Positions 1 to 64,000 of a DNA stretch of 64,000 nucleotides are shown here, piece by piece. The translations under genes were made by a program, and so were the position numbers. The DNA is from Paludibacteraceae bacterium (GTDB lineage Bacteria; Bacteroidota; Bacteroidia; Bacteroidales; Paludibacteraceae), in contig JAGALP010000003.1 in assembly GCA_017625155.1 (NCBI GenBank), forward strand, positions 62,001-126,000, in the 5' to 3' direction. The stretch's first letter is position 1. Each line of letters starts with the position of its first letter. The notes under the pieces were generated by a model. It was not told the DNA's origin. It worked only from the letters and a program-made list of their open reading frames with translations, and ran no database searches.

Positions 1-102
1 AAGATCCGTTCTTTCCGCAAACCAGAGCCATATAAGGGTAAAGGTATTAAGTTCCAAGGTGAAGTTGTTCGTCGTAAAGCTGGTAAATCGGCTGGTAAAT
101 AA
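1..102 (+). CDS. rplF: 50S ribosomal protein L6, 3' end (partial)
   Basis: Open reading frame entering from the left edge; only the last 33 residues are visible. The C-terminus has the L6 signature [13 protein letters not shown] followed by a basic [14 protein letters not shown]-type end and a TAA stop. L6 binds 23S rRNA near the sarcin-ricin loop. It is followed after 17 nt by L18 and S5, the standard spc-operon order, so the assignment is secure although the start lies outside the window. Confidence 0.97.
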
Positions 103-119
103 TTAGAAAGGAATAAGTT

Positions 120-464
120 ATGAATCAGAAAATTGCAAGAAGACTTAAAATTAAAGCATCTATCCGTACACGTGTTTCGGGTACAGCTGAGCGTCCTCGT
201 CTGACAGTATTCCGTAGCAACAGCCAAATCTACGCGCAAGTTATCGACGATTTGCAAGGTAAAACACTTGCAGCTGCATCTTCGCTCGCTATTAAAGATA
301 AAATGACCAAAACAGAGAAGGCTGCTCAAGTAGGCCGCCTCATCGCTGAAGCTGCTAAAGCTGCTGGCGTGGAGGCTGTAGTATTTGATCGCAATGGCTA
401 CCTCTATCACGGTCGAGTTAAATCATTGGCAGACGCTGCCCGCGAGGCAGGTCTCAAATTCTAA
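120..464 (+). CDS. rplR: 50S ribosomal protein L18
   Basis: A 114-residue protein of normal L18 length. It binds 5S rRNA and helps dock it in the central protuberance of the 50S subunit. The basic N-terminus ([16 protein letters not shown]), the [10 protein letters not shown] strand and the C-terminal [17 protein letters not shown] helix are typical of the family. The ATG at 120 follows L6 by 17 nt and S5 starts 15 nt downstream, as expected for the spc operon. Codon use is biased as in highly expressed genes. Confidence 0.98.
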
Positions 465-479
465 AACAAAGAGACTGTT

Positions 480-986
480 ATGAATCGAGTAAAATCAACA
501 CAAGACTTGGAGCTCAAGGAGCGCCTAGTTGCTGTCAACCGCGTAACCAAAGTTACGAAAGGTGGACGTACTTTCACATTTGCAGCCATCGTTGTTGTAG
601 GAAATGAGGCTGGTATCGTAGGTTGGGGTCTTGGTAAAGCTGGCGAAGTTACCGCAGCTATCTCTAAGGCTACAGAATCTGCAAAGAAGAATCTTATCCA
701 AGTACCAGTACTCAAAGGTACTGTACCTCACGAGCAATATGCTAAGTTCGGTGGCGCTCGCGTTTATCTCCAACCTGCTTCTCACGGTACCGGAGTAAAA
801 GCCGGTGGTGCTATGCGTGCCGTATTGGAGTCTGCTGGTGTAACTGACATCTTAGCTAAATCTAAAGGTTCTTCTAACCCTCACAACCTCGTTAAGGCTA
901 CTATCGCGGCTCTCGGCGAAATGCGCGATGCTCGTACTGTAGCTCAAAACCGTGGCGTGAGCTTATCAACAGTGTTTAACGGTTAA
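480..986 (+). CDS. rpsE: 30S ribosomal protein S5
   Basis: A 168-residue S5. The N-terminal double-stranded-RNA-binding fold shows [19 protein letters not shown], with the GGR loop where spectinomycin-resistance changes arise in other species; the C-terminal domain has the [15 protein letters not shown] segment. S5 acts at the 30S decoding region and affects accuracy. It lies between L18 and L30 with 15-nt spacing on both sides, in the canonical order. Nothing unusual is seen. Confidence 0.98.
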
Positions 987-1001
987 TAATTTGTGAAAAT
1001 C

Positions 1002-1178
1002 ATGGCAACAATCAAAGTTCAAAAAGTACGCAGCACAATCGGCTGCCCACAAGTGCAAAAAGATACTATGTTGGCGCTTGGTCTTCGCAAGATGAATGCC
1101 GTAGTTGAGCATGAGGCAACTCCTGCTATCCTCGGTATGGTTAACAAAGTAAAACACTTGGTAAAAGTAATTGATTAA
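1002..1178 (+). CDS. rpmD: 50S ribosomal protein L30
   Basis: A 58-residue L30 when started at the ATG at 1002 (MATIKVQKVRSTIG). A GTG at 993 is in frame, but it would add three residues not normally present in L30 and leaves almost no gap after S5, so the ATG is preferred. The NKVKHLVKVID C-terminus is typical. It is a small 50S protein that contacts 23S rRNA domain II, co-transcribed with S5 and L15. Confidence 0.96.
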   Translation: MATIKVQKVRSTIGCPQVQKDTMLALGLRKMNAVVEHEATPAILGMVNKVKHLVKVID

Positions 1179-1197
1179 TTGTAAAAATCGTAGCATT

Positions 1198-1644
1198 ATG
1201 GAATTAAATAATTTAACGCCAGCTGCTGGTTCAGTAAAGACCGCTAAGCGTATCGGTCGTGGTCCTGGTTCAGGACTCGGTGGTACCTCTACTCGTGGTC
1301 ACAAGGGTGCTAAGTCACGCTCTGGTTACTCTAAGAAAATTGGTTTCGAGGGTGGTCAGATGCCTATGCAACGCCGCTTGCCTAAGTTTGGTTTCCAAAA
1401 CATCAACCGCGTTGAGTACAAAGCTATCAATCTTTCTACTCTTCAAGCACTTGCTGAAGCTAAAAACCTCGAGAAGATCGGCTTGATCGAACTCCACGAG
1501 GCTGGCTTCATCAACAAAACTCAATTGGTGAAGATTCTTGGAAACGGTACCCTTACTGCAAAATTGACAGTAGAAGCTAACGCTTTCAGTAAATCTGCTG
1601 AAGCTGCTATCACAGCTGCTGGTGGTACTATCAACAAAATCTAA
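1198..1644 (+). CDS. rplO: 50S ribosomal protein L15
   Basis: A 148-residue L15 from the ATG at 1198 (MELNNLTPAAGSVK). An upstream TTG at 1171 overlaps L30 and would add an atypical N-terminus, so it is rejected as the start. The glycine- and arginine-rich N-terminal extension (GRGPGSGLGGTSTRGHKGAK) that threads into 23S rRNA is clear, followed by the globular C-terminal domain. It ends 5 nt before secY, as in most bacterial spc operons. Confidence 0.97.
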   Translation: MELNNLTPAAGSVKTAKRIGRGPGSGLGGTSTRGHKGAKSRSGYSKKIGFEGGQMPMQRRLPKFGFQNINRVEYKAINLSTLQALAEAKNLEKIGLIELHEAGFINKTQLVKILGNGTLTAKLTVEANAFSKSAEAAITAAGGTINKI

Positions 1645-1649
1645 TTAGT

Positions 1650-2990
1650 ATGCGTAAGTTTATTCAAACAATCCAAAATATCTGGAAGATCGAAGATCTC
1701 CGTAGCCGATTGGGAGTAACACTTTTGTTTGTGCTCATCTATCGTTTCGGTTCTTTCGTAGTACTTCCTGGTATCGACCCAACAGCCCTCACCGCTTTGC
1801 AAGCGCAAACAGCGGGAGGTCTGATGGCACTCTTGGATATGTTCTCAGGTGGCGCCTTCTCCAATGCTTCTATTTTTGCATTGGGTATCATGCCTTACAT
1901 CTCTGCATCTATCGTAATCCAACTGCTCACTATCGCAGTGCCTTACTTCCAAAAGATGCAAAAAGAGGGTGAGTCTGGTCGCCAAAAGATGAACCAAATC
2001 ACTCGTTACCTCACAGTGGCTATCCTCCTTTTCCAAGGTCCTAGCTACTTGGTTAACCTCTCTGTGCAAATGGCACAAGCTGGTCAAGCCATCTCTGTAG
2101 GTTTCAACTGGTTCACCATCTCTTCTACTATCCTCCTCTGCGCGGGCTCTATGTTCGTGATGTGGTTGGGTGAGCGTATTACAGACCGTGGTATTGGTAA
2201 TGGCATTTCCTTTATCATTCTTATCGGTATTATTGCTCGTTTCCCTGCCGCTATCATCCAAGAGTTCTCTTCACGCTTGAACGAAGGTGGTGGTTTGATG
2301 GTCTTCATCCTTGAGATCATTCTCCTCTTGTTCGTGTTTGCATTTGCGATCCTCCTCGTACAAGGTACACGCCGTATCCCTGTACAATATGCTAAACGCA
2401 TGGTGGGTAACAAGCAATATGGTGGCGTACGTCAGTACATTCCTCTCAAGGTGAATGCTGCTAACGTGATGCCTATCATCTTCGCACAAGCTATCATGTT
2501 TATCCCTATCGCACTTGCTGGATTCTCTGCTTCAGAGAGCGCTAGCGCTTTCACTCGTGCTTTCATGGATAACGATGGCTTCTGGTACAACGCTGTATTT
2601 GCAATCTTGATCATCGTTTTCACCTATTTCTACACCGCGATTATCATCAACCCTGTACAAATGGCTGAAAACCTTAAGCTCAACAACGGCTTCATCCCTG
2701 GCGTTAAACCAGGTAAGAAGACTGCTGAGTATATCGACTCTATCATGACACGCTTGACATTGCCTGGCTCTTGCCTCTTGGCTATCATCGCTATTTTGCC
2801 TGCTTTTGCTCGCCTTGCTGGTGTGAGCATGGGATTCGCGCAATTCTTCGGTGGTACATCATTGCTCATCATGGTAGGTGTTGTCTTGGATACGCTACAA
2901 CAAATCGAGAGCAAACTCCTTGAGCGTCACTATGATGGCTTCTATGAGTCAGGTATGCGCATCAAGGGTCGCTCCGCTATGGCTTATTAA
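1650..2990 (+). CDS. secY: Protein translocase subunit SecY
   Basis: A 446-residue inner-membrane protein with about ten hydrophobic segments. It is the channel of the SecYEG general secretion translocon. The N-terminal IWKIEDLRSRLGVTLLFVLIYR start of TM1 and the cytoplasmic loop with GMRIKGRSAMAY at the C-terminus fit SecY. The plug and early TM2 region shows MLDMFSGGAFSNASIFALG, a highly conserved SecY stretch. It lies between L15 and Map with gaps of only 5 nt, so it is translated as part of the ribosomal operon. Confidence 0.98.
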   Translation: MRKFIQTIQNIWKIEDLRSRLGVTLLFVLIYRFGSFVVLPGIDPTALTALQAQTAGGLMALLDMFSGGAFSNASIFALGIMPYISASIVIQLLTIAVPYFQKMQKEGESGRQKMNQITRYLTVAILLFQGPSYLVNLSVQMAQAGQAISVGFNWFTISSTILLCAGSMFVMWLGERITDRGIGNGISFIILIGIIARFPAAIIQEFSSRLNEGGGLMVFILEIILLLFVFAFAILLVQGTRRIPVQYAKRMVGNKQYGGVRQYIPLKVNAANVMPIIFAQAIMFIPIALAGFSASESASAFTRAFMDNDGFWYNAVFAILIIVFTYFYTAIIINPVQMAENLKLNNGFIPGVKPGKKTAEYIDSIMTRLTLPGSCLLAIIAILPAFARLAGVSMGFAQFFGGTSLLIMVGVVLDTLQQIESKLLERHYDGFYESGMRIKGRSAMAY

Positions 2991-2995
2991 GAAGA

Positions 2996-3781
2996 ATGAT
3001 ATACCTAAAGACTGATGAAGAAGTCGAGCTGATGCGTCGCAGTAATGACCTGCTCGGAAGGACTTTGGCTGAAGTGGCCAAAGTCATCCGACCAGGGGTT
3101 ACTACTGCGGAACTGGACAAAGTGGCTTATGAGTTTATCTGCGACAACGGAGGTGTTCCTTCTTGCCTCGGATATGAGGGCTATCCTGCCACCTTGTGCA
3201 CATCGGTCAACGAGCAAGTTGTTCACGGCATCCCTTCCGATAAGGTGGTGCTCAAGGATGGCGATATCGTGTCGGTGGACACAGTGGTTCAACTCAATGG
3301 CTTTTGTGCTGACTCAGCATATACTTTCCCTGTGGGCGAAGTGGCTCCTGAGGTGTTGCAATTGATGCGCACAACCAAACAGGCGCTTTATCTCGGCATC
3401 GAACAAGCAGTCACAGGACGCCGTCTTGGCGATATTGGTGCTGCCATACAAAATCATTGCGAGAAAGCAGGTTATTCTGTGGTTCGCGAATTTGTTGGAC
3501 ATGGCATCGGGCGTGATATGCACGAGGAACCTGAGGTATGCAACTATGGACGTCGTGGCAATGGTATTGTACTCAAATCGGGTATGACACTGGCCATCGA
3601 ACCAATGATTTGTCTTGGACGACGCAATGTCATCATCGAAAGTGATGGATGGACAGCGCGTACTGCCGACCGCAAACCTGCGGCTCATTACGAACATAGC
3701 GTATGCGTGCGCAACGGCAAGGCAGACATATTGTCCACATTCGACTATATTCAACAAGTATTAGGAGATCGTTTTATTTAA
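2996..3781 (+). CDS. map: Type I methionine aminopeptidase
   Basis: A 261-residue enzyme that removes the N-terminal Met from nascent proteins. The dinuclear-metal ligands are recognisable: Asp in [11 protein letters not shown] and the following FCADSAYTF, His in [12 protein letters not shown], Glu in LAIEPM and Glu in YEHSVCV. Length and order match type Ia enzymes without an N-terminal zinc extension. It starts 5 nt after secY and is followed by infA after 16 nt, the usual secY-map-infA arrangement. Confidence 0.97.
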
Positions 3782-3797
3782 TATCAACCAAAGTATT

Positions 3798-4016
3798 ATG
3801 GCAAAACAAGATGCAATTGAAGTAGATGGAACCGTAACCGAGGCGTTGTCCAACGCGATGTTCCGTGTACAATTAGAAAGTGGTCATGTCATCATCGCTC
3901 ACATCTCTGGTAAGATGCGTCAGCATTACATCAAGATTCTTCCTGGTGACCGTGTGAAAGTGGAGATGAGTCCATATGACCTCACTAAAGGACGTATTTC
4001 GTTCCGTTATAAATAA
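3798..4016 (+). CDS. infA: Translation initiation factor IF-1
   Basis: A 72-residue single OB-fold protein ([20 protein letters not shown] at the start, [18 protein letters not shown] near the end) that occupies the ribosomal A site during initiation. Length is exactly typical. The gene sits between map and rpmJ in the ribosomal operon, as in many bacteria. No anomalies are seen. Confidence 0.98.
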
Positions 4017-4039
4017 CAAAACTCTAAAACTCTATTAAA

Positions 4040-4156
4040 ATGAAAGTTAGAGCATCTGTAAAAAAGCGCAATGCGGATTGCAAAATCGTACGCCGCAAAG
4101 GTCGCTTGTATGTAATTAACAAAAAAGAACCAAAAATGAAAATGCGTCAAGGATAA
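4040..4156 (+). CDS. rpmJ: 50S ribosomal protein L36, zinc-free form
   Basis: A 38-codon gene starting at ATG 4040 ([20 protein letters not shown]) and ending MRQG before TAA. The fold is L36, but only Cys14 remains of the C-x2-C...C...H zinc ribbon. Loss of the zinc ligands is the cysteine-poor form usual in Bacteroidetes. It lies 23 nt after infA and 50 nt before rpsM. Confidence 0.96.
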
Positions 4157-4206
4157 GCATTTCATAGAGGTAAACATTTAAAAACAATATCCTTAAGTAA
4201 TTAATT

Positions 4207-4587
4207 ATGGCTATAAGAATTGTCGGTGTAGATTTACCACAAAACAAGTGTGGCGAAGTCGGTTTGACTTACATCTACGGAATAGGTCGTTCAAGCGCAA
4301 AGAAGATCTTGGCAGAGGCAGGCGTTGACCCAAGCATCAAGGTACAAGATTGGACGGATGACCAAGCAGCTAAAATTCGTGAGATTATCGGTGCTAAGTA
4401 CAAAGTAGAAGGTGATCTCCGTTCAGAAACACAACTTAACATCAAGCGATTGATGGATATCGGTTGCTACCGTGGTGTGCGTCACCGTATTGGTCTTCCA
4501 TTGCGTGGTCAATCTACCAAAAACAACGCTCGTACGCGTAAAGGTAAAAAGAAAACTGTTGCTAACAAGAAGAAAGCGACTAAGTAA
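4207..4587 (+). CDS. rpsM: 30S ribosomal protein S13
   Basis: A 126-residue S13 with the N-terminal helix-two-turn-helix region ([20 protein letters not shown]) and the conserved [20 protein letters not shown] segment, ending in a long Lys-rich tail. S13 sits in the head of the 30S subunit and contacts tRNA and the 50S. It starts the S13-S11-S4-RpoA-L17 (alpha operon) segment, here continuous with the spc genes. Confidence 0.98.
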
Positions 4588-4611
4588 TCAACCCTGTAAT
4601 ATCTATCAATT

Positions 4612-5001
4612 ATGGCAAAGAAAACTGTTGCAGCTAAGAAGCGCGTTGTAAAGATTGACGGTGTTGGTCAACTTCACGTAATGTCTTCTTTCAACAATGT
4701 GATTGTTACAATCGCTAACGGCGAAGGTCAAGTTATCTCTTGGTCATCTGCTGGTAAAATGGGCTTCCGTGGCTCTAAAAAGAATACTCCATATGCAGCT
4801 CAGACTGCTGCTGAGGATTGCGCAAAGGTCGCTTTCGACCTCGGTTTGCGCAAAGTAAAAGCGTATGTTAAAGGTCCTGGACAAGGCCGTGAGAGCGCTA
4901 TCCGTGCGTGTGCTAACGCTGGTATCGCAGTAACCGAAATCGTTGACGTTACTCCTATGCCTCACAATGGTTGCCGTCCTCCTAAACGTCGTCGTGTATA
5001 A
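4612..5001 (+). CDS. rpsK: 30S ribosomal protein S11
   Basis: A 129-residue S11 with a Lys-rich N-terminal tail and the conserved [20 protein letters not shown] and [18 protein letters not shown] segments, ending CRPPKRRRV. It lies on the 30S platform near the mRNA Shine-Dalgarno cleft. It follows S13 by 24 nt and precedes S4 by 27 nt, the usual order. Confidence 0.98.
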
Positions 5002-5028
5002 TTGTTTAACTATTAAAAACGTAAGAAA

Positions 5029-5634
5029 ATGGCAAGATATATTGGACCAAAATCACGTATCGCACGTCGTTTCGGAGAGGCTATCTTCGGCCCAGACAAA
5101 GTGCTTGACAAACGTAACTACGCTCCAGGACAACACGGTGTAAACCGTCGCAAAAAAATGTCTGAGTATGGTACTCAGCTCGCTGAAAAGCAAAAAGCTA
5201 AATACACCTATGGTGTACTTGAGCGTCAATTCCGTCTCCTTTTTGCTAAGGCATCACGTATCAAAGGTATTACTGGTGAGATCCTTCTCCAACTCTTGGA
5301 GTCTCGTTTGGATAACATCGTTTACCGTCTTGGTATCGCTCCTACACGTGCTGCTGCGCGTCAGCTCGTTAGCCACCGCCACATCACTGTAGATGGCAAA
5401 GTGGTAAACATCCCTTCATACGAAGTAAAACCAGGTCAAGTCGTAGCTGTTCGTGAGAAAGCTAAATCGCTTGAGGTAATTGCTGCTTCTTTGGATGGTT
5501 TCAACCACAGCAAATACAGCTGGCTCGAGTGGAACGAAGCTGAGAAAGCGGGTAAATACCTCAATATCCCACAACGTGAGGATATCCCTGAGAACATCAA
5601 GGAGCAATTAATCGTCGAGTTGTACTCTAAATAA
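5029..5634 (+). CDS. rpsD: 30S ribosomal protein S4
   Basis: A 201-residue S4, a primary 16S rRNA binder at the five-way junction. The S4 RNA-binding domain is clear in [20 protein letters not shown] and [17 protein letters not shown]. The N-terminal zinc-finger cysteines present in some species are absent ([18 protein letters not shown]), the C-minus form common in this phylum. It is followed by rpoA after 11 nt, and S4 autoregulates this operon in other bacteria. Confidence 0.98.
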
Positions 5635-5645
5635 AAATTAAATTC

Positions 5646-6638
5646 ATGGCAATATTAGATTTTATTAAACCTGAAAAGGTGATCATGTTGGATGCGAGCA
5701 ACACACACGGAATTTTTGAGTTCCGTCCGCTCGAGCCGGGTTACGGTATCACAGTTGGTAACGCTATTCGTCGCGTGCTTATCGGTTCGCTCGAGGGCTT
5801 TGCTATCTGCTCTATTAAGATCAATGGTATTGATCATGAATTTGCTACTATCCCTGGTGTTATCACCGACGTGACCAATCTTATCCTTAACCTCAAGCAA
5901 GTGCGTTTCATCCGCAAAGAAGGATTGGATGCTACCGAAGAGACCATCCGCATGCACGTGAAGGGCAACGACCTTCTCCTTGCTGGCGAGCTCAATAGCT
6001 ACCTCCAATCGTTCGATGTGCTCAACCCTGAGCTACTCCTCGCAGAGATGGACGAAACGGCTGATTTTGAGATTGAAATTAAAATCAATAAAGGACGTGG
6101 TTACGTGTCTGCTGACGAAAATCATGAAGCTAACGATGCTATTGGTGTTTTGGCTATTGATAGCATCTATACTCCAATTCGCAATGTGAAATACAGCATT
6201 GACCCTTACCGTGTAGAGCAACGTACTGACTACGAGAAACTTACTCTCGAAATCACTACCGACGGCTCTATCACTCCTCAAAACGCACTCACTGAGGCTG
6301 CTAAGCTCCTTATCTATCACTTCATGCTCTTCTCTGAAGAACGTATCGTGATTGAGGATCACAGCAAACCAGTGGACAATGCGCTCAACGAGGAGCACCT
6401 CAAGATGCGTCAATTGCTCAACCAACGCCTCATTGATATGGACCTCTCTGTCCGCGCACTCAACTGCTTGAAAGCTGCTGAGGTGGACACTCTCGGTCAA
6501 TTGGTGAAGTATCATCGTTCTGACCTCCTCAAGTTCCGCAACTTCGGTAAGAAATCACTCACCGAACTCGACGAACTCCTCGAGAAGAACGGTCTTGCGT
6601 TTGGCATGGATATTAGCAGATACAAACTTAATGATTAA
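5646..6638 (+). CDS. rpoA: DNA-directed RNA polymerase subunit alpha
   Basis: A 330-residue RNA polymerase alpha subunit. The N-terminal domain that dimerises and scaffolds beta/beta' is visible ([20 protein letters not shown] around residues 30-50), and the C-terminal domain that binds UP elements and activators has [20 protein letters not shown] and [17 protein letters not shown] near residues 265-310. Full length and in its normal place between S4 and L17. Confidence 0.98.
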
Positions 6639-6657
6639 TTAAAAAAGTAAAACAAAA

Positions 6658-7149
6658 ATGAGACATAATAAGAAATTCAATCATCTTGGTCGTAAAGCTG
6701 CGCACCGTCATGCAATGCTTTCTAATATGGCTTGCTCACTCATCATGCACAAGCGTATTAAGACCACTTTGGCTAAGGCAAAAGCGCTCCGCATGTATGT
6801 AGAGCCACTCCTTACCCATGCAAAAGAGGACACCACAGCTAACCGCCGTCTCGTCTTCGCTAAACTCAAACAAAAAGAGGTTGTTACCGAGCTCTTCCAA
6901 AACGTAGCAGAGAAGATCGCTAACCGTCCAGGTGGCTACACACGTATCCTCCGTACTGGTTTCCGTCTTGGTGATGCTGCTGAGATGTGTATCATCGAGC
7001 TCGTTGACTACAACGAGAACATGCTCAAGACTCCTAAGGCTGCGGCTAAGAAGACCACACGTCGTGCTGGTAAGAAGGCTGCTCCTAAGGCTGAGGCTCC
7101 TGCAGAAGCTCCTGCAGCAGAAGCTCCAGTTGCTGAGGCTGCTGAGTAA
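6658..7149 (+). CDS. rplQ: 50S ribosomal protein L17 with Ala/Pro-rich tail
   Basis: A 163-residue L17. The first ~125 residues are the conserved domain ([20 protein letters not shown] at the start). The last ~35 residues form a basic stretch ([14 protein letters not shown]) and then an Ala/Pro/Glu low-complexity tail, an extension commonly seen in this phylum but variable in length. It is the last gene of the ribosomal operon; a terminator follows about 50 nt after the stop. Confidence 0.97.
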
Positions 7150-7157
7150 ATACGGCT

Positions 7158-7196
7158 TGTCCGACGTGCCTGAGCTTTCCGACACGTCCGACTGCT
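7158..7196. repeat. Imperfect palindrome with three TCCGAC words
   Basis: Directly after rplQ, the word TCCGAC occurs three times within about 35 nt (near 7160, 7179 and 7188). GTCCGACGTG and CACGTCCGAC form an inverted repeat with one mismatch. It resembles, without matching, the periodic-word elements at other gene ends in this window. Function unknown. Confidence 0.4.
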
Positions 7197-7200
7197 ACCC

Positions 7201-7236
7201 AAAAATCGCATTCTTCCAAAGAGTGCGATTTTTTAT
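7201..7236 (+). terminator. Rho-independent terminator of the ribosomal operon
   Basis: AAAATCGCATTCTT and AAGAGTGCGATTTT form a 14-bp stem with one mismatch around a 3-nt loop, running into a T-rich tail. It lies about 50 nt past the rplQ stop, where the S10-spc-alpha transcript should end. Confidence 0.85.
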
Positions 7237-7362
7237 TTCTTAATGATTGTTTTAACTATAAATGTCGAATCTTACTAATTTGTATTTTTTAATATCTAAA
7301 TAAGAGTACATAAGATATTGATATGTTGTTAAGTTAAAGAAAAAGAATTTCTTTCTTAGGAA

Positions 7363-7393
7363 TTGCATATATTAAAAAAAAGTTGTACCTTTG
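7363..7393 (+). promoter_or_regulatory. Bacteroidetes-type promoter for the holB-ricT-gldH run
   Basis: TTG at 7363 and TACCTTTG at 7386, separated by 20 nt, fit the phylum consensus for the primary sigma factor. It sits 20 nt before the chosen holB start and is the only such pair between the ribosomal terminator and holB. Confidence 0.8.
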
Positions 7394-7412
7394 TAGGCTA
7401 ATTTGTATAACT

Positions 7413-8558
7413 ATGCGATTTTGTGAAATTGTAGGGCAAGAAGAAGTAAAACGACAGTTGTGTCAAGCAGTACGTGATAGACGTATTGCTCATGCACAAT
7501 TGTTTACGGGCATATCAGGTGTAGGGAAATTGTCTTTGGCACTTGCGTATGCACAATACTTGGCTTGTCCAAATAAAAGCGAGAGTGATTCATGTGGTGT
7601 GTGCCCAAGTTGCTTGCAATATCAGAAATTGCAACATCCTGATTTGCATTTTGCATTTCCGATAGTAAAAGGTGAAGACGGCGACGTGTGTGATGATTTT
7701 GTGGATAAGTTTAGGAGCTTGATATTAGAGGAGCATTATTTTGATTTAGATGATTGGTATCGTAGAATGGGTGTGGAAACGAAGCAGGGAATGATATACG
7801 AGAAAGAGAGTAGTGAAATTCTGCGTAAGTTGTCGCTCAAGAGTTTTGGTGATGGCTACAAGGTGATGATAATATGGCAGCCAGAGAAAATGAATACCAC
7901 CTGCGCGAACAAGCTATTGAAACTATTGGAAGAGCCACCAACTAAAACGTTGTTTTTGCTGGTGAGTGAACATCCAGAGCAACTACTGAGTACGGTACTG
8001 TCGCGTGTGCAAGAGGTGCGTGTTCCTCGTTTGTCAAAAGATACCATAGCGGTTGCATTGCGTGGGGAATACTCATGGTTGGGAGAAGAGGAGTCGATGA
8101 ATATAGCACATATGGCGAATGGTAGTTATTTGTCGGCACTACGTGTGATGAGCGAAAATGAAGATAATCAAACTTATTTTGATGACTTTGTGGCATTGAT
8201 GCGCAACGCGTGGTTGGTGGGACAGAAAAAAGATTATAGTGCCCTATTGAAACTACGCCAATGGAGCATGGAAATGGCAGATAGCAAAGTGGGAAGAGAA
8301 AAACAAAAAGCATTTTTGCAATATGCTCAACGGCAACTTCGAGAGAATTATATATACAATTTCGGTTGTAGCGAGATGAATTATCAGACTGAAAAAGAGA
8401 AAGGATTCTCTACTCGGTTTGCACCTTTTATCCACGAAGGAAATGTAGAAAAGATGATGGAAGAATTTGGAAAGGCGGAACAACAAATAGGGCAAAATGG
8501 CAATGCGAAGATTATATTTTTCGATCTTTGCTTGCAGATGATTGTTTTAGTGAAATAG
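7413..8558 (+). CDS. holB: DNA polymerase III subunit delta' (clamp-loader ATPase-like)
   Basis: A 381-residue clamp-loader protein from the ATG at 7413 (MRFCEIVGQEEVKRQL). The longer frame from 7383 would start inside the promoter -7 box, so it is rejected. A P-loop-like GISGVGKLS lies at residues 33-41 and a four-Cys zinc module at C52, C61, C64 and C67 (C-x8-C-x2-C-x2-C), typical of DnaX/HolB proteins. The helicase-like core has NKLLKLLEEPPTKTLFLLVS. The holB-ricT-gldH order is common in Bacteroidetes. It probably acts in the replisome as the stationary clamp-loader subunit. Confidence 0.9.
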   Translation: MRFCEIVGQEEVKRQLCQAVRDRRIAHAQLFTGISGVGKLSLALAYAQYLACPNKSESDSCGVCPSCLQYQKLQHPDLHFAFPIVKGEDGDVCDDFVDKFRSLILEEHYFDLDDWYRRMGVETKQGMIYEKESSEILRKLSLKSFGDGYKVMIIWQPEKMNTTCANKLLKLLEEPPTKTLFLLVSEHPEQLLSTVLSRVQEVRVPRLSKDTIAVALRGEYSWLGEEESMNIAHMANGSYLSALRVMSENEDNQTYFDDFVALMRNAWLVGQKKDYSALLKLRQWSMEMADSKVGREKQKAFLQYAQRQLRENYIYNFGCSEMNYQTEKEKGFSTRFAPFIHEGNVEKMMEEFGKAEQQIGQNGNAKIIFFDLCLQMIVLVK

Positions 8559-8577
8559 TTTACTGATTAATGAATAT

Positions 8578-9753
8578 ATGAAAGAAGATTTTATTATAGA
8601 GAATGGTTCGTGCAGAATCACAAAGAAAGCGGTCAATCATAACCCTAGACATATGTTGCCTGTGGTGGATTGGCTAAGCGATGTGCCTCACACAGGAGAT
8701 GAAGAGGATCTGGTAGAGGTACAATTTAAAAATACTCGCAAAGCATACTATCATAATTCGAACAAATTACCTTTGGAGAAAGGCGTGTCAGTTGTAGTGG
8801 AGGCAAACCCAGGTACAGATTTGGGCGAAGTGACACTGATTGGCAAGTTAGTGCCACTACAAATGAAAAAGAACCGAATCAACACGGAGCGTTATGAAAT
8901 CCGTAGCGTACTGCGATTGGCTACCACAGAGGATTTGACTCGTGCCGAAGAAGCCCACGCGAAAGAACAAGAGACAATGATTAAGTCGCGTCAGTTGGCT
9001 AAGTCGCTTGGGTTGGAAATGAAAATAGGTGATGTGGAATACCAAGGCGATGGTTCGAAAGCGATATTTTATTATATAGCTGATGGCCGTGTGGATTTCC
9101 GCCAGTTGATTAAGGTGTATGCTGAAACCTTCCGTATTCGTATTGAAATGAAGCAGATTGGTGCACGTCAAGAGGCAGGTCGTATTGGAGGTACAGGACC
9201 TTGTGGTAGAGAACTTTGCTGCTCCACGTGGATGACGCAATTCTCCTCTGTAGGAACCAATGCCGCACGCATACAAAACATCTCGTTGAATCCGCAGAAA
9301 TTGGCAGGTCAGTGCGCGAAATTGAAGTGTTGCTTAAACTACGAAGTGCCAGTATATGAAGAGGCGATAAAGAAATTACCTTCACGCAATATTCCGTTGG
9401 AAACAAAAGATGCGACCTATTACTTCTTCTCTTCTGACCCCCTAAAAGGCGAAGTGACATATTCCACCGATTCGCATCGTCCTGCTAATCTAGAAACAAT
9501 TACTCCTGCCAAAGCGCATGAGATAATAGAAATGAATCGCAGAGGGGAAAAGCCATTGAATTTAGGGGGCAAGCAGTCGGCAGTAGTGATTATGGAAACA
9601 GATTATCAGAATGTGGTTGGACAAGATGATTTAACGCGTTTTGATAAGAAAAAGAATAAAAACAATGGTGGTCATCGTGGAGGAAGAAACAATGATCATC
9701 GCAACAATAATCGCAGAAATCATGAAAAAGGTAATTCTTCTCACGCTGATTAG
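8578..9753 (+). CDS. ricT: PSP1-domain protein, RicT/YaaT homologue
   Basis: A 391-residue PSP1-domain protein. The cysteine signatures GPCGRELCCSTW (near residue 210) and CAKLKCCLNYE (near residue 250) are those of RicT/YaaT, which in Bacillus forms an iron-sulfur-containing complex with RicA and RicF and affects RNA maturation. The last ~40 residues are a Lys/Arg/Asn/His-rich low-complexity tail. It starts 19 nt after holB, and its 3' end overlaps the start of gldH by 32 nt. The partners RicA and RicF are not in the window, so the role here is inferred from family only. Confidence 0.87.
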   Translation: MKEDFIIENGSCRITKKAVNHNPRHMLPVVDWLSDVPHTGDEEDLVEVQFKNTRKAYYHNSNKLPLEKGVSVVVEANPGTDLGEVTLIGKLVPLQMKKNRINTERYEIRSVLRLATTEDLTRAEEAHAKEQETMIKSRQLAKSLGLEMKIGDVEYQGDGSKAIFYYIADGRVDFRQLIKVYAETFRIRIEMKQIGARQEAGRIGGTGPCGRELCCSTWMTQFSSVGTNAARIQNISLNPQKLAGQCAKLKCCLNYEVPVYEEAIKKLPSRNIPLETKDATYYFFSSDPLKGEVTYSTDSHRPANLETITPAKAHEIIEMNRRGEKPLNLGGKQSAVVIMETDYQNVVGQDDLTRFDKKKNKNNGGHRGGRNNDHRNNNRRNHEKGNSSHAD

Positions 9754-10180
9754 TGGGCTGTTGATAGCTTGTCAGCAAGGGGTTGTTTTCTCCGAATTTC
9801 AATCGCTCCCTGCTCAAGGATGGTCTGCAGATTCGGTGATGGTATTCTCTCCGAATATCACAGATACAATGGGAGATTATCAGATGCAAGTTACAGTGCG
9901 CCACACAGATAGATATCCTTATCAAAATCTATGGCTATTTGTGAATGTGAAGAAGGATTCTATGGTGTTACGTTGCGATACTATTGAGAGTTTCATGGCA
10001 AATGAACGGGGAGAGTGGTATGGCTCAGGAATGAAAATATACGAGTTACCTCTGCTGTATTTAGAGCATATAACGCTATCCGAAGGTGAATATGAAGTGA
10101 CTATACAACAAGGTATGCGCGAGGATATATTGAGAGGAATAACGGATGTAGGAGTTAGTGTGTTAAGAATTGAGAATTAA
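9722..10180 (+). CDS. gldH: Gliding motility lipoprotein GldH
   Basis: A 152-residue lipoprotein starting at ATG 9722 (MKKVILLTLISGLLIAC) with lipobox LIAC, so Cys17 would be lipidated. The longer frame from 9641 lies inside the ricT tail and lacks a sensible signal peptide. The pattern SADSVMVFSPNITDTMGDYQ and YPYQNLWLFVNV is that of GldH, needed for gliding in Flavobacteria and kept in many non-gliding Bacteroidales. It begins inside ricT and ends immediately before trmB with no gap. The last codons (RIEN then TAA) lie in two AAGAATT/GAGAATT words like the 7-nt repeats elsewhere. Confidence 0.88.
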   Translation: MKKVILLTLISGLLIACQQGVVFSEFQSLPAQGWSADSVMVFSPNITDTMGDYQMQVTVRHTDRYPYQNLWLFVNVKKDSMVLRCDTIESFMANERGEWYGSGMKIYELPLLYLEHITLSEGEYEVTIQQGMREDILRGITDVGVSVLRIEN

Positions 10181-10969
10181 ATGGGAAAAAATAAACTGAA
10201 GAAATTTGCGGAGATGGAGACCTTCCACAATGTGTTTCAATGTGGAGCACGTGAGACATTGGAGGGAAATCCTGTGGTTGCGATGCGTGGCAAATGGCAC
10301 GAGGAGTATTTTGGTAATGACAATCCGATTGTATTGGAACTCGGTTGTGGACGTGGAGAATACACCGTAGGTTTGGCTGCTCGTTATCCCGATAAGAATT
10401 ATATCGGAATTGATATTAAAGGTGCTCGCATGTGGGCAGGCGCCAAGCAAGCGGAATTGGCGGGGATGAAGAATGTGGCATTTCTGCGCACGAACATAGA
10501 GATGCTGACCCATTTCTTTGCGCCTAACGAGGTGGCTGAGATTTGGATTACTTTCCCTGACCCGCAAATGAAGAAAGCAACTAAACGACTGACTTCGACC
10601 TATTTTATGCAACGTTATGCGGAGTTGCTGCAAGAGAATGGTTTAATCCACTTGAAGACAGACAGTCCGTTCCTCTATACCTATACGCAAGCAATGGTGA
10701 AGGAGAATAAATATCCGCTACTGGTGGACACGGCAGATTTATATGACGATAGTCAGGAATCGGAAGTCGGGAATCGGGAATCGGGTGTTGAGGAGGCGAA
10801 AGCGTTGCAGACGCACTATGAGCATCAGTGGTTGGATCGCGGATTGACAATCAAGTATTTGCGTTGGCAATTACCTGCTAATCCGTCGCTCACGGAGCCA
10901 GAAATAGAAATAGAAAAAGATAGTTATCGTTCATACGGAAGAAATTATGTATCCCCAACAAATAATTGA
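10181..10969 (+). CDS. trmB: tRNA (guanine-N7-)-methyltransferase
   Basis: A 262-residue SAM-dependent enzyme that makes m7G46 in tRNA. The SAM site [20 protein letters not shown] (near residue 50), [10 protein letters not shown], and the signature [14 protein letters not shown] (where most homologues have FPDPWPKKRH) are clear. Residues ~192-201 ([12 protein letters not shown]) are encoded by four 7-nt repeats at 10756-10783, in a surface-loop position before the C-terminal helix. It starts directly after the gldH stop and overlaps mrp by 23 nt. Confidence 0.93.
10756..10783 (+). repeat. Four 7-nt repeats inside trmB
   Basis: Units GGAATCG, GAAGTCG, GGAATCG, GGAATCG occur in exact 7-nt phase within the trmB coding sequence and keep the frame open. 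The insert is short, periodic and unlike the flanking codons. Confidence 0.85.
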
Positions 10970-11987
10970 TGCATTGCAGCATGTTCGTTACCCTGGCACG
11001 GGTAAGAACTTGATAGAGGGCGGAATGCTGGAAGATGATATCCGCATTTCGGGCATGGAGGTATCGTTCTCGTTGATTTTTGAGAAAGACAATGATCCAT
11101 TTCGCAAGTCGGTAGTGAAGGCAGCAGAGGCGGCTATTCACACGTATGTGGATGAGAATGCGGCGGTGCATATCCATACGAAGTTTGTGAAGCAGAATAT
11201 GGCACCCAAGTCAGACTCGGTAGAGAATTTGCGTGCTGCACAAGTGATTGCAATCCACTCGGGCAAGGGTGGAGTAGGCAAATCTACAGTGGCTGCCAAC
11301 TTAGCAATTGCGTTGGCGAAGATGGGCTATAGAGTGGGTTTGCTAGATGCAGATATTCACGGGCCATCAGTGCCTAAGATGTTCCATACTGAGGGTTGTC
11401 GCCCTGTTTCGACGCCAGTCAACGGTCGTAATCTGATAGAGCCGATTGAGCAGTACGGTGTGAAGATGTTGTCGATAGGTTTCTTTGTTGATCCGCAGCA
11501 AGCAGTGGTATGGCGTGGTGGAATGGCGAGCAATGCTATCAAACAACTGATTCAAGATGCCAATTGGGGCGAATTGGATTACTTCCTCATTGATTTGCCA
11601 CCAGGAACGAGCGATATCCACTTGACCATGGTACAGCATCTGCATTTGACAGGTGCTATCGTAGTGACCACACCACAACCTGTGGCATTGGTGGATGCAC
11701 GCAAGGGCGTGGATATGTTTATGAATGAGAAAATCAATGTGCCCGTGTTGGGGTTAATAGAGAATATGGCATGGTTTACGCCTGCGGAATTGCCGAATAA
11801 TCGCTATTACATCTTTGGCAAAGATGGCGGCAAGCAATTAGCAGAAGAACTGAATATCCCGCTGCTAGGACAGATTCCGCTAGTACAGTCAATCCGTGAA
11901 GGCGGTGATGAGGGTATGCCTATCGCATTGCAAGATGGACACCCTGCGGCACAAATGTTTGAAGATATATGTCAGCACCTAAGATAA
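10947..11987 (+). CDS. mrp: Mrp/ApbC family P-loop ATPase, iron-sulfur carrier
   Basis: A 346-residue protein with an N-terminal DUF59/MIP18-like domain (residues ~1-90) and a deviant Walker A P-loop [15 protein letters not shown] near residue 110, then [14 protein letters not shown]. This is the Mrp/NBP35 family that carries Fe-S clusters to apoproteins. The C-terminal CxxC used by many Mrp proteins is absent here: the segment [17 protein letters not shown] has no cysteines. It overlaps trmB by 23 nt and MATE by 19 nt, suggesting translational coupling. Confidence 0.92.
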
Positions 11988-13327
11988 CAGAGTTAGGCAC
12001 TCAGCCCGTACGCAGTTTGCTCATGAAGTATGCGTTGCCCGGCATCATAGCGATGACGGCGACTTCGCTATACAACATGGTGGACTCTATCTTCATCGGG
12101 CATGGCGTGGGAGCGATGGCGTTGTCGGGCTTGACGGTGGCCAAACCCTTTATGGATATCTGCGCTGCTTTCGGCAGTTTGGTAGGCGTGGGCGCCAGTT
12201 CGCTAGTAGCCATCAAGTTGGGTGAAAAAGACTACCGCTCTGCCAATGATGTACTGGCGAATGTGATACTGCTGAATGTGCTATTGGGTGCATTGGTGAT
12301 GGTGGTGGGATTGTATTGGCTCGACCCAATTCTATATGCTTTCGGTGCGAGCGATGTGACCATCTCCTACGCACGCGATTATATGGAAATAATCCTCTGG
12401 GCAAATATATTGACGCATATCTATTACGGACTCAACAGCATGCTGCGGTCAATAGGACACCCCAAAGTGGCTATGTTCTCTACGATTGTAGCAGTGGTAG
12501 CAAATATCATTCTTGACCCTATTTTCATTTTTGCTTTGGATATGGGTGTACGAGGAGCAGCCCTGGCTACTGTACTCTCGCAAGCGATAGCAGTAGTAGG
12601 ACAAATGGTTGTCTTCCTCAATCCTAAGGAAGTGATTTATTTCCACCGTGGCATATGGCGATTGAAACGCGACATCACCATGCGTGCGTTGGGGATTGGT
12701 ACCGCGCCTTTCCTGATGCACTTGGCGGCATGTTTTGTGGTGATTGTGCTCAACAACCAACTGAAGCGTTATGGTGGCGATATGGCGATTGCTACGTTTG
12801 GCATAACCAATCGCTTTATGTTCTTCTTCTCGATGATTGTGATGGGACTCAACCAGGGTATGCAACCGATTGTGGGCTACAACTATGGTGCAAAACTCTA
12901 CGACCGTATGATTCGTGCGCTGAAACTGACAGCCATGTGTGCCACTTGCGTGATGGGCATGTTGTGGTTGTTCGGTTTGATTTGGCCCGAAGGATTCATT
13001 CGCTTGTTCACGCATGATGAGGTGTTGGTGGCACAGTCTATTGCGCCAGCCCGAGTGATGCTGTGTACCATGGTGATGGTAGGATTCCCAATGGTGGTGG
13101 GCAACTTCTATACCTCTATAGGTATGTCTGGAAAAGCGATTTTCCTCAGTTTGACACGACAGGTACTCTTGCTAATTCCCAGCATATTGCTCTTACCGTT
13201 GTTGTTTCAAACTGTAGAGGTTTCGCCTATTTGGGGTGTGTGGTGGAGTCTGCCTATCTGCGATGCCTTGGCGGCGATTATTGCGGCGATTGTACTCAAT
13301 CGGGATATGAGGAAGTTTAGTGTTTAG
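11969..13327 (+). CDS. MATE family efflux transporter
   Basis: A 452-residue polytopic protein with about 12 membrane segments. The start (SLLMKYALPGIIAMTATSLY then NMVDSIFIGHGVGAMALSG) and the second-half repeat (GLNQGMQPIVGYNYGA) are typical of MATE drug/sodium antiporters of the MepA/NorM type. Substrate cannot be told from sequence. It starts inside mrp (19-nt overlap). Its last residues (KFSV, stop) are encoded by the first units of a GTTTAGT 7-nt repeat. Confidence 0.92.
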   Translation: MSAPKITELGTQPVRSLLMKYALPGIIAMTATSLYNMVDSIFIGHGVGAMALSGLTVAKPFMDICAAFGSLVGVGASSLVAIKLGEKDYRSANDVLANVILLNVLLGALVMVVGLYWLDPILYAFGASDVTISYARDYMEIILWANILTHIYYGLNSMLRSIGHPKVAMFSTIVAVVANIILDPIFIFALDMGVRGAALATVLSQAIAVVGQMVVFLNPKEVIYFHRGIWRLKRDITMRALGIGTAPFLMHLAACFVVIVLNNQLKRYGGDMAIATFGITNRFMFFFSMIVMGLNQGMQPIVGYNYGAKLYDRMIRALKLTAMCATCVMGMLWLFGLIWPEGFIRLFTHDEVLVAQSIAPARVMLCTMVMVGFPMVVGNFYTSIGMSGKAIFLSLTRQVLLLIPSILLLPLLFQTVEVSPIWGVWWSLPICDALAAIIAAIVLNRDMRKFSV

Positions 13328-13342
13328 AGTTTAGTGATTAAA
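13315..13342 (+). repeat. 7-nt repeat over the MATE stop codon
   Basis: GTTTAGT, GTTTAGA, GTTTAGT and GATTAAA run in exact 7-nt phase and supply the last codons and TAG stop of the MATE gene. The unit is the reverse complement of the ACTAAAC unit at 52328-52376. Confidence 0.85.
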
Positions 13343-13346
13343 TGCG

Positions 13347-14042
13347 ATGAATATATTGTGTATTGAAACATCTACTTCATGTTGCTCGGCAGCTATCTGC
13401 ATAGATGGTGTAGCAGTAGCAAGCAAGGAGAACTTAGCAGGAGCAAATCATGCGAGTGAGTTGCCTGTATTTGTAGAGCAATTGTTAGCGGAAGCAAGAA
13501 CTAATCAATGGCATCTTGATGCAGTGGCTCTGTCGCAGGGACCAGGCAGTTATACGGGCTTACGCATTGGTACGAGTATTGCTAAAGGTCTCTGCTATGG
13601 TATAAACATCCCATTGATACCAGTTGATACACTGCAGATTTTATGTAATTCTGTTGATAATCAATATTTGATAGGTGATACAAACACGATGTATTGTCCA
13701 ATGATAGATGCTCGTCGTATGGAGGTTTACACTGCGCTGTACGACACCAGCACATTGAATCCCCTTGCAAAGGTTACGGCACAAGTAATTGATGAACAAT
13801 CATTTACTGAAGAATTGAAAGCAAATAAAATCTACTATTTTGGTAATGGTGCAGATAAATGCCAATCGATTATCACATCGCCCAATGCAAAGTTTATTCC
13901 TAATATAGTACCTCAAGCATCTTTTATGGGATTATTGGCAGAGAAAGCAGCTACATTAGACGTGAAGCAAATGGCATATTATGAGCCCTTCTACCTCAAG
14001 GAGTTTGTACCCGCTCCCAGTCATATTAAAGGATTGAAATAA
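13347..14042 (+). CDS. tsaB: tRNA threonylcarbamoyladenosine biosynthesis protein TsaB
   Basis: A 231-residue actin-like ATPase-fold protein, the scaffold partner of TsaD in making t6A37 on ANN-decoding tRNAs. The start MNILCIETSTSCCSAAICID, the central LSQGPGSYTGLRIGTSIAKG and NHASELPVFVEQLL are diagnostic. It follows the repeat at the end of MATE and precedes porW by only a few nt. Full length. Confidence 0.95.
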   Translation: MNILCIETSTSCCSAAICIDGVAVASKENLAGANHASELPVFVEQLLAEARTNQWHLDAVALSQGPGSYTGLRIGTSIAKGLCYGINIPLIPVDTLQILCNSVDNQYLIGDTNTMYCPMIDARRMEVYTALYDTSTLNPLAKVTAQVIDEQSFTEELKANKIYYFGNGADKCQSIITSPNAKFIPNIVPQASFMGLLAEKAATLDVKQMAYYEPFYLKEFVPAPSHIKGLK

Positions 14043-14051
14043 AGTATGATT

Positions 14052-16772
14052 ATGAACAAATATATATATATTCTTTTGCTGCTTATTGTTGGCAGTATGT
14101 GGTCTTGTTCTACGCAGGAAAACACGTGGGGAACTCGTACTTTCCACCAAATGAAAACTAAATACAATATCTACTTTAATGGTCAATTGGCTTTTAATGA
14201 AGGAGAAGAAGCAACTCGCGAAGCTAATGAGGATGATTATTCTACGATACTAAATTTATATCCCGTTTCAAACCATGAGGCAGCTACTAGTGCTACATCA
14301 CATATGGATCGGACTATTGAAAAGTGCCGTAAGTGCATCAAATTACATAGTATCAAAGCGCGTCCAAAGGTTGATCATGATAAAAAACGTAAAGACCCTA
14401 AATATGCAGCTTGGTTGGAGCAAGAGGAATTCAACAACCAAATGGGCAATGCGTGGATATTATTAGCGAAAGCTGAGTTCCATAAGGGTGATTTCATTGG
14501 TAGTGTCAGTACGTTCAACTATATCATTCGCCATTATAGCCACGATGTGGATATGGTGGCATGTTGCCAATTGTGGATTGCACGAGCATATGCCGAAATG
14601 GGATGGCTATACGAAGCGGAAGATATGCTGGAAAAAGTGCAAATAGAAAACCTCAGTCGTAAAAACGCCCCTCTCTATGCTGCTGCAAGTGCAGATATTT
14701 TACTTAAAACCAAACAATATAAAGAGGCTATTCCTTTCATCAAGATAGCTCTGCCTAATGAGAAGCGTAAAGAGAATCGTCCTCGTTTTCAATTTGTGTT
14801 AGGGCAGTTGTACCAAATGCAAAATGATAAAAAGAATGCCCAATCGGCCTACGAAAAAGTGCTAAAGATGCAGCCATCTAATGAGATGGACTTCAATGCA
14901 CGTATTCGCCAAGCGCAAATGGAAGACAACCCCAAGGCTGCGGTTAAAGCGTTGGAAAAGATGGCTAAGCAAGATAAAAACAAAGAGAAGCTGGATCAAC
15001 TCTATGGTGCCATTGGTGATGTTTTTCTTTTGAGACAAGATACTGCAAATGCCCTCAAATACTACGAACTTGGCATCGAAAAAAGTACCGAAAATGGTTT
15101 AAGCAAAGCACATATATTGATTACGGCTGCAGATATCTATTATCAGCAACGCAATTATGTTCTTGCAAGTCCCTACTACAAAGAGGCATTGCAAATCATT
15201 TCTGCTGAAAGCGAAGATTATACGCGTATCCAACGCCTATCGGAGACGCTTGATGCGCTTGTGGTAGAATATACTGTGGTGCAATTGCAGGATTCATTGC
15301 AGCATCTTGCCACTTTATCCGAAGCGGAACAACGCGTAGTAGTAGATTCTATTATAGCCCGACTTATTCGTGCTGAAGAAGAGGAGAAGGAGCGTTTGGC
15401 ACAAGCCGAGCGCGAGGCAGAGAACAACTCTGGTACACGCAGTGTCAATACGGCCAATATGCTTGGTGGGGCAGGTGCAGGACAATGGTATTTCTACAAT
15501 CCCCAACTTCTTCGCTCTGGCAAACAGACCTTCCGTACCCAATGGGGTAATCGAACCTTAGAAGACAATTGGCGCCGTATGAGTAAGGCCACTAGTTCGT
15601 CCATTTTTGACGATACTTCTGAATGGGATGAAGAATTGGATAGTGATAGTATAGCTTCAGATTCTACTGCTTTAGCAGCCAATGTACCAGTGGAAACCGA
15701 CAATCACAAGCCCGAGTACTATCTCCAACAAATCCCACGCACGGAAGCGGATATTCAGCAATCTAACCAACTCATTGCTGATGCGTTGTATAATATGGTT
15801 TACATCTATCGCGATGAGGTTGGTGATCGTCAGTTGAGTGATGAGACTTTTCAAGATTTCTTGCGTCGTTTCCCAAGTGAGCCCCGTTTGTTGGATCTTT
15901 TCTACATGCAATACCTTACAGCCTTGAAGGAAAATCGTACTGCGGATGCTATGCATTACAAGGCAGAGATTCTTGCACGTTTCCCCGATTCCAACGAGGC
16001 GTACATCGTAAGTCAGCCTGATTATTTCGACCGTTTACGTCGTATGGCGGTGGAGCAAGATTCACTCTATGAACAAACGTATCGTGCATACACCACCAGC
16101 CAGTTCGCTACTGTCAAGGCCAATACTACATATGCCGAAGAGCATTACCCACTTACGCCATTGATGCCACGTTTCCTCTTCCTTAATGCCATAGCAGTGG
16201 CTAAGACCGATGGACAAGAGGCATTTATGACTTCGCTTCGTGACATGGTAACACGCTATCCTGATAGCGAGTTATCTGCGATGGGTAAAGATATGTTGGC
16301 TTTGATGGGGCAGGGAGCAGAAAGTCAGCAAGATGCTTCTACATCTTCTTTGCAATCGCGTCGCACTACACTTGATGAGTCCGAACAGCAATTGGATACG
16401 ACCCTACAGTTTAATCCAGAAAGATCTATGCCAGCAATGGTACTGATGATTATTCCTCAAGATGAGAAATTGCTCAACGATTTGCTCTACGAGGTGGCAC
16501 TATTCAATTTCACGCAGTTCATGATCAAGGACTTCGACCTTAAACAATGCCCTATGTTTACGCAAGAGCAAAGTGCCTTGCAAATCACAGGTTTTATATC
16601 CTTGGATGAAGCAGAATGGTACAAGAGTTTGATAGATAAAAATACCGATCTCAAAACTAAACTCCAAGCGTTAGGTGTGCAAATGATTTGTATCACAGAA
16701 GCCAATAATGAGTTGCTCAGCAACCCATTTTCAGTAGCAGATTACTTGCTCTTTTTGAAAGAAACCAATTGA
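14052..16772 (+). CDS. porW: Type IX secretion system TPR lipoprotein PorW/SprE
   Basis: A 906-residue protein with a signal peptide ending in a lipobox-like MWSC (ATG 14052 preferred over 14046 because it starts directly at the signal peptide). The N-terminal KTKYNIYFNGQLAFNEGEE motif and following TPR array (residues ~120-420, e.g. NAWILLAKAEFHKGDFIGSV) match PorW of Porphyromonas and SprE of Flavobacterium, outer-membrane-associated lipoproteins needed for type IX secretion. A Glu/Ala-rich coiled segment lies near residues 440-470 and a second TPR-like half follows. Its presence means the organism should secrete CTD proteins, consistent with five tail-bearing genes in this window. It converges with smpB. 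Confidence 0.86.
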   Translation: MNKYIYILLLLIVGSMWSCSTQENTWGTRTFHQMKTKYNIYFNGQLAFNEGEEATREANEDDYSTILNLYPVSNHEAATSATSHMDRTIEKCRKCIKLHSIKARPKVDHDKKRKDPKYAAWLEQEEFNNQMGNAWILLAKAEFHKGDFIGSVSTFNYIIRHYSHDVDMVACCQLWIARAYAEMGWLYEAEDMLEKVQIENLSRKNAPLYAAASADILLKTKQYKEAIPFIKIALPNEKRKENRPRFQFVLGQLYQMQNDKKNAQSAYEKVLKMQPSNEMDFNARIRQAQMEDNPKAAVKALEKMAKQDKNKEKLDQLYGAIGDVFLLRQDTANALKYYELGIEKSTENGLSKAHILITAADIYYQQRNYVLASPYYKEALQIISAESEDYTRIQRLSETLDALVVEYTVVQLQDSLQHLATLSEAEQRVVVDSIIARLIRAEEEEKERLAQAEREAENNSGTRSVNTANMLGGAGAGQWYFYNPQLLRSGKQTFRTQWGNRTLEDNWRRMSKATSSSIFDDTSEWDEELDSDSIASDSTALAANVPVETDNHKPEYYLQQIPRTEADIQQSNQLIADALYNMVYIYRDEVGDRQLSDETFQDFLRRFPSEPRLLDLFYMQYLTALKENRTADAMHYKAEILARFPDSNEAYIVSQPDYFDRLRRMAVEQDSLYEQTYRAYTTSQFATVKANTTYAEEHYPLTPLMPRFLFLNAIAVAKTDGQEAFMTSLRDMVTRYPDSELSAMGKDMLALMGQGAESQQDASTSSLQSRRTTLDESEQQLDTTLQFNPERSMPAMVLMIIPQDEKLLNDLLYEVALFNFTQFMIKDFDLKQCPMFTQEQSALQITGFISLDEAEWYKSLIDKNTDLKTKLQALGVQMICITEANNELLSNPFSVADYLLFLKETN

Positions 16773-16777
16773 TAAAT

Positions 16778-16800
16778 CACCACCGAATATCATTGTGGTG
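16778..16800. terminator. Weak hairpin between convergent porW and smpB
   Basis: CACCAC and GTGGTG can form a 6-bp stem around an 11-nt loop in the 38-bp convergent gap. There is no clear T-run on either side, so terminator function is only suggested by position. Confidence 0.3.
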
Positions 16801-16810
16801 TTAACTGTCG

Positions 16811-17275
16811 CTATCTTTGTGCATCACGCATTGCACGTTGCAATTCGCGTTTGTCATCTGCCGCACGCAGCGACTGACGTTTATCATATGTGTGTTTACC
16901 TTGACAAAGTGCAATCTCCAATTTTGCAAAACCTTTATCGTTGATAAATAGACATAGAGGTATGATGGTCTTACCTGTATCTTGTACTTGGCGTTGCAGT
17001 TTGCGGAGTTCTTTTTTTGTCATTAGTAATTTGCGATCGCGTTTTGCTTCATGGTTAGCATAACTTCCAAAGCGATATTCTGCAATGTGCATTTGTTTTA
17101 CCCACAATTCATTATCTACAAATTGGCAATAAGTATCTACCAATGAAGCTTTACTTTCGCGGATAGATTTAATCTCTGTGCCGAACAACTGAATACCAGC
17201 TACATAGCGATCCAACACCTCATAATCAAAGGTAGCGCGACGATTTTTAATATGGATATTACTCTTGAGACGCAT
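16811..17275 (-). CDS. smpB: SsrA-binding protein SmpB
   Basis: A 154-residue tmRNA-binding protein for trans-translation. The start [20 protein letters not shown] at 17275 is preferred over 17308, because the longer form would run through the -7 promoter box. The OB-fold core shows [20 protein letters not shown] and the end is basic ([20 protein letters not shown]), the tail that enters the mRNA channel. It has a divergent promoter overlapping that of the DUF5606 gene. The tmRNA gene is not in the window. Confidence 0.95.
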
Positions 17276-17285
17276 AAATTTCGCG

Positions 17286-17316
17286 CAAAGGTACACAAAA
17301 ATTTGCATATATACAA
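17286..17316 (-). promoter_or_regulatory. Promoter of smpB
   Basis: On the minus strand TACCTTTG (17286-17293) and TTG (17314-17316) are 20 nt apart. It lies 10 nt before the smpB ATG and interleaves with the plus-strand promoter for the DUF5606 gene. Confidence 0.75.
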
Positions 17317-17333
17317 AAAAAGTTGTAATTTTG
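17303..17333 (+). promoter_or_regulatory. Promoter of the DUF5606 gene
   Basis: TTG at 17303 and TAATTTTG at 17326, 20 nt apart. It overlaps the smpB promoter on the other strand, so the two could compete for polymerase. The 5' leader to the ATG at 17396 is about 55 nt. Confidence 0.72.
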
Positions 17334-17395
17334 CAGCCGATTTAATACTTCTCGGTATTTTACCTACAGTAAGATAATAAGAAAAATACAAGATT

Positions 17396-17920
17396 ATGTT
17401 AAGAGATATTTTGTCAATCACTGGTAAGCCAGGTCTTTACAAGTTAGTTAGTCGTGGTAATAACATGCTCATCGTTGAGTCATTGCTTGATGGCAAGCGT
17501 GTGCCTACTTACGCACGTGATAAAATCGTTTCATTGGGTGAGATATCAATGTACACCATGGGTGAGGATGTTTCTCTCAGCGAGGTGCTGACTAAGTTGG
17601 GTGAGAAAGAGGGCTTGAAGGTTGCTGCTATTGATCCTAAAAAAGCAGACAATGACCAATTGCGCGATTTCTTTGGCGAAGTATTACCAGACTTTGATCG
17701 TGACCGCGTTTATCCAAGCGATATTCGCAAACTTATTCAATGGTACAATATCTTAATCAATGCAGGAATTACCGACTTCAGCATCGAAGAGGAGGGCGAA
17801 GAAGTTGCCATTGAGGAGAAGAAGCAAGAAACTAAGAAACCTGCTCCTAAAGCACAAGTGAAGACGCAAAAAGCTGCGGCTTCTTCGGCTCGTACTGGAG
17901 TGGGCGCTAAAAAAGGTTGA
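17396..17920 (+). CDS. DUF5606 domain protein
   Basis: A 174-residue protein of a Bacteroidetes-restricted family (DUF5606). The conserved part covers residues 1-130 (LRDILSITGKPGLYKLVSRG, then YPSDIRKLIQWYNIL). The last ~45 residues are a Glu-rich stretch followed by a Lys/Ala/Pro-rich tail (KKPAPKAQVKTQKAA) that could bind RNA or an acidic surface. Function is unknown. It is followed by nif3 with a TTGA overlap of start and stop codons. Confidence 0.8.
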   Translation: MLRDILSITGKPGLYKLVSRGNNMLIVESLLDGKRVPTYARDKIVSLGEISMYTMGEDVSLSEVLTKLGEKEGLKVAAIDPKKADNDQLRDFFGEVLPDFDRDRVYPSDIRKLIQWYNILINAGITDFSIEEEGEEVAIEEKKQETKKPAPKAQVKTQKAAASSARTGVGAKKG

Positions 17921-18714
17921 TCCTTCAGGATATTATCAATATCATAGAATCTGTAGCTCCCTTGAGTTACCAAGCAACTTGGGATAATTCGGGACTGCAG
18001 GTGGGCGACCGCAATGCAGATATACATGCAGCATTGTTGACGGTAGATGTTACAGAGTCTGTCGTCAATGAGGCTATTGCTATGGGGTGTGATTTGATTA
18101 TTTCTCATCACCCTCTATTGTTTCATGGATTAAAGCATCTAACTGGTGCCACTCCGCAAGAGCGCTGTGTGGAGCAGGCCATCCGTCATCGCATTGCCAT
18201 CTATTCATCACACACTTCTATGGATAGTTGGTTGAATGGTGTCAGCGGACGCATGGCAGAGAAGATTGGTATACTTGATTATCGTATCCTGCAACCTTCG
18301 GCTACGAATCCTTCTGCTGGATTAGGTGTGATAGGTGTTTTGCCTCAATCAATGAATTTTACCGCATTATTGCAACGCGTTGCGGATGCCTTTACTACTG
18401 ATGGCATAGGTCTGCGATACGTCCCAACAGATCATATGCAAGTTCAAACCATCGCACTTTGTGGAGGTGCTGGAGCCGACTTGATGGAGGATGCCATTGA
18501 ACAAGGAGCGGATGTTTTCATTTCGGCTGATTTCAAATACCACGAATTGCAGACTGCGCAACATCGCATAGGTATCATTGACCTTGATCATTGGGTGAGC
18601 GAGCACTATACGCGCGAATTGTTCGAGCAGTTGCTCTCTCCGCATATCCGCACCTTCGTAGCCAGTCAAGATGCCAGTCCAGTAAAGTATTTTCATAATT
18701 CCAAAATAGAATAA
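17917..18714 (+). CDS. Nif3-like dinuclear metal protein (DUF34)
   Basis: A 265-residue NIF3/YbgI-type protein read from a TTG at 17917 that overlaps the previous TGA stop (TTGA). No ATG fits the conserved start ILQDIINIIESVAPLSYQ. The metal-binding segments SHHPLLFHGLK (near residue 66) and SSHTSMD (near residue 96) are present, and the C-terminal ADFKYHELQ and DLDHWVSEHYT carry the remaining ligands. It lacks the ~100-residue PII-like insert of many Bacteroidetes members, so it is the short form. Biochemical role is unsettled. Confidence 0.87.
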   Translation: MILQDIINIIESVAPLSYQATWDNSGLQVGDRNADIHAALLTVDVTESVVNEAIAMGCDLIISHHPLLFHGLKHLTGATPQERCVEQAIRHRIAIYSSHTSMDSWLNGVSGRMAEKIGILDYRILQPSATNPSAGLGVIGVLPQSMNFTALLQRVADAFTTDGIGLRYVPTDHMQVQTIALCGGAGADLMEDAIEQGADVFISADFKYHELQTAQHRIGIIDLDHWVSEHYTRELFEQLLSPHIRTFVASQDASPVKYFHNSKIE

Positions 18715-18734
18715 TCATATTAAAACATACAATT

Positions 18735-19490
18735 ATGGCAAAGAAAGAAGAAGAAAAAATCATGACCGTAGAAGAGAAACTACGTGCATTGTATGAATTG
18801 CAAACTGTTGATTCCAAAATCGATGAGTTGCGTATCCTCGCCGGTGAGCTTCCACAAGAAGTAAAGGACATGAGCGATGAGATCGAGGGTCTTAAGACTC
18901 GCTTGTCCAATATCGAGAATGGCATCAAAGAGTGTGAAACAGGTATCTCTGACCACCGTGTACGTATCGAGAATGCCAATGCGGCTATCTCTCGCTACAA
19001 AGAGCAACAAAACAACGTGCGTAACAACCGTGAGTACGACAACCTTACCAAGGAGATTGAGTACCAAGAGTTGGATATCGAAGCTTCACAACGTAAGATT
19101 AGCAAATTCAAAGCCGAGCTCGAGGAGCGTCAAGCTGACAAGGCTAAGACTGTTACTGACATTGAAGATCGTACTGTAGATCTCAACCAAAAGCGCAACG
19201 AGTTGGATTCTATTCTCTCTGAGACCAAAGAGCAAACCGAGAAACTGATGCTCCGCGCTGCTGATCTTGAGAAACATATAGAGGACCGTCTTGTTACTGC
19301 ATTCCACCGTATCCGCAAGAATGCACACAATGGTCTAGCTGTCGTGAAGATTGAGCGTGATAGTTGCGGTGGTTGCCACAGTAAAATTCCTGCACAACGC
19401 CAATTGGATATCCGTCTTCGTAAGAAAATTATCGTTTGCGAGCTCTGTGGACGTATCTTAGTAGATACAGAAATCGACGCTAAAAAATAA
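18735..19490 (+). CDS. Coiled-coil protein with C4 zinc ribbon
   Basis: A 251-residue protein: a long antiparallel coiled coil (residues ~10-190, rich in Glu/Lys heptads) followed by a zinc ribbon with C-x2-C pairs (CGGCHSK near residue 211 and CELCGR near residue 235). This is the DUF164/CT398-like family found next to nif3 in many bacteria; a chlamydial member binds RpoN and secretion components. It starts 20 nt after nif3 and is followed by parE after 8 nt. Confidence 0.88.
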
Positions 19491-19498
19491 ATTTATCT

Positions 19499-21415
19499 AT
19501 GGCAGAACAACTAATCCCTACCTACAACGAGGACAATATCGTCCACCTCGATGACCGCGAACATATCCGCCGTCGTCCAGGTATGTATATCGGCAAACTG
19601 GGTGATGGTAATCACTCGGATGATGGTATCTATGTACTCATCAAGGAGACAATCGACAATTCTATTGATGAGTTTCGCATGAGCGAAGGCAAGGTGATTG
19701 AGGTGAGTGTTTCTCCTGTTTCTGCCTCAGATACCTCATTGGGCGAGCGCGTTCGCGTTCGTGACTACGGACGCGGTATACCACTCGGTAAAATGGTGGA
19801 AGCCGTGTCTATTCTTAATACGGGTGGTAAGTACGACACCAAAGCTTTCAAAAAATCTGTCGGCTTGAATGGTGTGGGTACCAAAGCTGTCAATGCCTTG
19901 AGTTTGGAGTTTGTAGTGCAAGTGTGGCGTGAAGACAAGACTCGCCGCATTGCTTTCAAGCAAGGCCATTTGGTGGAAGATAGCGGTATCATTGACTATA
20001 CGGGCAACGAGAAGCGCGGTACGATGATAGAGTTTGTTCCTGACAACTCCAAGGGATTGTTTGAAAACTATCACTTCCGCAACGATTTCATTGAAACAAT
20101 GATGCGCAATTACGCGTATCTTAATACGGGTCTAACCCTTGTTTACAATGGTAAGAAATACATGTCGAAGAATGGTCTTTTTGACCTTCTTACCGAGAAT
20201 ATGACCGTCGAACCGCTATACCCAATCATCCACATTACGGGCGAGGATATTGAGATTGCGCTTACCCATACCAACCAATCGGGCGAGGAGTACTACTCCT
20301 TTGTCAATGGCCAACATACCATCCAAGGTGGTACCCATCAGGCAGCTTTCCGTGAGGCCATTGGACGTACCATCAAGGAGTTCTTCAACAAGAACCAAGA
20401 GCTGAGCGACATTCGCAATGGTGTAGTAGGTGCTATTGCCATTAATGTGTCGGAACCAGTATTTGAAAGTCAAACCAAGGTCAAATTGGGTTCTAAAGAC
20501 ATGTCGCCCGAAGGCGGTTTATCGGTGAATAAATTTGTCAATGATTTCATCAAACAACAGCTCGACAACTACCTTCACAAGACCCCTGCTTCTGCGGAAG
20601 TAATGTTGCAGAAGATTCAAGATTCTGAAAAAGAGCGCAAAGCCATTGCTGGTGTTACCAAGGCTGCGCGTGAGCGTGCGAAGAAAAACCTTCTCAACAA
20701 CCCCAAACTGCGCGACTGTCAAGTGCATTATAACGATGCCAAACCCACCAAATCTGCTAAAGATGCCGATGATGATTTGCGCCAAGAGAGTAGTATATTC
20801 ATCACTGAGGGTCTCTCTGCTTCGGGTAGTATCACGCTTAGTCGCGATGTACGTACACAAGCCGTATTCTCCTTGCGTGGTAAACCGCTCAACTCCTACG
20901 GACTGAGCAAATCAGTCGTTTACGAGAACGAAGAGTTCAATTGTCTGCAATCAGCGTTGAATATCGAAGATGGTTTGGATGAGTTGCGCTATAATAAGGT
21001 GATTATTGCTACCGATGCCGATGTGGACGGTATGCACATTCGACTGCTGATGCTTACTTTCTTCCTCCAGTTCTTCCCAGATCTTGTGAAGAAAGGTCAC
21101 GTCTATATCCTTCAAACGCCACTTTTCCGTGTCAAGAACAAGAAAGAAACACGCTATTGCTACAGCGATGAAGAACGTATTAAGGCGATTGAAGAGCTAA
21201 AACCAAACCCAGAGATTACTCGATTCAAAGGTTTGGGAGAGATTAGTCCCGATGAATTCAAAGGATTTATAGGCAAGGGGATTCGTCTTGATCAAGTAAC
21301 GCTACGCAAAGAGGATGCGGTCAAGGATTTGTTGAGTTTCTATATGGGTAAAAACACCACCGAGCGCCAAAACTTTATCATCAATAACCTCGTTGTAGAA
21401 GAAGATGTGGAGTAA
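19499..21415 (+). CDS. parE: DNA topoisomerase IV subunit B
   Basis: A 638-residue GyrB/ParE-type ATPase. The GHKL site shows [18 protein letters not shown] and [14 protein letters not shown]. The TOPRIM region has [18 protein letters not shown] and [14 protein letters not shown], with Leu in place of the usual Asp of EGDSA while the metal-binding Glu and DxD are kept. The C-terminus has [14 protein letters not shown]. Size and lack of a gyrase-type insert fit ParE; the ParC partner is not in the window. The 3' end overlaps the next gene by 11 nt. Confidence 0.9.
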
Positions 21416-21857
21416 TATTTTACCTTTGATATTATTTGTTTGCCTCGGCATTGTCGTGCTTGTTGTTTTTGAGGTACGTGCTCGCAAACAGCAACAATCC
21501 AATAGAGAGCAAAGCAATCGTTCAACCCCCGATAGCGAGGCATCCAATAGCCGTGAAACGGCGTCTGACCCTGACGACGGCTGTTGCGGCGAGCACCTCG
21601 TTTGCGAACGTGAGACGCTCTTGCAAACCAATGCCAAGGTGGAGTATTACGATGATGAAGAATTGGATACTCTCAGCGGTATTCCCGCAGAAGAATATAC
21701 CCAAGAGCAATATCAAATGATACGTGAAGTGTTTGATACCCTAAGGGCAAAAGATGTTCCTGGATGGGTACGTAGTATTCAACTACGCAACATTCAATTG
21801 CCGCTGGATATTCGAGAAGAAGCATTGCTCATCGTGGTCGAACGACGAAAAGCATAA
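21405..21857 (+). CDS. Small membrane-anchored conserved protein
   Basis: A 150-residue protein with one N-terminal transmembrane helix ([20 protein letters not shown], residues ~5-24), a polar linker, and a conserved C-terminal half with [23 protein letters not shown] and [17 protein letters not shown] recognise this as a family of unknown function widespread in Bacteroidetes, but no activity is known. It starts 11 nt inside parE, so is probably translated from the same mRNA, and its 3' end overlaps the convergent CPBP gene by 64 bp. Confidence 0.72.
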
Positions 21858-22714
21858 ATTCCCACTATCGTTAAAACCATACTGACGACACCCAACCACA
21901 GGGTGTCGTTTGTGCCTATAGCATCCACCTGCTCCATATTCCATCCTGCTCGGTATGCCACAAAATATAGCAATACCGCCATAGCATTATTGGTAAAATG
22001 CATCAATATGGGTATCCACAAACTGCCTGTCCACACCAATATATAGCCAAACAACGCTCCCATCAACATACGAGGCACAAATCCATAGAACTGCAGATGT
22101 ATCGCCGAAAACAATATCGCACTACACCATATCGCCAAATGAGTTCTCTTACCTTTCACCTTTAACCTTTCACCTTTAAGCTCAAAAAGGTTCATCAGCA
22201 CCCCTCTAAATGTCAATTCCTCTGCTACGGCAGGCAATAGCGCTATCAATAGTAGATTGATAATCAATCCACTGAAGGTGGTTACACTGAGAAATTGTTC
22301 AGTCAGTACTTTTGCATTCTCTTCCGATGTCTTCATCCATTGTTCCAGTGGCTCCAAAAACGTAGGCAAGGTCATTTGTTGATTCAAATACCCCAATAAA
22401 TTAATCGCAGGCAACGCCACCAGCATCAGCACCACCGCCCATATCCCCTCGCCTTTAACTTTTAACCTTTCACCTTTCACCCGCAACCACTCCAGCGGTC
22501 GCTCGCTCCAAAGATAAGCCATACATAGTGGTGGCAACAAAAATATTGATGTCGTTTGCAAGAACTGTATCCACTTCAACGAAGTTACTGATAGTGGCTG
22601 CGGAAATAGAGTCGCACAACCTATTGCAGGTATACTTAGTAGAAACATACATGCAAACCACTGGATAATTTTAGTGAAATTATGCAACTGTTTTAATTTT
22701 TCGTGTGATGTCAT
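21794..22714 (-). CDS. CPBP family intramembrane glutamic protease
   Basis: A 306-residue membrane protein with about eight hydrophobic segments, started at ATG 22714 (MTSHEKLKQLHNF); the longer frame to 22768 runs through the promoter. The CAAX/Abi protease motifs are EELTFRGVLMNLFE (EExxxR), FSAIHLQFYGFVPRML (His) and HFTNNAMAV (HxxxN). Two loops are encoded by 7-nt repeats (22152-22179 and 22452-22479), giving the peptide GERLKVKG twice. The 3' end overlaps the preceding convergent gene by 64 bp. Confidence 0.88.
   Translation of the reverse strand: MTSHEKLKQLHNFTKIIQWFACMFLLSIPAIGCATLFPQPLSVTSLKWIQFLQTTSIFLLPPLCMAYLWSERPLEWLRVKGERLKVKGEGIWAVVLMLVALPAINLLGYLNQQMTLPTFLEPLEQWMKTSEENAKVLTEQFLSVTTFSGLIINLLLIALLPAVAEELTFRGVLMNLFELKGERLKVKGKRTHLAIWCSAILFSAIHLQFYGFVPRMLMGALFGYILVWTGSLWIPILMHFTNNAMAVLLYFVAYRAGWNMEQVDAIGTNDTLWLGVVSMVLTIVGIYAFRRSTTMSNASSRISSGN
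22152..22179 (-). repeat. Four CCTTTNA 7-nt repeats inside the CPBP gene (first copy)
   Basis: Plus-strand units CCTTTCA, CCTTTAA, CCTTTCA, CCTTTAA in exact 7-nt phase. On the coding strand they encode a KGERLKVKG-like loop between the EExxxR helix and the His-bearing helix. Confidence 0.88.
22452..22479 (-). repeat. Four CCTTTNA 7-nt repeats inside the CPBP gene (second copy)
   Basis: Units CCTTTAA, CTTTTAA, CCTTTCA, CCTTTCA in exact 7-nt phase, 300 bp from the first copy in the same gene, again encoding RVKGERLKVKG between membrane segments. Confidence 0.88.
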
Positions 22715-22737
22715 AGCTAATGATTTTTTATCGACTG

Positions 22738-22768
22738 CGAAGGTACATTTTTTTATTGATTTATGCAA
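22738..22768 (-). promoter_or_regulatory. Promoter of the CPBP gene
   Basis: Minus-strand TTG (22766-22768), 20-nt spacer and TACCTTCG (22738-22745), one base off the TAnnTTTG consensus, 23 nt before the chosen ATG. Confidence 0.65.
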
Positions 22769-22857
22769 GTGTTTTGGATTTTTTTTAAAGTAATGTTTTA
22801 TTCTTGTGTGTTTAAGGTGATAATTTGGACTAAAAATATAAAAATATCACATCATAC

Positions 22858-22888
22858 TTGCTTGAATGATATTTTTTTTGTACCTTTG
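22858..22888 (+). promoter_or_regulatory. Promoter of efp
   Basis: TTG at 22858 and TACCTTTG at 22881 with a 20-nt spacer; 41 nt before the efp ATG. Confidence 0.82.
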
Positions 22889-22929
22889 TGGCGAATTTTG
22901 CGAATAATTAAAACTAGTTTTATAAAATT

Positions 22930-23493
22930 ATGATTAACTCTCAAGACGTAAAGAATGGCGTATGCATCCGCATGGACGGCCGTTTGTATTTTGTAATTGA
23001 CTTCCTGCACGTTAAGCCAGGAAAGGGTAACACCATTATGCGTGTGAAATTCAAAGATGTAGTTGATGGTCGCGTATTGGAGCGTCGCTTCAATATCGGC
23101 GAGAAATTGGAGGATGTTCGCGTAGAGCGCCGTCCATACCAATACCTCTACAAAGAAGGTGAGGACTATATTTTCATGAACCAAGAGACTTTTGAGCAAG
23201 TGCCTATCGGTCACGACCTTATCACTGGTGTAGATTTCTTGAAAGAGGGTTTTGTTTGCGACGTTGTATCTGACGCTTCTACTGACACTATCCTCTTTGC
23301 TGAGTTGCCAACCAAAGTAGAGTTGGTGATCTCTTACACCGAGCCAGGTCTCAAGGGCGATACCGCTACCAACACCCTCAAACCTGCTACTCTCGAGACA
23401 GGTGCTGAGATCCGCGTTCCTCTCTTCTGCAACGAAGGTGAGACTATCCGCGTAGATACCCGCGACGGTAGCTACTGCGAGCGCGTTCGCTAA
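22930..23493 (+). CDS. efp: Translation elongation factor P
   Basis: A 187-residue EF-P of three beta-barrel domains that relieves ribosome stalling at polyproline. The domain I tip loop HVKPGKGNTI carries Lys32, the position modified in many species; the lack of an Arg there rules out EarP-type rhamnosylation. The domain III end DTRDGSYCERVR is typical. It is monocistronic, with its own promoter and a terminator at 23596-23648. Confidence 0.97.
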   Translation: MINSQDVKNGVCIRMDGRLYFVIDFLHVKPGKGNTIMRVKFKDVVDGRVLERRFNIGEKLEDVRVERRPYQYLYKEGEDYIFMNQETFEQVPIGHDLITGVDFLKEGFVCDVVSDASTDTILFAELPTKVELVISYTEPGLKGDTATNTLKPATLETGAEIRVPLFCNEGETIRVDTRDGSYCERVR

Positions 23494-23501
23494 AAACATG
23501 G

Positions 23502-23590
23502 TTCAACAGTTGTTCATGGTGGTTCAGCATGGTTCAATATAGAACAATGATGAACAACTTTGAACGCGAAGCGATGAACAATATTGAACA
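23502..23590. repeat. GGTTCA/TGAAC-word palindromic region
   Basis: Downstream of efp the word GGTTCA or GTTCA occurs repeatedly on the left half and its complement TGAAC repeatedly on the right half, so the ~90-bp stretch can fold back around the middle (ATATAG, near 23543). A short GCGAAGCG core lies at 23570. Intergenic, no coding potential. It resembles the composite repeat elements elsewhere but with 10-14 nt spacing. Confidence 0.6.
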
Positions 23591-23595
23591 AAATT

Positions 23596-23648
23596 AAAAA
23601 GTTTCAAAGGTTTCAATTATTCAATACTGAAGCCCTTGAAACTTTTTT
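23596..23648 (+). terminator. Terminator after efp
   Basis: AAAAAGTTTCAAAGG pairs with CCCTTGAAACTTTTT (one mismatch) around a ~22-nt loop and ends in a T-run. The A-rich left arm makes it potentially bidirectional. Confidence 0.7.
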
Positions 23649-23657
23649 CGCCTCTAG

Positions 23658-23708
23658 CCAATAACCAATAGCCCCGACGGGGCGTCCCATATCCAATATC
23701 CGTTATCC
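23658..23708. repeat. 7-nt-phased element with GC hairpin core (copy 1)
   Basis: Two CCAATAN units, then the core GCCCCGACGGGGCGTCC, then three more CCNNTAT units, all staying in one 7-nt phase across the core. The core GCCCC-GAC-GGGGC is a perfect short hairpin. It lies between the efp terminator and the cca start and aligns with copies at 52328, 57836 and 59261. Confidence 0.82.
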
Positions 23709-23714
23709 AAAGAG

Positions 23715-25115
23715 ATGCTCTCCTCCCACCCTAAAATAGACCTTCCTATCCTTCACCTTGTAGGCGAAGAAGCCGACCGTCTCGGCTTAGAGTGCTATGT
23801 CATTGGCGGGTATGTACGTGATATATTCTTGCATCGCGACAGTACCGACATTGATGTAGTTGTCGTCGGGAGTGGCATTGATCTTGCGCAAGCCGTTGCC
23901 AAACGCCTCGGCAAGGGCGCGCACCTTAGTGTCTTCAAGACCTACGGCACAGCCCAAGTCAAGCGTGGCAAGATAGAACTAGAGTTCGTAGGGGCACGCC
24001 GTGAGAGTTATCAACATGATTCGCGCAACCCTATTGTAGAAGACGGTACATTGGAGGATGACCAGAATCGCCGTGACTTTACTATCAATGCGATGGCTGT
24101 GTGTCTTAATAAAGACCGCTATGGCGAACTGCTTGACCCCTTCGGAGGTATACACGATATGAACGAGTGCACTATCCGCACGCCGCTCGACCCTGATATC
24201 ACCTATAGCGATGACCCGCTGCGCATGATGAGAGCCATCCGTTTTGCTACCCAACTCGGCTTCTACTTAGATAGAGAAACCTTCGATTCCATCGAGAGAA
24301 ATCGCGAACGAATCAAGATCATCACCAAAGAGCGCATTGTAGAGGAACTCAACAAGATCATGCTCTCGCGCAAGCCATCTGTGGGGTGGATATTGCTCGA
24401 CAAGACAGGGCTCCTTCCGCTGATTTTCCCCGAACTATCCGCACTCAAAGGCGTAGAGACCAAAGACGGCAAAGGACACAAAGATGTGTTCTTTCATACC
24501 CTGCAAGTGTTGGATAATCTTGCGATGAAATCGGACAATTTGTGGCTTCGTTGGGCTGCATTGCTACACGATATAGGCAAACCTAAATCCAAAGCATGGG
24601 ATGACCATGCGGGCTGGACTTTCCGCAACCATAACTATCTCGGCGCAAAGATGATTCCTCGTATCTTCAAGACCATGAAGATGCCACAGAACGAGAAGAT
24701 GCAGTATGTTATCAAGATGGTGGACCTGCATATGCGCCCAATCAATCTCATCGAAGATACTGTTACCGATTCCGCTGTTCGCCGTCTATTGTTTGAGGCA
24801 GGTGATGATATTGATGATTTGATGCTCCTTTGCGATGCCGACATCACTTCCAAGAATGAAGAGAAGGTGCGTCGCTTCCACAAGAACTACGAACTGGTAC
24901 GGCAGAAGATGATTGAACTGGAGGAGAAAGACCGTATCCGCAATTTCCAACCGCCTGTGCGTGGCGAAGAGATTATGCAGCTATTGAATCTCGAACCTTG
25001 TGCCCGTGTGGGCGAACTCAAAAACGCAATCAAAGACGCCATACTCGACGGCATTATCCCCAACGAGTATGAGGCAGCCAAAGCATATTTAATGAAGATA
25101 GCTAACCCAGAGTAG
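23715..25115 (+). CDS. cca: CCA tRNA nucleotidyltransferase with HD domain
   Basis: A 466-residue class II polymerase-beta-like nucleotidyltransferase. The N-terminal catalytic core has GGYVRDIFLHRDSTDIDVVV with the metal-binding DxD; RNRRDFTINAMA and the neck RIVEELNKI follow. An HD domain lies near residues 255-350 (LLHDIGKPKSK around residue 284). The enzyme should add or repair the 3' CCA of tRNAs; both tRNA genes here lack an encoded CCA, which fits. It is followed by nadB after 2 nt. Confidence 0.93.
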   Translation: MLSSHPKIDLPILHLVGEEADRLGLECYVIGGYVRDIFLHRDSTDIDVVVVGSGIDLAQAVAKRLGKGAHLSVFKTYGTAQVKRGKIELEFVGARRESYQHDSRNPIVEDGTLEDDQNRRDFTINAMAVCLNKDRYGELLDPFGGIHDMNECTIRTPLDPDITYSDDPLRMMRAIRFATQLGFYLDRETFDSIERNRERIKIITKERIVEELNKIMLSRKPSVGWILLDKTGLLPLIFPELSALKGVETKDGKGHKDVFFHTLQVLDNLAMKSDNLWLRWAALLHDIGKPKSKAWDDHAGWTFRNHNYLGAKMIPRIFKTMKMPQNEKMQYVIKMVDLHMRPINLIEDTVTDSAVRRLLFEAGDDIDDLMLLCDADITSKNEEKVRRFHKNYELVRQKMIELEEKDRIRNFQPPVRGEEIMQLLNLEPCARVGELKNAIKDAILDGIIPNEYEAAKAYLMKIANPE

Positions 25116-25117
25116 TT

Positions 25118-26716
25118 ATGAAAAAGTATGATTTTCTCATCATCGGTGGCGGTGTAGCGGGCATGAGTTTCGCGCTCAAAGTAGCTCGCACACAGAAGTA
25201 TCGCATTGCACTCTGTTGCAAGACGACCCTCGAAGAAACCAACACCAGCCGTGCGCAAGGCGGTATCGCCAGTGTGACCAACATGCTCGTAGATGACTTC
25301 GAAAAGCACATCCACGACACTATGGTAGCAGGCGACTGGCTCAGCGACCCTGCTGCGGTGGAGCAAGTGGTGCGTCAAGCACCTAAGCAGATAGAGGAAC
25401 TGGTCAATTGGGGCGTGAACTTCGACAAGAAAGCTGACGGCACGTTTGACCTTCACCGCGAAGGCGGTCACTCCGAGTTCCGTATCCTCCACCATGCCGA
25501 CGACACGGGTGCAGAGATCCAACGTGGACTCATGGCTGCGGTGCGCGCTAACCCATATATTGACGTATTGGAGAATCACTTTGCTGTAGAGATTATCACC
25601 CAACACCATTTGGGTGTACGTGTTACTCGTCGCACACCAGACATTGAATGCTATGGCGCATATATCCTCAATCCCGAGACGGGAAAGATCGATACCTATT
25701 TGAGCCGTATCACGTTGATGGCTACAGGTGGAACGGGAGCAGTGTATGCTACGACCACCAATCCGAATGTGGCGACGGGCGACGGCATCGCGATGGTGTA
25801 TCGTGCCAAAGGTCTGGTCAAAGACATGGAGTTTGTGCAGTTCCACCCAACGGCACTGTATAACCCCACAGAGACGCACCCTGCCTACCTCATCACCGAG
25901 GCGATGCGTGGTTATGGTGGTATTCTCCGCCTGCCTAATGGCGAGGAGTTTATGCAGAAATACGATGCACGTCTCTCGCTTGCGCCGCGCGACATCGTGG
26001 CACGTGCTATCGACAACGAGATGAAGATTCACGGTCTTGACCATGTCTGCCTCGATGTTACCCACAAAGACCCCGAAGAGACCAAACACCACTTCCCCAA
26101 TATCTACGCCAAGTGCCTCAGCATAGGCATTGATATCACGAAAGAGTATATTCCAGTAGCTCCATGTGCGCACTATATGTGTGGCGGTATCAAGGTGGAC
26201 TTGGATGCGCAATCCACTATCCGCCGCTTGTATGCGGTGGGTGAGTGCAGTTGCACGGGCTTGCATGGTGGTAATCGCTTGGCTTCTAACTCCCTCATCG
26301 AGGCAGTAGTCTATGCAGATGCGGCAGCCAAACACTCACTCAGTGTGATTGAAACTTACGATTTCAACGAGAATATCCCCGACTGGAACGACGAAGGCAC
26401 CATGACCAATGAGGAGCATGTGCTTATCTCGCAAGACATGCGCGAGGTCGGTCAAGTCATGTCCACATATGTGGGTATTGTCCGCAGCGACTTGCGCTTG
26501 CGTCGTGCATGGGAGCGCCTCGACTTGCTCTATGAGGAGACCGAAGACCTCTTCAAACGCGTCAAAGCTACCAAGGATATCTGCGAACTGCGTAATATGA
26601 TCAATGTGGGTTATCTGATTACCCGCCAAGCATTGGAGCGCAAAGAATCCCGTGGCTTGCACTACACCATTGACTATCCCAAAAGCCCCGACACCAATAA
26701 CAACGAAGTGTGGTAA
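25118..26716 (+). CDS. nadB: L-aspartate oxidase
   Basis: A 532-residue flavoprotein that oxidises aspartate to iminoaspartate, the first step of de novo NAD synthesis. FAD-binding LIIGGGVAGMSFALKVA is at the N-terminus; SRAQGGIASV, RGYGGILRL, the HYMCGGIKVD capping segment and GGNRLASNSLIEAVV are typical of NadB. It lies 2 nt after cca, so the two are probably co-transcribed. NadA and NadC are not in the window. Confidence 0.95.
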   Translation: MKKYDFLIIGGGVAGMSFALKVARTQKYRIALCCKTTLEETNTSRAQGGIASVTNMLVDDFEKHIHDTMVAGDWLSDPAAVEQVVRQAPKQIEELVNWGVNFDKKADGTFDLHREGGHSEFRILHHADDTGAEIQRGLMAAVRANPYIDVLENHFAVEIITQHHLGVRVTRRTPDIECYGAYILNPETGKIDTYLSRITLMATGGTGAVYATTTNPNVATGDGIAMVYRAKGLVKDMEFVQFHPTALYNPTETHPAYLITEAMRGYGGILRLPNGEEFMQKYDARLSLAPRDIVARAIDNEMKIHGLDHVCLDVTHKDPEETKHHFPNIYAKCLSIGIDITKEYIPVAPCAHYMCGGIKVDLDAQSTIRRLYAVGECSCTGLHGGNRLASNSLIEAVVYADAAAKHSLSVIETYDFNENIPDWNDEGTMTNEEHVLISQDMREVGQVMSTYVGIVRSDLRLRRAWERLDLLYEETEDLFKRVKATKDICELRNMINVGYLITRQALERKESRGLHYTIDYPKSPDTNNNEVW

Positions 26717-26774
26717 ATTTTAATTTTCTAATGCTTGTATTTTTTTACTGACACCTCTTTTTTTACCTCTCACT

Positions 26775-27542
26775 TTAATTATATCCACGGACGATGCCTC
26801 GTGGCGAGCCTTTGACGAAGTCAAGGATAAGGTCGCGTTCGGGGCTTTGTGGCAAGGTGGTCTCAATCTGCTCTACTGCTTGGCTGACGTTCAAGCCAGA
26901 GAGATATAGGATGCGATAGGTGTTTTGGATAGCTGTAATCTGCTCTTGGGTGAACGCACGGCGATTGAGTCCTACAGAGTTGATACCGCAATAGGAGATT
27001 GGTTCGCGCGCTGCGATGATGAATGGAGGTACGTCCTTATTAATCTTTGAGCCACCTTGAACCATCACATGTGCACCGATATGCGAGAACTGGTGCACTA
27101 GACTACCGCCACCGATGATAGCCCAATCCTCTACCACTACCTCGCCTGCGAGTTGGGTAGCATTGGACATGATGATATGGTCGTGCAAGAGGCAATCGTG
27201 CGCCACATGGCAATATGCCATGATAAGGCAGTGGTTGCCTACCACCGTTTTGCCTTTAGAGGCAGTACCGCGATGGATAGTCACGAACTCACGGATAGTG
27301 GTGTTATCGCCAATGATGGCATATGTCTTTTCGCCTTTGAACTTGAGGTCTTGTGGATCGCCACCAATGACTGCGCCCGAATAGATATGGCAGTTTTTGC
27401 CGATACGAGTACCGCTGTAGATGGTGACATTATTGTCAATCACGGTACCTTCGCCAATCTCTACATCCTCGTGGATGCAAGAGAAGTGTCCAACCGTTAC
27501 AGATGGATGAAGTTTAGCTTCAGGATGAATAAAATTGGTCAT
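26775..27542 (-). CDS. lpxA: Acyl-ACP-UDP-N-acetylglucosamine O-acyltransferase
   Basis: A 255-residue left-handed beta-helix acyltransferase that performs the first step of lipid A synthesis. Hexapeptide repeats run from residue ~8 to 185; the catalytic-His region is around AYCHVAHDCLLHDHI and the ruler region near NKDVPPFIIAAREP. It lies 42 nt downstream of lpxC on the same strand, in the usual lpxC-lpxA order, but with no fabZ domain in between. Confidence 0.95.
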   Translation of the reverse strand: MTNFIHPEAKLHPSVTVGHFSCIHEDVEIGEGTVIDNNVTIYSGTRIGKNCHIYSGAVIGGDPQDLKFKGEKTYAIIGDNTTIREFVTIHRGTASKGKTVVGNHCLIMAYCHVAHDCLLHDHIIMSNATQLAGEVVVEDWAIIGGGSLVHQFSHIGAHVMVQGGSKINKDVPPFIIAAREPISYCGINSVGLNRRAFTQEQITAIQNTYRILYLSGLNVSQAVEQIETTLPQSPERDLILDFVKGSPRGIVRGYN

Positions 27543-27557
27543 TTTATTGTAGTTTTA

Positions 27558-27582
27558 AAAGTTTCAAAGTTTCAAAAGTTTC
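27558..27582. repeat. 8-9 nt AAGTTTCA repeat between lpxC and lpxA
   Basis: Three AAAGTTTC-type units in tandem fill most of the 42-bp gap between the lpxC stop and the lpxA start. It is related in word to the stem of the efp terminator (AAGTTTCAA). It occupies the place where a fabZ-coding region lies in most relatives. Confidence 0.7.
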
Positions 27583-27584
27583 AG

Positions 27585-28487
27585 TTATTGCATTACTAAT
27601 TGGCGTAGGCGTTTTGCGCATTGGGTGTTGAACGTGTGACCAGGGCGCAAAGCAGCAATCTTACCTTGAATACGGCAGCCTAGCAGCGACATGTCGCCGA
27701 TGAGGTCTAGCAACTTGTGGCGCGCTGGCTCGTTGGGGTAGTTCAGCGGACTGAGATAACCCAACTTGTTGGCATCTAAGCGTGGCTGCCCCAGTTTGTC
27801 GGTCATGTAGTCCAATCCCTCTTGTGACATAGGTGTCTCATAGATGACGAGGGCATTCTGTAGGTCGCCACCTTTGATGAGTCCCATGCGTAGCAATGGT
27901 TCGATCTCGCGTACAAAGCAGAATGTGCGTGCTGCGGAGAGTTCGCGTTTGTAATCAGCCAGATCTTTAATCTCTGCACTCTGTTCGCGCAAGATACCGC
28001 TTTTATCATAAGCGATTGTTACCCCAGCTTCGTAGTGGTCGCATGGCTGGATTACCATCTTGTTGCCTCGCTCGGAGATATATTCGATAGGCTCGGTAAC
28101 AACGAATACTTTTTGCTCTGCTTCTTGCTCTTGCAAGCCCACTTTTTCGATGGCTTGGATATAATATTTCGCGCTACCGTCTAAGATAGGCATCTCTGGT
28201 GCATCCACCTCAATGAGGCAGTTGTCCACGCCCATAGCATAGAGAGCAGATAGTGCATGTTCTACGGTGGACACTTTCCATGCACCACGCTCTAGCACGG
28301 TGCCGCGTTCGGTGGCAGTGACATAGTCAGCAATAGCTTCGTAGGTAGGACGGCCATCAAGGTCAGTACGACAAATGCGCACACCAGTATTCTCCTCTGC
28401 AGGGAGGAAGTTAGCATGGATAAATAGTCCGGTATGTAATCCTTTTCCTTCGAAGGAGAAAGGAGCTTTTAATGTATGTTGTTTCAT
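27585..28487 (-). CDS. lpxC: UDP-3-O-acyl-N-acetylglucosamine deacetylase, stand-alone
   Basis: A 300-residue zinc deacetylase, the committed step of lipid A synthesis. Zinc ligands are in STVEHALSAL (near residue 78) and PARHKLLDLIGDMSLLG (His and Asp near residues 235-240); the catalytic His region is near GHTFNTQCAKRLRQL at the C-terminus. In most Bacteroidetes LpxC is fused to FabZ (about 460 residues); here the protein stops after the LpxC part. Its own promoter lies upstream and lpxA downstream. Confidence 0.95.
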   Translation of the reverse strand: MKQHTLKAPFSFEGKGLHTGLFIHANFLPAEENTGVRICRTDLDGRPTYEAIADYVTATERGTVLERGAWKVSTVEHALSALYAMGVDNCLIEVDAPEMPILDGSAKYYIQAIEKVGLQEQEAEQKVFVVTEPIEYISERGNKMVIQPCDHYEAGVTIAYDKSGILREQSAEIKDLADYKRELSAARTFCFVREIEPLLRMGLIKGGDLQNALVIYETPMSQEGLDYMTDKLGQPRLDANKLGYLSPLNYPNEPARHKLLDLIGDMSLLGCRIQGKIAALRPGHTFNTQCAKRLRQLVMQ

Positions 28488-28539
28488 CTTTTTAGTTTTA
28501 TTTTGCGCATACTATACCAATATAGTATGAATTTCGCTG

Positions 28540-28570
28540 CAAAGGTACAACAAAAAATGCATATTTGCAA
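28540..28570 (-). promoter_or_regulatory. Promoter of lpxC-lpxA
   Basis: Minus-strand TTG (28568-28570), 20-nt spacer, TACCTTTG (28540-28547), about 52 nt before the lpxC ATG. Confidence 0.8.
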
Positions 28571-28761
28571 GCAAAATTGCGGAAAGTTCACTTTCGACGC
28601 TATTTTAAAGGCAAATGAGCTGCATTATGCGATAGTATCAAGATATTTCATATTTTTGCTCCCTGTTTTGCATACTAGCTGTGGAATTAAGATTTCTGCC
28701 CATTAAAGTAAGTAGGTGTAGTATTCGTATATAATTTCTTTTCTTTAATCTCCCTGTAATA

Positions 28762-28850
28762 TTTCCCTTTTAATTACGTACCATATACGTATGATATACG
28801 TACTATATACGTAGGATACACGTAAGATAATCGGGTTAAAAAGAAAGGAA
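28762..28850. repeat. TACGTA-array element, copy 1
   Basis: Five TACGTA-type palindromic sites start at 28775, 28786, 28797, 28808 and 28819 (the last CACGTA), exactly 11 bp apart. Arms TTTCCCTTTTAA on the left and TTAAAAAGAAAGGAA on the right are inverted repeats. 28771-28850 aligns without gaps with 46821-46900, 72 of 80 positions identical. Arm differences between the copies preserve pairing. No coding potential. Confidence 0.85.
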
Positions 28851-28865
28851 CACCGAAATATAGCG

Positions 28866-28928
28866 CACTCAACCAACTACAAGCGCGTAGCGCCAATCTT
28901 CAGCGAAGTGATCTACCAACTACCCCCT
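28866..28928. repeat. Possible degenerate GC-core repeat
   Basis: ACCAACTAC occurs twice (near 28872 and 28915) flanking a self-complementary GCGCGTAGCGCC and an AGCGAAG word. It sits next to the TACGTA element, as the 46922 core element does beside copy 2, and could be a degenerate member of the same family. Confidence 0.35.
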
Positions 28929-28935
28929 ACACTAG

Positions 28936-28961
28936 AAAAATCGCACTAAAATGCGATTTTT
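28936..28961. terminator. Hairpin with A/T flanks before the ncRNA promoter
   Basis: AAAAATCGCA and TGCGATTTTT form a 10-bp stem with a short loop; A-run and T-run on the two sides would allow termination in either direction. The 28963 promoter begins immediately after it. Confidence 0.6.
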
Positions 28962-28962
28962 C

Positions 28963-28993
28963 TTGCACACCTGCAAATTTTTCTGTACCTTTG
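28963..28993 (+). promoter_or_regulatory. Promoter of the structured RNA / BspA leader
   Basis: TTG at 28963 and TACCTTTG at 28986 with the invariant 20-nt spacer. There is no ORF for more than 400 nt downstream, so the primary product is a non-coding leader or RNA. Confidence 0.8.
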
Positions 28994-29314
28994 CAACCGA
29001 ATCCTACGCTGGAGGGAAATATGTCCTGCGAAAAGTGTTTCGCAAAGGTTCTTTCTTGGGGTAGGTTTTTGACATGTTTAAATAGCGTTTATTGACGCTT
29101 TGCATTTGGCAATCAGAAAACTTCGCAACTTTTCAAACACAGTCAAAATCAAAGTAATCAGTAGATGCCTATGGGTATGATTATATCTATGCTACATTTC
29201 TCTCGGGTGTAGTGTGTTTTCATACCAGCGTAGGTTTCCTGTTGTTTTATTTGACTGTGTGGGCAATGCGAAGGCCTCTGATTGTGAATAAGCAACGGAG
29301 GTCTGCGCTTTTTT
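28994..29314 (+). ncRNA. Unidentified structured RNA or attenuator leader, ~320 nt
   Basis: Transcribed from the 28963 promoter to a terminator at 29268-29314. Helices seen by eye: 29003-29012 with 29225-29234 (10 bp, perfect), 29017-29025 with 29071-29079 (9 bp, one G-U) enclosing a 7-bp hairpin 29027-29044, hairpin 29084-29099, and 29137-29147 with 29250-29260 (11 bp, perfect). The first and last long-range helices cross, giving a pseudoknot or two alternative folds. 29110-29117 also pairs perfectly with 29277-29284, inside the terminator's left arm and loop. It does not match tmRNA, RNase P, 4.5S or E. coli 6S landmarks. It could be an independent RNA or a cis-leader of the BspA-type gene 100 nt downstream. 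Confidence 0.65.
29268..29314 (+). terminator. Terminator of the structured RNA, upstream of BspA-type gene
   Basis: GCGAAGGCCTCTG (29268-29280) pairs with CGGAGGTCTGCGC (29296-29308), 12 of 13 positions counting G-U, followed by six T. It is the strongest intrinsic terminator in this intergenic region and lies about 100 nt before the BspA-type start codon. Confidence 0.8.
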
Positions 29315-29416
29315 GTATGATGTCATAAACCCTAATAACTCCTATTGGAGTACTCCGACTTATTTGACTAATTCAACTAATTAAACAATAATATTAACTC
29401 TTAAAATCAAACAATT

Positions 29417-31744
29417 ATGAGAAAACTTTTATTTCTTTTTGTGGCACTCCTCGCTACAACATGCCTTTGGGCGTATGATTTCCAAGTAGGTAATTTGTAT
29501 TACTCTGAAACTCCAGAGGTTTCAGCCACAGGGATTAAAGGCTCTAAGTTTTGGCCAATCCAAGTAGATGAAAGTATTGTAACTAAGAATCGGAGAAAAA
29601 TGGTTGCTGACTTTCGCCCTAATGATGCAGGAAGACGCCTTTACGTATGGGATGGTACATACATAATTAATGAAAACCCTACAGGTTCAAACTTTCATGG
29701 TAATGATGAAAGTTATCTTGCTTTGCTAGTAGGTTTTTCGGGCTGGGCTGGTTGTGGCTATTGTCTCACTGCAACCGATCGTAACAGATCTTGGCAGAAT
29801 GCAGTAACTCTCCTTAATGATATTGTCGCGAATCCAGATGACTACTATCTTCATATGGCAATAAAATCCAACGACAATGCATCACACTGCTTCTATATTT
29901 TTGGTTCTGAAGCTACTAAGTTTGTTATTGGTTCTACTCCTGTTTACGATGGCCCTATCTATGCAAATTTCAGACGTAATGGTGACTGGGCTGAGTTCGA
30001 CATCCCAATGTCACGCTTCGCCACTGCTCTATCTACTATTACTTGTGCTCCTGGCGTAAATATATTCGCAGCATTATCAGAGAATATTGCAGGTGCACAA
30101 CTAAATTTGGATGCTGTTTATTTTTACAAGAAAACGGACATAGATAATGATACCACACCTAATTACGCCACACTTACAGGTGCAGTTGACAATCTTACTT
30201 CCATTACCATCCCCGAAACCATCACCTATGAGGGAACGACCTACAGCGTAACGGGTATTGGAAATTCTGCTTTCTATCAATGCATCTCCCTCACCTCCGT
30301 CACTATCCCTAACAGCGTAACAAGCATTGGAGAAAGTGCTTTCGAGAATTGATTCTCCCTTAACTCTATCACTATTTCTAACTCCATAACAAGTATTGAG
30401 AGGTTGGTATTCGGAAGTTGCGATTCACTCACTTCCATCACCATCCCTAATAGCGTAACAAGTATTGGAGAGCAGGCTTTTTATGGCTGTAACACCCTTA
30501 CCTCCATTACCATCCCTAACAGCGTAACGAGTATTGGAGAGCTTGCTTTTGCAGTCTGTCCTACCCTTACTTCCATCACCATCCCCAACAGCGTAACGAG
30601 CATTGGAGAGCGTGCGTTATCGGAGTGTTATTTCTTAAAAACAAATTTTATTAATAACAGTTCATTAAATGCAGAAGAAAATAATTATTGGGGTGCAACT
30701 TTTGTTGATCAGGATATTGATGGATTGCTCATTCGCAACGATACAGTTATTAAATGTAGGCGATTAGCTTCCTCTATCACTATTCCCAACACTATAACGA
30801 GAATTGAGGATGTAGCTTTCGCTTATTGTGGCAATCTCACCTTCATCTCTATCCCCAATAGTGTAAAGAGCATCGGAGATGATGTTTTCTTAGGAGCTCG
30901 ATCCTTAACATCAATTGTTTGGGATGTAACGGAATGGAGCAATCCAAATTCTAATTCTCCTTTTTCAGATTCTAAGACAAGTATTACTTCTTTTACATTT
31001 GGAAATCATGTAAAGCATATTCCTTCCTATATCTGTTATGAGATGGAAAATCTACCTATGGTTAATATCCCCAATGCTACAAAATCAATAGGAGAAAACG
31101 CCTTTGCAGGTTGTTCAAAACTGCAAGAAGTATATTGTTATGCGGTAGAACCTCCTACTGTGTATGAATCATCTTTCTCACAATACAATGCATTTTTGTA
31201 TATCCCTTGTGAAAACAAAAAGGCATATATGTTAGATGAGGTGTTTGGTAATTTCAAATATATAGAATGTATTTCTTCTGACGAAGTTAAAACAAATGAT
31301 GTAGTCATTACCCCTACAACTAATGATGTCACCATTATATGGCCAACAGAAGGCAATGCGGATAGCTATACTATTGTTATTAAGAAAGACGATGAGGTAT
31401 TCTGCACCCTTACCTTCAACGCCGATGGTCAGTTGCTCAACATCGCTTTTGCTCCAGGTCGCGATGGTAATCACCCAGTACAATATGCCGAGCAAGCAGG
31501 TAATGGTTATCGCTTTACGGTGACAGGATTAGAAGAAGCAACAACTTATACCTATGAGATCATTATCAAAGATGTTGCCAACAAAATCATCAAGTCACAT
31601 TCAGGTGAGTTTACTACCCAATCCATAACGGCTGTAGATAATATCCAATCGTCAATAGGCAATACCCACAAACTCCTTCGCGATGGTCAACTCATCCTTC
31701 TCCGTGATGGAGTAGAGTACACTATCATGGGACAAGAATTGTAA
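29417..31744 (+). pseudogene. BspA-like leucine-rich-repeat secreted protein, interrupted by in-frame TGA
   Basis: One frame of 775 codons with a single TGA at 30350-30352; the parts before (311 codons) and after are in the same frame and continue the same repeat. Signal peptide MRKLLFLFVALLATTCLWA, a ~200-residue beta-rich region (about 35-235), then BspA/LRR_5 repeats with SLTSITIPNSVTSIGE-type units of ~23 residues, an Fn3-like domain (about 620-735), and the tail HKLLRDGQLILLRDGVEY. The TGA falls where neighbouring repeats have Cys (AF-x-x-C-x-x-L). TGA is a normal stop elsewhere (porW, DUF5606), so this is a nonsense mutation, a sequence error or a readthrough site. If functional, it would be a T9SS-exported surface adhesin. 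The start ATG 29417 directly precedes the signal peptide. Confidence 0.85.
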
Positions 31745-31764
31745 TTTGTTACGAGAGTTTATAA

Positions 31765-31783
31765 GACGGCGCAAGCGCCTACT
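31765..31783. repeat. GC palindrome shared with 46934
   Basis: GACGGCGCAAGCGCCTAC contains the perfect hairpin GGCGC-AA-GCGCC. The reverse complement of 46934-46952 reads GACGGTGCAAGCGCCTG, nearly the same. It lies just after the BspA-type stop. Confidence 0.55.
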
Positions 31784-31793
31784 ATTTAGAAGC

Positions 31794-31824
31794 AAGTGCG
31801 GGTAATTTGCCCGCACTTTGTTTT
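31794..31824. terminator. Terminator after the BspA-type gene
   Basis: AAGTGCGGG and CCCGCACTT form a perfect 9-bp stem with a 7-nt loop, followed on the plus strand by TTGTTTT. It separates the gene from the convergent radical SAM gene. Confidence 0.75.
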
Positions 31825-31870
31825 GGAAGTATGTTTGGAGTATTTGCCATCGCTATGAGATAGGCAAGAG

Positions 31871-32923
31871 TTACCGATCACAGTTTTTGCACATCTCAGG
31901 CAATGGAGCGATAGCGTGAAGCACGCGATGGTGCAGAGCATTGGCTCGCTTGGAATGAAAAATATCAGATAGCGATTGGGTTGTGATGTTACCTAAAGAA
32001 TGGTGGTGATCCTTATCGTAGCAGCAAGGCAGGACATCGCCTGTGGTGGTGATGACACAGCCAGACCATAGGCGATAGCAAGGCGATGATGCAAGATGCG
32101 AGATGCGAAATGATTTCTTGTGAATATAGGTGCCGTTGGCCATTTTCTTATAGCGAGAGTAACGCTCGTTGGTGGGCATGAGAGGGTGACCATGCTCAAA
32201 ATCATAGAGTTGGGCAGTCTTGAAGACAAGGTGAGTGGCTCCAAGTTTCTTATAATGCTTTTTGATCCATTGCCATTCATGCTCGTTGGTACGCAAACGC
32301 AAGACCTGCAACTCAATACGGATAGAGGAACCATTTTGCACCTTGGCCTCGTGCAAATGCTGTAACCCTTCTAGTGCACGATGCAGACTGCCTCCTACAC
32401 GATAAGCGGCATATGACTCCTCAGAGAAACCATCAATAGACACGATAATGCGACTGAGTCCGCTCTTGACAAGCCGTTGTGCCATGAGCGAAGTGAGAGC
32501 TTGTGCATTGGTGGAGACGATGGTGTAGAGTCCTGCCTGGTGGGCACGAGCAATCATCTCGGGCAACTGCTTGTTGAGCAATGGTTCGCCTTGAAAATAG
32601 AACTGCATCGTGTGTGCTGTCTTTTGTACTTGTTCCAACACTCTTTCAAAGACTTCCATACGCATCGTTCGTTCTATCGGTGTTGCACTAGTCGATGGTG
32701 ATAAGTCTTGGTTCTTTGCTCTTGAATCTTTGTTCCATCTCCCAACCAGACATTCGGGGCAGTGGAGTTGGCAGAAATTGGCGGGTTCAACGCTTACGAA
32801 AGTGGGCAAATGACGCACACGCACTACCCCGAATAAGGATAGCGCATAACTCCACCAACAACGCAGTTGGTTGGAGATTCTACTTGCAAGGAATCTTGTT
32901 GACACGACGCTCGTGACGACCAC
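31871..32923 (-). CDS. Radical SAM/SPASM domain protein
   Basis: A 350-residue radical SAM enzyme. The cluster motif CQLHCPEC (CxxxCxxC) lies near residue 53 in VEPANFCQLHCPECLVG; a SPASM-like C-terminal cysteine set follows (CYRLWSGCVITTTGDVLPCC then CKNCDR at the end). This architecture occurs in peptide-modifying and anaerobic sulfatase-maturing enzymes; no precursor peptide or sulfatase is adjacent, so the substrate is unknown. The start at 32923 overlaps the rpiB 3' end by 44 bp; no better start is visible before the cluster motif. Confidence 0.85.
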   Translation of the reverse strand: MVVTSVVSTRFLASRISNQLRCWWSYALSLFGVVRVRHLPTFVSVEPANFCQLHCPECLVGRWNKDSRAKNQDLSPSTSATPIERTMRMEVFERVLEQVQKTAHTMQFYFQGEPLLNKQLPEMIARAHQAGLYTIVSTNAQALTSLMAQRLVKSGLSRIIVSIDGFSEESYAAYRVGGSLHRALEGLQHLHEAKVQNGSSIRIELQVLRLRTNEHEWQWIKKHYKKLGATHLVFKTAQLYDFEHGHPLMPTNERYSRYKKMANGTYIHKKSFRISHLASSPCYRLWSGCVITTTGDVLPCCYDKDHHHSLGNITTQSLSDIFHSKRANALHHRVLHAIAPLPEMCKNCDR

Positions 32924-33320
32924 CTTCGAACTCGGTGGTGAGGAAGATTTTAATCAATTCTATAGCCTTCTCTGCAGAGATATAGTTGGCTGGCAGACCG
33001 ATAATGTTGGCATTGTTGTGTTGGCGTGCCAAACGAGCCAACGGTTCGTCCCAACAGAGAGCAGCACGAATGCCTTGGTGGTGGTTGCAAGTCATGGTGA
33101 TACCATTGCCTGTAGAGCAGATAGCTATACCCATATCGTTGGTGCCGTTCTCTACAGAAGCCGCCATAGGGTGAGCGAAGTCGGGGTAGTCGCAGCTGTC
33201 GGTAGATGGGCAGCCGTAATCAGTAACTTGAATGCCTTGCTCTTGGAGCCAAGCGATAACACTTTGTTTGAGAGCGAAGCCTGCATGATCAGAGGCAATG
33301 CCGAGTTTGAGATTATTCAT
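32880..33320 (-). CDS. rpiB: Ribose-5-phosphate isomerase B
   Basis: A 146-residue RpiB/LacAB-type isomerase interconverting ribose-5-P and ribulose-5-P. GIASDHAGFALKQ at the start, the catalytic Cys in ICSTGNGITM near residue 69, and GIRAALCWDEPLARLARQHN with NIIGLPANY are diagnostic. It overlaps queG by 8 nt upstream and the radical SAM gene downstream, forming a compact minus-strand run. Confidence 0.95.
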   Translation of the reverse strand: MNNLKLGIASDHAGFALKQSVIAWLQEQGIQVTDYGCPSTDSCDYPDFAHPMAASVENGTNDMGIAICSTGNGITMTCNHHQGIRAALCWDEPLARLARQHNNANIIGLPANYISAEKAIELIKIFLTTEFEGGRHERRVNKIPCK

Positions 33321-34038
33321 ATCTTAATTGTTTATTATGCGGACAAACGTTTTGACATTCTAAGCAGTGGTGTGTGGTATATGCAATACATTCACGTGCA
33401 TCCCACACGTTATTTCTCAGCGCTCCCGTCGGACAGGCATCTAAGCAGAGATGGCAATCGGTGCATTGTTGTCCAATATCTGATTCTTGACTTTCGATTC
33501 CTGATAACCGATTTCCGATAACCGCCTTATTCAGTACAATCTCACCAGGGTGTACCAAACTGCCCAGCGTGGGATGTATCAATTGATGGTTCTTACCTAT
33601 CCATCCCAAACCTGCTTCTACGCACCAGCGTCGTTCGAGCATTGGAGCTGAGTCGCAAAAGATATGTTGATGTGTTGCTGATACAATATCTTCACCAAAT
33701 GTCTCTTTTAGTTTTGCCTCCAGTGCGTACAGCATTGATTTTACCTTGCGATGATAATCTCTGCCAGAATGTTCAAAACTCAATAGACATACCACCACTG
33801 TTTGTGCGCCTGGTACTAACGCTGTAGGATCATATCGTTTATCGCAGTTGCGTGCCAGGTATTCCATCTCGCCATGCAACCCCTGCGCAATCCAATTATC
33901 CATAAACTGCGCATCGTCATCCAACCGACGAACTGGTGCCACACCGCAGGCATCAAAGCCCACTTCTTGGGCAAGCTTACAGATATTTCCTAATGTCAGC
34001 TTCAAGTCTTTCGAAATCGGTATATCGACCTTGTACAT
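33313..34038 (-). CDS. queG: Epoxyqueuosine reductase QueG, internally shortened
   Basis: A 241-residue QueG, well short of the usual 310-380. ATG 34038 (MYKVDIPISKDLKLTL) lies inside the upstream TlpA-like gene. Recognisable parts: GFDACGVAPV, the B12-site region FCDSAPMLERRWCVEAGLGW with the conserved Asp, and two ferredoxin motifs CTDCHLCLDACPTGAL and CLECQNVCPHN. Between CIAYTT and CLEC about 25 residues normally present are missing, and the protein ends right after CPHN without the usual C-terminal domain. A six-unit 7-nt repeat (33481-33522) encodes 14 residues just before the first ferredoxin motif. It may be a minimal active form or a decaying gene. Confidence 0.82.
   Translation of the reverse strand: MYKVDIPISKDLKLTLGNICKLAQEVGFDACGVAPVRRLDDDAQFMDNWIAQGLHGEMEYLARNCDKRYDPTALVPGAQTVVVCLLSFEHSGRDYHRKVKSMLYALEAKLKETFGEDIVSATHQHIFCDSAPMLERRWCVEAGLGWIGKNHQLIHPTLGSLVHPGEIVLNKAVIGNRLSGIESQESDIGQQCTDCHLCLDACPTGALRNNVWDARECIAYTTHHCLECQNVCPHNKQLRYE
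33481..33522 (-). repeat. Six 7-nt repeats inside queG
   Basis: Units TGATTCT, TGACTTT, CGATTCC, TGATAAC, CGATTTC, CGATAAC in exact 7-nt phase: 42 bp, exactly 14 codons, encoding LSGIESQES-type sequence. The reverse-strand words (GGAATCG, TCAAGAATCA) resemble the repeat in trmB. Confidence 0.85.
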
Positions 34039-35041
34039 TACCCTTTCGGTCAAGCAGGAAGAGGGTTGGTAGGGATTGCACATTGTAGCGAGTAAGTATC
34101 TCAGTGGCTTTCTCGCCTGCATAGACATTGGTCCATGGAAGGTTGACTACGCCATCTTCCCACAGCAGACGGTTGCGGTCAAGCGATACGGAATAGATTG
34201 CCATACCACGTTTGTTGTAGCGGTTGTAGAGCTCGCGAAGTTCGAAGATATATCCCTTGCTTTGCTCCATCTCAATAGCTGAAAAATCAAGCACAATTAC
34301 TTTGCCACGCAGGTCGGAAAGTGATTGAGTGATGCCATTGTCGTCTTGCAGGGCAATGTCTAAAAAAGCATTTTCAGCATTGTCAATGAGCTGACGTACA
34401 GCAGCTTGTTGCTGTATCTCGCGTTCTGCCTTCAGCGCGCTGCTGACCTGTGCATAGAGTGCTTTGCTGCGTTCATAATCGGGCATCCAAGTATGGAAGG
34501 ATGTAGCTACAGCTTGGTACATACGGCGATCGGCAGGATTGTATAAATCCCAAATATATTCTCCTCCCTGCTTGAGGAATACAGCATAATAAGCAGCGAG
34601 TGAACGAGGATTTTGCACGATGGTCAGCTGTGCCTGCTCACGCAGTTGCTCGCGTGTAGCGGTGCGCGCCGTAGTTCGCAACTGTGCGATGGTAAGCGAG
34701 GCATTGCTTCCATCAATAGATAAGGTGTATGGCAGACTATCTAGTGAGGTAGAAACAACGATTGCTTCGATGGAATCGACTGCTAATGGCAGTGAACGAC
34801 TGCCCACGCGCAGGCGATAGAAATCTGGGTAGGTAGGAGCGGGTGCTTTTAGCGAAAAATTGCCATTTTTGTCCAAAACGCACGAATCCATCGGTATTGT
34901 ATGGGTGAGAGCGGTATGCTCTAAGTATAGCACTTCTCCTACTGCACCATCCAGTGTGCCAGAGACGGAGAACTGCGGTGAGTGTTGACAAGCAACGAAG
35001 AGCGTTGCTACTAATGCGAGACAAATATATTGTGATTTCAT
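33977..35041 (-). CDS. Thioredoxin-fold lipoprotein (DUF4369/TlpA-like) without CxxC
   Basis: A 354-residue lipoprotein: signal MKSQYICLALVATLFVAC with Cys18 lipidated, an N-terminal DUF4369-like beta domain (residues ~25-120), a helical linker, and a C-terminal AhpC/TSA-thioredoxin fold (residues ~220-354, LSDLRGKVIVLDFSAIEMEQ then YNVQSLPTLFLLDRKGNV with the cis-Pro). At the usual WCxxC active site the sequence is SAIEMEQSKG, with no Cys, so it cannot be a dithiol oxidoreductase. The 3' end overlaps the queG start by 62 nt in another frame. Confidence 0.85.
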   Translation of the reverse strand: MKSQYICLALVATLFVACQHSPQFSVSGTLDGAVGEVLYLEHTALTHTIPMDSCVLDKNGNFSLKAPAPTYPDFYRLRVGSRSLPLAVDSIEAIVVSTSLDSLPYTLSIDGSNASLTIAQLRTTARTATREQLREQAQLTIVQNPRSLAAYYAVFLKQGGEYIWDLYNPADRRMYQAVATSFHTWMPDYERSKALYAQVSSALKAEREIQQQAAVRQLIDNAENAFLDIALQDDNGITQSLSDLRGKVIVLDFSAIEMEQSKGYIFELRELYNRYNKRGMAIYSVSLDRNRLLWEDGVVNLPWTNVYAGEKATEILTRYNVQSLPTLFLLDRKGNVQGRYTDFERLEADIRKYL

Positions 35042-35050
35042 AAACAGAGA

Positions 35051-35644
35051 TTATCCAAATACCATTGCAAGATTACCAAACATCAACTTACATGCAATCG
35101 CCAACACGATGATACCAAAGAACTTGCGAAGGATGTACAATGTAGTCTGCCCCACATATTTGTTGAGCCAATTGGTGCCTCTAAGCACAAGGAATAGTGC
35201 AACTGTGTTGAGCGCAACAGAAATAACAAGGTTGATAATATCGTATTCAGCGGTAATAGAGAGTAATGCCGTGAATGCACCAGGACCTGCGTACATGGGG
35301 AACGCTAATGGCACGATGCTACCAGAACCCTCAAGACCTTCGTTCTTGAAAATGGTGACATCTAGCACCATCTCCAAAGCCATAAGGAAAATGACAAATC
35401 CACCAGCAATGGCGAAATACTCAATCTTCACACCAAATAGTTTGAGCACCCATTCACCAGCGAAAAGAAAGGTGATAAGAATAACGATAGTGGCAATACA
35501 TACCTTCAAGGGAGAAATCTTAATCCCTTTTTTCACCATATTCAGTGTAATAGGGATATTGCCAAATGGGTCAATGATGGCAAATAGGAAAATGAATGAT
35601 GACAGCACCTGCCAAATGTCGAATCTACCAAAAAACTCACTCAT
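35051..35644 (-). CDS. MarC family integral membrane protein
   Basis: A 197-residue protein with six hydrophobic segments. IIDPFGNIPITLNMVK (near residue 25) and the second-half LAFPMYAGPGAFTALLS match the MarC family. Despite the name, a role in antibiotic resistance is not established; transport substrate unknown. It ends 10 nt before the TlpA-like gene start and has its own promoter at 35694-35724. Confidence 0.92.
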   Translation of the reverse strand: MSEFFGRFDIWQVLSSFIFLFAIIDPFGNIPITLNMVKKGIKISPLKVCIATIVILITFLFAGEWVLKLFGVKIEYFAIAGGFVIFLMALEMVLDVTIFKNEGLEGSGSIVPLAFPMYAGPGAFTALLSITAEYDIINLVISVALNTVALFLVLRGTNWLNKYVGQTTLYILRKFFGIIVLAIACKLMFGNLAMVFG

Positions 35645-35693
35645 AAATCAATAAATAAAATAGTATAACATAATGATTCAATTAATCTTGACA

Positions 35694-35724
35694 CAAGGGT
35701 ACAATAAAATATGTATATATGCAA
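35694..35724 (-). promoter_or_regulatory. Promoter of marC
   Basis: Minus-strand TTG (35722-35724), 20-nt spacer and TACCCTTG (35694-35701), one base from consensus. Confidence 0.65.
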
Positions 35725-35766
35725 GAAAAAATGCAAAAACTTTATTTTTATAACTCATCTACAAAA

Positions 35767-35793
35767 ACAACCACCTAAATAGAAGTGGTTGTT
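35767..35793 (-). terminator. Terminator of tRNA-Pro
   Basis: Minus strand ACAACCAC and GTGGTTGT form a perfect stem with a 10-nt loop, followed by a T-rich tract. It lies about 10 nt past the tRNA 3' end. Confidence 0.78.
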
Positions 35794-35803
35794 TGTACTT
35801 TGT

Positions 35804-35876
35804 CGGGATGACAAGATTTGAACTTGCGACCTCCGGTCCCCCAGACCGTTGCGCTACCGGGCTGCGCCACATCCCG
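35804..35876 (-). tRNA. tRNA-Pro (GGG anticodon)
   Basis: A 73-nt cloverleaf: acceptor CGGGATG/CATCCCG, D arm GCGC-loop-GCGC, anticodon loop CTGGGGG (anticodon GGG after U33), and T arm GCAAG-TTCAAAT-CTTGT. No CCA is encoded. Position 27-43 is an A/G mismatch, so the anticodon stem has four standard pairs. It has its own promoter and terminator. Confidence 0.93.
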
Positions 35877-35892
35877 TTGTCGAAAGTGAGTG

Positions 35893-35923
35893 CAAAGGTA
35901 CTGCTTTTTTTTTATTCGTGCAA
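35893..35923 (-). promoter_or_regulatory. Promoter of tRNA-Pro
   Basis: Minus-strand TTG (35921-35923), 20-nt spacer, TACCTTTG (35893-35900), 17 nt before the mature tRNA 5' end. It overlaps the 3' end of the upstream HsdR_N gene. Confidence 0.8.
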
Positions 35924-36373
35924 ATTATTTTTCTTAATTTTACAAAAATCTGATTGTTTTGCGAGGTAAAGGTAATTCGGTATATAATCTAAAAATTGAT
36001 ACTCATTGTCCCGGACTTCTGCTATAATAGTATCTCTACCATTGCTTAGCATCAAAAATGGTACTTTTATTCGATGGTTGTAAACAGCAGCTTGATCAAA
36101 TACTTGTTGCGTAAGTGCCACTGTTTCAGCTTTGAACTCAATTAGCATCTGTGGTTGCATCTGCTGATTGTATATAACGGCATCGCAACGCTTTTTCAAA
36201 CCAGCAACTTCAATAGAGACTTCCACTCCAATCAGTCCATGCGGATAGCCATAATTAGTTTCTAGCACGCGCAAAACACTCTGCCTAACATGCTCCTCTG
36301 GCGTGAGGCGGACATATCGCCGCCTCCACGCACAGAGAACATATTGTTTGCCGTTTTGAGTGCGTATATGCAT
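35912..36373 (-). CDS. HsdR N-terminal-like nuclease-fold protein
   Basis: A 153-residue stand-alone PD-(D/E)xK-fold domain like the N-terminus of type I restriction HsdR. The motifs CDAVIYN (Asp) and MLIEFKAE (ExK) lie near residues 68-85. No methylase, specificity subunit or helicase lies nearby, and the protein is common next to housekeeping genes in Bacteroidetes, so it is probably not a restriction system. Its ATG overlaps the glnS stop by one base (TAATG). Confidence 0.82.
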   Translation of the reverse strand: MHIRTQNGKQYVLCAWRRRYVRLTPEEHVRQSVLRVLETNYGYPHGLIGVEVSIEVAGLKKRCDAVIYNQQMQPQMLIEFKAETVALTQQVFDQAAVYNHRIKVPFLMLSNGRDTIIAEVRDNEYQFLDYIPNYLYLAKQSDFCKIKKNNLHE

Positions 36374-38064
36374 TACTTCTGCCAGTTATCTTTCAGCGAA
36401 GCGGTACGGTTGAAGACAAGCTTCTCGGCAGTGGTGTCTGGGTCCACTACGAAATAGCCATGCTTGAGGAACTGGTAGTTGTTGCACTTAGCAATACCGT
36501 TCACTACCTCTGGTGCATGCATCTCGGCTTTCATTGCACCCTCAATCTTGCAGGTAGTTACCTTCAAACTATCAGGATTGAGCAAGTCGCGGAAGTCGCC
36601 TTCCTCAGCCGATGGGTTCTCGCAAGCAAAGAGGCGGTCGTATAGGCGAACCTCGGCATCAAGGCAAGAGTTGCATTCTACCCAATTGATGGTAGATTTG
36701 GTCTTACGGTTACCGCCTTCGGTACCTGACTTAGAGTCTGGGTCGTAGGTTGCATAAACAGTAGTGATATTGCCCTCTGCATCCTTCTCGCAGCCTGTCG
36801 CCTGGATGATATATGCCGCTTTGAGGCGTACCTCGCGGCCACCAGGGCTGAGGCGGAAGAACTTCTTATCGCCTTCCTCTTGGAAGTCGCCACGCTCGAT
36901 GTAGAGCTCCTTAGCAAACTTCATCTCACGGGTACCCAATTCTGGGTGTCCATCGATATTCTCTGCTACAATGGTCTCGCCTTCGCCCTCATAGTTGGTG
37001 ATTACAAGTTTCACAGGGTCGAAGATAGCGCATACGCGTGGAGCAGTCTCTTTGAGTGTCTCACGCACGGTATGTTCGAGCAAGCCGAGGTCAATCATAC
37101 CTTCTACTTTGGTGTAACCAATTTTATCGATGAAGGCGCGGATGGCTTCTGGGGTATAACCACGGCGGCGGAGGCCGCAAACGGTAGGCATACGTGGGTC
37201 GTCCCAACCGCTGACCAATCCCTCCTTCACGAGTTGGAGCATCTTGCGTTTGGACATCACGGTGTAAGTGATATTCAGGCGGTTGAACTCATATTGGCGT
37301 GGGCGGTAGTCGCCTGTAACGAATTGGTCGATATAGTAGTCGTAGAGTGGACGGTGCACCACGAATTCCAGCGTACAGATAGAGTGTGTCACGCCCTCAA
37401 AATAGTCGGATTGACCGTGCGCGAAGTCGTACATTGGATATACGTTCCATGTGCGGCCCGTGCGGTGGTGAGGATGCGTGGTGATGATGCGGTACATGAT
37501 TGGGTCGCGGAAGTGCATGTTAGGATTAGCCATATCAATCTTTGCGCGAAGCACCATCTTGCCATCTTCAATCTCGCCATTTTGCATGGCTTGGAAGAGG
37601 CGAAGGTTCTCGTCGATAGGGCGGTCGCGGTATGGCGATGCTACGCCGGGTTCGGTAGGTGTACCCTTCTGCTCAGCGATCTGCTCAGCAGTCTGCTCAT
37701 CTACGTATGCCTTGCCTTGTTTGATGAACTCGATAGCGAGGTCGTAGAGTTGTTGGAAATAGTCGGAAGCGTAGTAGATATTGCCCCACTTGAATCCCAA
37801 CCAAGCGATGTCTTGCTGGATAGAGTCCACATATTCCACATCCTCTTTAACGGGGTTGGTGTCATCAAAACGGAGGTTACATACGCCGTTGTATTTCTCG
37901 GCGATACCAAAGTCCATGCAGATGGCCTTGACGTGACCGATATGCAGGTAACCATTTGGCTCTGGCGGGAAACGTGTCTGAATTCGTCCGTCGTTCTTAC
38001 CTTCTTGTAAATCTTTTTCTACGATCTGCTCAATAAAATTGAGGCTTCTTTCTTCTATTTCCAT
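36373..38064 (-). CDS. glnS: Glutaminyl-tRNA synthetase
   Basis: A 563-residue class I synthetase that charges tRNA-Gln directly. The HIGH motif is in FPPEPNGYLHIGHVKAICMD (residue ~35), and the KMSKS equivalent is VMSKRKMLQLV (residue ~270). The anticodon-binding beta-barrels occupy the C-terminal ~220 residues. Full length. Direct Gln charging implies that GatCAB is not needed for tRNA-Gln. The promoter at 38096 is divergent from that of the NlpC gene. Confidence 0.96.
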   Translation of the reverse strand: MEIEERSLNFIEQIVEKDLQEGKNDGRIQTRFPPEPNGYLHIGHVKAICMDFGIAEKYNGVCNLRFDDTNPVKEDVEYVDSIQQDIAWLGFKWGNIYYASDYFQQLYDLAIEFIKQGKAYVDEQTAEQIAEQKGTPTEPGVASPYRDRPIDENLRLFQAMQNGEIEDGKMVLRAKIDMANPNMHFRDPIMYRIITTHPHHRTGRTWNVYPMYDFAHGQSDYFEGVTHSICTLEFVVHRPLYDYYIDQFVTGDYRPRQYEFNRLNITYTVMSKRKMLQLVKEGLVSGWDDPRMPTVCGLRRRGYTPEAIRAFIDKIGYTKVEGMIDLGLLEHTVRETLKETAPRVCAIFDPVKLVITNYEGEGETIVAENIDGHPELGTREMKFAKELYIERGDFQEEGDKKFFRLSPGGREVRLKAAYIIQATGCEKDAEGNITTVYATYDPDSKSGTEGGNRKTKSTINWVECNSCLDAEVRLYDRLFACENPSAEEGDFRDLLNPDSLKVTTCKIEGAMKAEMHAPEVVNGIAKCNNYQFLKHGYFVVDPDTTAEKLVFNRTASLKDNWQK

Positions 38065-38095
38065 GTATTCCAGTCTTTAAACTTTAAAAATCGCG

Positions 38096-38126
38096 CAAAG
38101 GTAGTAAAAAAATCGTACATACGCAA
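38096..38126 (-). promoter_or_regulatory. Promoter of glnS
   Basis: Minus-strand TTG (38124-38126), 20-nt spacer, TACCTTTG (38096-38103), 31 nt before the glnS ATG. Confidence 0.8.
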
Positions 38127-38142
38127 ATCTTTCTACATTTTC

Positions 38143-38173
38143 TTGCCTAATTAAAAAAAATGTACTACCTTTG
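38143..38173 (+). promoter_or_regulatory. Promoter of the NlpC/P60 gene
   Basis: TTG at 38143, 20-nt spacer, TACCTTTG at 38166, about 38 nt before the ATG. Confidence 0.8.
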
Positions 38174-38211
38174 CAGGTCTTTTTAATATTTCAATTGGAA
38201 TTGTTGCATTA

Positions 38212-39027
38212 ATGTTTATAGTCAATCGTTATACAGTCACTCCTGTGCGAAAAGAACCATCCGAAGGAAGCGAGCAACTGACACAATTGCTCTTCGGCGA
38301 AGTATGCGAACTCCTTGACCGCCTGCCCCGTTGGACAAAAATACGCTCCATCGTGGACGGACAAGAGGGTTGGGTGGATTTCAAGATGCTTTCTCCTGCT
38401 TATGACCTGTCGCCTGTAATCTATAATCTACCAACCACAGTCGTGGCTGTCCCAATGGCGGTAGCCACAGCTATGGAAACGGGCGAGGAACTAATGCTCA
38501 CACTCGGTACACGCCTCCCAAATTACGTCCACGGTACTTTCGAAGTCCTTGGCAAACAATATTTGATAGACCCAGTTTGTGTGAACAATGCTACACAACT
38601 TTTGAACAGCGACCTTAGTCGCGCTGAACTTCTGAACAATGTTAGTGCAATTGCGCAGACATTATTGAACACCCCATACCTTTGGGGCGGTAAGAACGCA
38701 ATGGGAATGGACTGCTCTGGCTTTACGCAAGTGGTGTACAGCGTGTTCGGAATCAACCTCCTGCGCAATGCGCGTGAACAGATTTCCCAAGGAATAGCAG
38801 TGGCATCGTTGGTAGAAGCACAACCAGGCGATTTGGCGTTCTTTGACCACGCCGACCGCGACCCAGAAGCCACCAATATCTCGCATGTAGGATTACTGTT
38901 GGATAATAAAACAATCATTCACTGTTCGGGATGCGTGCATGTGGATGATATAGATGCTATGGGTATTCATCTATCCAATGGTGAGTTAACCCATCATTTA
39001 GTGCAGATTAAACGTTACCTTCAGTAG
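38212..39027 (+). CDS. SH3b-NlpC/P60 peptidase
   Basis: A 271-residue cysteine peptidase of the gamma-D-glutamyl-diamino acid type, with N-terminal SH3-like domains (residues ~1-130) and a C-terminal NlpC/P60 domain. The catalytic Cys is in GMDCSGFTQ (about residue 167), and His in NISHVGLLL (about 224) and IIHCSG (about 240). No signal peptide is seen, so it may act on peptidoglycan peptides in the cytoplasm, like dipeptidyl-peptidase VI. It is monocistronic. Confidence 0.9.
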   Translation: MFIVNRYTVTPVRKEPSEGSEQLTQLLFGEVCELLDRLPRWTKIRSIVDGQEGWVDFKMLSPAYDLSPVIYNLPTTVVAVPMAVATAMETGEELMLTLGTRLPNYVHGTFEVLGKQYLIDPVCVNNATQLLNSDLSRAELLNNVSAIAQTLLNTPYLWGGKNAMGMDCSGFTQVVYSVFGINLLRNAREQISQGIAVASLVEAQPGDLAFFDHADRDPEATNISHVGLLLDNKTIIHCSGCVHVDDIDAMGIHLSNGELTHHLVQIKRYLQ

Positions 39028-39417
39028 CTTAGTCAAACGCTATTATTAGCATATCTAGCGATTTTAGAGTGCGGAAATTTTAGATATGTTCCTTATTGTA
39101 GAAATAAACATTCGCGCTATATAAGAGTTGATAGCTGACAACTATATATAGCAACTTATTTTGATTGGGAACATTATTGCAGTGAGTGGTAAATTCCATG
39201 ATAGGTAGCGGACGCAATACAACTTAATATGTTTAATTGCCATATACTATATCATAGTGCATGCGCCCTTATTAGGAGTGTAGAGATGCGCGATAGTTTC
39301 TATGTTGGAATACTTGCTTAGCGGATAATACAATAGCGATTGGCAGAGTTCCCCCTATTTTGAAGTATTTTGACATGATTTGTGGGTAAGTAGTAAAGGT
39401 GAAGAGTAGGAGAGGAT
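39028..39417. other. 390-bp convergent gap with one large hairpin
   Basis: No ORF with gene-like composition. The only structure noticed is an inverted repeat at 39116-39152, GCTATATAAGAGTTG against CAACTATATATAGC, pairing over about 14 bp with one bulge around an 8-nt loop; it lacks a T-run. No promoter consensus was found. It separates the convergent NlpC/P60 and maf genes, so the hairpin may end transcripts. Confidence 0.5.
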
Positions 39418-40038
39418 TTATAGAATAGATAGCTCTCGGAGGGTAGCATAGACACGAGAGATGGGGAAACCCATGACATTGAAATAGGAGCCCTCCATTT
39501 TTGTAACTCCCATATAACCTATCCATTCTTGTACGCCATAAGCACCCGCTTTGTCTAGTGGGCGATACTTACTGACATAATAGTCAATTTCCTCCTCAGA
39601 AAGGGTCTTGAATGTGACTTTGGTACAATCGACGAAGGAATGGTGTAGCGTGGTATCGGGTTGTGTAGCGTGGTTTAGAGTGGTGTCTAACCAAGTGAAG
39701 CAGACTGCGGTATAGACCTCGTGGGTTTGGCCACTCAAGCGAGATAGCATAAGTTTGGCATCCGCTTCATCTTGCGGTTTGCCCAACATCTCGCCATTGA
39801 GCCAAACAATCGTATCAGAAGTAATCAAGAGATCGTTCTCCTTGAGCTCACCCGCGTATGCGCGCGCCTTCGCGCGAGATATATACATAGGTATATCCCC
39901 TGCCTTGAGATCAGCAGGATACGACTCATCCGCATCAATAGTGACACAAGTGAAAGGGATATCCAGCCCCGCCATCAACTCGCGACGACGAGGGCTCTGA
40001 GAGCCAAGGATGATATTAATCGGTTTCAAAAGTTCCAT
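39418..40038 (-). CDS. maf: Maf family nucleoside triphosphate pyrophosphatase
   Basis: A 206-residue house-cleaning pyrophosphatase of the Maf/YhdE type. GSQSPRRRELMAGLDIPF near residue 15, ITSDTIVWLNGEMLGKP near residue 72 and LDKAGAYGVQEW near residue 165 are conserved. A loop near residues 118-132 (LDTTLNHATQPDTTLHHS) is longer than in homologues and encoded by an imperfect 20-bp tandem repeat. It lies in a minus-strand run with the ubiA-type and GH13 genes upstream. Confidence 0.92.
   Translation of the reverse strand: MELLKPINIILGSQSPRRRELMAGLDIPFTCVTIDADESYPADLKAGDIPMYISRAKARAYAGELKENDLLITSDTIVWLNGEMLGKPQDEADAKLMLSRLSGQTHEVYTAVCFTWLDTTLNHATQPDTTLHHSFVDCTKVTFKTLSEEEIDYYVSKYRPLDKAGAYGVQEWIGYMGVTKMEGSYFNVMGFPISRVYATLRELSIL
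39641..39690 (-). repeat. 20-bp imperfect tandem repeat inside maf
   Basis: TGTGTAGCGTGGT near 39644 recurs 20 bp later, and a GTGGTTTAGAGTGGTG word follows. It encodes the doubled peptide DTTLNHA / DTTLHHS. It resembles the periodic inserts in trmB, queG and the CPBP gene, without clean 7-nt phase. Confidence 0.6.
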
Positions 40039-40072
40039 GCGCTAACGCGCTTGTTTTAAAAGTTTAAAGGTT
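40039..40072. repeat. GC-core repeat between maf and ubiA-type gene
   Basis: A GCGCTAACGCGC self-complementary core followed by TTTTAAAAG and TTTAAAGG words; it fills the 25-bp gap and runs into the 3' end of the ubiA-type gene. Similar in build to the other GC-core elements. Confidence 0.45.
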
Positions 40073-41035
40073 GGTGGCAATGACATAGGAGAAGAGGACG
40101 CCCATGAACATCACGAACTTGAGGACTTGTTGCACCGTGCGGAATTCACGAGGGGTCTTAGCAAACCATAGAAGCACCAACACACATACCAATGGCACCA
40201 GCAATCCGAACACTAGATAACGGCAAGTGAAGGTGTTCCAAGCAGCAGGGAAAGGCAATACCGCCCAACCAATATAAGCAATCAACGCCATGATACCTAC
40301 CACCAAAGCAGTGACGATAATCTTGGTCCACTTTTCGCCCCAAACAATAGGCAGCGTGCGACACTCCATCTCACGGTCGCCCTCGATATCCTCGATATCT
40401 TTGACCATCTCACGGGCTAAAGTCATCAAGAAAGCAAACACCGCAAAACCACTAAGCCATATATAGAGTTCGCCCACGATAGGAGTGTAAGCAAGCGTTT
40501 CGCCATAGAGGTGACGAAGGTGGTCGGCATTCACGATAGCTACCAACAATGGTACGATAGCCGAAGCAAAAGCCACTACCAAGTTGCCGACTAAGAACAT
40601 ACGCTTGTAGCTAGCCGAATAGAACCACAACAGTCCAGGAATGACGATATAGATAAAGAGTAGCGTCCAACTGCGTGCCCACCACGATACGACTCCGCCG
40701 CAGACAATGCCTACAGCAGTAAGCACCTGGAACATGAGCATAGCCGCATCGCGAGAGATAACACGAGTGACAATCAAGTCATCGGGACGATTGATACGGT
40801 CGATCTTGACATCGAAATAATCGTTGATGACATATCCCCCCGCAGCAATACATACTACGCTGAGAATCAGCAATGTGAGTATCCACCAAGGCATCTGCTC
40901 GGAGAATAGCGCACGCTGCAATAGCGGCGTTGCCACCCAATACTCCATCACAAAGAGCAAGATTGCCAAAAAGCCCAGATTGCCCACACGGAGCAACTTG
41001 AGATAGGGTTTGATGATTTCTGCTAAGCGTTTCAT
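40064..41035 (-). CDS. UbiA family prenyltransferase
   Basis: A 323-residue membrane protein with about eight to nine hydrophobic segments. The first Asp-rich motif NDYFDVKIDRINRPDD lies near residue 70 and the second DIEDIEGDRE near residue 213. The Bacteroidetes versions are often annotated as geranylgeranylglycerol-phosphate geranylgeranyltransferase-like, but acceptor and prenyl donor cannot be decided here. It lies between maf and the GH13 gene. Confidence 0.85.
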   Translation of the reverse strand: MKRLAEIIKPYLKLLRVGNLGFLAILLFVMEYWVATPLLQRALFSEQMPWWILTLLILSVVCIAAGGYVINDYFDVKIDRINRPDDLIVTRVISRDAAMLMFQVLTAVGIVCGGVVSWWARSWTLLFIYIVIPGLLWFYSASYKRMFLVGNLVVAFASAIVPLLVAIVNADHLRHLYGETLAYTPIVGELYIWLSGFAVFAFLMTLAREMVKDIEDIEGDREMECRTLPIVWGEKWTKIIVTALVVGIMALIAYIGWAVLPFPAAWNTFTCRYLVFGLLVPLVCVLVLLWFAKTPREFRTVQQVLKFVMFMGVLFSYVIATNL

Positions 41036-41044
41036 TTTCTCTCG

Positions 41045-41067
41045 CCTTTAACCTCTAACCTTTAAAC
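41045..41067. repeat. Three CCTNTAA 7-nt repeats over the GH13 stop codon
   Basis: CCTTTAA, CCTCTAA, CCTTTAA in exact 7-nt phase lie between the GH13 and ubiA-type genes and provide the last codons (KFKG, stop) of the GH13 gene on the minus strand. Same word as in the CPBP gene and at 59261. Confidence 0.8.
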
Positions 41068-42692
41068 TTGAGTATCACTCCTTTCCAAGCTGGGAGCGAC
41101 AAGCATACTGGGGTATGCGCATTGAATGGGAAACGATACTCTTCGCCAGTGAGCAGGTCTTTGGCTTTGGCTTCTGCTTGTGCTTCGAGTTGCAAATGCT
41201 CGAATGCCTCCTGAGGGATACGCACCTGCATATCCACTTGGCGGTCGTCGAAGTTCAATATTACCAATAGGGTCTGCTTCTTATACTTGCGGATATAGGC
41301 AAACTGCTCGTGCTTGTTAAAGCCCTCGGTTTGGGCATAAGTGAGGTCAAACATATCGCCCTGCGTAATTGCTTTTTCGCTGCGAGCTACGCGCAAGAGT
41401 TGGCGATAGAACTGGCGCAGATTCTTCTGCTCGTCGTCGAGATGAGCCCCATCGAACTTGCCATGATTAGCCCACGCTTGCAGGGACTTCACGCCCCAAT
41501 AGTCGAAGATAGTAGTACGACCATCCATACCCGAGAAGCCCTCGGCATCCATACCTTTCTCGCCGAGCTCTTGTCCAGCATACACCATCACTGGGTTAGT
41601 ACCCAAGGTAGCAGCCACAATCATAGCAGGTTCAGCACACATGCCTCGTCCGCAGAAGAAGCCACTGGCGATGCGCTGCTCGTCGTGGTTCTCCAAGAAA
41701 TAGAGCATACGGTCACGGATATCGTCCACCTTCTGCCATTGGAGAGTGATACCCTCGGCAGGCCAGTTCTTGCTAGTCACGCCACGCAGGTAGTCGTACA
41801 TACCGACTTTATCGTAGAGGTAGTCAAATCCTGCTGCGAGGTAATCGCGGTAGAGGGGAGGATTATATACTTCGGCAATGAAAAGGATATTGGGATATTC
41901 TTTTTTCACTTGTTCAATCACCCATGTCCAGAACTCCACAGGCACCATCTCTGCCATATCGCAGCGGAAGCCATCGACCTGCTTGCTTGCCCAAAAGAGC
42001 AAGATATGCAGCATCTTGTGCCATGTATCAGGAATAGGGTCAAACTGCTTTTCTCCGCCACCTTGGTAGAAGACGCCATAGTTGAGTTTGACAGTCTCGT
42101 ACCAGTCGTTGACCGATGGGTTAGCCGAGAAGCAATCGTTGCCCGTAGCACGAGCAGGGTACTCCTCGTAGTCCTGGATATCGAACTGAGGTGCGAACTT
42201 TTGCCCTGGCATGTAGTAGAAGTTGTTGAGCGGAGAGAATGCCCATTCGGGATTATCGTTTGCGCCCAATGCTTCTACGCCACGAGGTTGAGCGGTGGAA
42301 TGGTATTCGCGTGCCACATGGTTGGGTACAAAGTCGATGATGACATCCATACCCGCTTTGTGGGTGCGCTCAACCAAGTCAGTAAACTCCTTCATACGAC
42401 GACGTTTATCCTCGCACAAGTCGGGATGTACATCGTAGTAATCGGTGATGGCATATGGACTACCAGCCAGTCCCTTGACAATACTAGGGGTGTTGTACAT
42501 GGCAGTAGCGTGACGTATGATACCTGTATACCACACATGGGTGGCACCCAGATCGTGAATGGCGTTCAATGCCTTGGTTGTGATCGCATTCAGCGTACCG
42601 CAACCGTTTTCTTGCATGCTACCTCTATGACGACGCGTTTCGTTGTAGTTAGTAAATGTGCGGGGTAGCAACTGATAAATGATAGGTTTCAA
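41055..42692 (-). CDS. Cytoplasmic GH13 alpha-amylase family enzyme
   Basis: A 545-residue (beta/alpha)8 glycoside hydrolase without a signal peptide. Conserved regions: DVIIDFVPNHVAREY, GFRCDMAEMVPVEFW (Asp nucleophile), ILFIAEVYNPPLY (Glu acid/base) and FLENHDEQRIASGF (His-Asp). It probably acts on short alpha-glucans or glycogen inside the cell. It sits upstream of the ubiA-type gene and downstream of ackA on the same strand; a secreted pullulanase and a CBM26-like secreted protein elsewhere in the window fit a starch-use theme. Confidence 0.9.
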   Translation of the reverse strand: MKPIIYQLLPRTFTNYNETRRHRGSMQENGCGTLNAITTKALNAIHDLGATHVWYTGIIRHATAMYNTPSIVKGLAGSPYAITDYYDVHPDLCEDKRRRMKEFTDLVERTHKAGMDVIIDFVPNHVAREYHSTAQPRGVEALGANDNPEWAFSPLNNFYYMPGQKFAPQFDIQDYEEYPARATGNDCFSANPSVNDWYETVKLNYGVFYQGGGEKQFDPIPDTWHKMLHILLFWASKQVDGFRCDMAEMVPVEFWTWVIEQVKKEYPNILFIAEVYNPPLYRDYLAAGFDYLYDKVGMYDYLRGVTSKNWPAEGITLQWQKVDDIRDRMLYFLENHDEQRIASGFFCGRGMCAEPAMIVAATLGTNPVMVYAGQELGEKGMDAEGFSGMDGRTTIFDYWGVKSLQAWANHGKFDGAHLDDEQKNLRQFYRQLLRVARSEKAITQGDMFDLTYAQTEGFNKHEQFAYIRKYKKQTLLVILNFDDRQVDMQVRIPQEAFEHLQLEAQAEAKAKDLLTGEEYRFPFNAHTPVCLSLPAWKGVILKFKG

Positions 42693-42708
42693 GGTTCTTG
42701 TTTAATTT

Positions 42709-42736
42709 TGAATTATGAATGTTAAATTAAGGATTG
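42709..42736. repeat. 7-nt repeat between ackA and GH13
   Basis: TGAATTA, TGAATGT, TAAATTA, AGGATTG in 7-nt phase lie in the 29-bp gap and run into ackA, supplying its last codons and TAA stop on the minus strand. Confidence 0.65.
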
Positions 42737-43912
42737 GGTGTCGGAAGCAATCATCCACTCTTCATCGGTAGGGATGACACAAACGGTCACCTTGCTATTA
42801 GGAGCAGACAGGATAGCTTCTTCACCACGCACTGCATTCTTGCTTTCATCAAATTCTATGCCAAGATAGGTCAAGCCCTTGATGATCTCACCACGTATAT
42901 AAGCATCGTTTTCGCCGATACCGCCTGTAAACACCAACACATCTACGCCATTCATAGCCGCAGCGTAGGCACCGATGTATTTCTTCACGCGGTAGATGAA
43001 CATACGACGAGCTAAGTCAGCACGTTGGTTACCCTCCTTGACCGCCGCATCAATATCACGTGCATCGCTGGAGATACCACTAACGCCCATTAAGCCAGAT
43101 TTCTTGTTCATGAGGTTGGAGAACTCGGCAGTAGAGAGGTTTTCCTTCTCCATGATATAGGTAGCAGCACCGAGATCCATATCGCCTGCGCGAGTACCCA
43201 TCATCAAGCCCTCGAGTGGAGTTAAGCCCATAGAGGTGTCCACAGATTGACCATTCAGCACAGCCGTACAGCTACCACCGTTGCCGATGTGCGCAGTGAT
43301 GACCTTAGTTTGCTTAGGGTCCACACCTAAATACTCGCATACGCGTGCGGATACATAGCGGTGGGAGGTACCGTGGAAACCATAACGACGAATGGCGTAC
43401 TTTTCGTACAGTTCGTATGGGATAGCGTACATATATGCCTCGTCTGGCATGGTTTGGTGGAATGCAGTATCAAAGACAGCTACTTGTGGTACACCAGGCA
43501 ATGCTGTCTCGATAGCTTCAATACCCTTGAGGTTGGCTGGGTTATGCAATGGAGCGAGTTCTACGCACTTGACAATCATCTCCTTTACCTCTGGGGTAAT
43601 AAGTACAGACTTGTTGAACTTCTCGCCGCCATGCACCACGCGATGACCAACTGCTTGTATCTCTTCCAAAGAAGCGATGCAACCAATCTTCTCATCAACC
43701 AGACTATTCAAAATCAATTGAATACCTACAGTATGCTCTGGCATTGGTTGTTCGATTTTCACTTTCTCGCCATTTGCCAATTTGATTTGCAAGAAAGCAT
43801 CAGGCAAACCGATTTTTTCTACTCCACCCGATACCATAACTGCATGGGTGTCCATATCAAAAAGTTTGTACTTAATACTGCTACTACCGCAGTTTAATAC
43901 TAAGATTTTCAT
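42722..43912 (-). CDS. ackA: Acetate kinase
   Basis: A 396-residue ASKHA kinase converting acetyl phosphate plus ADP to acetate and ATP. KILVLNCGSSSIKYKLFD at the start, GHRVVHGGEKF, GFHGTSHRYVS, TAHIGNGGSCTAV and FTGGIGENDAYIR are the family motifs. It lies 35 nt downstream of pta on the same strand, giving the substrate-level phosphorylation module of a fermentative anaerobe. Confidence 0.97.
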   Translation of the reverse strand: MKILVLNCGSSSIKYKLFDMDTHAVMVSGGVEKIGLPDAFLQIKLANGEKVKIEQPMPEHTVGIQLILNSLVDEKIGCIASLEEIQAVGHRVVHGGEKFNKSVLITPEVKEMIVKCVELAPLHNPANLKGIEAIETALPGVPQVAVFDTAFHQTMPDEAYMYAIPYELYEKYAIRRYGFHGTSHRYVSARVCEYLGVDPKQTKVITAHIGNGGSCTAVLNGQSVDTSMGLTPLEGLMMGTRAGDMDLGAATYIMEKENLSTAEFSNLMNKKSGLMGVSGISSDARDIDAAVKEGNQRADLARRMFIYRVKKYIGAYAAAMNGVDVLVFTGGIGENDAYIRGEIIKGLTYLGIEFDESKNAVRGEEAILSAPNSKVTVCVIPTDEEWMIASDTQSLI

Positions 43913-43947
43913 GTTTACTTATGTGTTTTTAAGGTTAATATTCTCTT

Positions 43948-44961
43948 TTATTTCGCGCCAATGGCTTGGTTGGCGGTGATGATGACCATTTGCACGATGT
44001 CTTGCACTTTGCAGCCACGGCTAAGGTCATTGACTGGTGCAGCAATACCTTGCAAGATTGGTCCTACAGCATCTGCGCCTGAGAAGCGCTCTACCAGTTT
44101 GTAACCGATATTGCCTGCTTGCAGGTCAGGGAAAACAAGCACATTGGCTTTGCCTGCTACTGGTGAACCTGGGGCTTTTTGTGCACCTACGCTCTCCACG
44201 AGCGCTGCATCCAATTGCAGTTCGCCATCCAACGCCAAGTTAGGTGCCAACTCGTGTGCAATGCGAGTGGCTTCGGTCACTTTGTCCACCAGTTCGTGCT
44301 TTGCACTACCCTTGCTGGAGAAGCTGAGCATCGCTACACGTGGCTCAATGCCTCCGAGTGCTTTGGCAGTCTCGGCTGTGGTCACAGCAATCTCAGCCAA
44401 CTCTTGTGCAGAAGGACATGGGTTCACTGCGCAGTCGGCAAACACGAGGAAACCGTTTTCGCCTAAGTGCTTGGCAGGAGTGAACATCAAGAACGCCCCC
44501 GATACAATGTGTACGCCTGGGCGAGTTTTCAAGATTTGGAAAGCTGGGCGGATTGTGTCTGCGGTAGTACCACGAGCACCAGCGAGTTCGCCGTCAGCAT
44601 CGCCATTCTTAATCATCAAGCAGCCCAAATAGAGAGGGTCTTTTACCTTTTCAGCAGCTTGCTCAAGGGTCATACCTTTGGCTTTGCGAAGCTCAAAGAG
44701 CAGATTGGCATACTCTGGCATCTTAGGGTCAGTAAGTGGATCGAGGATAGTTAGGTTTTCGCCTTTTAATACATGCTCGTATCCCTTTTCTTCCGCCATT
44801 TGGTTAATGACGGCAGGGTCGCCAATCAAGATGAGATTGGCAATTTTATCACGAAGGATGATATTTGCTGCCTCTAATGTGCGAGGTTCGTCGCCCTCAG
44901 GTAGCACGATGCGCTGCGGATTAGCTTGCGCGCGCTCAAGCATATGTTTTAGAATTTCCAT
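43948..44961 (-). CDS. pta: Phosphate acetyltransferase
   Basis: A 337-residue Pta of the short form, without the N-terminal regulatory DRTGG domain. RIVLPEGDEPRTLEAANI near residue 19, GARGTTADTIRPAFQI near 130 and the C-terminal QGIAAPVNDLSRGC are diagnostic. It converts acetyl-CoA and Pi to acetyl phosphate. It is the first gene of the pta-ackA operon, with a promoter at 45023-45053. Confidence 0.97.
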   Translation of the reverse strand: MEILKHMLERAQANPQRIVLPEGDEPRTLEAANIILRDKIANLILIGDPAVINQMAEEKGYEHVLKGENLTILDPLTDPKMPEYANLLFELRKAKGMTLEQAAEKVKDPLYLGCLMIKNGDADGELAGARGTTADTIRPAFQILKTRPGVHIVSGAFLMFTPAKHLGENGFLVFADCAVNPCPSAQELAEIAVTTAETAKALGGIEPRVAMLSFSSKGSAKHELVDKVTEATRIAHELAPNLALDGELQLDAALVESVGAQKAPGSPVAGKANVLVFPDLQAGNIGYKLVERFSGADAVGPILQGIAAPVNDLSRGCKVQDIVQMVIITANQAIGAK

Positions 44962-45022
44962 AATTAGATATATATCAGTATGTTTTACAGTTTTTAAGCC
45001 AAAAATACCCTATTTGAGTTTG

Positions 45023-45053
45023 CAAAGTTACCAAAATCTTTGCATATTTGCAA
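45023..45053 (-). promoter_or_regulatory. Promoter of pta-ackA
   Basis: Minus-strand TTG (45051-45053), 20-nt spacer, TAACTTTG (45023-45030), about 62 nt before the pta ATG and divergent from the OmpA gene promoter. Confidence 0.75.
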
Positions 45054-45090
45054 CAAAAAGCAAAATAAAAGCGTTTTTTTCTTGTTTTTC

Positions 45091-45121
45091 TTGGTAGAAT
45101 CAAAAAATAATCGTACCTTTG
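45091..45121 (+). promoter_or_regulatory. Promoter of the OmpA-LysM gene and tRNA
   Basis: TTG at 45091, 20-nt spacer, TACCTTTG at 45114, 23 nt before the ATG. The downstream tRNA at 46665 has no promoter of its own, so this promoter may serve both. Confidence 0.82.
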
Positions 45122-45144
45122 CAGCCAAATTGTGAAAAATCGAC

Positions 45145-46644
45145 ATGAAAACGAGTCCTATGACAACCATATTTCGCACTTTTACGAGTAGAGTAGCCGT
45201 ATTGGTATGCGGTATGGTTTTGTGTGCAGCTCAAGAGTTACATGCAAACGATACAACCCAAGTGATGTCTGACAAACAGACCAACATTTTTGTACCTACC
45301 AAGCCTAATACAGCGCACTGGAGTTTGTTTTTGGATGCTGGTGGAAATTTATTTGACGGAGATTTAGGACGTAATATAAATCCGTTTTTTGCGCCTTCAG
45401 TTGGTTTAGGTTTTACATACAACTTTAATACCACTTGGGGACTTGGTATGGAGTATATGTATTCGATGCATCGAGTAAAGCGAGATGATGAAATACTTCT
45501 CAAGGGGCAGATGCACCGTGCGCATGCGTTCGTAACATTTGATATTTTCAACGTATGGCGTCCATATAATCCCAGCAAAATTTTCGCGTTGAATCTTATT
45601 GCAGGAGGTGGTGCTGGATATAGTTTGATGGATACAACGTACATTGACAACGGCAAAGCTTTTGTGCCATTGGTGGTAGTAGGTGCTGATTTCCAATTTA
45701 ACGTAAGCAAGAGTGTATCTTTAGGTTTGAAAGGAATGTATTCCTATGCTATAACTGGTGATGCTATAGATGGTCGTGTTAAGGGTACGAGCAATGATGG
45801 TATCGTTGATTTAGCCCTATCTGTTCGTTACAAGTTTGATAGCAAAAAGAAACCTCACGTATTGAATGAGGATAGCGAGTTGCAATATATCAATCAGCTG
45901 AAAGATAATATCTCAGAAAGTGTAGAGCCTATCGTGCAAGAGGTTCTTGCGAACGAGCCACGCAAGCGCGATACAATCGTAGTATTCGACACTGTGGTGG
46001 TGAAGGAGGAAGTGGCAGCTCCTGTTATGAATAACGTATATTATGTTTATTTCGAGCTCAATAAGTCTGTATTGGATGATGATGCTTTGAAAGCCATTCA
46101 ACAAGCTGCTGCACAGATAGAAGCTAATCAAGATTTATGCTTGGAGGTTGTTGCATACGGAGACAATACAGGATCGGTAGCTTACAACAAAACATTGACC
46201 AATGCACGTGTTGATAAGGTGGTGGCTGAGTTGAAAGACGAGTATGGAGTAGCAGCAGAGCGTATAGTCGGACATAGCGGTGGCATCATCAAAGGTAAGC
46301 GTAGTACAGGCGCGTATGCTCCTAATCGTCGTGCAGAGATTCGCCTCATTAACAAGGAGGAGTTTGATGCTATTTCGCAAGAATTAGCTACAGAAGAGGA
46401 AGCCAAAGCAACAAATTGCAAGGATGAAGCACAAGCAACAGGTAAGACTATTGTTGTAAAAAAAGGTATGACGTTAGGCGGTATCGCAAAGGCACAATAT
46501 GGCAATGCTGCATGCTGGAAATATATATACAACGCCAACACAAATGTATTGTCGAATCCAGACAAGTTGCAAGAAGGTCAAGTATTGGTTATTCCTGAAT
46601 TGACCAAAAAGCAACGCGATGCTGTAAAGTTAAAAAAGAAATAG
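45145..46644 (+). CDS. OmpA-family outer membrane protein with C-terminal LysM
   Basis: A 499-residue protein: signal peptide (about residues 1-34, ending AAQELHAN), an N-terminal beta-barrel (about 45-235), a linker, an OmpA peptidoglycan-binding domain (about 292-410, VYYVYFELNKSVLDDDALKA and APNRRAEIRLINK), and a C-terminal LysM (about 433-490, VVKKGMTLGGIAKAQYGNAA). It probably anchors the outer membrane to peptidoglycan through two different domains. The LysM after the OmpA domain is less common than OmpA alone. A tRNA gene begins 20 nt after its stop. Confidence 0.88.
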   Translation: MKTSPMTTIFRTFTSRVAVLVCGMVLCAAQELHANDTTQVMSDKQTNIFVPTKPNTAHWSLFLDAGGNLFDGDLGRNINPFFAPSVGLGFTYNFNTTWGLGMEYMYSMHRVKRDDEILLKGQMHRAHAFVTFDIFNVWRPYNPSKIFALNLIAGGGAGYSLMDTTYIDNGKAFVPLVVVGADFQFNVSKSVSLGLKGMYSYAITGDAIDGRVKGTSNDGIVDLALSVRYKFDSKKKPHVLNEDSELQYINQLKDNISESVEPIVQEVLANEPRKRDTIVVFDTVVVKEEVAAPVMNNVYYVYFELNKSVLDDDALKAIQQAAAQIEANQDLCLEVVAYGDNTGSVAYNKTLTNARVDKVVAELKDEYGVAAERIVGHSGGIIKGKRSTGAYAPNRRAEIRLINKEEFDAISQELATEEEAKATNCKDEAQATGKTIVVKKGMTLGGIAKAQYGNAACWKYIYNANTNVLSNPDKLQEGQVLVIPELTKKQRDAVKLKKK

Positions 46645-46664
46645 TGAGCGCACTTTACGCGCGG

Positions 46665-46739
46665 GGTCCTGTAGCTCAGTTGGTTAGTAGCACCTGACTC
46701 ATAATCAGGGGGTCCTTGGTTCAAGCCCAAGCAGGACCA
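46665..46739 (+). tRNA. tRNA with CAU anticodon (Ile2 favoured, or elongator Met), bulged D stem
   Basis: A 75-nt cloverleaf: acceptor GGTCCTG/CAGGACC plus A73, anticodon loop CTCATAA (CAU), and T arm CTTGG-TTCAAGC-CCAAG. The D arm reads GCTC-AGTTGGTTA-GTAGC, one base longer than the usual GAGC, leaving a bulged U. Acceptor pairs C4-G69 and C5-G68 are those favoured by TilS for tRNA-Ile2 in E. coli, so lysidine-modified Ile2 is slightly preferred. CCA is not encoded. It starts 20 nt after the OmpA gene stop and seems to be on the same transcript. Confidence 0.88.
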
Positions 46740-46741
46740 CA

Positions 46742-46777
46742 AGACAATCACTCACATGAGTGGTTGTCTTTTTTTTG
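46742..46777 (+). terminator. Terminator of the OmpA-tRNA transcript
   Basis: AGACAATCACTC and GAGTGGTTGTCT form a 12-bp stem (one non-Watson-Crick position) around ACAT, followed by eight T. It starts 2 nt after the tRNA. Confidence 0.88.
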
Positions 46778-46792
46778 TACGGCCTATTTCTT

Positions 46793-46903
46793 TTATTCCT
46801 TGTCTTATGTATTTCCTTGTTAATTACGTATCATATACGTAGGATATACGTACCATATACGTAGGATACACGTAAGATATAGCGGTTAAAAAGCAAGGAA
46901 TAA
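46793..46903. repeat. TACGTA-array element, copy 2
   Basis: Perfect 10-bp outer inverted repeats TTATTCCTTG (46793-46802) and CAAGGAATAA (46894-46903) bound the element. Inner arms TTTCCTTGTTAA and TTAAAAAGCAAGGAA nest inside. Five palindromic sites start at 46825, 46836, 46847, 46858 and 46869 (last CACGTA), every 11 bp. 46821-46900 matches 28771-28850 at 72 of 80 positions. It lies upstream of a large secreted-protein gene, as copy 1 does. Confidence 0.87.
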
Positions 46904-46921
46904 CCGAACAGTCGCATAGTA

Positions 46922-46957
46922 TCCCTTACCCTACAGGCGCTTGCACCGTCCTATAGC
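46922..46957. repeat. GC-core repeat element upstream of the 1702-residue gene
   Basis: CC-led words (CCCTTA, CCCTACA) flank AGGCGCTTGCACCGTCC, whose GGCGC...GCACC arms can pair in part, then CCTATAG. The GTCCTATAG end is the same as in the 59261 element, and the core is the reverse complement of the palindrome at 31765. Confidence 0.55.
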
Positions 46958-47023
46958 GCAGAGTCTATATCTCCATAAAAATACCTTTTTTCTACGAAAA
47001 AAACAAAAAAATGCAACTTTCAT

Positions 47024-47054
47024 TTGGCAATTTCATTTTTTTTATCTATCTTTA
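47024..47054 (+). promoter_or_regulatory. Probable promoter of the 1702-residue secreted protein gene
   Basis: TTG at 47024, 20-nt spacer, TATCTTTA at 47047 (last base off consensus). It leaves a 99-nt AT-rich leader before the ATG at 47154. Confidence 0.6.
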
Positions 47055-47153
47055 CAGGCAATTTAGTCAATTGAAGAAACGATAACTAATATTAACTATC
47101 TAATTGTTAATTATACTAAATAACTTACTTTATTAACTTAAAATCATTTCATT

Positions 47154-50100
47154 ATGAGAAAAATCTTTATGTTATTCGCGGCATTGACGATGGTGTTGTC
47201 AATGTTTGCGGCGACTGAGACCGTTTACTTTGTAAACGCATCAAGTTGGACGGGCACAATCAATGCCTATGCGTGGACTGACGGAGGTGCTGAAAACCAA
47301 AGTTGGCCAGGCATAGCTGCTGCTAAAGAAGCAGAGCAAATTGCGGGTTGTGATGTTTATTCGTACACAGCAGAAGCTGACGCTTATGCTAAAGTAATCT
47401 TCAACAATGGATCAGCCCAAACTGCTAATCTTGACTGGACTGCTGGTAAGTATTATTGCAAAGACGGTTGGTACACCAAGGAAGAAGCTGAAGCTAAACT
47501 CGCAGCTCCTGCAGAGTATGAGTCTGTTTACTTTGTGGACAACCAAGGTTGGGGCAAAGCTAACATCTACACTTGGACTCCTGAAGTAGGTACATGGCCA
47601 GGTGTGGCTATGACCAAAGAGGCTGAACAATTGGCTGGTTATGATGTATATTCTTACACTGTTGAGAAAGGCACATCTTTCGGTGGCGTAATCTTCAACA
47701 ACGGTAGCAGCCAAACTGCTAACCTCGTTTGGACTGCTGGTAAGTACTACGTGAAAGATGGTTGGTACACCAAAGAGGAAGCTATCGAGAAACTTTCTGC
47801 TCCTGTTACTCCTCCTGTAATTACTTACGTTTTGATGGGTGTGGCTGGCGACTGGACTACTGGTATCGCTTTGACTGCTAACCCAGATAATGCTAACGAG
47901 TACGTGCTCCTTGATCAAACTATTTCAGAAGGCGATGCTGTGAAGGTTGTAACTCTCACCGATGGTGTAGCTACTGCATGGTGTGGCAATGTGGACGAGT
48001 ATTCTGTTGAACACTCTGCTGATGATATGGGCAACATCGTTCTCGCTCCTGGTAAATATAACTTCTACTACAAAGTAGCAGAGGATCTTATCTATATCGG
48101 CGCTGTAGCACCAGAATTGCCTACATACGACGTTACCGTAGCTGACGCTACAGTTTCTACTATGGGAGAAAATATCGTTCTTTCTGGTAATTGGGAGGAA
48201 AAATTATTGACAGTCAGCCTTTGGCAAGGTGGTGCTACCCAAGGATTTGGTACCTATGCTGCTGAAGACTATGCTCCTATTTTCTTGGGTACTGCTGAAT
48301 TAACTCCAACTTCTGAAGGTGTTTATGCTGATAATGGTGATAACACATTTACGTTCACCGCTACCGCTAATGACGCTGAAGGTGGCATCTATAATATCTC
48401 TGTAACTGGTGCAATCCCTGCAGCAGAAATCGAGTGGATTTCAATGCCTCTTGAAATCAGCAACTTGACCACAACGGAGATGCCTGTAGGTGATGTAACC
48501 TACTTGCAACTCATGGGTCGCAACGATATGGAAGATGCTGACGTTATGCTCTTCCTCAATGACTACACAGGCGAGGAGAAAGCTTACGAAGTAAACGTTG
48601 ACAACTCATCCGTAACTTTCGATGGTATGGAATTCACCGTTATGGATGGTTCTATCACCAAGTCTGTTGACCCAGAGAAGGGTGATGTATTTGCAGGTAC
48701 TGTTCACGCTTTTGTTGTAGATGAGGAAGTGGGTGAAATGTATGTTGAGTTCGCGCTCACTATGTATGCTCTTCCTCCTATCGCAATTGAGTTGGAAGAT
48801 GTTGAGATTGTTGTTAACGAAGAAAGTGCAATCGCATTCTTCAATGCTACATGGGAAGGTTCTCCACTTCAAGTAGAGGTTTCTGGCTTCGAAGAGGTAG
48901 AGTTCAAAGAGTACGAGGAATGCTGGCTCTCTATCGGTGACGATGTTAACTGGGTAGACGCTGCTGCTGGTCCTGCTGCTGTTATTATTGAAGATGGTGT
49001 AGCTATGCTCGAAGGTGAGTTTACTAGCTTCGCTACTGGCAAGACATATGAGGTAATGCTTTCTGGTACATTGCCAGTTGAAGAGCCAGAGGTTGTAGAG
49101 CCAACTTACACCGAGAACAAACTCAATACTTATGCATTCGGTCTTGAGTCTGAGCTCAACGATACTGCTCTTGTTGTTACCTATCGTTTGAACAACTCTA
49201 ACGCTACTTCAGTGGATGTTGTTGTTCTCAAGGGCGACAAAGTGGTTGCTACCGTTCCTGGTACTACTACTATCGGTGTGAACACCGTAGCTGTTCCTAC
49301 TGCTATCCTCCCACAAGGCTTCCAATTGACATGGAAAGTCGTTGTTAAGGGTACTTCTGTAGAAGCTCCTACACAAGAGGCGAAGACTTACGATTTCTAC
49401 CACCCATCTGGTGTAGATATCGACAACAACCCAGAGAACCCAACCTTTGGTATGCTTCTCGTTAACGAGGGTATGCAAGCTGTACTTGGTGAAATGCAAT
49501 CTAACGGCGAACCTTATGTAAGTACAGAAATGGGTGCTGGTATCTATGCTTTCACCCCATCTTTCGACCTTATTCCTAATGGTGACCAACCAGGTTACAA
49601 TGGTGGTATTGAGTTTACTACTGGTCGCGCCGATGGTGCAGGTACTGCATATTCTCCACGTCGTATCCGTATCTCTGAGGACGGTCGTATCTTCGTTACT
49701 TCACTCAATACAGATGGTAACTACCTCTGGGAGGTTAACGCTGCTAACATGAACGAGTGGACTCCTGTCTTCCAAGGTACATTGAATGATAACAAAGAGT
49801 TGATTACTGCTGATAGCAACTTCGTAGCTGCTCCTAACAACGGTTTCGACGTGAAGGGTGCTGGCGAGAACTTGCAACTCATGATGTATTCTGTTAACTT
49901 GCCAGGTATCACAGGTGCTGCAATGAGTGGCTTCCGTTGTGATGAGTACAACCTCGGTACTGCAACTTCTTGGGCTACTGCTCCTTCTAAGAACTGGGTG
50001 CTTGGTAGATATGCTATCAACTATACTGGTACTCAAGTTGTTTATGACAACGAAGGTGGTATCTGGATTGCATCTTATCGTGGTACAGCTAATGATGCTA

Positions 50101-52262
50101 ACCCAGGTCTTGTTCACATCAACGCTGATGGTGTAGAAGATGCAAAACTCGTTTGGAGTAACGTACGTCAAGCAGGTATCCGCTTCAACAACGACTTCAC
50201 CAAGCTTGTTGTAGCTGGTAACAATGGTGCTGCTAAGAAAGCTACTATCTACGCTGTTTCTAAGGACGCTAACGGCGCTCCTGTATTGACAGAGGAAACT
50301 GTTATTGATATGGCTTCTGTAGGTAACAACCTCAACGACTTCGCATTCGACTATGCGGGTAACCTCTATGCTTGTGGTAACTCTGCTGAGAAACTTATCG
50401 GTTGGGCTATGCCTTACAGCGGTGTTGTTGAGACTCCTGCTGCTTCTAAGTATGCATTCCACCTCGGCAACTTGCTCGAGAAGACTGAGATGACTGGTGT
50501 TGTTAAGCGCGCCCTCACTGTAGGCGAAAGCACCGTTGTCCTCACTCACGAGGCTGATGGTACTGCTAACCTCTACAACGTTATCGATGGAGAAGCTTAC
50601 AAGGTATCTCAAGAAGGCGTTATCGCTGTTGATACAACAAACGCTGGCGACCTCCTCGCAATCTCTGATATCGCTGTTACTGAGGACGGCAAGCTCGTTG
50701 CTATCAACTACATGCAAACTCAATCAGGTGACGACTATGTAGACGCAGGTTACAAACGTGGTGAGACTCGCGTTTACCTCTGGAACGACCTCGCAGGTGA
50801 TCCAGCTATCTTGTTCACCTCTAAGATGTCTTCTAACTGGTTCCGCAGCAAGCAAGGTTTGACCATGGCTGTTAAGGGTACTTCTGACAACATGGAGATC
50901 TTCACAACTGGTATCCACGCAACAAAAGCATGGGCACGCACATCTTCTTATCGCGTAATTGATGGCGTTTACACTGAGCCAGATGTTAACAACAACGACT
51001 ATTATCACTTCTACGACGTTGCTGATGCTGTAGCTCTTGAGACTACCGTTGGCACTCAATATGAGTTGAACGCTTCTCCTCTTGATTCTATGAACTGGAT
51101 CCTCGATGCTGAGTTGATTAACCCAGTTGAGATTGTAGAGCCAGAGACCAACAATGTTGAGATTTCTACTTGCGTAGCTCTCACACAAGATCTTGGTAAG
51201 AAGTTCAATGGTGCAACTATCGTAACCGTAGGCGAGCAACACCTCATGGTTGCTCCTTACGCTGACGCAGAGGGCAAGCTCGCTGGTGTGAAGGTGCTTG
51301 ACATCACAGCTGGTTTGGATGCTGCTACAGAGGTAGCTACTGCTGATCTTGACGCTGCTGTTGAGGCTACCGCTGCTGCTACCGCAGTTGCTGTTGCTGA
51401 GAACACACTCACTATTACTCTCGTTGCTGATGCTACTCTCTACACCTTAGAGGTAGTATTGGAAGAAAAACCTGATTACATGGTTATCGAAGACAATATC
51501 ACCAACGTGGTAATTGATCTTGAGCAAATGGCTATCATTGGTGGTCCAAGTACAATGTGGCAAGTTGAGGTATTCCTTGGCTTGGGTCAAGACAATGGTG
51601 ATGGTACAATCACTTTGACTGAGGAAAGTTCTGTAGCTATCATGGGCTTTGATGCTCGCTTCATCGATGGTTATGCATACGATATTGACGTAACCGCTCC
51701 TGCAGCTAAGGCTGTATTGCATGTAGAGGATAGCGGTTTCTTCTATGAGATCAAACTCGACATGACATCTGCTGCTCCTGCTGATCCTATCGTTGTCGTA
51801 GTAGAAGATGCAACTGTTCAAATTGATACTATTCCTCTCTTCGGTGATGCAGTTGACTACGCATTGAAGATGACTGCTAACTGGACCGACACAACCGACA
51901 ATACCACATACCCAGTATTGGTTGAGGTACCTGTTTACTACCCAGAGGCAACTGAGCCATTTGAGATGACATGTACTGTGACTATCGGTGGTGAGGGTGA
52001 TGATGACCCATGGCTTGGCTTCGGTGAAGGTCCTCTAACTATCACAACTGTAGATGGTGTGGTTACAGCTAAGGGTATCATTGCTAATCCATACACTGGT
52101 GTTGCATTTGATGTTACCGTTTCTGGTAAATTGCCAAATATGGAAATGGGCATAGATAATATTAATATCAATGCTAAACCTGTGAAGATGATCAAGAACG
52201 GTATGCTCATCATCAACAAGGGTGGTCGCGAATTCAATGCTCAAGGTGCAATGATTAAATAA
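47154..52262 (+). CDS. Giant secreted protein with CBM26-like starch-binding modules and T9SS-type tail
   Basis: A 1702-residue secreted protein. Signal peptide MRKIFMLFAALTMVLSMFA. Two tandem CBM26-like modules (about 22-118 and 121-216, each with WPG, VIFNNGS and DGWYTKEEA), a third carbohydrate-module-like domain (about 222-320), several ~100-residue beta domains (about 322-645), an Fn3-like domain (about 650-745), a long YD/beta-propeller-like region (about 745-1330, e.g. SPRRIRISEDGRIFVTSLN), more beta domains and the C-terminal tail KMIKNGMLIINKGGREF. Inferred to be exported by T9SS to the surface and to bind starch; no catalytic motif was recognised. Codon use is strongly biased, like the ribosomal genes, suggesting high expression. 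Confidence 0.82.
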   Translation: MRKIFMLFAALTMVLSMFAATETVYFVNASSWTGTINAYAWTDGGAENQSWPGIAAAKEAEQIAGCDVYSYTAEADAYAKVIFNNGSAQTANLDWTAGKYYCKDGWYTKEEAEAKLAAPAEYESVYFVDNQGWGKANIYTWTPEVGTWPGVAMTKEAEQLAGYDVYSYTVEKGTSFGGVIFNNGSSQTANLVWTAGKYYVKDGWYTKEEAIEKLSAPVTPPVITYVLMGVAGDWTTGIALTANPDNANEYVLLDQTISEGDAVKVVTLTDGVATAWCGNVDEYSVEHSADDMGNIVLAPGKYNFYYKVAEDLIYIGAVAPELPTYDVTVADATVSTMGENIVLSGNWEEKLLTVSLWQGGATQGFGTYAAEDYAPIFLGTAELTPTSEGVYADNGDNTFTFTATANDAEGGIYNISVTGAIPAAEIEWISMPLEISNLTTTEMPVGDVTYLQLMGRNDMEDADVMLFLNDYTGEEKAYEVNVDNSSVTFDGMEFTVMDGSITKSVDPEKGDVFAGTVHAFVVDEEVGEMYVEFALTMYALPPIAIELEDVEIVVNEESAIAFFNATWEGSPLQVEVSGFEEVEFKEYEECWLSIGDDVNWVDAAAGPAAVIIEDGVAMLEGEFTSFATGKTYEVMLSGTLPVEEPEVVEPTYTENKLNTYAFGLESELNDTALVVTYRLNNSNATSVDVVVLKGDKVVATVPGTTTIGVNTVAVPTAILPQGFQLTWKVVVKGTSVEAPTQEAKTYDFYHPSGVDIDNNPENPTFGMLLVNEGMQAVLGEMQSNGEPYVSTEMGAGIYAFTPSFDLIPNGDQPGYNGGIEFTTGRADGAGTAYSPRRIRISEDGRIFVTSLNTDGNYLWEVNAANMNEWTPVFQGTLNDNKELITADSNFVAAPNNGFDVKGAGENLQLMMYSVNLPGITGAAMSGFRCDEYNLGTATSWATAPSKNWVLGRYAINYTGTQVVYDNEGGIWIASYRGTANDANPGLVHINADGVEDAKLVWSNVRQAGIRFNNDFTKLVVAGNNGAAKKATIYAVSKDANGAPVLTEETVIDMASVGNNLNDFAFDYAGNLYACGNSAEKLIGWAMPYSGVVETPAASKYAFHLGNLLEKTEMTGVVKRALTVGESTVVLTHEADGTANLYNVIDGEAYKVSQEGVIAVDTTNAGDLLAISDIAVTEDGKLVAINYMQTQSGDDYVDAGYKRGETRVYLWNDLAGDPAILFTSKMSSNWFRSKQGLTMAVKGTSDNMEIFTTGIHATKAWARTSSYRVIDGVYTEPDVNNNDYYHFYDVADAVALETTVGTQYELNASPLDSMNWILDAELINPVEIVEPETNNVEISTCVALTQDLGKKFNGATIVTVGEQHLMVAPYADAEGKLAGVKVLDITAGLDAATEVATADLDAAVEATAAATAVAVAENTLTITLVADATLYTLEVVLEEKPDYMVIEDNITNVVIDLEQMAIIGGPSTMWQVEVFLGLGQDNGDGTITLTEESSVAIMGFDARFIDGYAYDIDVTAPAAKAVLHVEDSGFFYEIKLDMTSAAPADPIVVVVEDATVQIDTIPLFGDAVDYALKMTANWTDTTDNTTYPVLVEVPVYYPEATEPFEMTCTVTIGGEGDDDPWLGFGEGPLTITTVDGVVTAKGIIANPYTGVAFDVTVSGKLPNMEMGIDNININAKPVKMIKNGMLIINKGGREFNAQGAMIK

Positions 52263-52280
52263 TCAAGCAAACCTAAAATA

Positions 52281-52318
52281 AAAAAATGGGCTTCCTCTTT
52301 CGAGGGAGCCTATTTTTT
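52281..52318 (+). terminator. Terminator after the 1702-residue gene
   Basis: AAAAAATGGGCTTCCTC and GAGGGAGCCTATTTTTT pair (G-U allowed) around TTTC, ending in a T-run, about 20 nt after the stop. Confidence 0.85.
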
Positions 52319-52327
52319 ATTCTCGCC

Positions 52328-52376
52328 ACTAAACACTAAACACTAAACAATAGCCCCTCTAGGGCGTCCTCTAAAC
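52328..52376. repeat. 7-nt-phased element with GC hairpin core (copy 2)
   Basis: Three exact ACTAAAC units, a 21-nt core (three 7-nt steps) containing AGCCCCTCTAGGGCGTCC, then TCTAAAC resuming in the same 7-nt phase. The core hairpin is GCCC-CTCTA-GGGC. Intergenic, between the terminator and the next promoter. Confidence 0.88.
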
Positions 52377-52405
52377 AAAAAAATCGCTATAATAGCGATT
52401 TTTTT
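52377..52405. terminator. A/T-flanked hairpin before the 52404 promoter
   Basis: AAAAATCGCTAT and ATAGCGATTTTT form a perfect stem with T-run and A-run flanks, bidirectional. It abuts the -33 box of the next promoter, as the similar hairpin at 28936 does. Confidence 0.65.
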
Positions 52406-52434
52406 GCATATTCTGCAAATTTTTACTACCTTTG
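52404..52434 (+). promoter_or_regulatory. Promoter of the secreted beta-repeat proteins
   Basis: TTG at 52404, 20-nt spacer, TACCTTTG at 52427, 39 nt before the ATG at 52473. Confidence 0.8.
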
Positions 52435-52472
52435 TCGCCTAATTTGGAGTATTAGTGTTATTAAGTATGTAT

Positions 52473-55142
52473 ATGAAAAAAATCTTTTTGCTTCTCTTCC
52501 TGTTGGTTGCGGTATGTGGCAGCACGAGTGTTTATGCTCAAATGGTAGAAGAAATCGAATTTGAAATAACCAACAAAGAAGTGCAAGGTACTGGTCGATA
52601 TGCTAACCTTGTACTGTATGGTCAGCACGATACATATGGTAAGATTACCATTTATCTCAACGAATACAATGGTAGCTACAAAACATACGAGGTATATTAT
52701 GCCACCCTCGGCAAACTCAATCTTACTGGCTCTGCCCAATGGAGCAAAGACGGCAATGTGGAGATATTAGATGCCAACCTCTCTACCGCACCATTCGACA
52801 AAGAACCTACTGCAGAAGACCAGGTGTTTCACATCATTGGCACCTACACACCACAAGAGATTGTCACACTCAACTTCTCTGGCTTCAGCCAATTTGGCTA
52901 TGACAGCAATTACAAAGATTGGTTTATGCGCATGGAAGGTACCGACCCTGGTAAACCTGAATATGGCTACAGACTGGAGCTTGCCTACTATGCCCCTGCC
53001 TACAATGGATTCGGCACTTTCACCACTGCCAACAATGACATCAACATGGCAGATACACATCTCCAAACACCTTCGGGATATGTAATGTTTGATAGTGTGA
53101 CGCTCACAGTGGAGCAGAAAAAAGTCAGCGACAACCTTACTCAAACAATTGCTAATGCTACACTCTTAGGTGAAGATGGTGTAACCTATATCGTTACGTG
53201 TGTCCACAATAGCATCACACCTACACAGCAAATCACAGCAGTAATTACCAATACCTCCTTATCTCGCAACGAAGACTCCTTCACGCTTGATGGAATGAAT
53301 GATAACGCCGAAGCTACTATCACTATCAAGAGCAACAAGTTAGTCGGCAAATATGCAATGAAGCAGATTGATTTGCAGCAAAGCTATTTCTTCTATAATG
53401 AGGAAAAACTAGATATTCTATCCATTCAAGCAGAAGTGGCCACTGAACTCAAGAATAATAATCTGGCATGTATCGCCAATGTGGCTCTTCTCACGCGCGA
53501 TACTATATTATATGTCTTCAAAATGACACATACTTTCTCTGCACCCACCGACTCTGTAGAATTTAAGGCCACCAACCTCATTATCAATGATGCGTTGTCA
53601 GAGGAATTGGGTGTAGTCAGCTTCGATGCCAAGAACGAGCAATACATCCTTTCTGGTGCGTGGATGGCTACCGAAGCAGAAGAAGGGACCTACTCAAAAG
53701 AGGATGTAACCATCGAATTGCAAGATGTACAAAACAATACAACTATCCATTCTTTAGATGCTACGCTGCATGTGAAGATGGATAATTCTTCCCATTGGAC
53801 CATCACGGGTACAATGCGAGGCGATGATAATGTGGTATATAATCTAGATCTATCGTATGTCGTGCCAACGCCTCAAGATACGGTGATGGTACGCTTCAAT
53901 CACTCAGCCATTGCCACTTTCACCCCAGATATGAACAATGACCTGTTCTTCGAGAACAAAGATGAGCACTATTATGCTTCTATCAATATTCGCGGTGTGG
54001 AGATGGGTAGTGCATTCTCTTTGCAAAATGTGGATAGAGATTATTGTGGTGTGAAGGACTCTATTACAGGTAAATACACCGAACTAGCAGACATCAATGG
54101 TCGCATCTTCCAACTTGGTGATACCACCATTATGCAAGCTGAGCTCATCAGCATGGATGCTACGCTCTATGACATAGAGTTGTGGTATGTAGTGCCTACA
54201 CCTATTGACACGGTTACGCTCTCTTTCCCAGTAGAATTTGGAGACCTGCGAAACGAAGAAGGCTATTACCAACTATATGGCCCATCATTGGATACAACCT
54301 ATATTGTGGCATTCAGCCCGCTCTCTGATGAAATTGAAGGTACTTTTGTCTATGACGGTATGTTTGGCAAGTTCGGTGCAGAAGGTGGACGTATGGAAAT
54401 GGAGTACCGCAATACCTATATTGCCAAGATGGAGGGTGACTACGTGACAGCTATTATGCCACTGGAGAAGGGAAAAATGACAGTCACCATGGACGTGGAT
54501 GGCAATATCACCGCGGTCGCTGAAGCCATTTGTGCAGATAGCGTATATTATCATATCACCATGACCGCTCACTACGAGCGCGAATACCTGCGTGGCGATA
54601 TGCCTTTCGGCTCAATAGAGCGAACATATACGGCTGCCGATATTTTGTCCACCATGGATAAATCCGAAGAGGAAGGATGGATATACCTTGCTGTCGGAGC
54701 AGCCGACCAGTCTGACCTTATGGCGATGCACTTCTTTGTGGACTCTACCGATGCGGATATCCTTATCCCTGAAGGCGAGTACAAAATCAACAAGTCCTTC
54801 CGACCAGGAACAGTACTCGGCAATGCAGGACCTAATGACCAAAACCAAATATCTACTCCTTTCTATGCAACTGTTGATAATCTAGGTTATTTGACCAATA
54901 TCTATATGTGGGTAAAAGGTACGGTGACTGTAGCGAAGAAAGACGGCAAACTCTACCTCGAAGTCAATGCTCTCAACTCCTATGATGTTCCCATACACAT
55001 TATATATGATGGTTCAATATCAACTTCACTCCCCAATATCCAATATCCAGTATCCAATACCCATAAAATCATCCGTAATGGTCAACTGATTATCCTCAAA
55101 GATGGTGCCGAGTACAATGCACAAGGCATGAAATTGCAATAA
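52473..55142 (+). CDS. Secreted protein of repeated beta domains with T9SS-type tail
   Basis: An 889-residue protein from ATG 52473 (MKKIFLLLFLLVAVCGSTSV, cleavage after VYA). The rest is a series of ~110-130-residue beta-rich domains, each ending near a connector of the type VPTPxDTV (e.g. VVPTPQDTVMVRF, VVPTPIDTVTLSF). The first domain (YANLVLYGQHDTYGKITIYL) resembles a domain of the 1702-residue neighbour (YLQLMGRNDMEDADVMLFLN). A linker of 7-nt-repeat origin precedes the tail HKIIRNGQLIILKDGAEYNA. No known family was recognised and no catalytic residues are evident; a surface structural or binding role is inferred. Confidence 0.78.
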   Translation: MKKIFLLLFLLVAVCGSTSVYAQMVEEIEFEITNKEVQGTGRYANLVLYGQHDTYGKITIYLNEYNGSYKTYEVYYATLGKLNLTGSAQWSKDGNVEILDANLSTAPFDKEPTAEDQVFHIIGTYTPQEIVTLNFSGFSQFGYDSNYKDWFMRMEGTDPGKPEYGYRLELAYYAPAYNGFGTFTTANNDINMADTHLQTPSGYVMFDSVTLTVEQKKVSDNLTQTIANATLLGEDGVTYIVTCVHNSITPTQQITAVITNTSLSRNEDSFTLDGMNDNAEATITIKSNKLVGKYAMKQIDLQQSYFFYNEEKLDILSIQAEVATELKNNNLACIANVALLTRDTILYVFKMTHTFSAPTDSVEFKATNLIINDALSEELGVVSFDAKNEQYILSGAWMATEAEEGTYSKEDVTIELQDVQNNTTIHSLDATLHVKMDNSSHWTITGTMRGDDNVVYNLDLSYVVPTPQDTVMVRFNHSAIATFTPDMNNDLFFENKDEHYYASINIRGVEMGSAFSLQNVDRDYCGVKDSITGKYTELADINGRIFQLGDTTIMQAELISMDATLYDIELWYVVPTPIDTVTLSFPVEFGDLRNEEGYYQLYGPSLDTTYIVAFSPLSDEIEGTFVYDGMFGKFGAEGGRMEMEYRNTYIAKMEGDYVTAIMPLEKGKMTVTMDVDGNITAVAEAICADSVYYHITMTAHYEREYLRGDMPFGSIERTYTAADILSTMDKSEEEGWIYLAVGAADQSDLMAMHFFVDSTDADILIPEGEYKINKSFRPGTVLGNAGPNDQNQISTPFYATVDNLGYLTNIYMWVKGTVTVAKKDGKLYLEVNALNSYDVPIHIIYDGSISTSLPNIQYPVSNTHKIIRNGQLIILKDGAEYNAQGMKLQ
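55034..55068 (+). repeat. 7-nt repeats encoding the linker before the tail
   Basis: CCAATAT, CCAATAT, CCAGTAT, CCAATAC, CCATAAA in 7-nt phase inside the coding sequence, just before the C-terminal tail, encoding PNIQYPVSNTHK. Same word as the intergenic elements at 23658 and 57836. Confidence 0.82.
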
Positions 55143-55176
55143 ACGATACAACAAACCATAATTAATTTTTTTAACA

Positions 55177-57744
55177 ATGAAACGTTTTTTCACATTTTTC
55201 ATGGTGGCTGCCATATCTCTGACAGCAGTTGCACAAGCAACATGGACCACCAAACCACAAGCCCTAAAGTCGCTGATGGCTACAGAGCGCTTGAGCAACA
55301 CTATCAAGGCGCTCCAACAACCAGAACCTCAGCAGGCTACACTTGCAGATGAACCTACATGGACCCAACATGACACGACTGAAGTCATCTTTAGATCATT
55401 CTACGATGATCCTATCTACTATCCTGTTGAAATATTCACAAATAGATATGGTGAATTGGATACTACTGGAGGCGATTGGTATATCACACTTCACAACGAC
55501 CGCTATCAATTCATCTTTGACATCTATGGTGCATCTCCTGAAACTCCTGCAGGTACTTATACCAAAGAAGACCTCGATGAATGGTACTCTTGGTGTATGT
55601 TCCCAGAAGCAAATGGCAAAACCCACTACTACAAAACTTGTGAACTGACAATCCAAGAGGAGAAACTAAGTGAAAGCCTTATTAAATTTACCTTGGATGC
55701 CGTTATGCTGGTTACCAAAGGTATTGGTGGCGAAGAGTATGGTTACTTCAAGGTGCACGCAGAGCATACTATCATCCGACCACTAGTCAAATACGATGTG
55801 GCTATCTTAAATTGTGTGGTAACTCCAGAAGAAGACCGTGTGCGTATTGCTGGTAAGAACGACACCATGGATGTGGACTTGACCTTCTTCACCGAGACAG
55901 GTGTTGTTGGCTATTATAGCCACAAAATCATGGATACCGAAAATGCCAAACTGGTGCATCGCGGTGTATCCTACGAGATTATGGATCTTGAGGGTGTTAT
56001 CTACAGCTCACCTAATGAGGCGGGGGGTGTTTCCTATGTATTCATGTTCGAGGCGTTGACTACTGACGCTAGCTTCTACAATGTCGCTATGGAGGCACCT
56101 ATTGTGCCTACAGATACAGTAGAATTTACATGCAACAACATGCTCATTGACGATAGTTATGGCATGTCCGATGCCACTATCCTCATCACTGCTAGCAATG
56201 CCAACTATGAGATCATGGCGGGATACAATGCCAACCGAATCACATCTCCTGCTACTTATTCAGGCGACCAAGCATATATGTACCTCACAGATCGTAAAAC
56301 GGGCAAAGAACTTACCTCTATGATATGTACCATTGAGGTTAGTGGCAACGCACTCAAGGGTTATCAAGTAGAGATTGAAATGCTCGGTACCGATCACAAA
56401 TACTATATCATGCACCTCATTTATGGTGTAGAAGAAGCAAGATCACTTGACCTCAATTTCACCAATTCGGCTAAGTCCTATTTCTATATTGATCCACTCG
56501 GCTCAAAGGAGGTACAACTAGCTAATTACAATGGTGAGTATTCAGTTGCATTTGACATCTTCCAGATCGACCAAGTAATAGAAATGGGTGGCGACTTCGA
56601 GCGTATCAATCTGGCTATGGAGCAAACATTCATCACCCACCATACGAAAGATGCGAATGGTTTGCCTGAGGATATCGCTGTAGATTTTGCAGAAGTATCA
56701 GGTAATGTTTTCCAACGTAACGACACCACCTTCCTTACCGCTTCCGTACTTGGTTTCGACTCATGCCGATACAATATCTCTATGTTCTACGCCGTACCTA
56801 CTCCTATCAAGACTGTCACTTGTACCTTTGATGGACTCGCCAACGAAGAAAATGTAGAGTTTATCAACTCCTTGTCTAGTGGCATCTTCATCCTTGATGG
56901 TATGAGTGAAGATGGTTTGTTAACGGCAAAAGTCAATGTAGAACGTATCAAAAGTGGTAGCGTCGAAGGTACTTTCTACAACGATGGTAAGTTCGACCAC
57001 AACGACTTCTATGCCATCGATACATATGTCCGAGAGTGGAATCCAACTACTAATAAAGACGATGAGTTCTCCGTACAAAAGGGTACAATGACCGTCACCG
57101 TAGAAAATGGTATCCTCACTGCGGTAGCATCATTTATTTGTGACAATGCAGTGCAATATGACCTGACATTCAAGACTAAATTTGTTCGTGAGCGTATTCA
57201 ATTTGATACCGAAGAGGGAAAAATGGATTATACCTTCCCTACAGACGCAGAGGTTATTGTGCACGATTTTATAGATGGATATGGTATGATCCAATTGATT
57301 ATTGCCGATGAATCTTACGCCGTTGACTTCTATTTCAATGCGGATGCTATGGATTCTGTCATCGGTGTACCTGCTGGCGTATATCCTATAGATGGTTCAT
57401 TTGAGTCAGGTACAGTGCTAGCTTGCAAAGGTATTCTTCCTGATGGTCCTGCACAATCATACTTCTGCGGCTTGGATGCTGAGGGATACCTTGATCCACT
57501 GCAATTATATTGCCTCGTAGATGGTACTGTAATAGTTGAGAATATCAATGGCAAACTCAAAGTAGAGGTAGATGCAGTTAACTCATACGATGTACCTGTC
57601 GTTCTGCATTACAATGCAGCTGCTACTGCTCTAGAGGATATCACGACCGAACAGGTGGGTACACAAAAGCGTCTCCTCAATGGTCAGCTTTACATCATCC
57701 TCAATGGTCAAACATATACTGCCACTGGTAATATCGTAAAATAA
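55177..57744 (+). CDS. Secreted paralogue with repeated beta domains and T9SS-type tail
   Basis: An 855-residue protein with signal peptide MKRFFTFFMVAAISLTAVAQ, then repeated beta-rich domains related to those of the 52473 gene: connectors APIVPTDTVEFTC and AVPTPIKTVTCTF, and a late domain ending EVDAVNSYDVPVVLHYN, parallel to NALNSYDVPIHIIYD in the neighbour. The tail is QKRLLNGQLYIILNGQTYTA. It starts 34 nt after the 52473 gene with no promoter between, so both are probably one transcript ending at 57793-57830. Function unknown. Confidence 0.78.
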   Translation: MKRFFTFFMVAAISLTAVAQATWTTKPQALKSLMATERLSNTIKALQQPEPQQATLADEPTWTQHDTTEVIFRSFYDDPIYYPVEIFTNRYGELDTTGGDWYITLHNDRYQFIFDIYGASPETPAGTYTKEDLDEWYSWCMFPEANGKTHYYKTCELTIQEEKLSESLIKFTLDAVMLVTKGIGGEEYGYFKVHAEHTIIRPLVKYDVAILNCVVTPEEDRVRIAGKNDTMDVDLTFFTETGVVGYYSHKIMDTENAKLVHRGVSYEIMDLEGVIYSSPNEAGGVSYVFMFEALTTDASFYNVAMEAPIVPTDTVEFTCNNMLIDDSYGMSDATILITASNANYEIMAGYNANRITSPATYSGDQAYMYLTDRKTGKELTSMICTIEVSGNALKGYQVEIEMLGTDHKYYIMHLIYGVEEARSLDLNFTNSAKSYFYIDPLGSKEVQLANYNGEYSVAFDIFQIDQVIEMGGDFERINLAMEQTFITHHTKDANGLPEDIAVDFAEVSGNVFQRNDTTFLTASVLGFDSCRYNISMFYAVPTPIKTVTCTFDGLANEENVEFINSLSSGIFILDGMSEDGLLTAKVNVERIKSGSVEGTFYNDGKFDHNDFYAIDTYVREWNPTTNKDDEFSVQKGTMTVTVENGILTAVASFICDNAVQYDLTFKTKFVRERIQFDTEEGKMDYTFPTDAEVIVHDFIDGYGMIQLIIADESYAVDFYFNADAMDSVIGVPAGVYPIDGSFESGTVLACKGILPDGPAQSYFCGLDAEGYLDPLQLYCLVDGTVIVENINGKLKVEVDAVNSYDVPVVLHYNAAATALEDITTEQVGTQKRLLNGQLYIILNGQTYTATGNIVK

Positions 57745-57792
57745 TTAATTCGATCTAAAAGTTCTAGTTCCTCTAGACTATCTTGACTCCAT

Positions 57793-57830
57793 AAAAATAG
57801 CGTGGTTCAAAAGTGAACCACGCTATTTTT
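57793..57830. terminator. Strong bidirectional terminator
   Basis: AAAAATAGCGTGGTTCA and TGAACCACGCTATTTTT form a perfect 17-bp stem around a 4-nt loop between convergent genes. A- and T-runs allow termination on both strands. Confidence 0.9.
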
Positions 57831-57835
57831 ATCAA

Positions 57836-57877
57836 CCAATATCCAATAGCATAGCGGGTATCCTATAACCCGTAACC
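57836..57877. repeat. 7-nt-phased element with GC core (copy 3) over the Omp28-like stop
   Basis: CCAATAT, CCAATAG, then a degenerate core CATAGCGGGTATCC, then TATAACC and CGTAACC, in one 7-nt phase. On the minus strand it encodes the last four residues (GYGL) and the TAG stop of the Omp28-like protein. Confidence 0.75.
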
Positions 57878-59257
57878 AAGAACGTTATACCATTTGCCAT
57901 TTTTCTCTATCAACAACTGCCCTTCACGCAGCACCTTTCTCACTCCTGAACTCCTGAACCCCTGAACTCCTAAACTCTCTACATCCTCCACTCCTGTCGC
58001 CGCTGGCGAAAAATCATACACCGCCGTCGCGGTTACCGTTGTGCCGTTGTATGTCGTGAAGGTCAGTGATACATTGCCATTCTCATCCAGCACCATCTCA
58101 CCCTTGCTCATACGCCACATATGTATTGGAGTCACAATACCCTTCTTCAAATCTGTGGATAGCGCATACACCAATCTTGACCCTCCCAAAGTCCCCTCCT
58201 CATCCACTCGATAACCTGCTGTGATTGTACCCTCGTGGTTGCCATCTTGAATAGAATAGGTACTAGGCACCAGTATGCTATCCTCTGTATTTACATACAC
58301 GAAACCTACTTGTTTGCAGACGCCTTTATAACTAGACATTGTTTTATTAGATACCATCTGAACTTCCAATACATCATCCTTCAACTTCGTCACGCATACA
58401 CTATCAAAACTGATACTTGTGCTAGGACCTTTGGCTTCAGTGATGCCATACGGACCATACTGCTCGCCGCCTTCTGTACCTGCTACCACAGCCACCTGCT
58501 CTGCGTTGATAATTGGCTGTTTTTCTAGCGATGTCAGATATGCCACCACACAGCAATTCTCTGCTACCCAATCCTTATCCATCGTGTAAGTTGTCGAATA
58601 ACTATATGCTTGATTCTCCACCTTTACCGTATCACCAAAAGTGCCATTCACAAAGTCGCGAACCACACGAGGATGCATATATTCTAACCAATTGGCCTTT
58701 TTCCATGAGGTAATCTGATCTGCCTGCTTACCCACTAATCGATTCTCCTTAATTAATATAGTGAGCAGATATGCTGTTCTATCTACATTAGCTACCTGTC
58801 CACTCACCGTTATAGCCAATTGGCGAGTCTTATTGTTATATGTATGCTCTATCTCTACCGATGCCTCGGCCACTGTATCACCTTCTGCCACTCGTCCTTC
58901 AGCTACCCATGTCGCCAAATCTGTTGCTGCACGAACTTCCAACCTTCCACTTTGTTCTGTGCGATTAAATACCACACTTGGTACATTATAAATCCCCATA
59001 AAGTTCTTCGCTAGTTCATCGTTTTCAGGGAGTGTATATTCATCTGTGCCATATATAGCATGATAACTTACCCAGATGTAGGGGGTGGTTTGCTGATTCA
59101 AATATGCTACTATATTTTGCATACCCATCGGACATTCATAGCAATTAGCACTTGTAAAGTGTTCCATCAAGAACTTACGAGGAAAAGATGTCGGCACTTG
59201 TTGTACCGACATTCCCATCGCTGCCAGTAGCAGCAAGTATATCAATATTCTTTTCAT
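57863..59257 (-). CDS. Omp28-like secreted thioredoxin-fold protein with T9SS-type tail
   Basis: A 464-residue protein: signal peptide (MKRILIYLLLLAAMGMSVQQ), then an Omp28-type thioredoxin fold with LMEHFTSANCYECPMGMQ (CxxC at about residues 39-42), a central beta domain, and a C-terminal region ending in RKVLREGQLLIEKNGKWY. The linker before the tail (ESLGVQGFRSSGV) is encoded by 8-nt repeats at 57942-57977, and the final residues by the element at 57836. It is inferred to be an exported surface or periplasmic redox-type protein. No promoter consensus was found upstream. Confidence 0.8.
   Translation of the reverse strand: MKRILIYLLLLAAMGMSVQQVPTSFPRKFLMEHFTSANCYECPMGMQNIVAYLNQQTTPYIWVSYHAIYGTDEYTLPENDELAKNFMGIYNVPSVVFNRTEQSGRLEVRAATDLATWVAEGRVAEGDTVAEASVEIEHTYNNKTRQLAITVSGQVANVDRTAYLLTILIKENRLVGKQADQITSWKKANWLEYMHPRVVRDFVNGTFGDTVKVENQAYSYSTTYTMDKDWVAENCCVVAYLTSLEKQPIINAEQVAVVAGTEGGEQYGPYGITEAKGPSTSISFDSVCVTKLKDDVLEVQMVSNKTMSSYKGVCKQVGFVYVNTEDSILVPSTYSIQDGNHEGTITAGYRVDEEGTLGGSRLVYALSTDLKKGIVTPIHMWRMSKGEMVLDENGNVSLTFTTYNGTTVTATAVYDFSPAATGVEDVESLGVQGFRSSGVRKVLREGQLLIEKNGKWYNVLGYGL
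57942..57977 (-). repeat. 8-nt repeats encoding the linker before the Omp28-like tail
   Basis: ACTCCTGA, ACTCCTGA, ACCCCTGA, ACTCCTAA, in 8-nt phase, within the coding sequence directly upstream of the C-terminal tail. Confidence 0.8.
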
Positions 59258-59260
59258 TAG

Positions 59261-59302
59261 CCTTTAACCCATAACCTATAGCCCGCAGGGCGTCCTATAG
59301 GT
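59261..59302. repeat. 7-nt-phased element with GC hairpin core (copy 4) over the pullulanase stop
   Basis: CCTTTAA, CCCATAA, CCTATAG, then the core GCCCGCAGGGCGTCC, then TATAGG. The hairpin is GCCC-GCA-GGGC-like. It fills the 37-bp gap between the Omp28-like and pullulanase genes and supplies the last codons and TAG stop of the latter. Confidence 0.82.
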
Positions 59303-61283
59303 ACAATATTGCTGCGGATTGAGGTGCTACGCGCACGGTCTTCTCCGCTATGCGCTCACCATAGTATGGGCACTTACCATCCACGCACGCAAAGCGGAAC
59401 TCACCTTCTGGCAGTTGACAAGTGGCAGTTGATGATTGACTATTTAGAATCACTACGATAGTTTTCCAACTATCGCCTACAGCTTCGCCGTTGAGCACGT
59501 ATGCCACCACACCTGCTGGAGCATCCAAGAAATGTACATTCTTGCGCACCAATTCCGCATCTCCCATATGGAACGCAGGGTGTGCTTTGCGCAGGGCAAT
59601 CAAACCTTGATAGTAACGGAAGAGGTCCATATTCTCTGCCTTCAGCGACCAGTCAATCGCATTAATCTCATCTGGACTGCAATAACTATTGTGCACACCT
59701 TTCTTATCGCGCGCAATCTCCTCACCACACCAGAGGAATGGCATACCTTGTGAGGTCAAGACTGCCGTTTGTGCCAATTTGCTGAGTTTTTGCAACTCGC
59801 CTGGGTGAAGACGTTTGTTCGCTTTTAGGCGGTCGGTGAGCATCATATCATCGTGGCATGATACGTAACTGATACATTGAGTAGGTTGGCTAGTCCATGC
59901 TTTCTTAGAGTAGTTCACTTGCTCCATATTCACCTCAGGATGGTTAATGCAACCCACCAAACCAAACTTAATACTCTCCTCATGTCCCTTCTCGCCAATA
60001 AGGAACGCACCCTTGTTGTTATCGGAGAACGGACCACGTAGTGCATCGCGCATATCATCGCAGAAAGCACCAATATTAGGCAACTTCTGCATATTGGCCT
60101 TCATACACAGCGAATCGCTGTTGTAAAGTGGCGCACCTGCAGCCCAACCCTCGCCATAGAGCAACAAGCTTGGGTCGATACTATCCATCATCGCGCGTAC
60201 TTGGTTCATAGTCTCCACATCGTGAATACCCATCAAGTCAAAGCGGAAACCGTCCATATGATACTCTTCAATCCAATAGCGACAAGACTCAATGATAAAC
60301 TTACGCATCATCGCACGCTCACTGGCAGTCTCATTGCCGCAACCCGATGCATTACCCAGTTCGCCATTCTCCGTCAAGCGGTAGAAGTAATCAGGGCAGG
60401 TCTGCGTAAAATTGCTATTCTCCACATTGAACGTATGGTTATACACCACGTCCATAATCACGCGGATACCTGCCTTATGCAATGCTTGAATCATCTGCTT
60501 CATTTCGCGAATACGAGTAGCAGGGTCATATGGATTGGTGCTATAGCCACCATCGGGAGCGTTGTAGTTCACTGGGTCATAACCCCAGTTGTATTTATTA
60601 TCACTCAAACGAGTTTCATCCACTGATCCATAGTCGTATGAAGGGAGAATCTGCACATGAGTGACACCCAATTCCACGAGGTGGTCGATACCTGTAGCCA
60701 AACCCTCAGCGGTCTTGGTGCCATGTTCGGTCCAACCGATAAACTTACCTTTGTTCTTTACACCAGAAGTCTCATGGATAGTCATATCGCGGTGGTGCAT
60801 CTCATAGATAATCGCATCTTTCGCACCGCCAAAAGCAGGACGCACATCTTCAGCCCAACCTTCTGGATTGGTACTAGCGAGGTCTATCACCGCTCCACGA
60901 CGACCATTCACGCCGACAGCCTTTGCAAAGATACCTGGAGTCTCGTGCAATGTCCAACGCGAACTAGGTTCTACAATTTGGAAGGTATAGAACTGACCAT
61001 TCAAATCACCCTTCACAGTCTTAGTCCAACTGCCATCTTTCTGACGACACATACGGAGTGTTTGCAATGGGGCTACAGTAGTAGCATCTGCATACAAATT
61101 CAGATAAACCGTATCCGCATTAGGGCTCCACACAGAGAATGTGGTTTGCTCTGGCGAATACATCATCTCGTCCAACGAACCTTGTTTCACTGGATACTCA
61201 TCCACATTTTCATAATGTGGCTTCTTTGCGCAGCAACCTGCTAATGTTGCTACCATAGTCATCATAATCAGTACTTTTTTCAT
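59295..61283 (-). CDS. pulA: Type I pullulanase, lipoprotein
   Basis: A 662-residue GH13 debranching enzyme cutting alpha-1,6 links in pullulan and starch. ATG 61283 gives MKKVLIMMTMVATLAGC with lipobox LAGC (the TTG at 61292 is less likely). An N-terminal CBM48-like domain has TTFSVWSPNADTVYLNLY. The type I signature YNWGYDP is present, with catalytic Asp in GFRFDLMGIHD, Glu in LLYGEGWAAG and Asp in YVSCHDD. Lipid anchoring suggests display at the outer membrane, as in starch-using Bacteroidales. SusC/D genes are not in the window. Confidence 0.93.
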   Translation of the reverse strand: MKKVLIMMTMVATLAGCCAKKPHYENVDEYPVKQGSLDEMMYSPEQTTFSVWSPNADTVYLNLYADATTVAPLQTLRMCRQKDGSWTKTVKGDLNGQFYTFQIVEPSSRWTLHETPGIFAKAVGVNGRRGAVIDLASTNPEGWAEDVRPAFGGAKDAIIYEMHHRDMTIHETSGVKNKGKFIGWTEHGTKTAEGLATGIDHLVELGVTHVQILPSYDYGSVDETRLSDNKYNWGYDPVNYNAPDGGYSTNPYDPATRIREMKQMIQALHKAGIRVIMDVVYNHTFNVENSNFTQTCPDYFYRLTENGELGNASGCGNETASERAMMRKFIIESCRYWIEEYHMDGFRFDLMGIHDVETMNQVRAMMDSIDPSLLLYGEGWAAGAPLYNSDSLCMKANMQKLPNIGAFCDDMRDALRGPFSDNNKGAFLIGEKGHEESIKFGLVGCINHPEVNMEQVNYSKKAWTSQPTQCISYVSCHDDMMLTDRLKANKRLHPGELQKLSKLAQTAVLTSQGMPFLWCGEEIARDKKGVHNSYCSPDEINAIDWSLKAENMDLFRYYQGLIALRKAHPAFHMGDAELVRKNVHFLDAPAGVVAYVLNGEAVGDSWKTIVVILNSQSSTATCQLPEGEFRFACVDGKCPYYGERIAEKTVRVAPQSAAILYL

Positions 61284-61294
61284 ATCATTCAAAA

Positions 61295-61322
61295 ATTCTT
61301 AATTCTTCATTCTCAATTGATA
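61295..61322. repeat. 7-nt repeats over the clpX stop codon
   Basis: ATTCTTA, ATTCTTC, ATTCTCA, ATTGATA in exact 7-nt phase. On the minus strand they encode the end of ClpX (LRMKN, stop) and run into the short gap before pulA. Confidence 0.8.
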
Positions 61323-62546
61323 GATATCGGCTTTCTCTATTCGTTCTTGTGCATATGCTTTGGTCACTTCAAAACTCTTCTTTCGGCTATTGGATGACGG
61401 CAGGTCAAACATCACATCCATCATCACCGTCTCCATCAAGCCGCGCAAACCACGAGCTCCCAGTTTGTTTTCCAAAGCTTTGTCCACCACGTAGTCCAGC
61501 ATATCATCTGCAAAACTCAATTGATAGCCATCCATCTCAAGCAGTTTCTTGTATTGCTTTACAATGGCATTATTGGGTTCCGTGAGGATATTGCGCAGTG
61601 CCTGTTTGTCCAACGGACGCAGGTAGGTCAAGATAGGCAGACGACCGATGATCTCAGGTATCAATCCAAACGACTTCAAGTCCTGTGGGGCTACATATTG
61701 CAGCAGGTTGTCTTTGTCAATCTTTTGCGCTTTCTTCTGTGCATCGAAGCCCACCACTTGCGTATTCATGCGTTGTGCGATCTTACGCTCAATACCGTCA
61801 AACGCGCCGCCGCAGATGAAGAGGATATTGCGTGTGTCCACATGGATAAACTCTTGTTCAGGGTGCTTGCGTCCGCCTTGTGGGGGTACGTTCACGACCG
61901 AACCTTCGAGTAGTTTCAATAAGCCCTGTTGCACACCTTCGCCCGACACATCACGCGTGATACTTGGGTTCTCGCTCTTACGGGCTATCTTGTCTATCTC
62001 ATCAATAAACACGATTCCGCGTTGCGCTTTCTGCAAGTCATAGTCCGCATCCTGCAGCAGGCGAACCAATAGCGACTCCACATCCTCACCCACATATCCA
62101 GCTTCGGTCAGCGCAGTCGCATCCACAATAGCAAATGGCACTTTCAGCAGTTTGGCAATCGTGCGAGCAAGCAATGTCTTGCCCGTACCCGTAGAGCCCA
62201 CCAACAGAATATTGCTTTTTTCGATCTCAACACCATTATCGTCTTTGGGTTGTAGTACGCGCTTGTAGTGGTTGTAAACAGCTACGGATAGGTAGCGTTT
62301 GGCTTCATCCTGACCAATAACGTATTGGTCAAGAAAGGCCTTAATCTCTGCAGGTTTAGGTAGGGTGGATAATTCTAGTCCGTCTATTTCAGGATTCTGT
62401 GCTTTCTGCACCTGCATCTCCATAATCATCTTATGTCCTGCCTCGATACACTCGTGGCAGATATACACGCCTGGAATATCTGCGCGAAACAAATCCTTCA
62501 TCTCGCGCCCGCAGAACGCACACTTCTCTGTCTTCTTATTCGCCAT
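61299..62546 (-). CDS. clpX: ATP-dependent Clp protease ATP-binding subunit ClpX
   Basis: A 415-residue AAA+ unfoldase. The N-terminal zinc-binding domain has CAFCGREM and [10 protein letters not shown] (four Cys). Walker [14 protein letters not shown], pore loop AGYVGEDVE, Walker [16 protein letters not shown] loop [10 protein letters not shown], and a ClpP-binding loop reading VVGFDA (IGF-equivalent). Full length. It starts 9 nt after clpP on the same strand, the usual clpP-clpX pair. Confidence 0.97.
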
Positions 62547-62555
62547 TCTTCTATA

Positions 62556-63215
62556 CTACTTCTTCGAATACACCTTATCTATCATACCATACTCCAATGC
62601 CTCGTTAGCGGTCATCCAATAATCGCGGTCGGCATCTTGGCGAATCTTATCCATCGTTTGACCCGAGTGATCGGAGATAATCTGATACAACTCATCTTTC
62701 AACTTCAGTATCTCGCGCGCAGTAATCTCAATATCAGATGCTTGACCTTGGATTCCTCCCAGAGGTTGGTGAATCATCACACGGCTATGAGGCAACGCAG
62801 CACGCATACCTTTCTCGCCTGCTACCAGCAGTACCGCACCCATGCTGGCTGCCATACCCGTACAGATGGTAGCCACACGCGAGGAGATAAACTGCATCGT
62901 GTCATAAATACCCAAACCTGCATAGACGCTGCCACCAGGAGTGTTCAGATAGATACTAATGTCGCGCTCCGAATCCACAGAGTCCAAGTACAATAATTGC
63001 GCTTGAATCACATTGGCTGTATAATCATTCACCTCTGTGCCGAGGAAGATAATACGATCCATCATCAGACGGGAAAACACATCCATCTGTGTCACATTCA
63101 GTTGGCGTTCCTCCAAGATAGAGGGGCTGATATAACTCGCCGATGCATTCATCGCCTTCTCCACATGCATCGAGTTCATGCCTTTATCTACGGCAAATTT
63201 CAAAAAATCATTCAT
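62556..63215 (-). CDS. clpP: ATP-dependent Clp protease proteolytic subunit ClpP
   Basis: A 219-residue serine peptidase. The catalytic Ser is in GMAASMGAVLL (about residue 124), His in SRVMIHQPLGG (about 149) and Asp in RQDADRDYWM (about 198). The N-terminal ~25 residues (DFLKFAVDKGMNSMHVEKAM) precede the mature axial loop and are probably a processed propeptide. It lies upstream of clpX and 38 nt downstream of sufB on the same strand. Confidence 0.96.
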   Translation of the reverse strand: MNDFLKFAVDKGMNSMHVEKAMNASASYISPSILEERQLNVTQMDVFSRLMMDRIIFLGTEVNDYTANVIQAQLLYLDSVDSERDISIYLNTPGGSVYAGLGIYDTMQFISSRVATICTGMAASMGAVLLVAGEKGMRAALPHSRVMIHQPLGGIQGQASDIEITAREILKLKDELYQIISDHSGQTMDKIRQDADRDYWMTANEALEYGMIDKVYSKK

Positions 63216-63253
63216 AGCTATATAAATAATTAACCGTTATTACATTAATATTA

Positions 63254-64000
63254 TTATCCTACAGAGCCCTCAAGGCTGACTTGCAGCAGTTTCTGTGCTT
63301 CCACTGCAAATTCCATTGGCAGTTTGTCCATCACCTCTTTGGCGTAGCCATTCACTATCAATCCCACGGCATCTTCCACGCCTATGCCACGTTGTTGGCA
63401 ATAGAACAATTGGTCTTCGCTAATCTTGCTTGTGGTAGCTTCGTGCTCTATAATTGCAGTCGGGTTTTGTATGCGCATAGTTGGGAAAGTATGTGCGCCG
63501 CACTTGTCACCCAACAGCAGACTATCACACTGGCTATAGTTACGCACATTCTCCGCATTCGGCATCACGCGCACCAGTCCACGATACGCATTTTGGCTCT
63601 TGCCTGCCGATATACCTTTACTTATTATACGCGAGCGCGTGTTCTTGCCGATATGAATCATCTTCGTTCCCGTGTCGGCTTGCTGGTAGTTGTTGGTCAC
63701 AGCCACCGAATAGAACTCTGCACTCGAGTTGTCGCCTTTCAAAATGCAACTGGGGTATTTCCATGTGATTGCCGAACCCGTCTCCACTTGTGTCCAACTC
63801 AGGCGCGCATTCTCGTGTGTGATACCACGCTTCGTTACAAAGTTATATATACCGCCTTTGCCTTCTTTATCGCCAGGATACCAGTTTTGTACAGTGGAGT
63901 ATTTCACTTCTGCATCCTTATGCACCACAATCTCCACGATAGCAGCGTGTAACTGATTCTCATCGCGCATCGGCGCGGTACAGCCCTCCAAATAACTGAG
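63254..64000 (-). CDS. sufB: Fe-S cluster assembly scaffold SufB, 3' part (partial)
   Basis: The last ~248 residues of SufB, continuing past the right edge. [62 protein letters not shown] with the conserved Cys, and the C-terminal [15 protein letters not shown] are diagnostic of SufB rather than SufD. It works with SufC and SufD to build Fe-S clusters. Downstream is clpP rather than sufC, which is unusual; upstream genes are outside the window. Confidence 0.95.

Follow-up and report, generated by a model that had tools for sequence, protein, structure and literature searches.

Heptanucleotide STRRs are a feature of cyanobacteria. Bacterial heptanucleotide repeats, 7-nt words in tandem, are also the subject of PMC4692102. 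Small hairpins constitute another kind of bacterial repeat. GTAG REPs, tagged hairpins scattered over the genome in many copies, occur together with RAYT transposases in E. coli and Pseudomonas (PMC3733652). The CGTC-tagged REPs, which that paper defined, have a stem of 8-9 bp with A-T as the first two pairs, a loop of 4-5 and, at the end without the tag, an unpaired tail resembling CCA (Di Nocera 2013, PMC3733652). As stated there, head-to-head dimers predominate, head-to-tail ones are negligible and clusters are rare; copies are also found in genes, including repair genes and pseudouridine synthases, and the phyla include Bacteroidetes. No transposase was found for these repeats, which had no known mover in their defining paper (PMC3733652). 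The Rickettsia palindromic elements RPE-4, RPE-6 and RPE-1, described in the same paper, are in-frame palindromes in many unrelated genes.

The window analysed here is a stretch of 64,000 nt from a Paludibacteraceae bacterium (GCA_017625155.1, contig JAGALP010000003.1, positions 62,001 to 126,000, forward strand). A preliminary description had noted in it four intergenic elements made of 7-nt words around a short hairpin core. This observation is confirmed and its extent is larger than noted: the four spots are members of a genome-wide family of hairpins and linkers, which in gut Bacteroidales lies between genes and also, in frame, in loops of conserved enzymes.

The elements in the window

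All four sequences (at 23658, 52328, 57836 and 59261) are present, on the plus strand. Element 1 (23658..23708) consists of the words CCAATAA CCAATA, the hairpin GCCCCGACGGGGC (23671-23683), GTCC and the words CATAT CCAATAT, and it lies in the gap directly ahead of the ORF at 23715-25115; G126 has an orthologous copy (L287:11557) and G014 has none at the orthologous place (L050). Element 2 (52328..52376) has ACTAAAC words, the hairpin GCCCCTCTAGGGC (52353-52365), GTCC and TCTAAAC. Element 3 (57836..57877) was rightly called degenerate, with the correction that its core is the mini-hairpin GCATAGC, preceded by CCAATAT CCAATA, and that its foot is spoilt, GGGTATCC replacing GTCC before CCTATAA-like words; folded in isolation, it adopts another fold. 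Element 4 (59261..59302) reads CCTTTAA CCCATAA CCTATA, hairpin GCCCGCAGGGC (59281-59291), GTCC and TATAGG. It supplies the TAG stop of the minus-strand ORF 59295-61292, and its orthologous copy in G119 (L289:16293) has flanks that are 97-99% identical.

The window also holds an in-frame copy at 21531..21566 (plus strand), within the ORF at 21405-21857, with the build GA TA-GCGAGGC-ATCC AA TA-GCCGTGAAACGGC-GTCT; it encodes 12 residues and both of its feet are degenerate. At 55033..55062 (plus strand), four imperfect copies of CCAATAT-type 7-nt words, with no hairpin, are in frame close to the C-terminal end of the ORF at 52455-55142.

The window contains the 8-mer GGGCGTCC four times where 0.85 would be expected, three times within the noted elements and once at 40096, and for this reason the 8-mer is weak evidence when taken alone. 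Its combination with an upstream arm, AATAGCCC..GGGCGTCC, occurs twice against 0.00 expected, and TAGCCC-loop-GGGCGTCC is found 24 times in the whole genome, with no occurrence of the reversed-pattern control. The core is thus by no means limited to the four places, and the existence of a family is borne out. Hairpin energies of the four window elements alone (z -1.3 to -2.8) are weak evidence. In an unbiased census of hairpin flanks, TAG..CGTC was the most enriched in each of the four carriers sampled (37 observed vs 1.3 expected, 140 vs 6.6, 47 vs 1.8, 37 vs 1.3); it is missing among the 16 enriched flanks listed for G034, a genome free of the family.

The 7-nt period is evident as well: at lag 7 the four copies have identities of 23/44, 21/42, 21/35 and 16/35, all above shuffles (p 0.0006, 0.0018, 0.0004 and 0.006). 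Across 140 arrays from four genomes, the 35 nt upstream show a lag-7 value of 0.43-0.46 vs 0.18-0.31 for other lags, and downstream the signal is weak (0.29-0.35). Continuation of the phase through the core, as first described for three of the copies, is not the rule, since it requires a 13-nt hairpin and 41 of 222 tandem units have one (68 cores have 11 nt, 28 have 7 nt and 23 have 15 nt). Nor is the hairpin core fixed: these 222 units contain 119 distinct cores.

Units, linkers and distribution

A unit comprises TA, a hairpin of variable sequence that starts with G and ends with C, and GTCC. Units are joined via GTCCNATA or via 7-nt words, and the form with GTCC plus words ends in TA. The outer pair of the hairpin is G-C, its loop usually 3-5 and its stem 2-7 bp where paired, in a core of mostly 7-15 nt; the 7-nt core GCGAAGC is a known extra-stable mini-hairpin. 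Even though their sequence varies, the arms pair in 164 of 191 units, whereas shuffled arms never paired in more than 102. Neighbouring units are arranged head to tail (166 same-strand pairs vs 2 opposite) and the largest arrays reach 12 units. The word ahead of the first hairpin, considered in 142 arrays, is CCAATAG in 55, CCTATAG in 23 and CCCATAG in 18, giving an untagged side of CCAATA, CCTATA or CCCATA in 96, which contains CCA only in part; a GTAG end precedes the hairpin in 31. Because a loose single-unit finder yielded 21 single matches in 400 kb of the family-free G034, single units are partly due to chance.

The GTCC family is limited to one clade of the genus, other species of which have the linker GGTCYTRCA with similar hairpins. 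Linkers across the clades of this one genus are GTCCNATA, GGTCYTRCA and GATCTACA, and the sister linkers, GGTC and GATC, lack CGTC. At least five copies of the GTCC linker were found in 14 of 178 genomes and of the GGTC linker in 42, with no genome having both (P 0.02, uncorrected for kinship). Pairing in the GGTC family, at a few loci, was 19 of 32 against a shuffle mean of 13.4 and maximum of 19, which is a weak test. A wider contig scan gave at least 120 stretches, with 80 loci listed; the matches listed were mostly lone and in other phyla, and of five loci inspected among them two, L102 and L137, both from Paludibacteraceae, have clear arrays of at least two units. An order-wide tandem pattern was above its control in G000 alone (28 vs 1), with at most 6 matches in the other 197 genomes and controls of up to 52. 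A search of open-licence PMC full texts found this family nowhere described.

The likeness to REPs that had been noted is supported. Short hairpins with a conserved tag would suit ordinary REPs that owe their movement to a Y1 (RAYT) transposase, the mover that the preliminary description had considered. Weak Y1 matches (PF01797) occur in 5 of 26 genomes, comprising, in its favour, three of the 14 carriers (G126, G105, G025) and, against such a role, two of the 12 non-carriers (G073, G110), which are free of the family. In profile searches of the draft genomes for this enzyme family (Y1_Tnp), 11 of the 14 carriers had no match, among them the richest, G014 (98% complete); G000 (62% complete) had none either. 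GTAG precedes the hairpin in just 31 of 142 arrays and the stem sequence is not kept. We therefore reject a Y1 transposase as the mover and consider an origin as ordinary REPs very unlikely.

Arrays within genes

A filter ahead of the frame test removed 25 of 171 arrays. Of the 146 arrays kept (four genomes), one of which, the single L057:11594, is probably due to chance, 52 lie inside a single protein alignment that runs across them without a break; the family is not only intergenic. Eight of the 52 best matches merely retrieve the gene itself again (RecQ and AroA, for which other alignments give cross-species evidence), another is a remote paralog with 25% identity, and several of the matching orthologs carry an array too. 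The inserts occupy loops in several proteins, among them RecQ, EPSP synthase (with three inserts) and TruA, at positions which in aligned orthologs are short or variable loops, with 34 arrays sense and 18 antisense to the gene. Judged from the open frames, translation would turn them into hydrophilic peptides, for example NSEASNSPQGVQYPIGGTPS; further predicted insert peptides are NSEASNSPQG and PIGGTPSNSEAS. RecQ site 2 contains one unit in G000, two in G119 and three in both G185 and G014.

The byp elements of yeast mitochondria are elements within genes that the ribosome skips. Hairpins inside genes could likewise be skipped or spliced out, and the RecQ of G126 is indeed broken at its repeat-filled loop (179 nt, internal stop); however, this tract belongs to another word family and may reflect a pseudogene or an assembly error. 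Because the reading frame continues through 52 arrays, and all four candidates with a frame shift look intergenic on inspection by eye, we reject translational bypass, which is also at odds with RecQ loop lengths being multiples of three in 32 of 33 cases and which we regard as extremely improbable.

Orthologous units (53 units in 30 of 40 ortholog pairs, the pairs sharing species and the set including one or more units paired wrongly and one or more that are probably spurious) differ at 26/514 positions in the stem, 37/176 in the loop, 2/318 in the foot and 539/4510 in the flanks. The low stem divergence is partly built in, because one sequence of each pair had served to choose the units by their pairing. 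The earlier claim that the foot is kept while the word changes is supported. Conservation of stem and foot, together with the proximity of intergenic copies to genes, might point to useful sites where a nucleoid protein or another DNA-binding protein attaches, or to RNA hairpins that tune expression. Yet presence and unit number vary among close species at the same place, and many copies lie in the middle of genes, in both orientations (34 sense, 18 antisense). Four array-rich stretches (80 kb) had no Rfam match, for which reason we reject a known RNA family; a functional site of either kind appears unlikely.

Origin of the arrays and comparison with known systems

Arrays differ between species by whole units, and their insertion borders are ragged. 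No target-site duplication was seen by eye in 15 insertion alignments; in the best comparison (L285 vs L081, with 90% identity of the proteins) the insert seems to have taken the place of some 10-15 nt rather than merely splitting the sequence. The same gene loops contain unrelated word repeats in other species, so that repeats may be drawn to these sites by something other than the hairpin. That arrays disperse rests on the spread of the family and on one clear copy event: a four-unit array of 98 nt, 94.9% identical, lies in two open frames of G014 (L054:3403, L058:9274), on different contigs and with unrelated flanks.

Ragged borders are compatible with by-products of replication and repair, as are hairpin-free word tracts in the same genes and gaps, and linkers that are direct repeats and suit slippage. 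Slippage would expand the words, template switching at quasipalindromes, a mutational process studied in E. coli (PMC7202029), would make or perfect the hairpins, and rare templated insertion at breaks would spread the arrays. Local processes nevertheless leave unexplained the recurrence of one linker at many genome sites, its clade specificity and the fixed foot (2/318 changes), and we consider this origin possible, if doubtful.

Tentatively, and with somewhat less than even confidence, we favour REP-like non-autonomous repeats in the form of linker-hairpin arrays, copied by an agent and expanded through their linkers. This putative agent would act on single-stranded DNA, rely on the shape of the hairpin and on the sequence of the linker for recognition, and copy arrays to new sites, while the linkers, as direct repeats, would let slippage add and remove units. 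The agent's recognition might maintain the pairing between arms of free sequence, perhaps aided by quasipalindrome template switching. Against this reading stand the missing Y1 match in 11 of 14 carriers, the ragged borders and the unrelated repeats in the same loops. It is conceivable, although we are sceptical, that the arrays are a new class of mobile DNA: cassettes with a variable part recognised by hairpin shape alone and the linker as sole sequence signal, moved by an enzyme whose shifting specificity swapped linkers between clades of one genus, and re-colonising the same enzyme loops repeatedly.

As dozens of species in one genus carry such families in parallel, each with its own short linker, an enzyme tracking the linker can be sought. 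At the same loops of RecQ and EPSP synthase, species after species has differing in-frame peptides (predicted), so that nature itself offers a test of how loops accept insertions and how repeats give rise to new protein segments.

The nearest published systems, the CGTC-tagged REPs and the rickettsial RPEs, do not match the family in stem length and orientation. With the former, as portrayed in PMC3733652, the family has in common a short palindrome, CGTC at one end, the failure to find a transposase and insertion into genes, repair genes and pseudouridine synthases included. It differs in its stems of 2-7 bp of free sequence with an outer G-C pair, in its head-to-tail arrays (166 vs 2) of up to 12 units with 7-nt words, and in its sister linkers without CGTC. 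Like RPEs, the arrays enter many unrelated genes in frame; free hairpin, modular array and species-specific linker set them apart from RPEs as those passages describe them. Like GTAG REPs, the family is a tagged hairpin dispersed in high copy, whereas GTAG in 31 of 142 arrays, the lack of Y1 in 11 of 14 carriers and the head-to-tail arrays distinguish it from these and from a REPtron. It shares the 7-nt period with heptanucleotide repeats (upstream lag-7 0.43-0.46), but its words run up to a hairpin whose foot is fixed, and the period is lost through most hairpins. The likeness to a CRISPR array, a fixed repeat with variable inserts, is one of look alone; here the variable part is a hairpin.

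Modular units with paired stems

Reading the window confirmed the four elements of the preliminary description at 23658-23708, 52328-52376, 57836-57877 and 59261-59302. The 8-mer GGGCGTCC occurs four times in the window (0.85 expected), which by itself is weak evidence. TAGCCC-N2..8-GGGCGTCC, however, has 24 copies dispersed over the assembly of the window's own genome, G000 (1.61 Mb, 62% complete; 14 forward, 10 reverse), against none for the reversed control, bearing out that the core is not confined by chance to four places. Lag-7 identity exceeded shuffled sequence in all four copies (p 0.0004 to 0.006), in agreement with the 7-nt words described earlier, and the signal extends over 140 arrays (runs of units) from four genomes, chiefly upstream of the hairpin. 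The further proposal that the 7-nt phase continues through the core did not hold in general, as it requires a 13-nt hairpin, present in 41 of 222 units.

Inspection of the flanks of the 24 copies showed that the TAGCCC core is just one form of a modular unit, which consists of TA, a hairpin with G as first and C as last base, and the foot GTCC. Stem and loop vary between units (GCGAAGC, GCCCGCAGGGC, GGCGGAACGCC, GCTCGCAAAGCGAGC, GCGGCTCTGCCGC, GGCACTGTGTGCC, GCCCACATGGTGGGC and others). For a pairing analysis, tandem units were delimited by GTCC..TAG....GTCC alone, without requiring pairing; the 222 units from four genomes contain 119 distinct cores. The two inner positions were paired in 164 of 191 units of at least 9 nt; when arms were shuffled 1000 times between units of the same length, 88 paired on average and never more than 102. 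With only distinct cores counted, 81 of 108 paired (shuffled mean 40, maximum 54). None of the four units delimited in G034, a genome without the family, pairs. An unbiased census of GC-hairpin flanks returned TAG..CGTC as the top flank in each of four carriers (genomes with at least five GTCC cores); it is not among the 16 flanks listed for G034. The same census found hairpins flanked by CCT..AGGG enriched in G034 (18 vs 1.1).

Neighbouring units run head to tail (166 same-strand pairs vs 2 opposite-strand). The junction between them is either direct (GTCC, two bases, TAG) or formed by 7-nt words such as CCAATAT, CCTATAA or CTCTAAA. Between 53 orthologous units in 30 pairs, differences amounted to 26/514 in stems, 37/176 in loops, 2/318 in feet and 539/4510 in flanks, although the size of the contrast is uncertain because the same species recur among the pairs and units had been selected for their pairing on one side.

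Arrays in open reading frames and their turnover

Two open frames of G014, the richest carrier, on different contigs and with unrelated flanks, contain a common four-unit array (98 nt, 94.9% identical), which is a case of copying between sites. The element at 23658-23708 has a copy in the same gap of G126 and none in G014; the neighbouring genes, judged by eye, resemble efp and the gene of a CCA-adding enzyme. In the gap before it (23500-23640), G000 has GTTCAA/TTGAAC words and a GCGAAGC hairpin, and G014 and G126 have CTACACCA words, one word family taking the position of another. In 15 alignments of array sites, inspected by eye, there was no clean empty site with target duplication. A repeat of 120-160 nt (AATCGGGGCCCCCGCGAGCTTCGTGAGCGAG...) is attached to arrays on two contigs of G014 (L048 near 5826-5984, L056 near 16210-16370), with 95-98% identity between them.

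We examined reading frames for 146 arrays in 1.49 Mb of G000, G014, G126 and G119, the stretches of the latter three having been picked for their matches and 25 doubtful singles dropped. Within protein alignments, 52 arrays lie without frame break (34 sense, 18 antisense); 90 had no homolog flanking both sides in the set. Four candidates for frame-shifted arrays looked intergenic when read by eye. Arrays within genes would be translated. Nine host proteins scanned with Pfam were EPSP synthase, RecQ helicase, M16 and M20 peptidases, aldehyde dehydrogenase, a MutY-like glycosylase (HhH-GPD and NUDIX_4), a MutS2-like protein (MutS_V and Smr), tRNA pseudouridine synthase and serine dehydratase alpha. 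The window has a small in-frame copy in the ORF 21405-21857. Other 7- and 8-nt word tracts (GGGAATC, CACCTTT, CTCCTGAA) are in frame in window ORFs at 10747-10790, 22145-22175, 22440-22480 and 57942-57990.

Aligned to E. coli RecQ (1oyw), both RecQ arrays lie in gaps, preceding MALTATA and VVATVAFGMG. We compared these loops in 17 genomes, assigning repeat classes by eye. At site 2, G000 has a single unit, G119 has two, and G185 and G014 have three each, the last unit being shared. Other species of the clade have quite different repeats in the same two loops: 7-nt GGCGAGA words (G063, G078, G103, G120, G185), 8-nt GTTCAGGA words (G082, and G105 with a hairpin), GTTTCAA words together with a hairpin (G131) or an in-frame CTCCCTAAAGGGAAGGGAG-like palindrome (G025, G103, G131, G132). 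Loop length is a multiple of three in 32 of 33 cases, the exception being site 2 of G126. There, RecQ (L330/L343) is interrupted by a 179-nt repeat-filled loop with a stop, both halves being otherwise open; this may be a pseudogene, an assembly error or something stranger.

Sister linkers and clade limits

Three arrays occupy three sites in the EPSP synthase of G014, where loops are shorter in most of 28 other aligned orthologs. EPSP synthase loops of other species are built alike but around a different linker (GGTCTTACA in G065, GGTCTGTCA in G002, GATCTACA in G063), with hairpins including GCGAAGC, GCGCAGC and GCCCGAAGGGC. GTCCTATA, GATCTACA and GGTCCTACA appear to be variants of a single linker sequence. 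Across the scanned loci, a few of which overlap, hairpin pairs with a recurring linker numbered 440 vs 28 in shuffled copies, or about 220 vs 14 per copy, because real pairs count from both strands.

G000 and G126 belong to one genus. The GTCC core occurs in 28 of 178 genomes of this genus (at least five copies in 14) and the tandem pattern of the sister linker GGTCYTRCA in 77 (at least five in 42); no genome has at least five of both (P 0.02, ignoring kinship). The GTCC arrays are limited by clade: in a RecQ tree with 51 rows, a single clade (SH-aLRT 100) unites 13 of the 14 GTCC genomes with the weak carriers G078 and G082, and the eight GGTC rows fall outside it. The remaining GTCC genome, G182, has no RecQ row and was left out. 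In an order-wide sample of 198 genomes, only G000 exceeded the control.

Possible mover and relation to known repeats

The resemblance to REP elements had suggested a Y1 transposase as mover, a role that the genomes speak against. We found no Y1_Tnp domain in G000, G014 or nine further carriers (11 of 14), and weak matches in 5 of 26 genomes do not correlate with carriage. In some members of the genus, weak Y1 domains (L317-L321) lie in proteins whose open frames span 256-372 aa. Rfam gave no family match in 80 kb of array-rich DNA. On these grounds we prefer, tentatively and at somewhat less than even odds, a REP-like, non-autonomous element with a putative mover, which would recognise hairpins by shape, while the linkers may act as slippage repeats. 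Unaided slippage with template switching is somewhat less probable than this account.

Open-licence full texts yielded no published description of this linker-hairpin family. Rickettsial RPEs share in-frame insertion with the family described here. CGTC-tagged REPs (PMC3733652) resemble it in carrying the tag, in lacking a transposase and in occurring within genes, even those for repair and for pseudouridine synthases. Their stems, however, are 8-9 bp long with A-T at the ends, their loops measure 4-5 nt and their dimers are head to head, features which our family does not show. Because stems, loops and dimer orientation differ, we do not class it as a CGTC-tagged REP; it may, however, be a relative of these elements.
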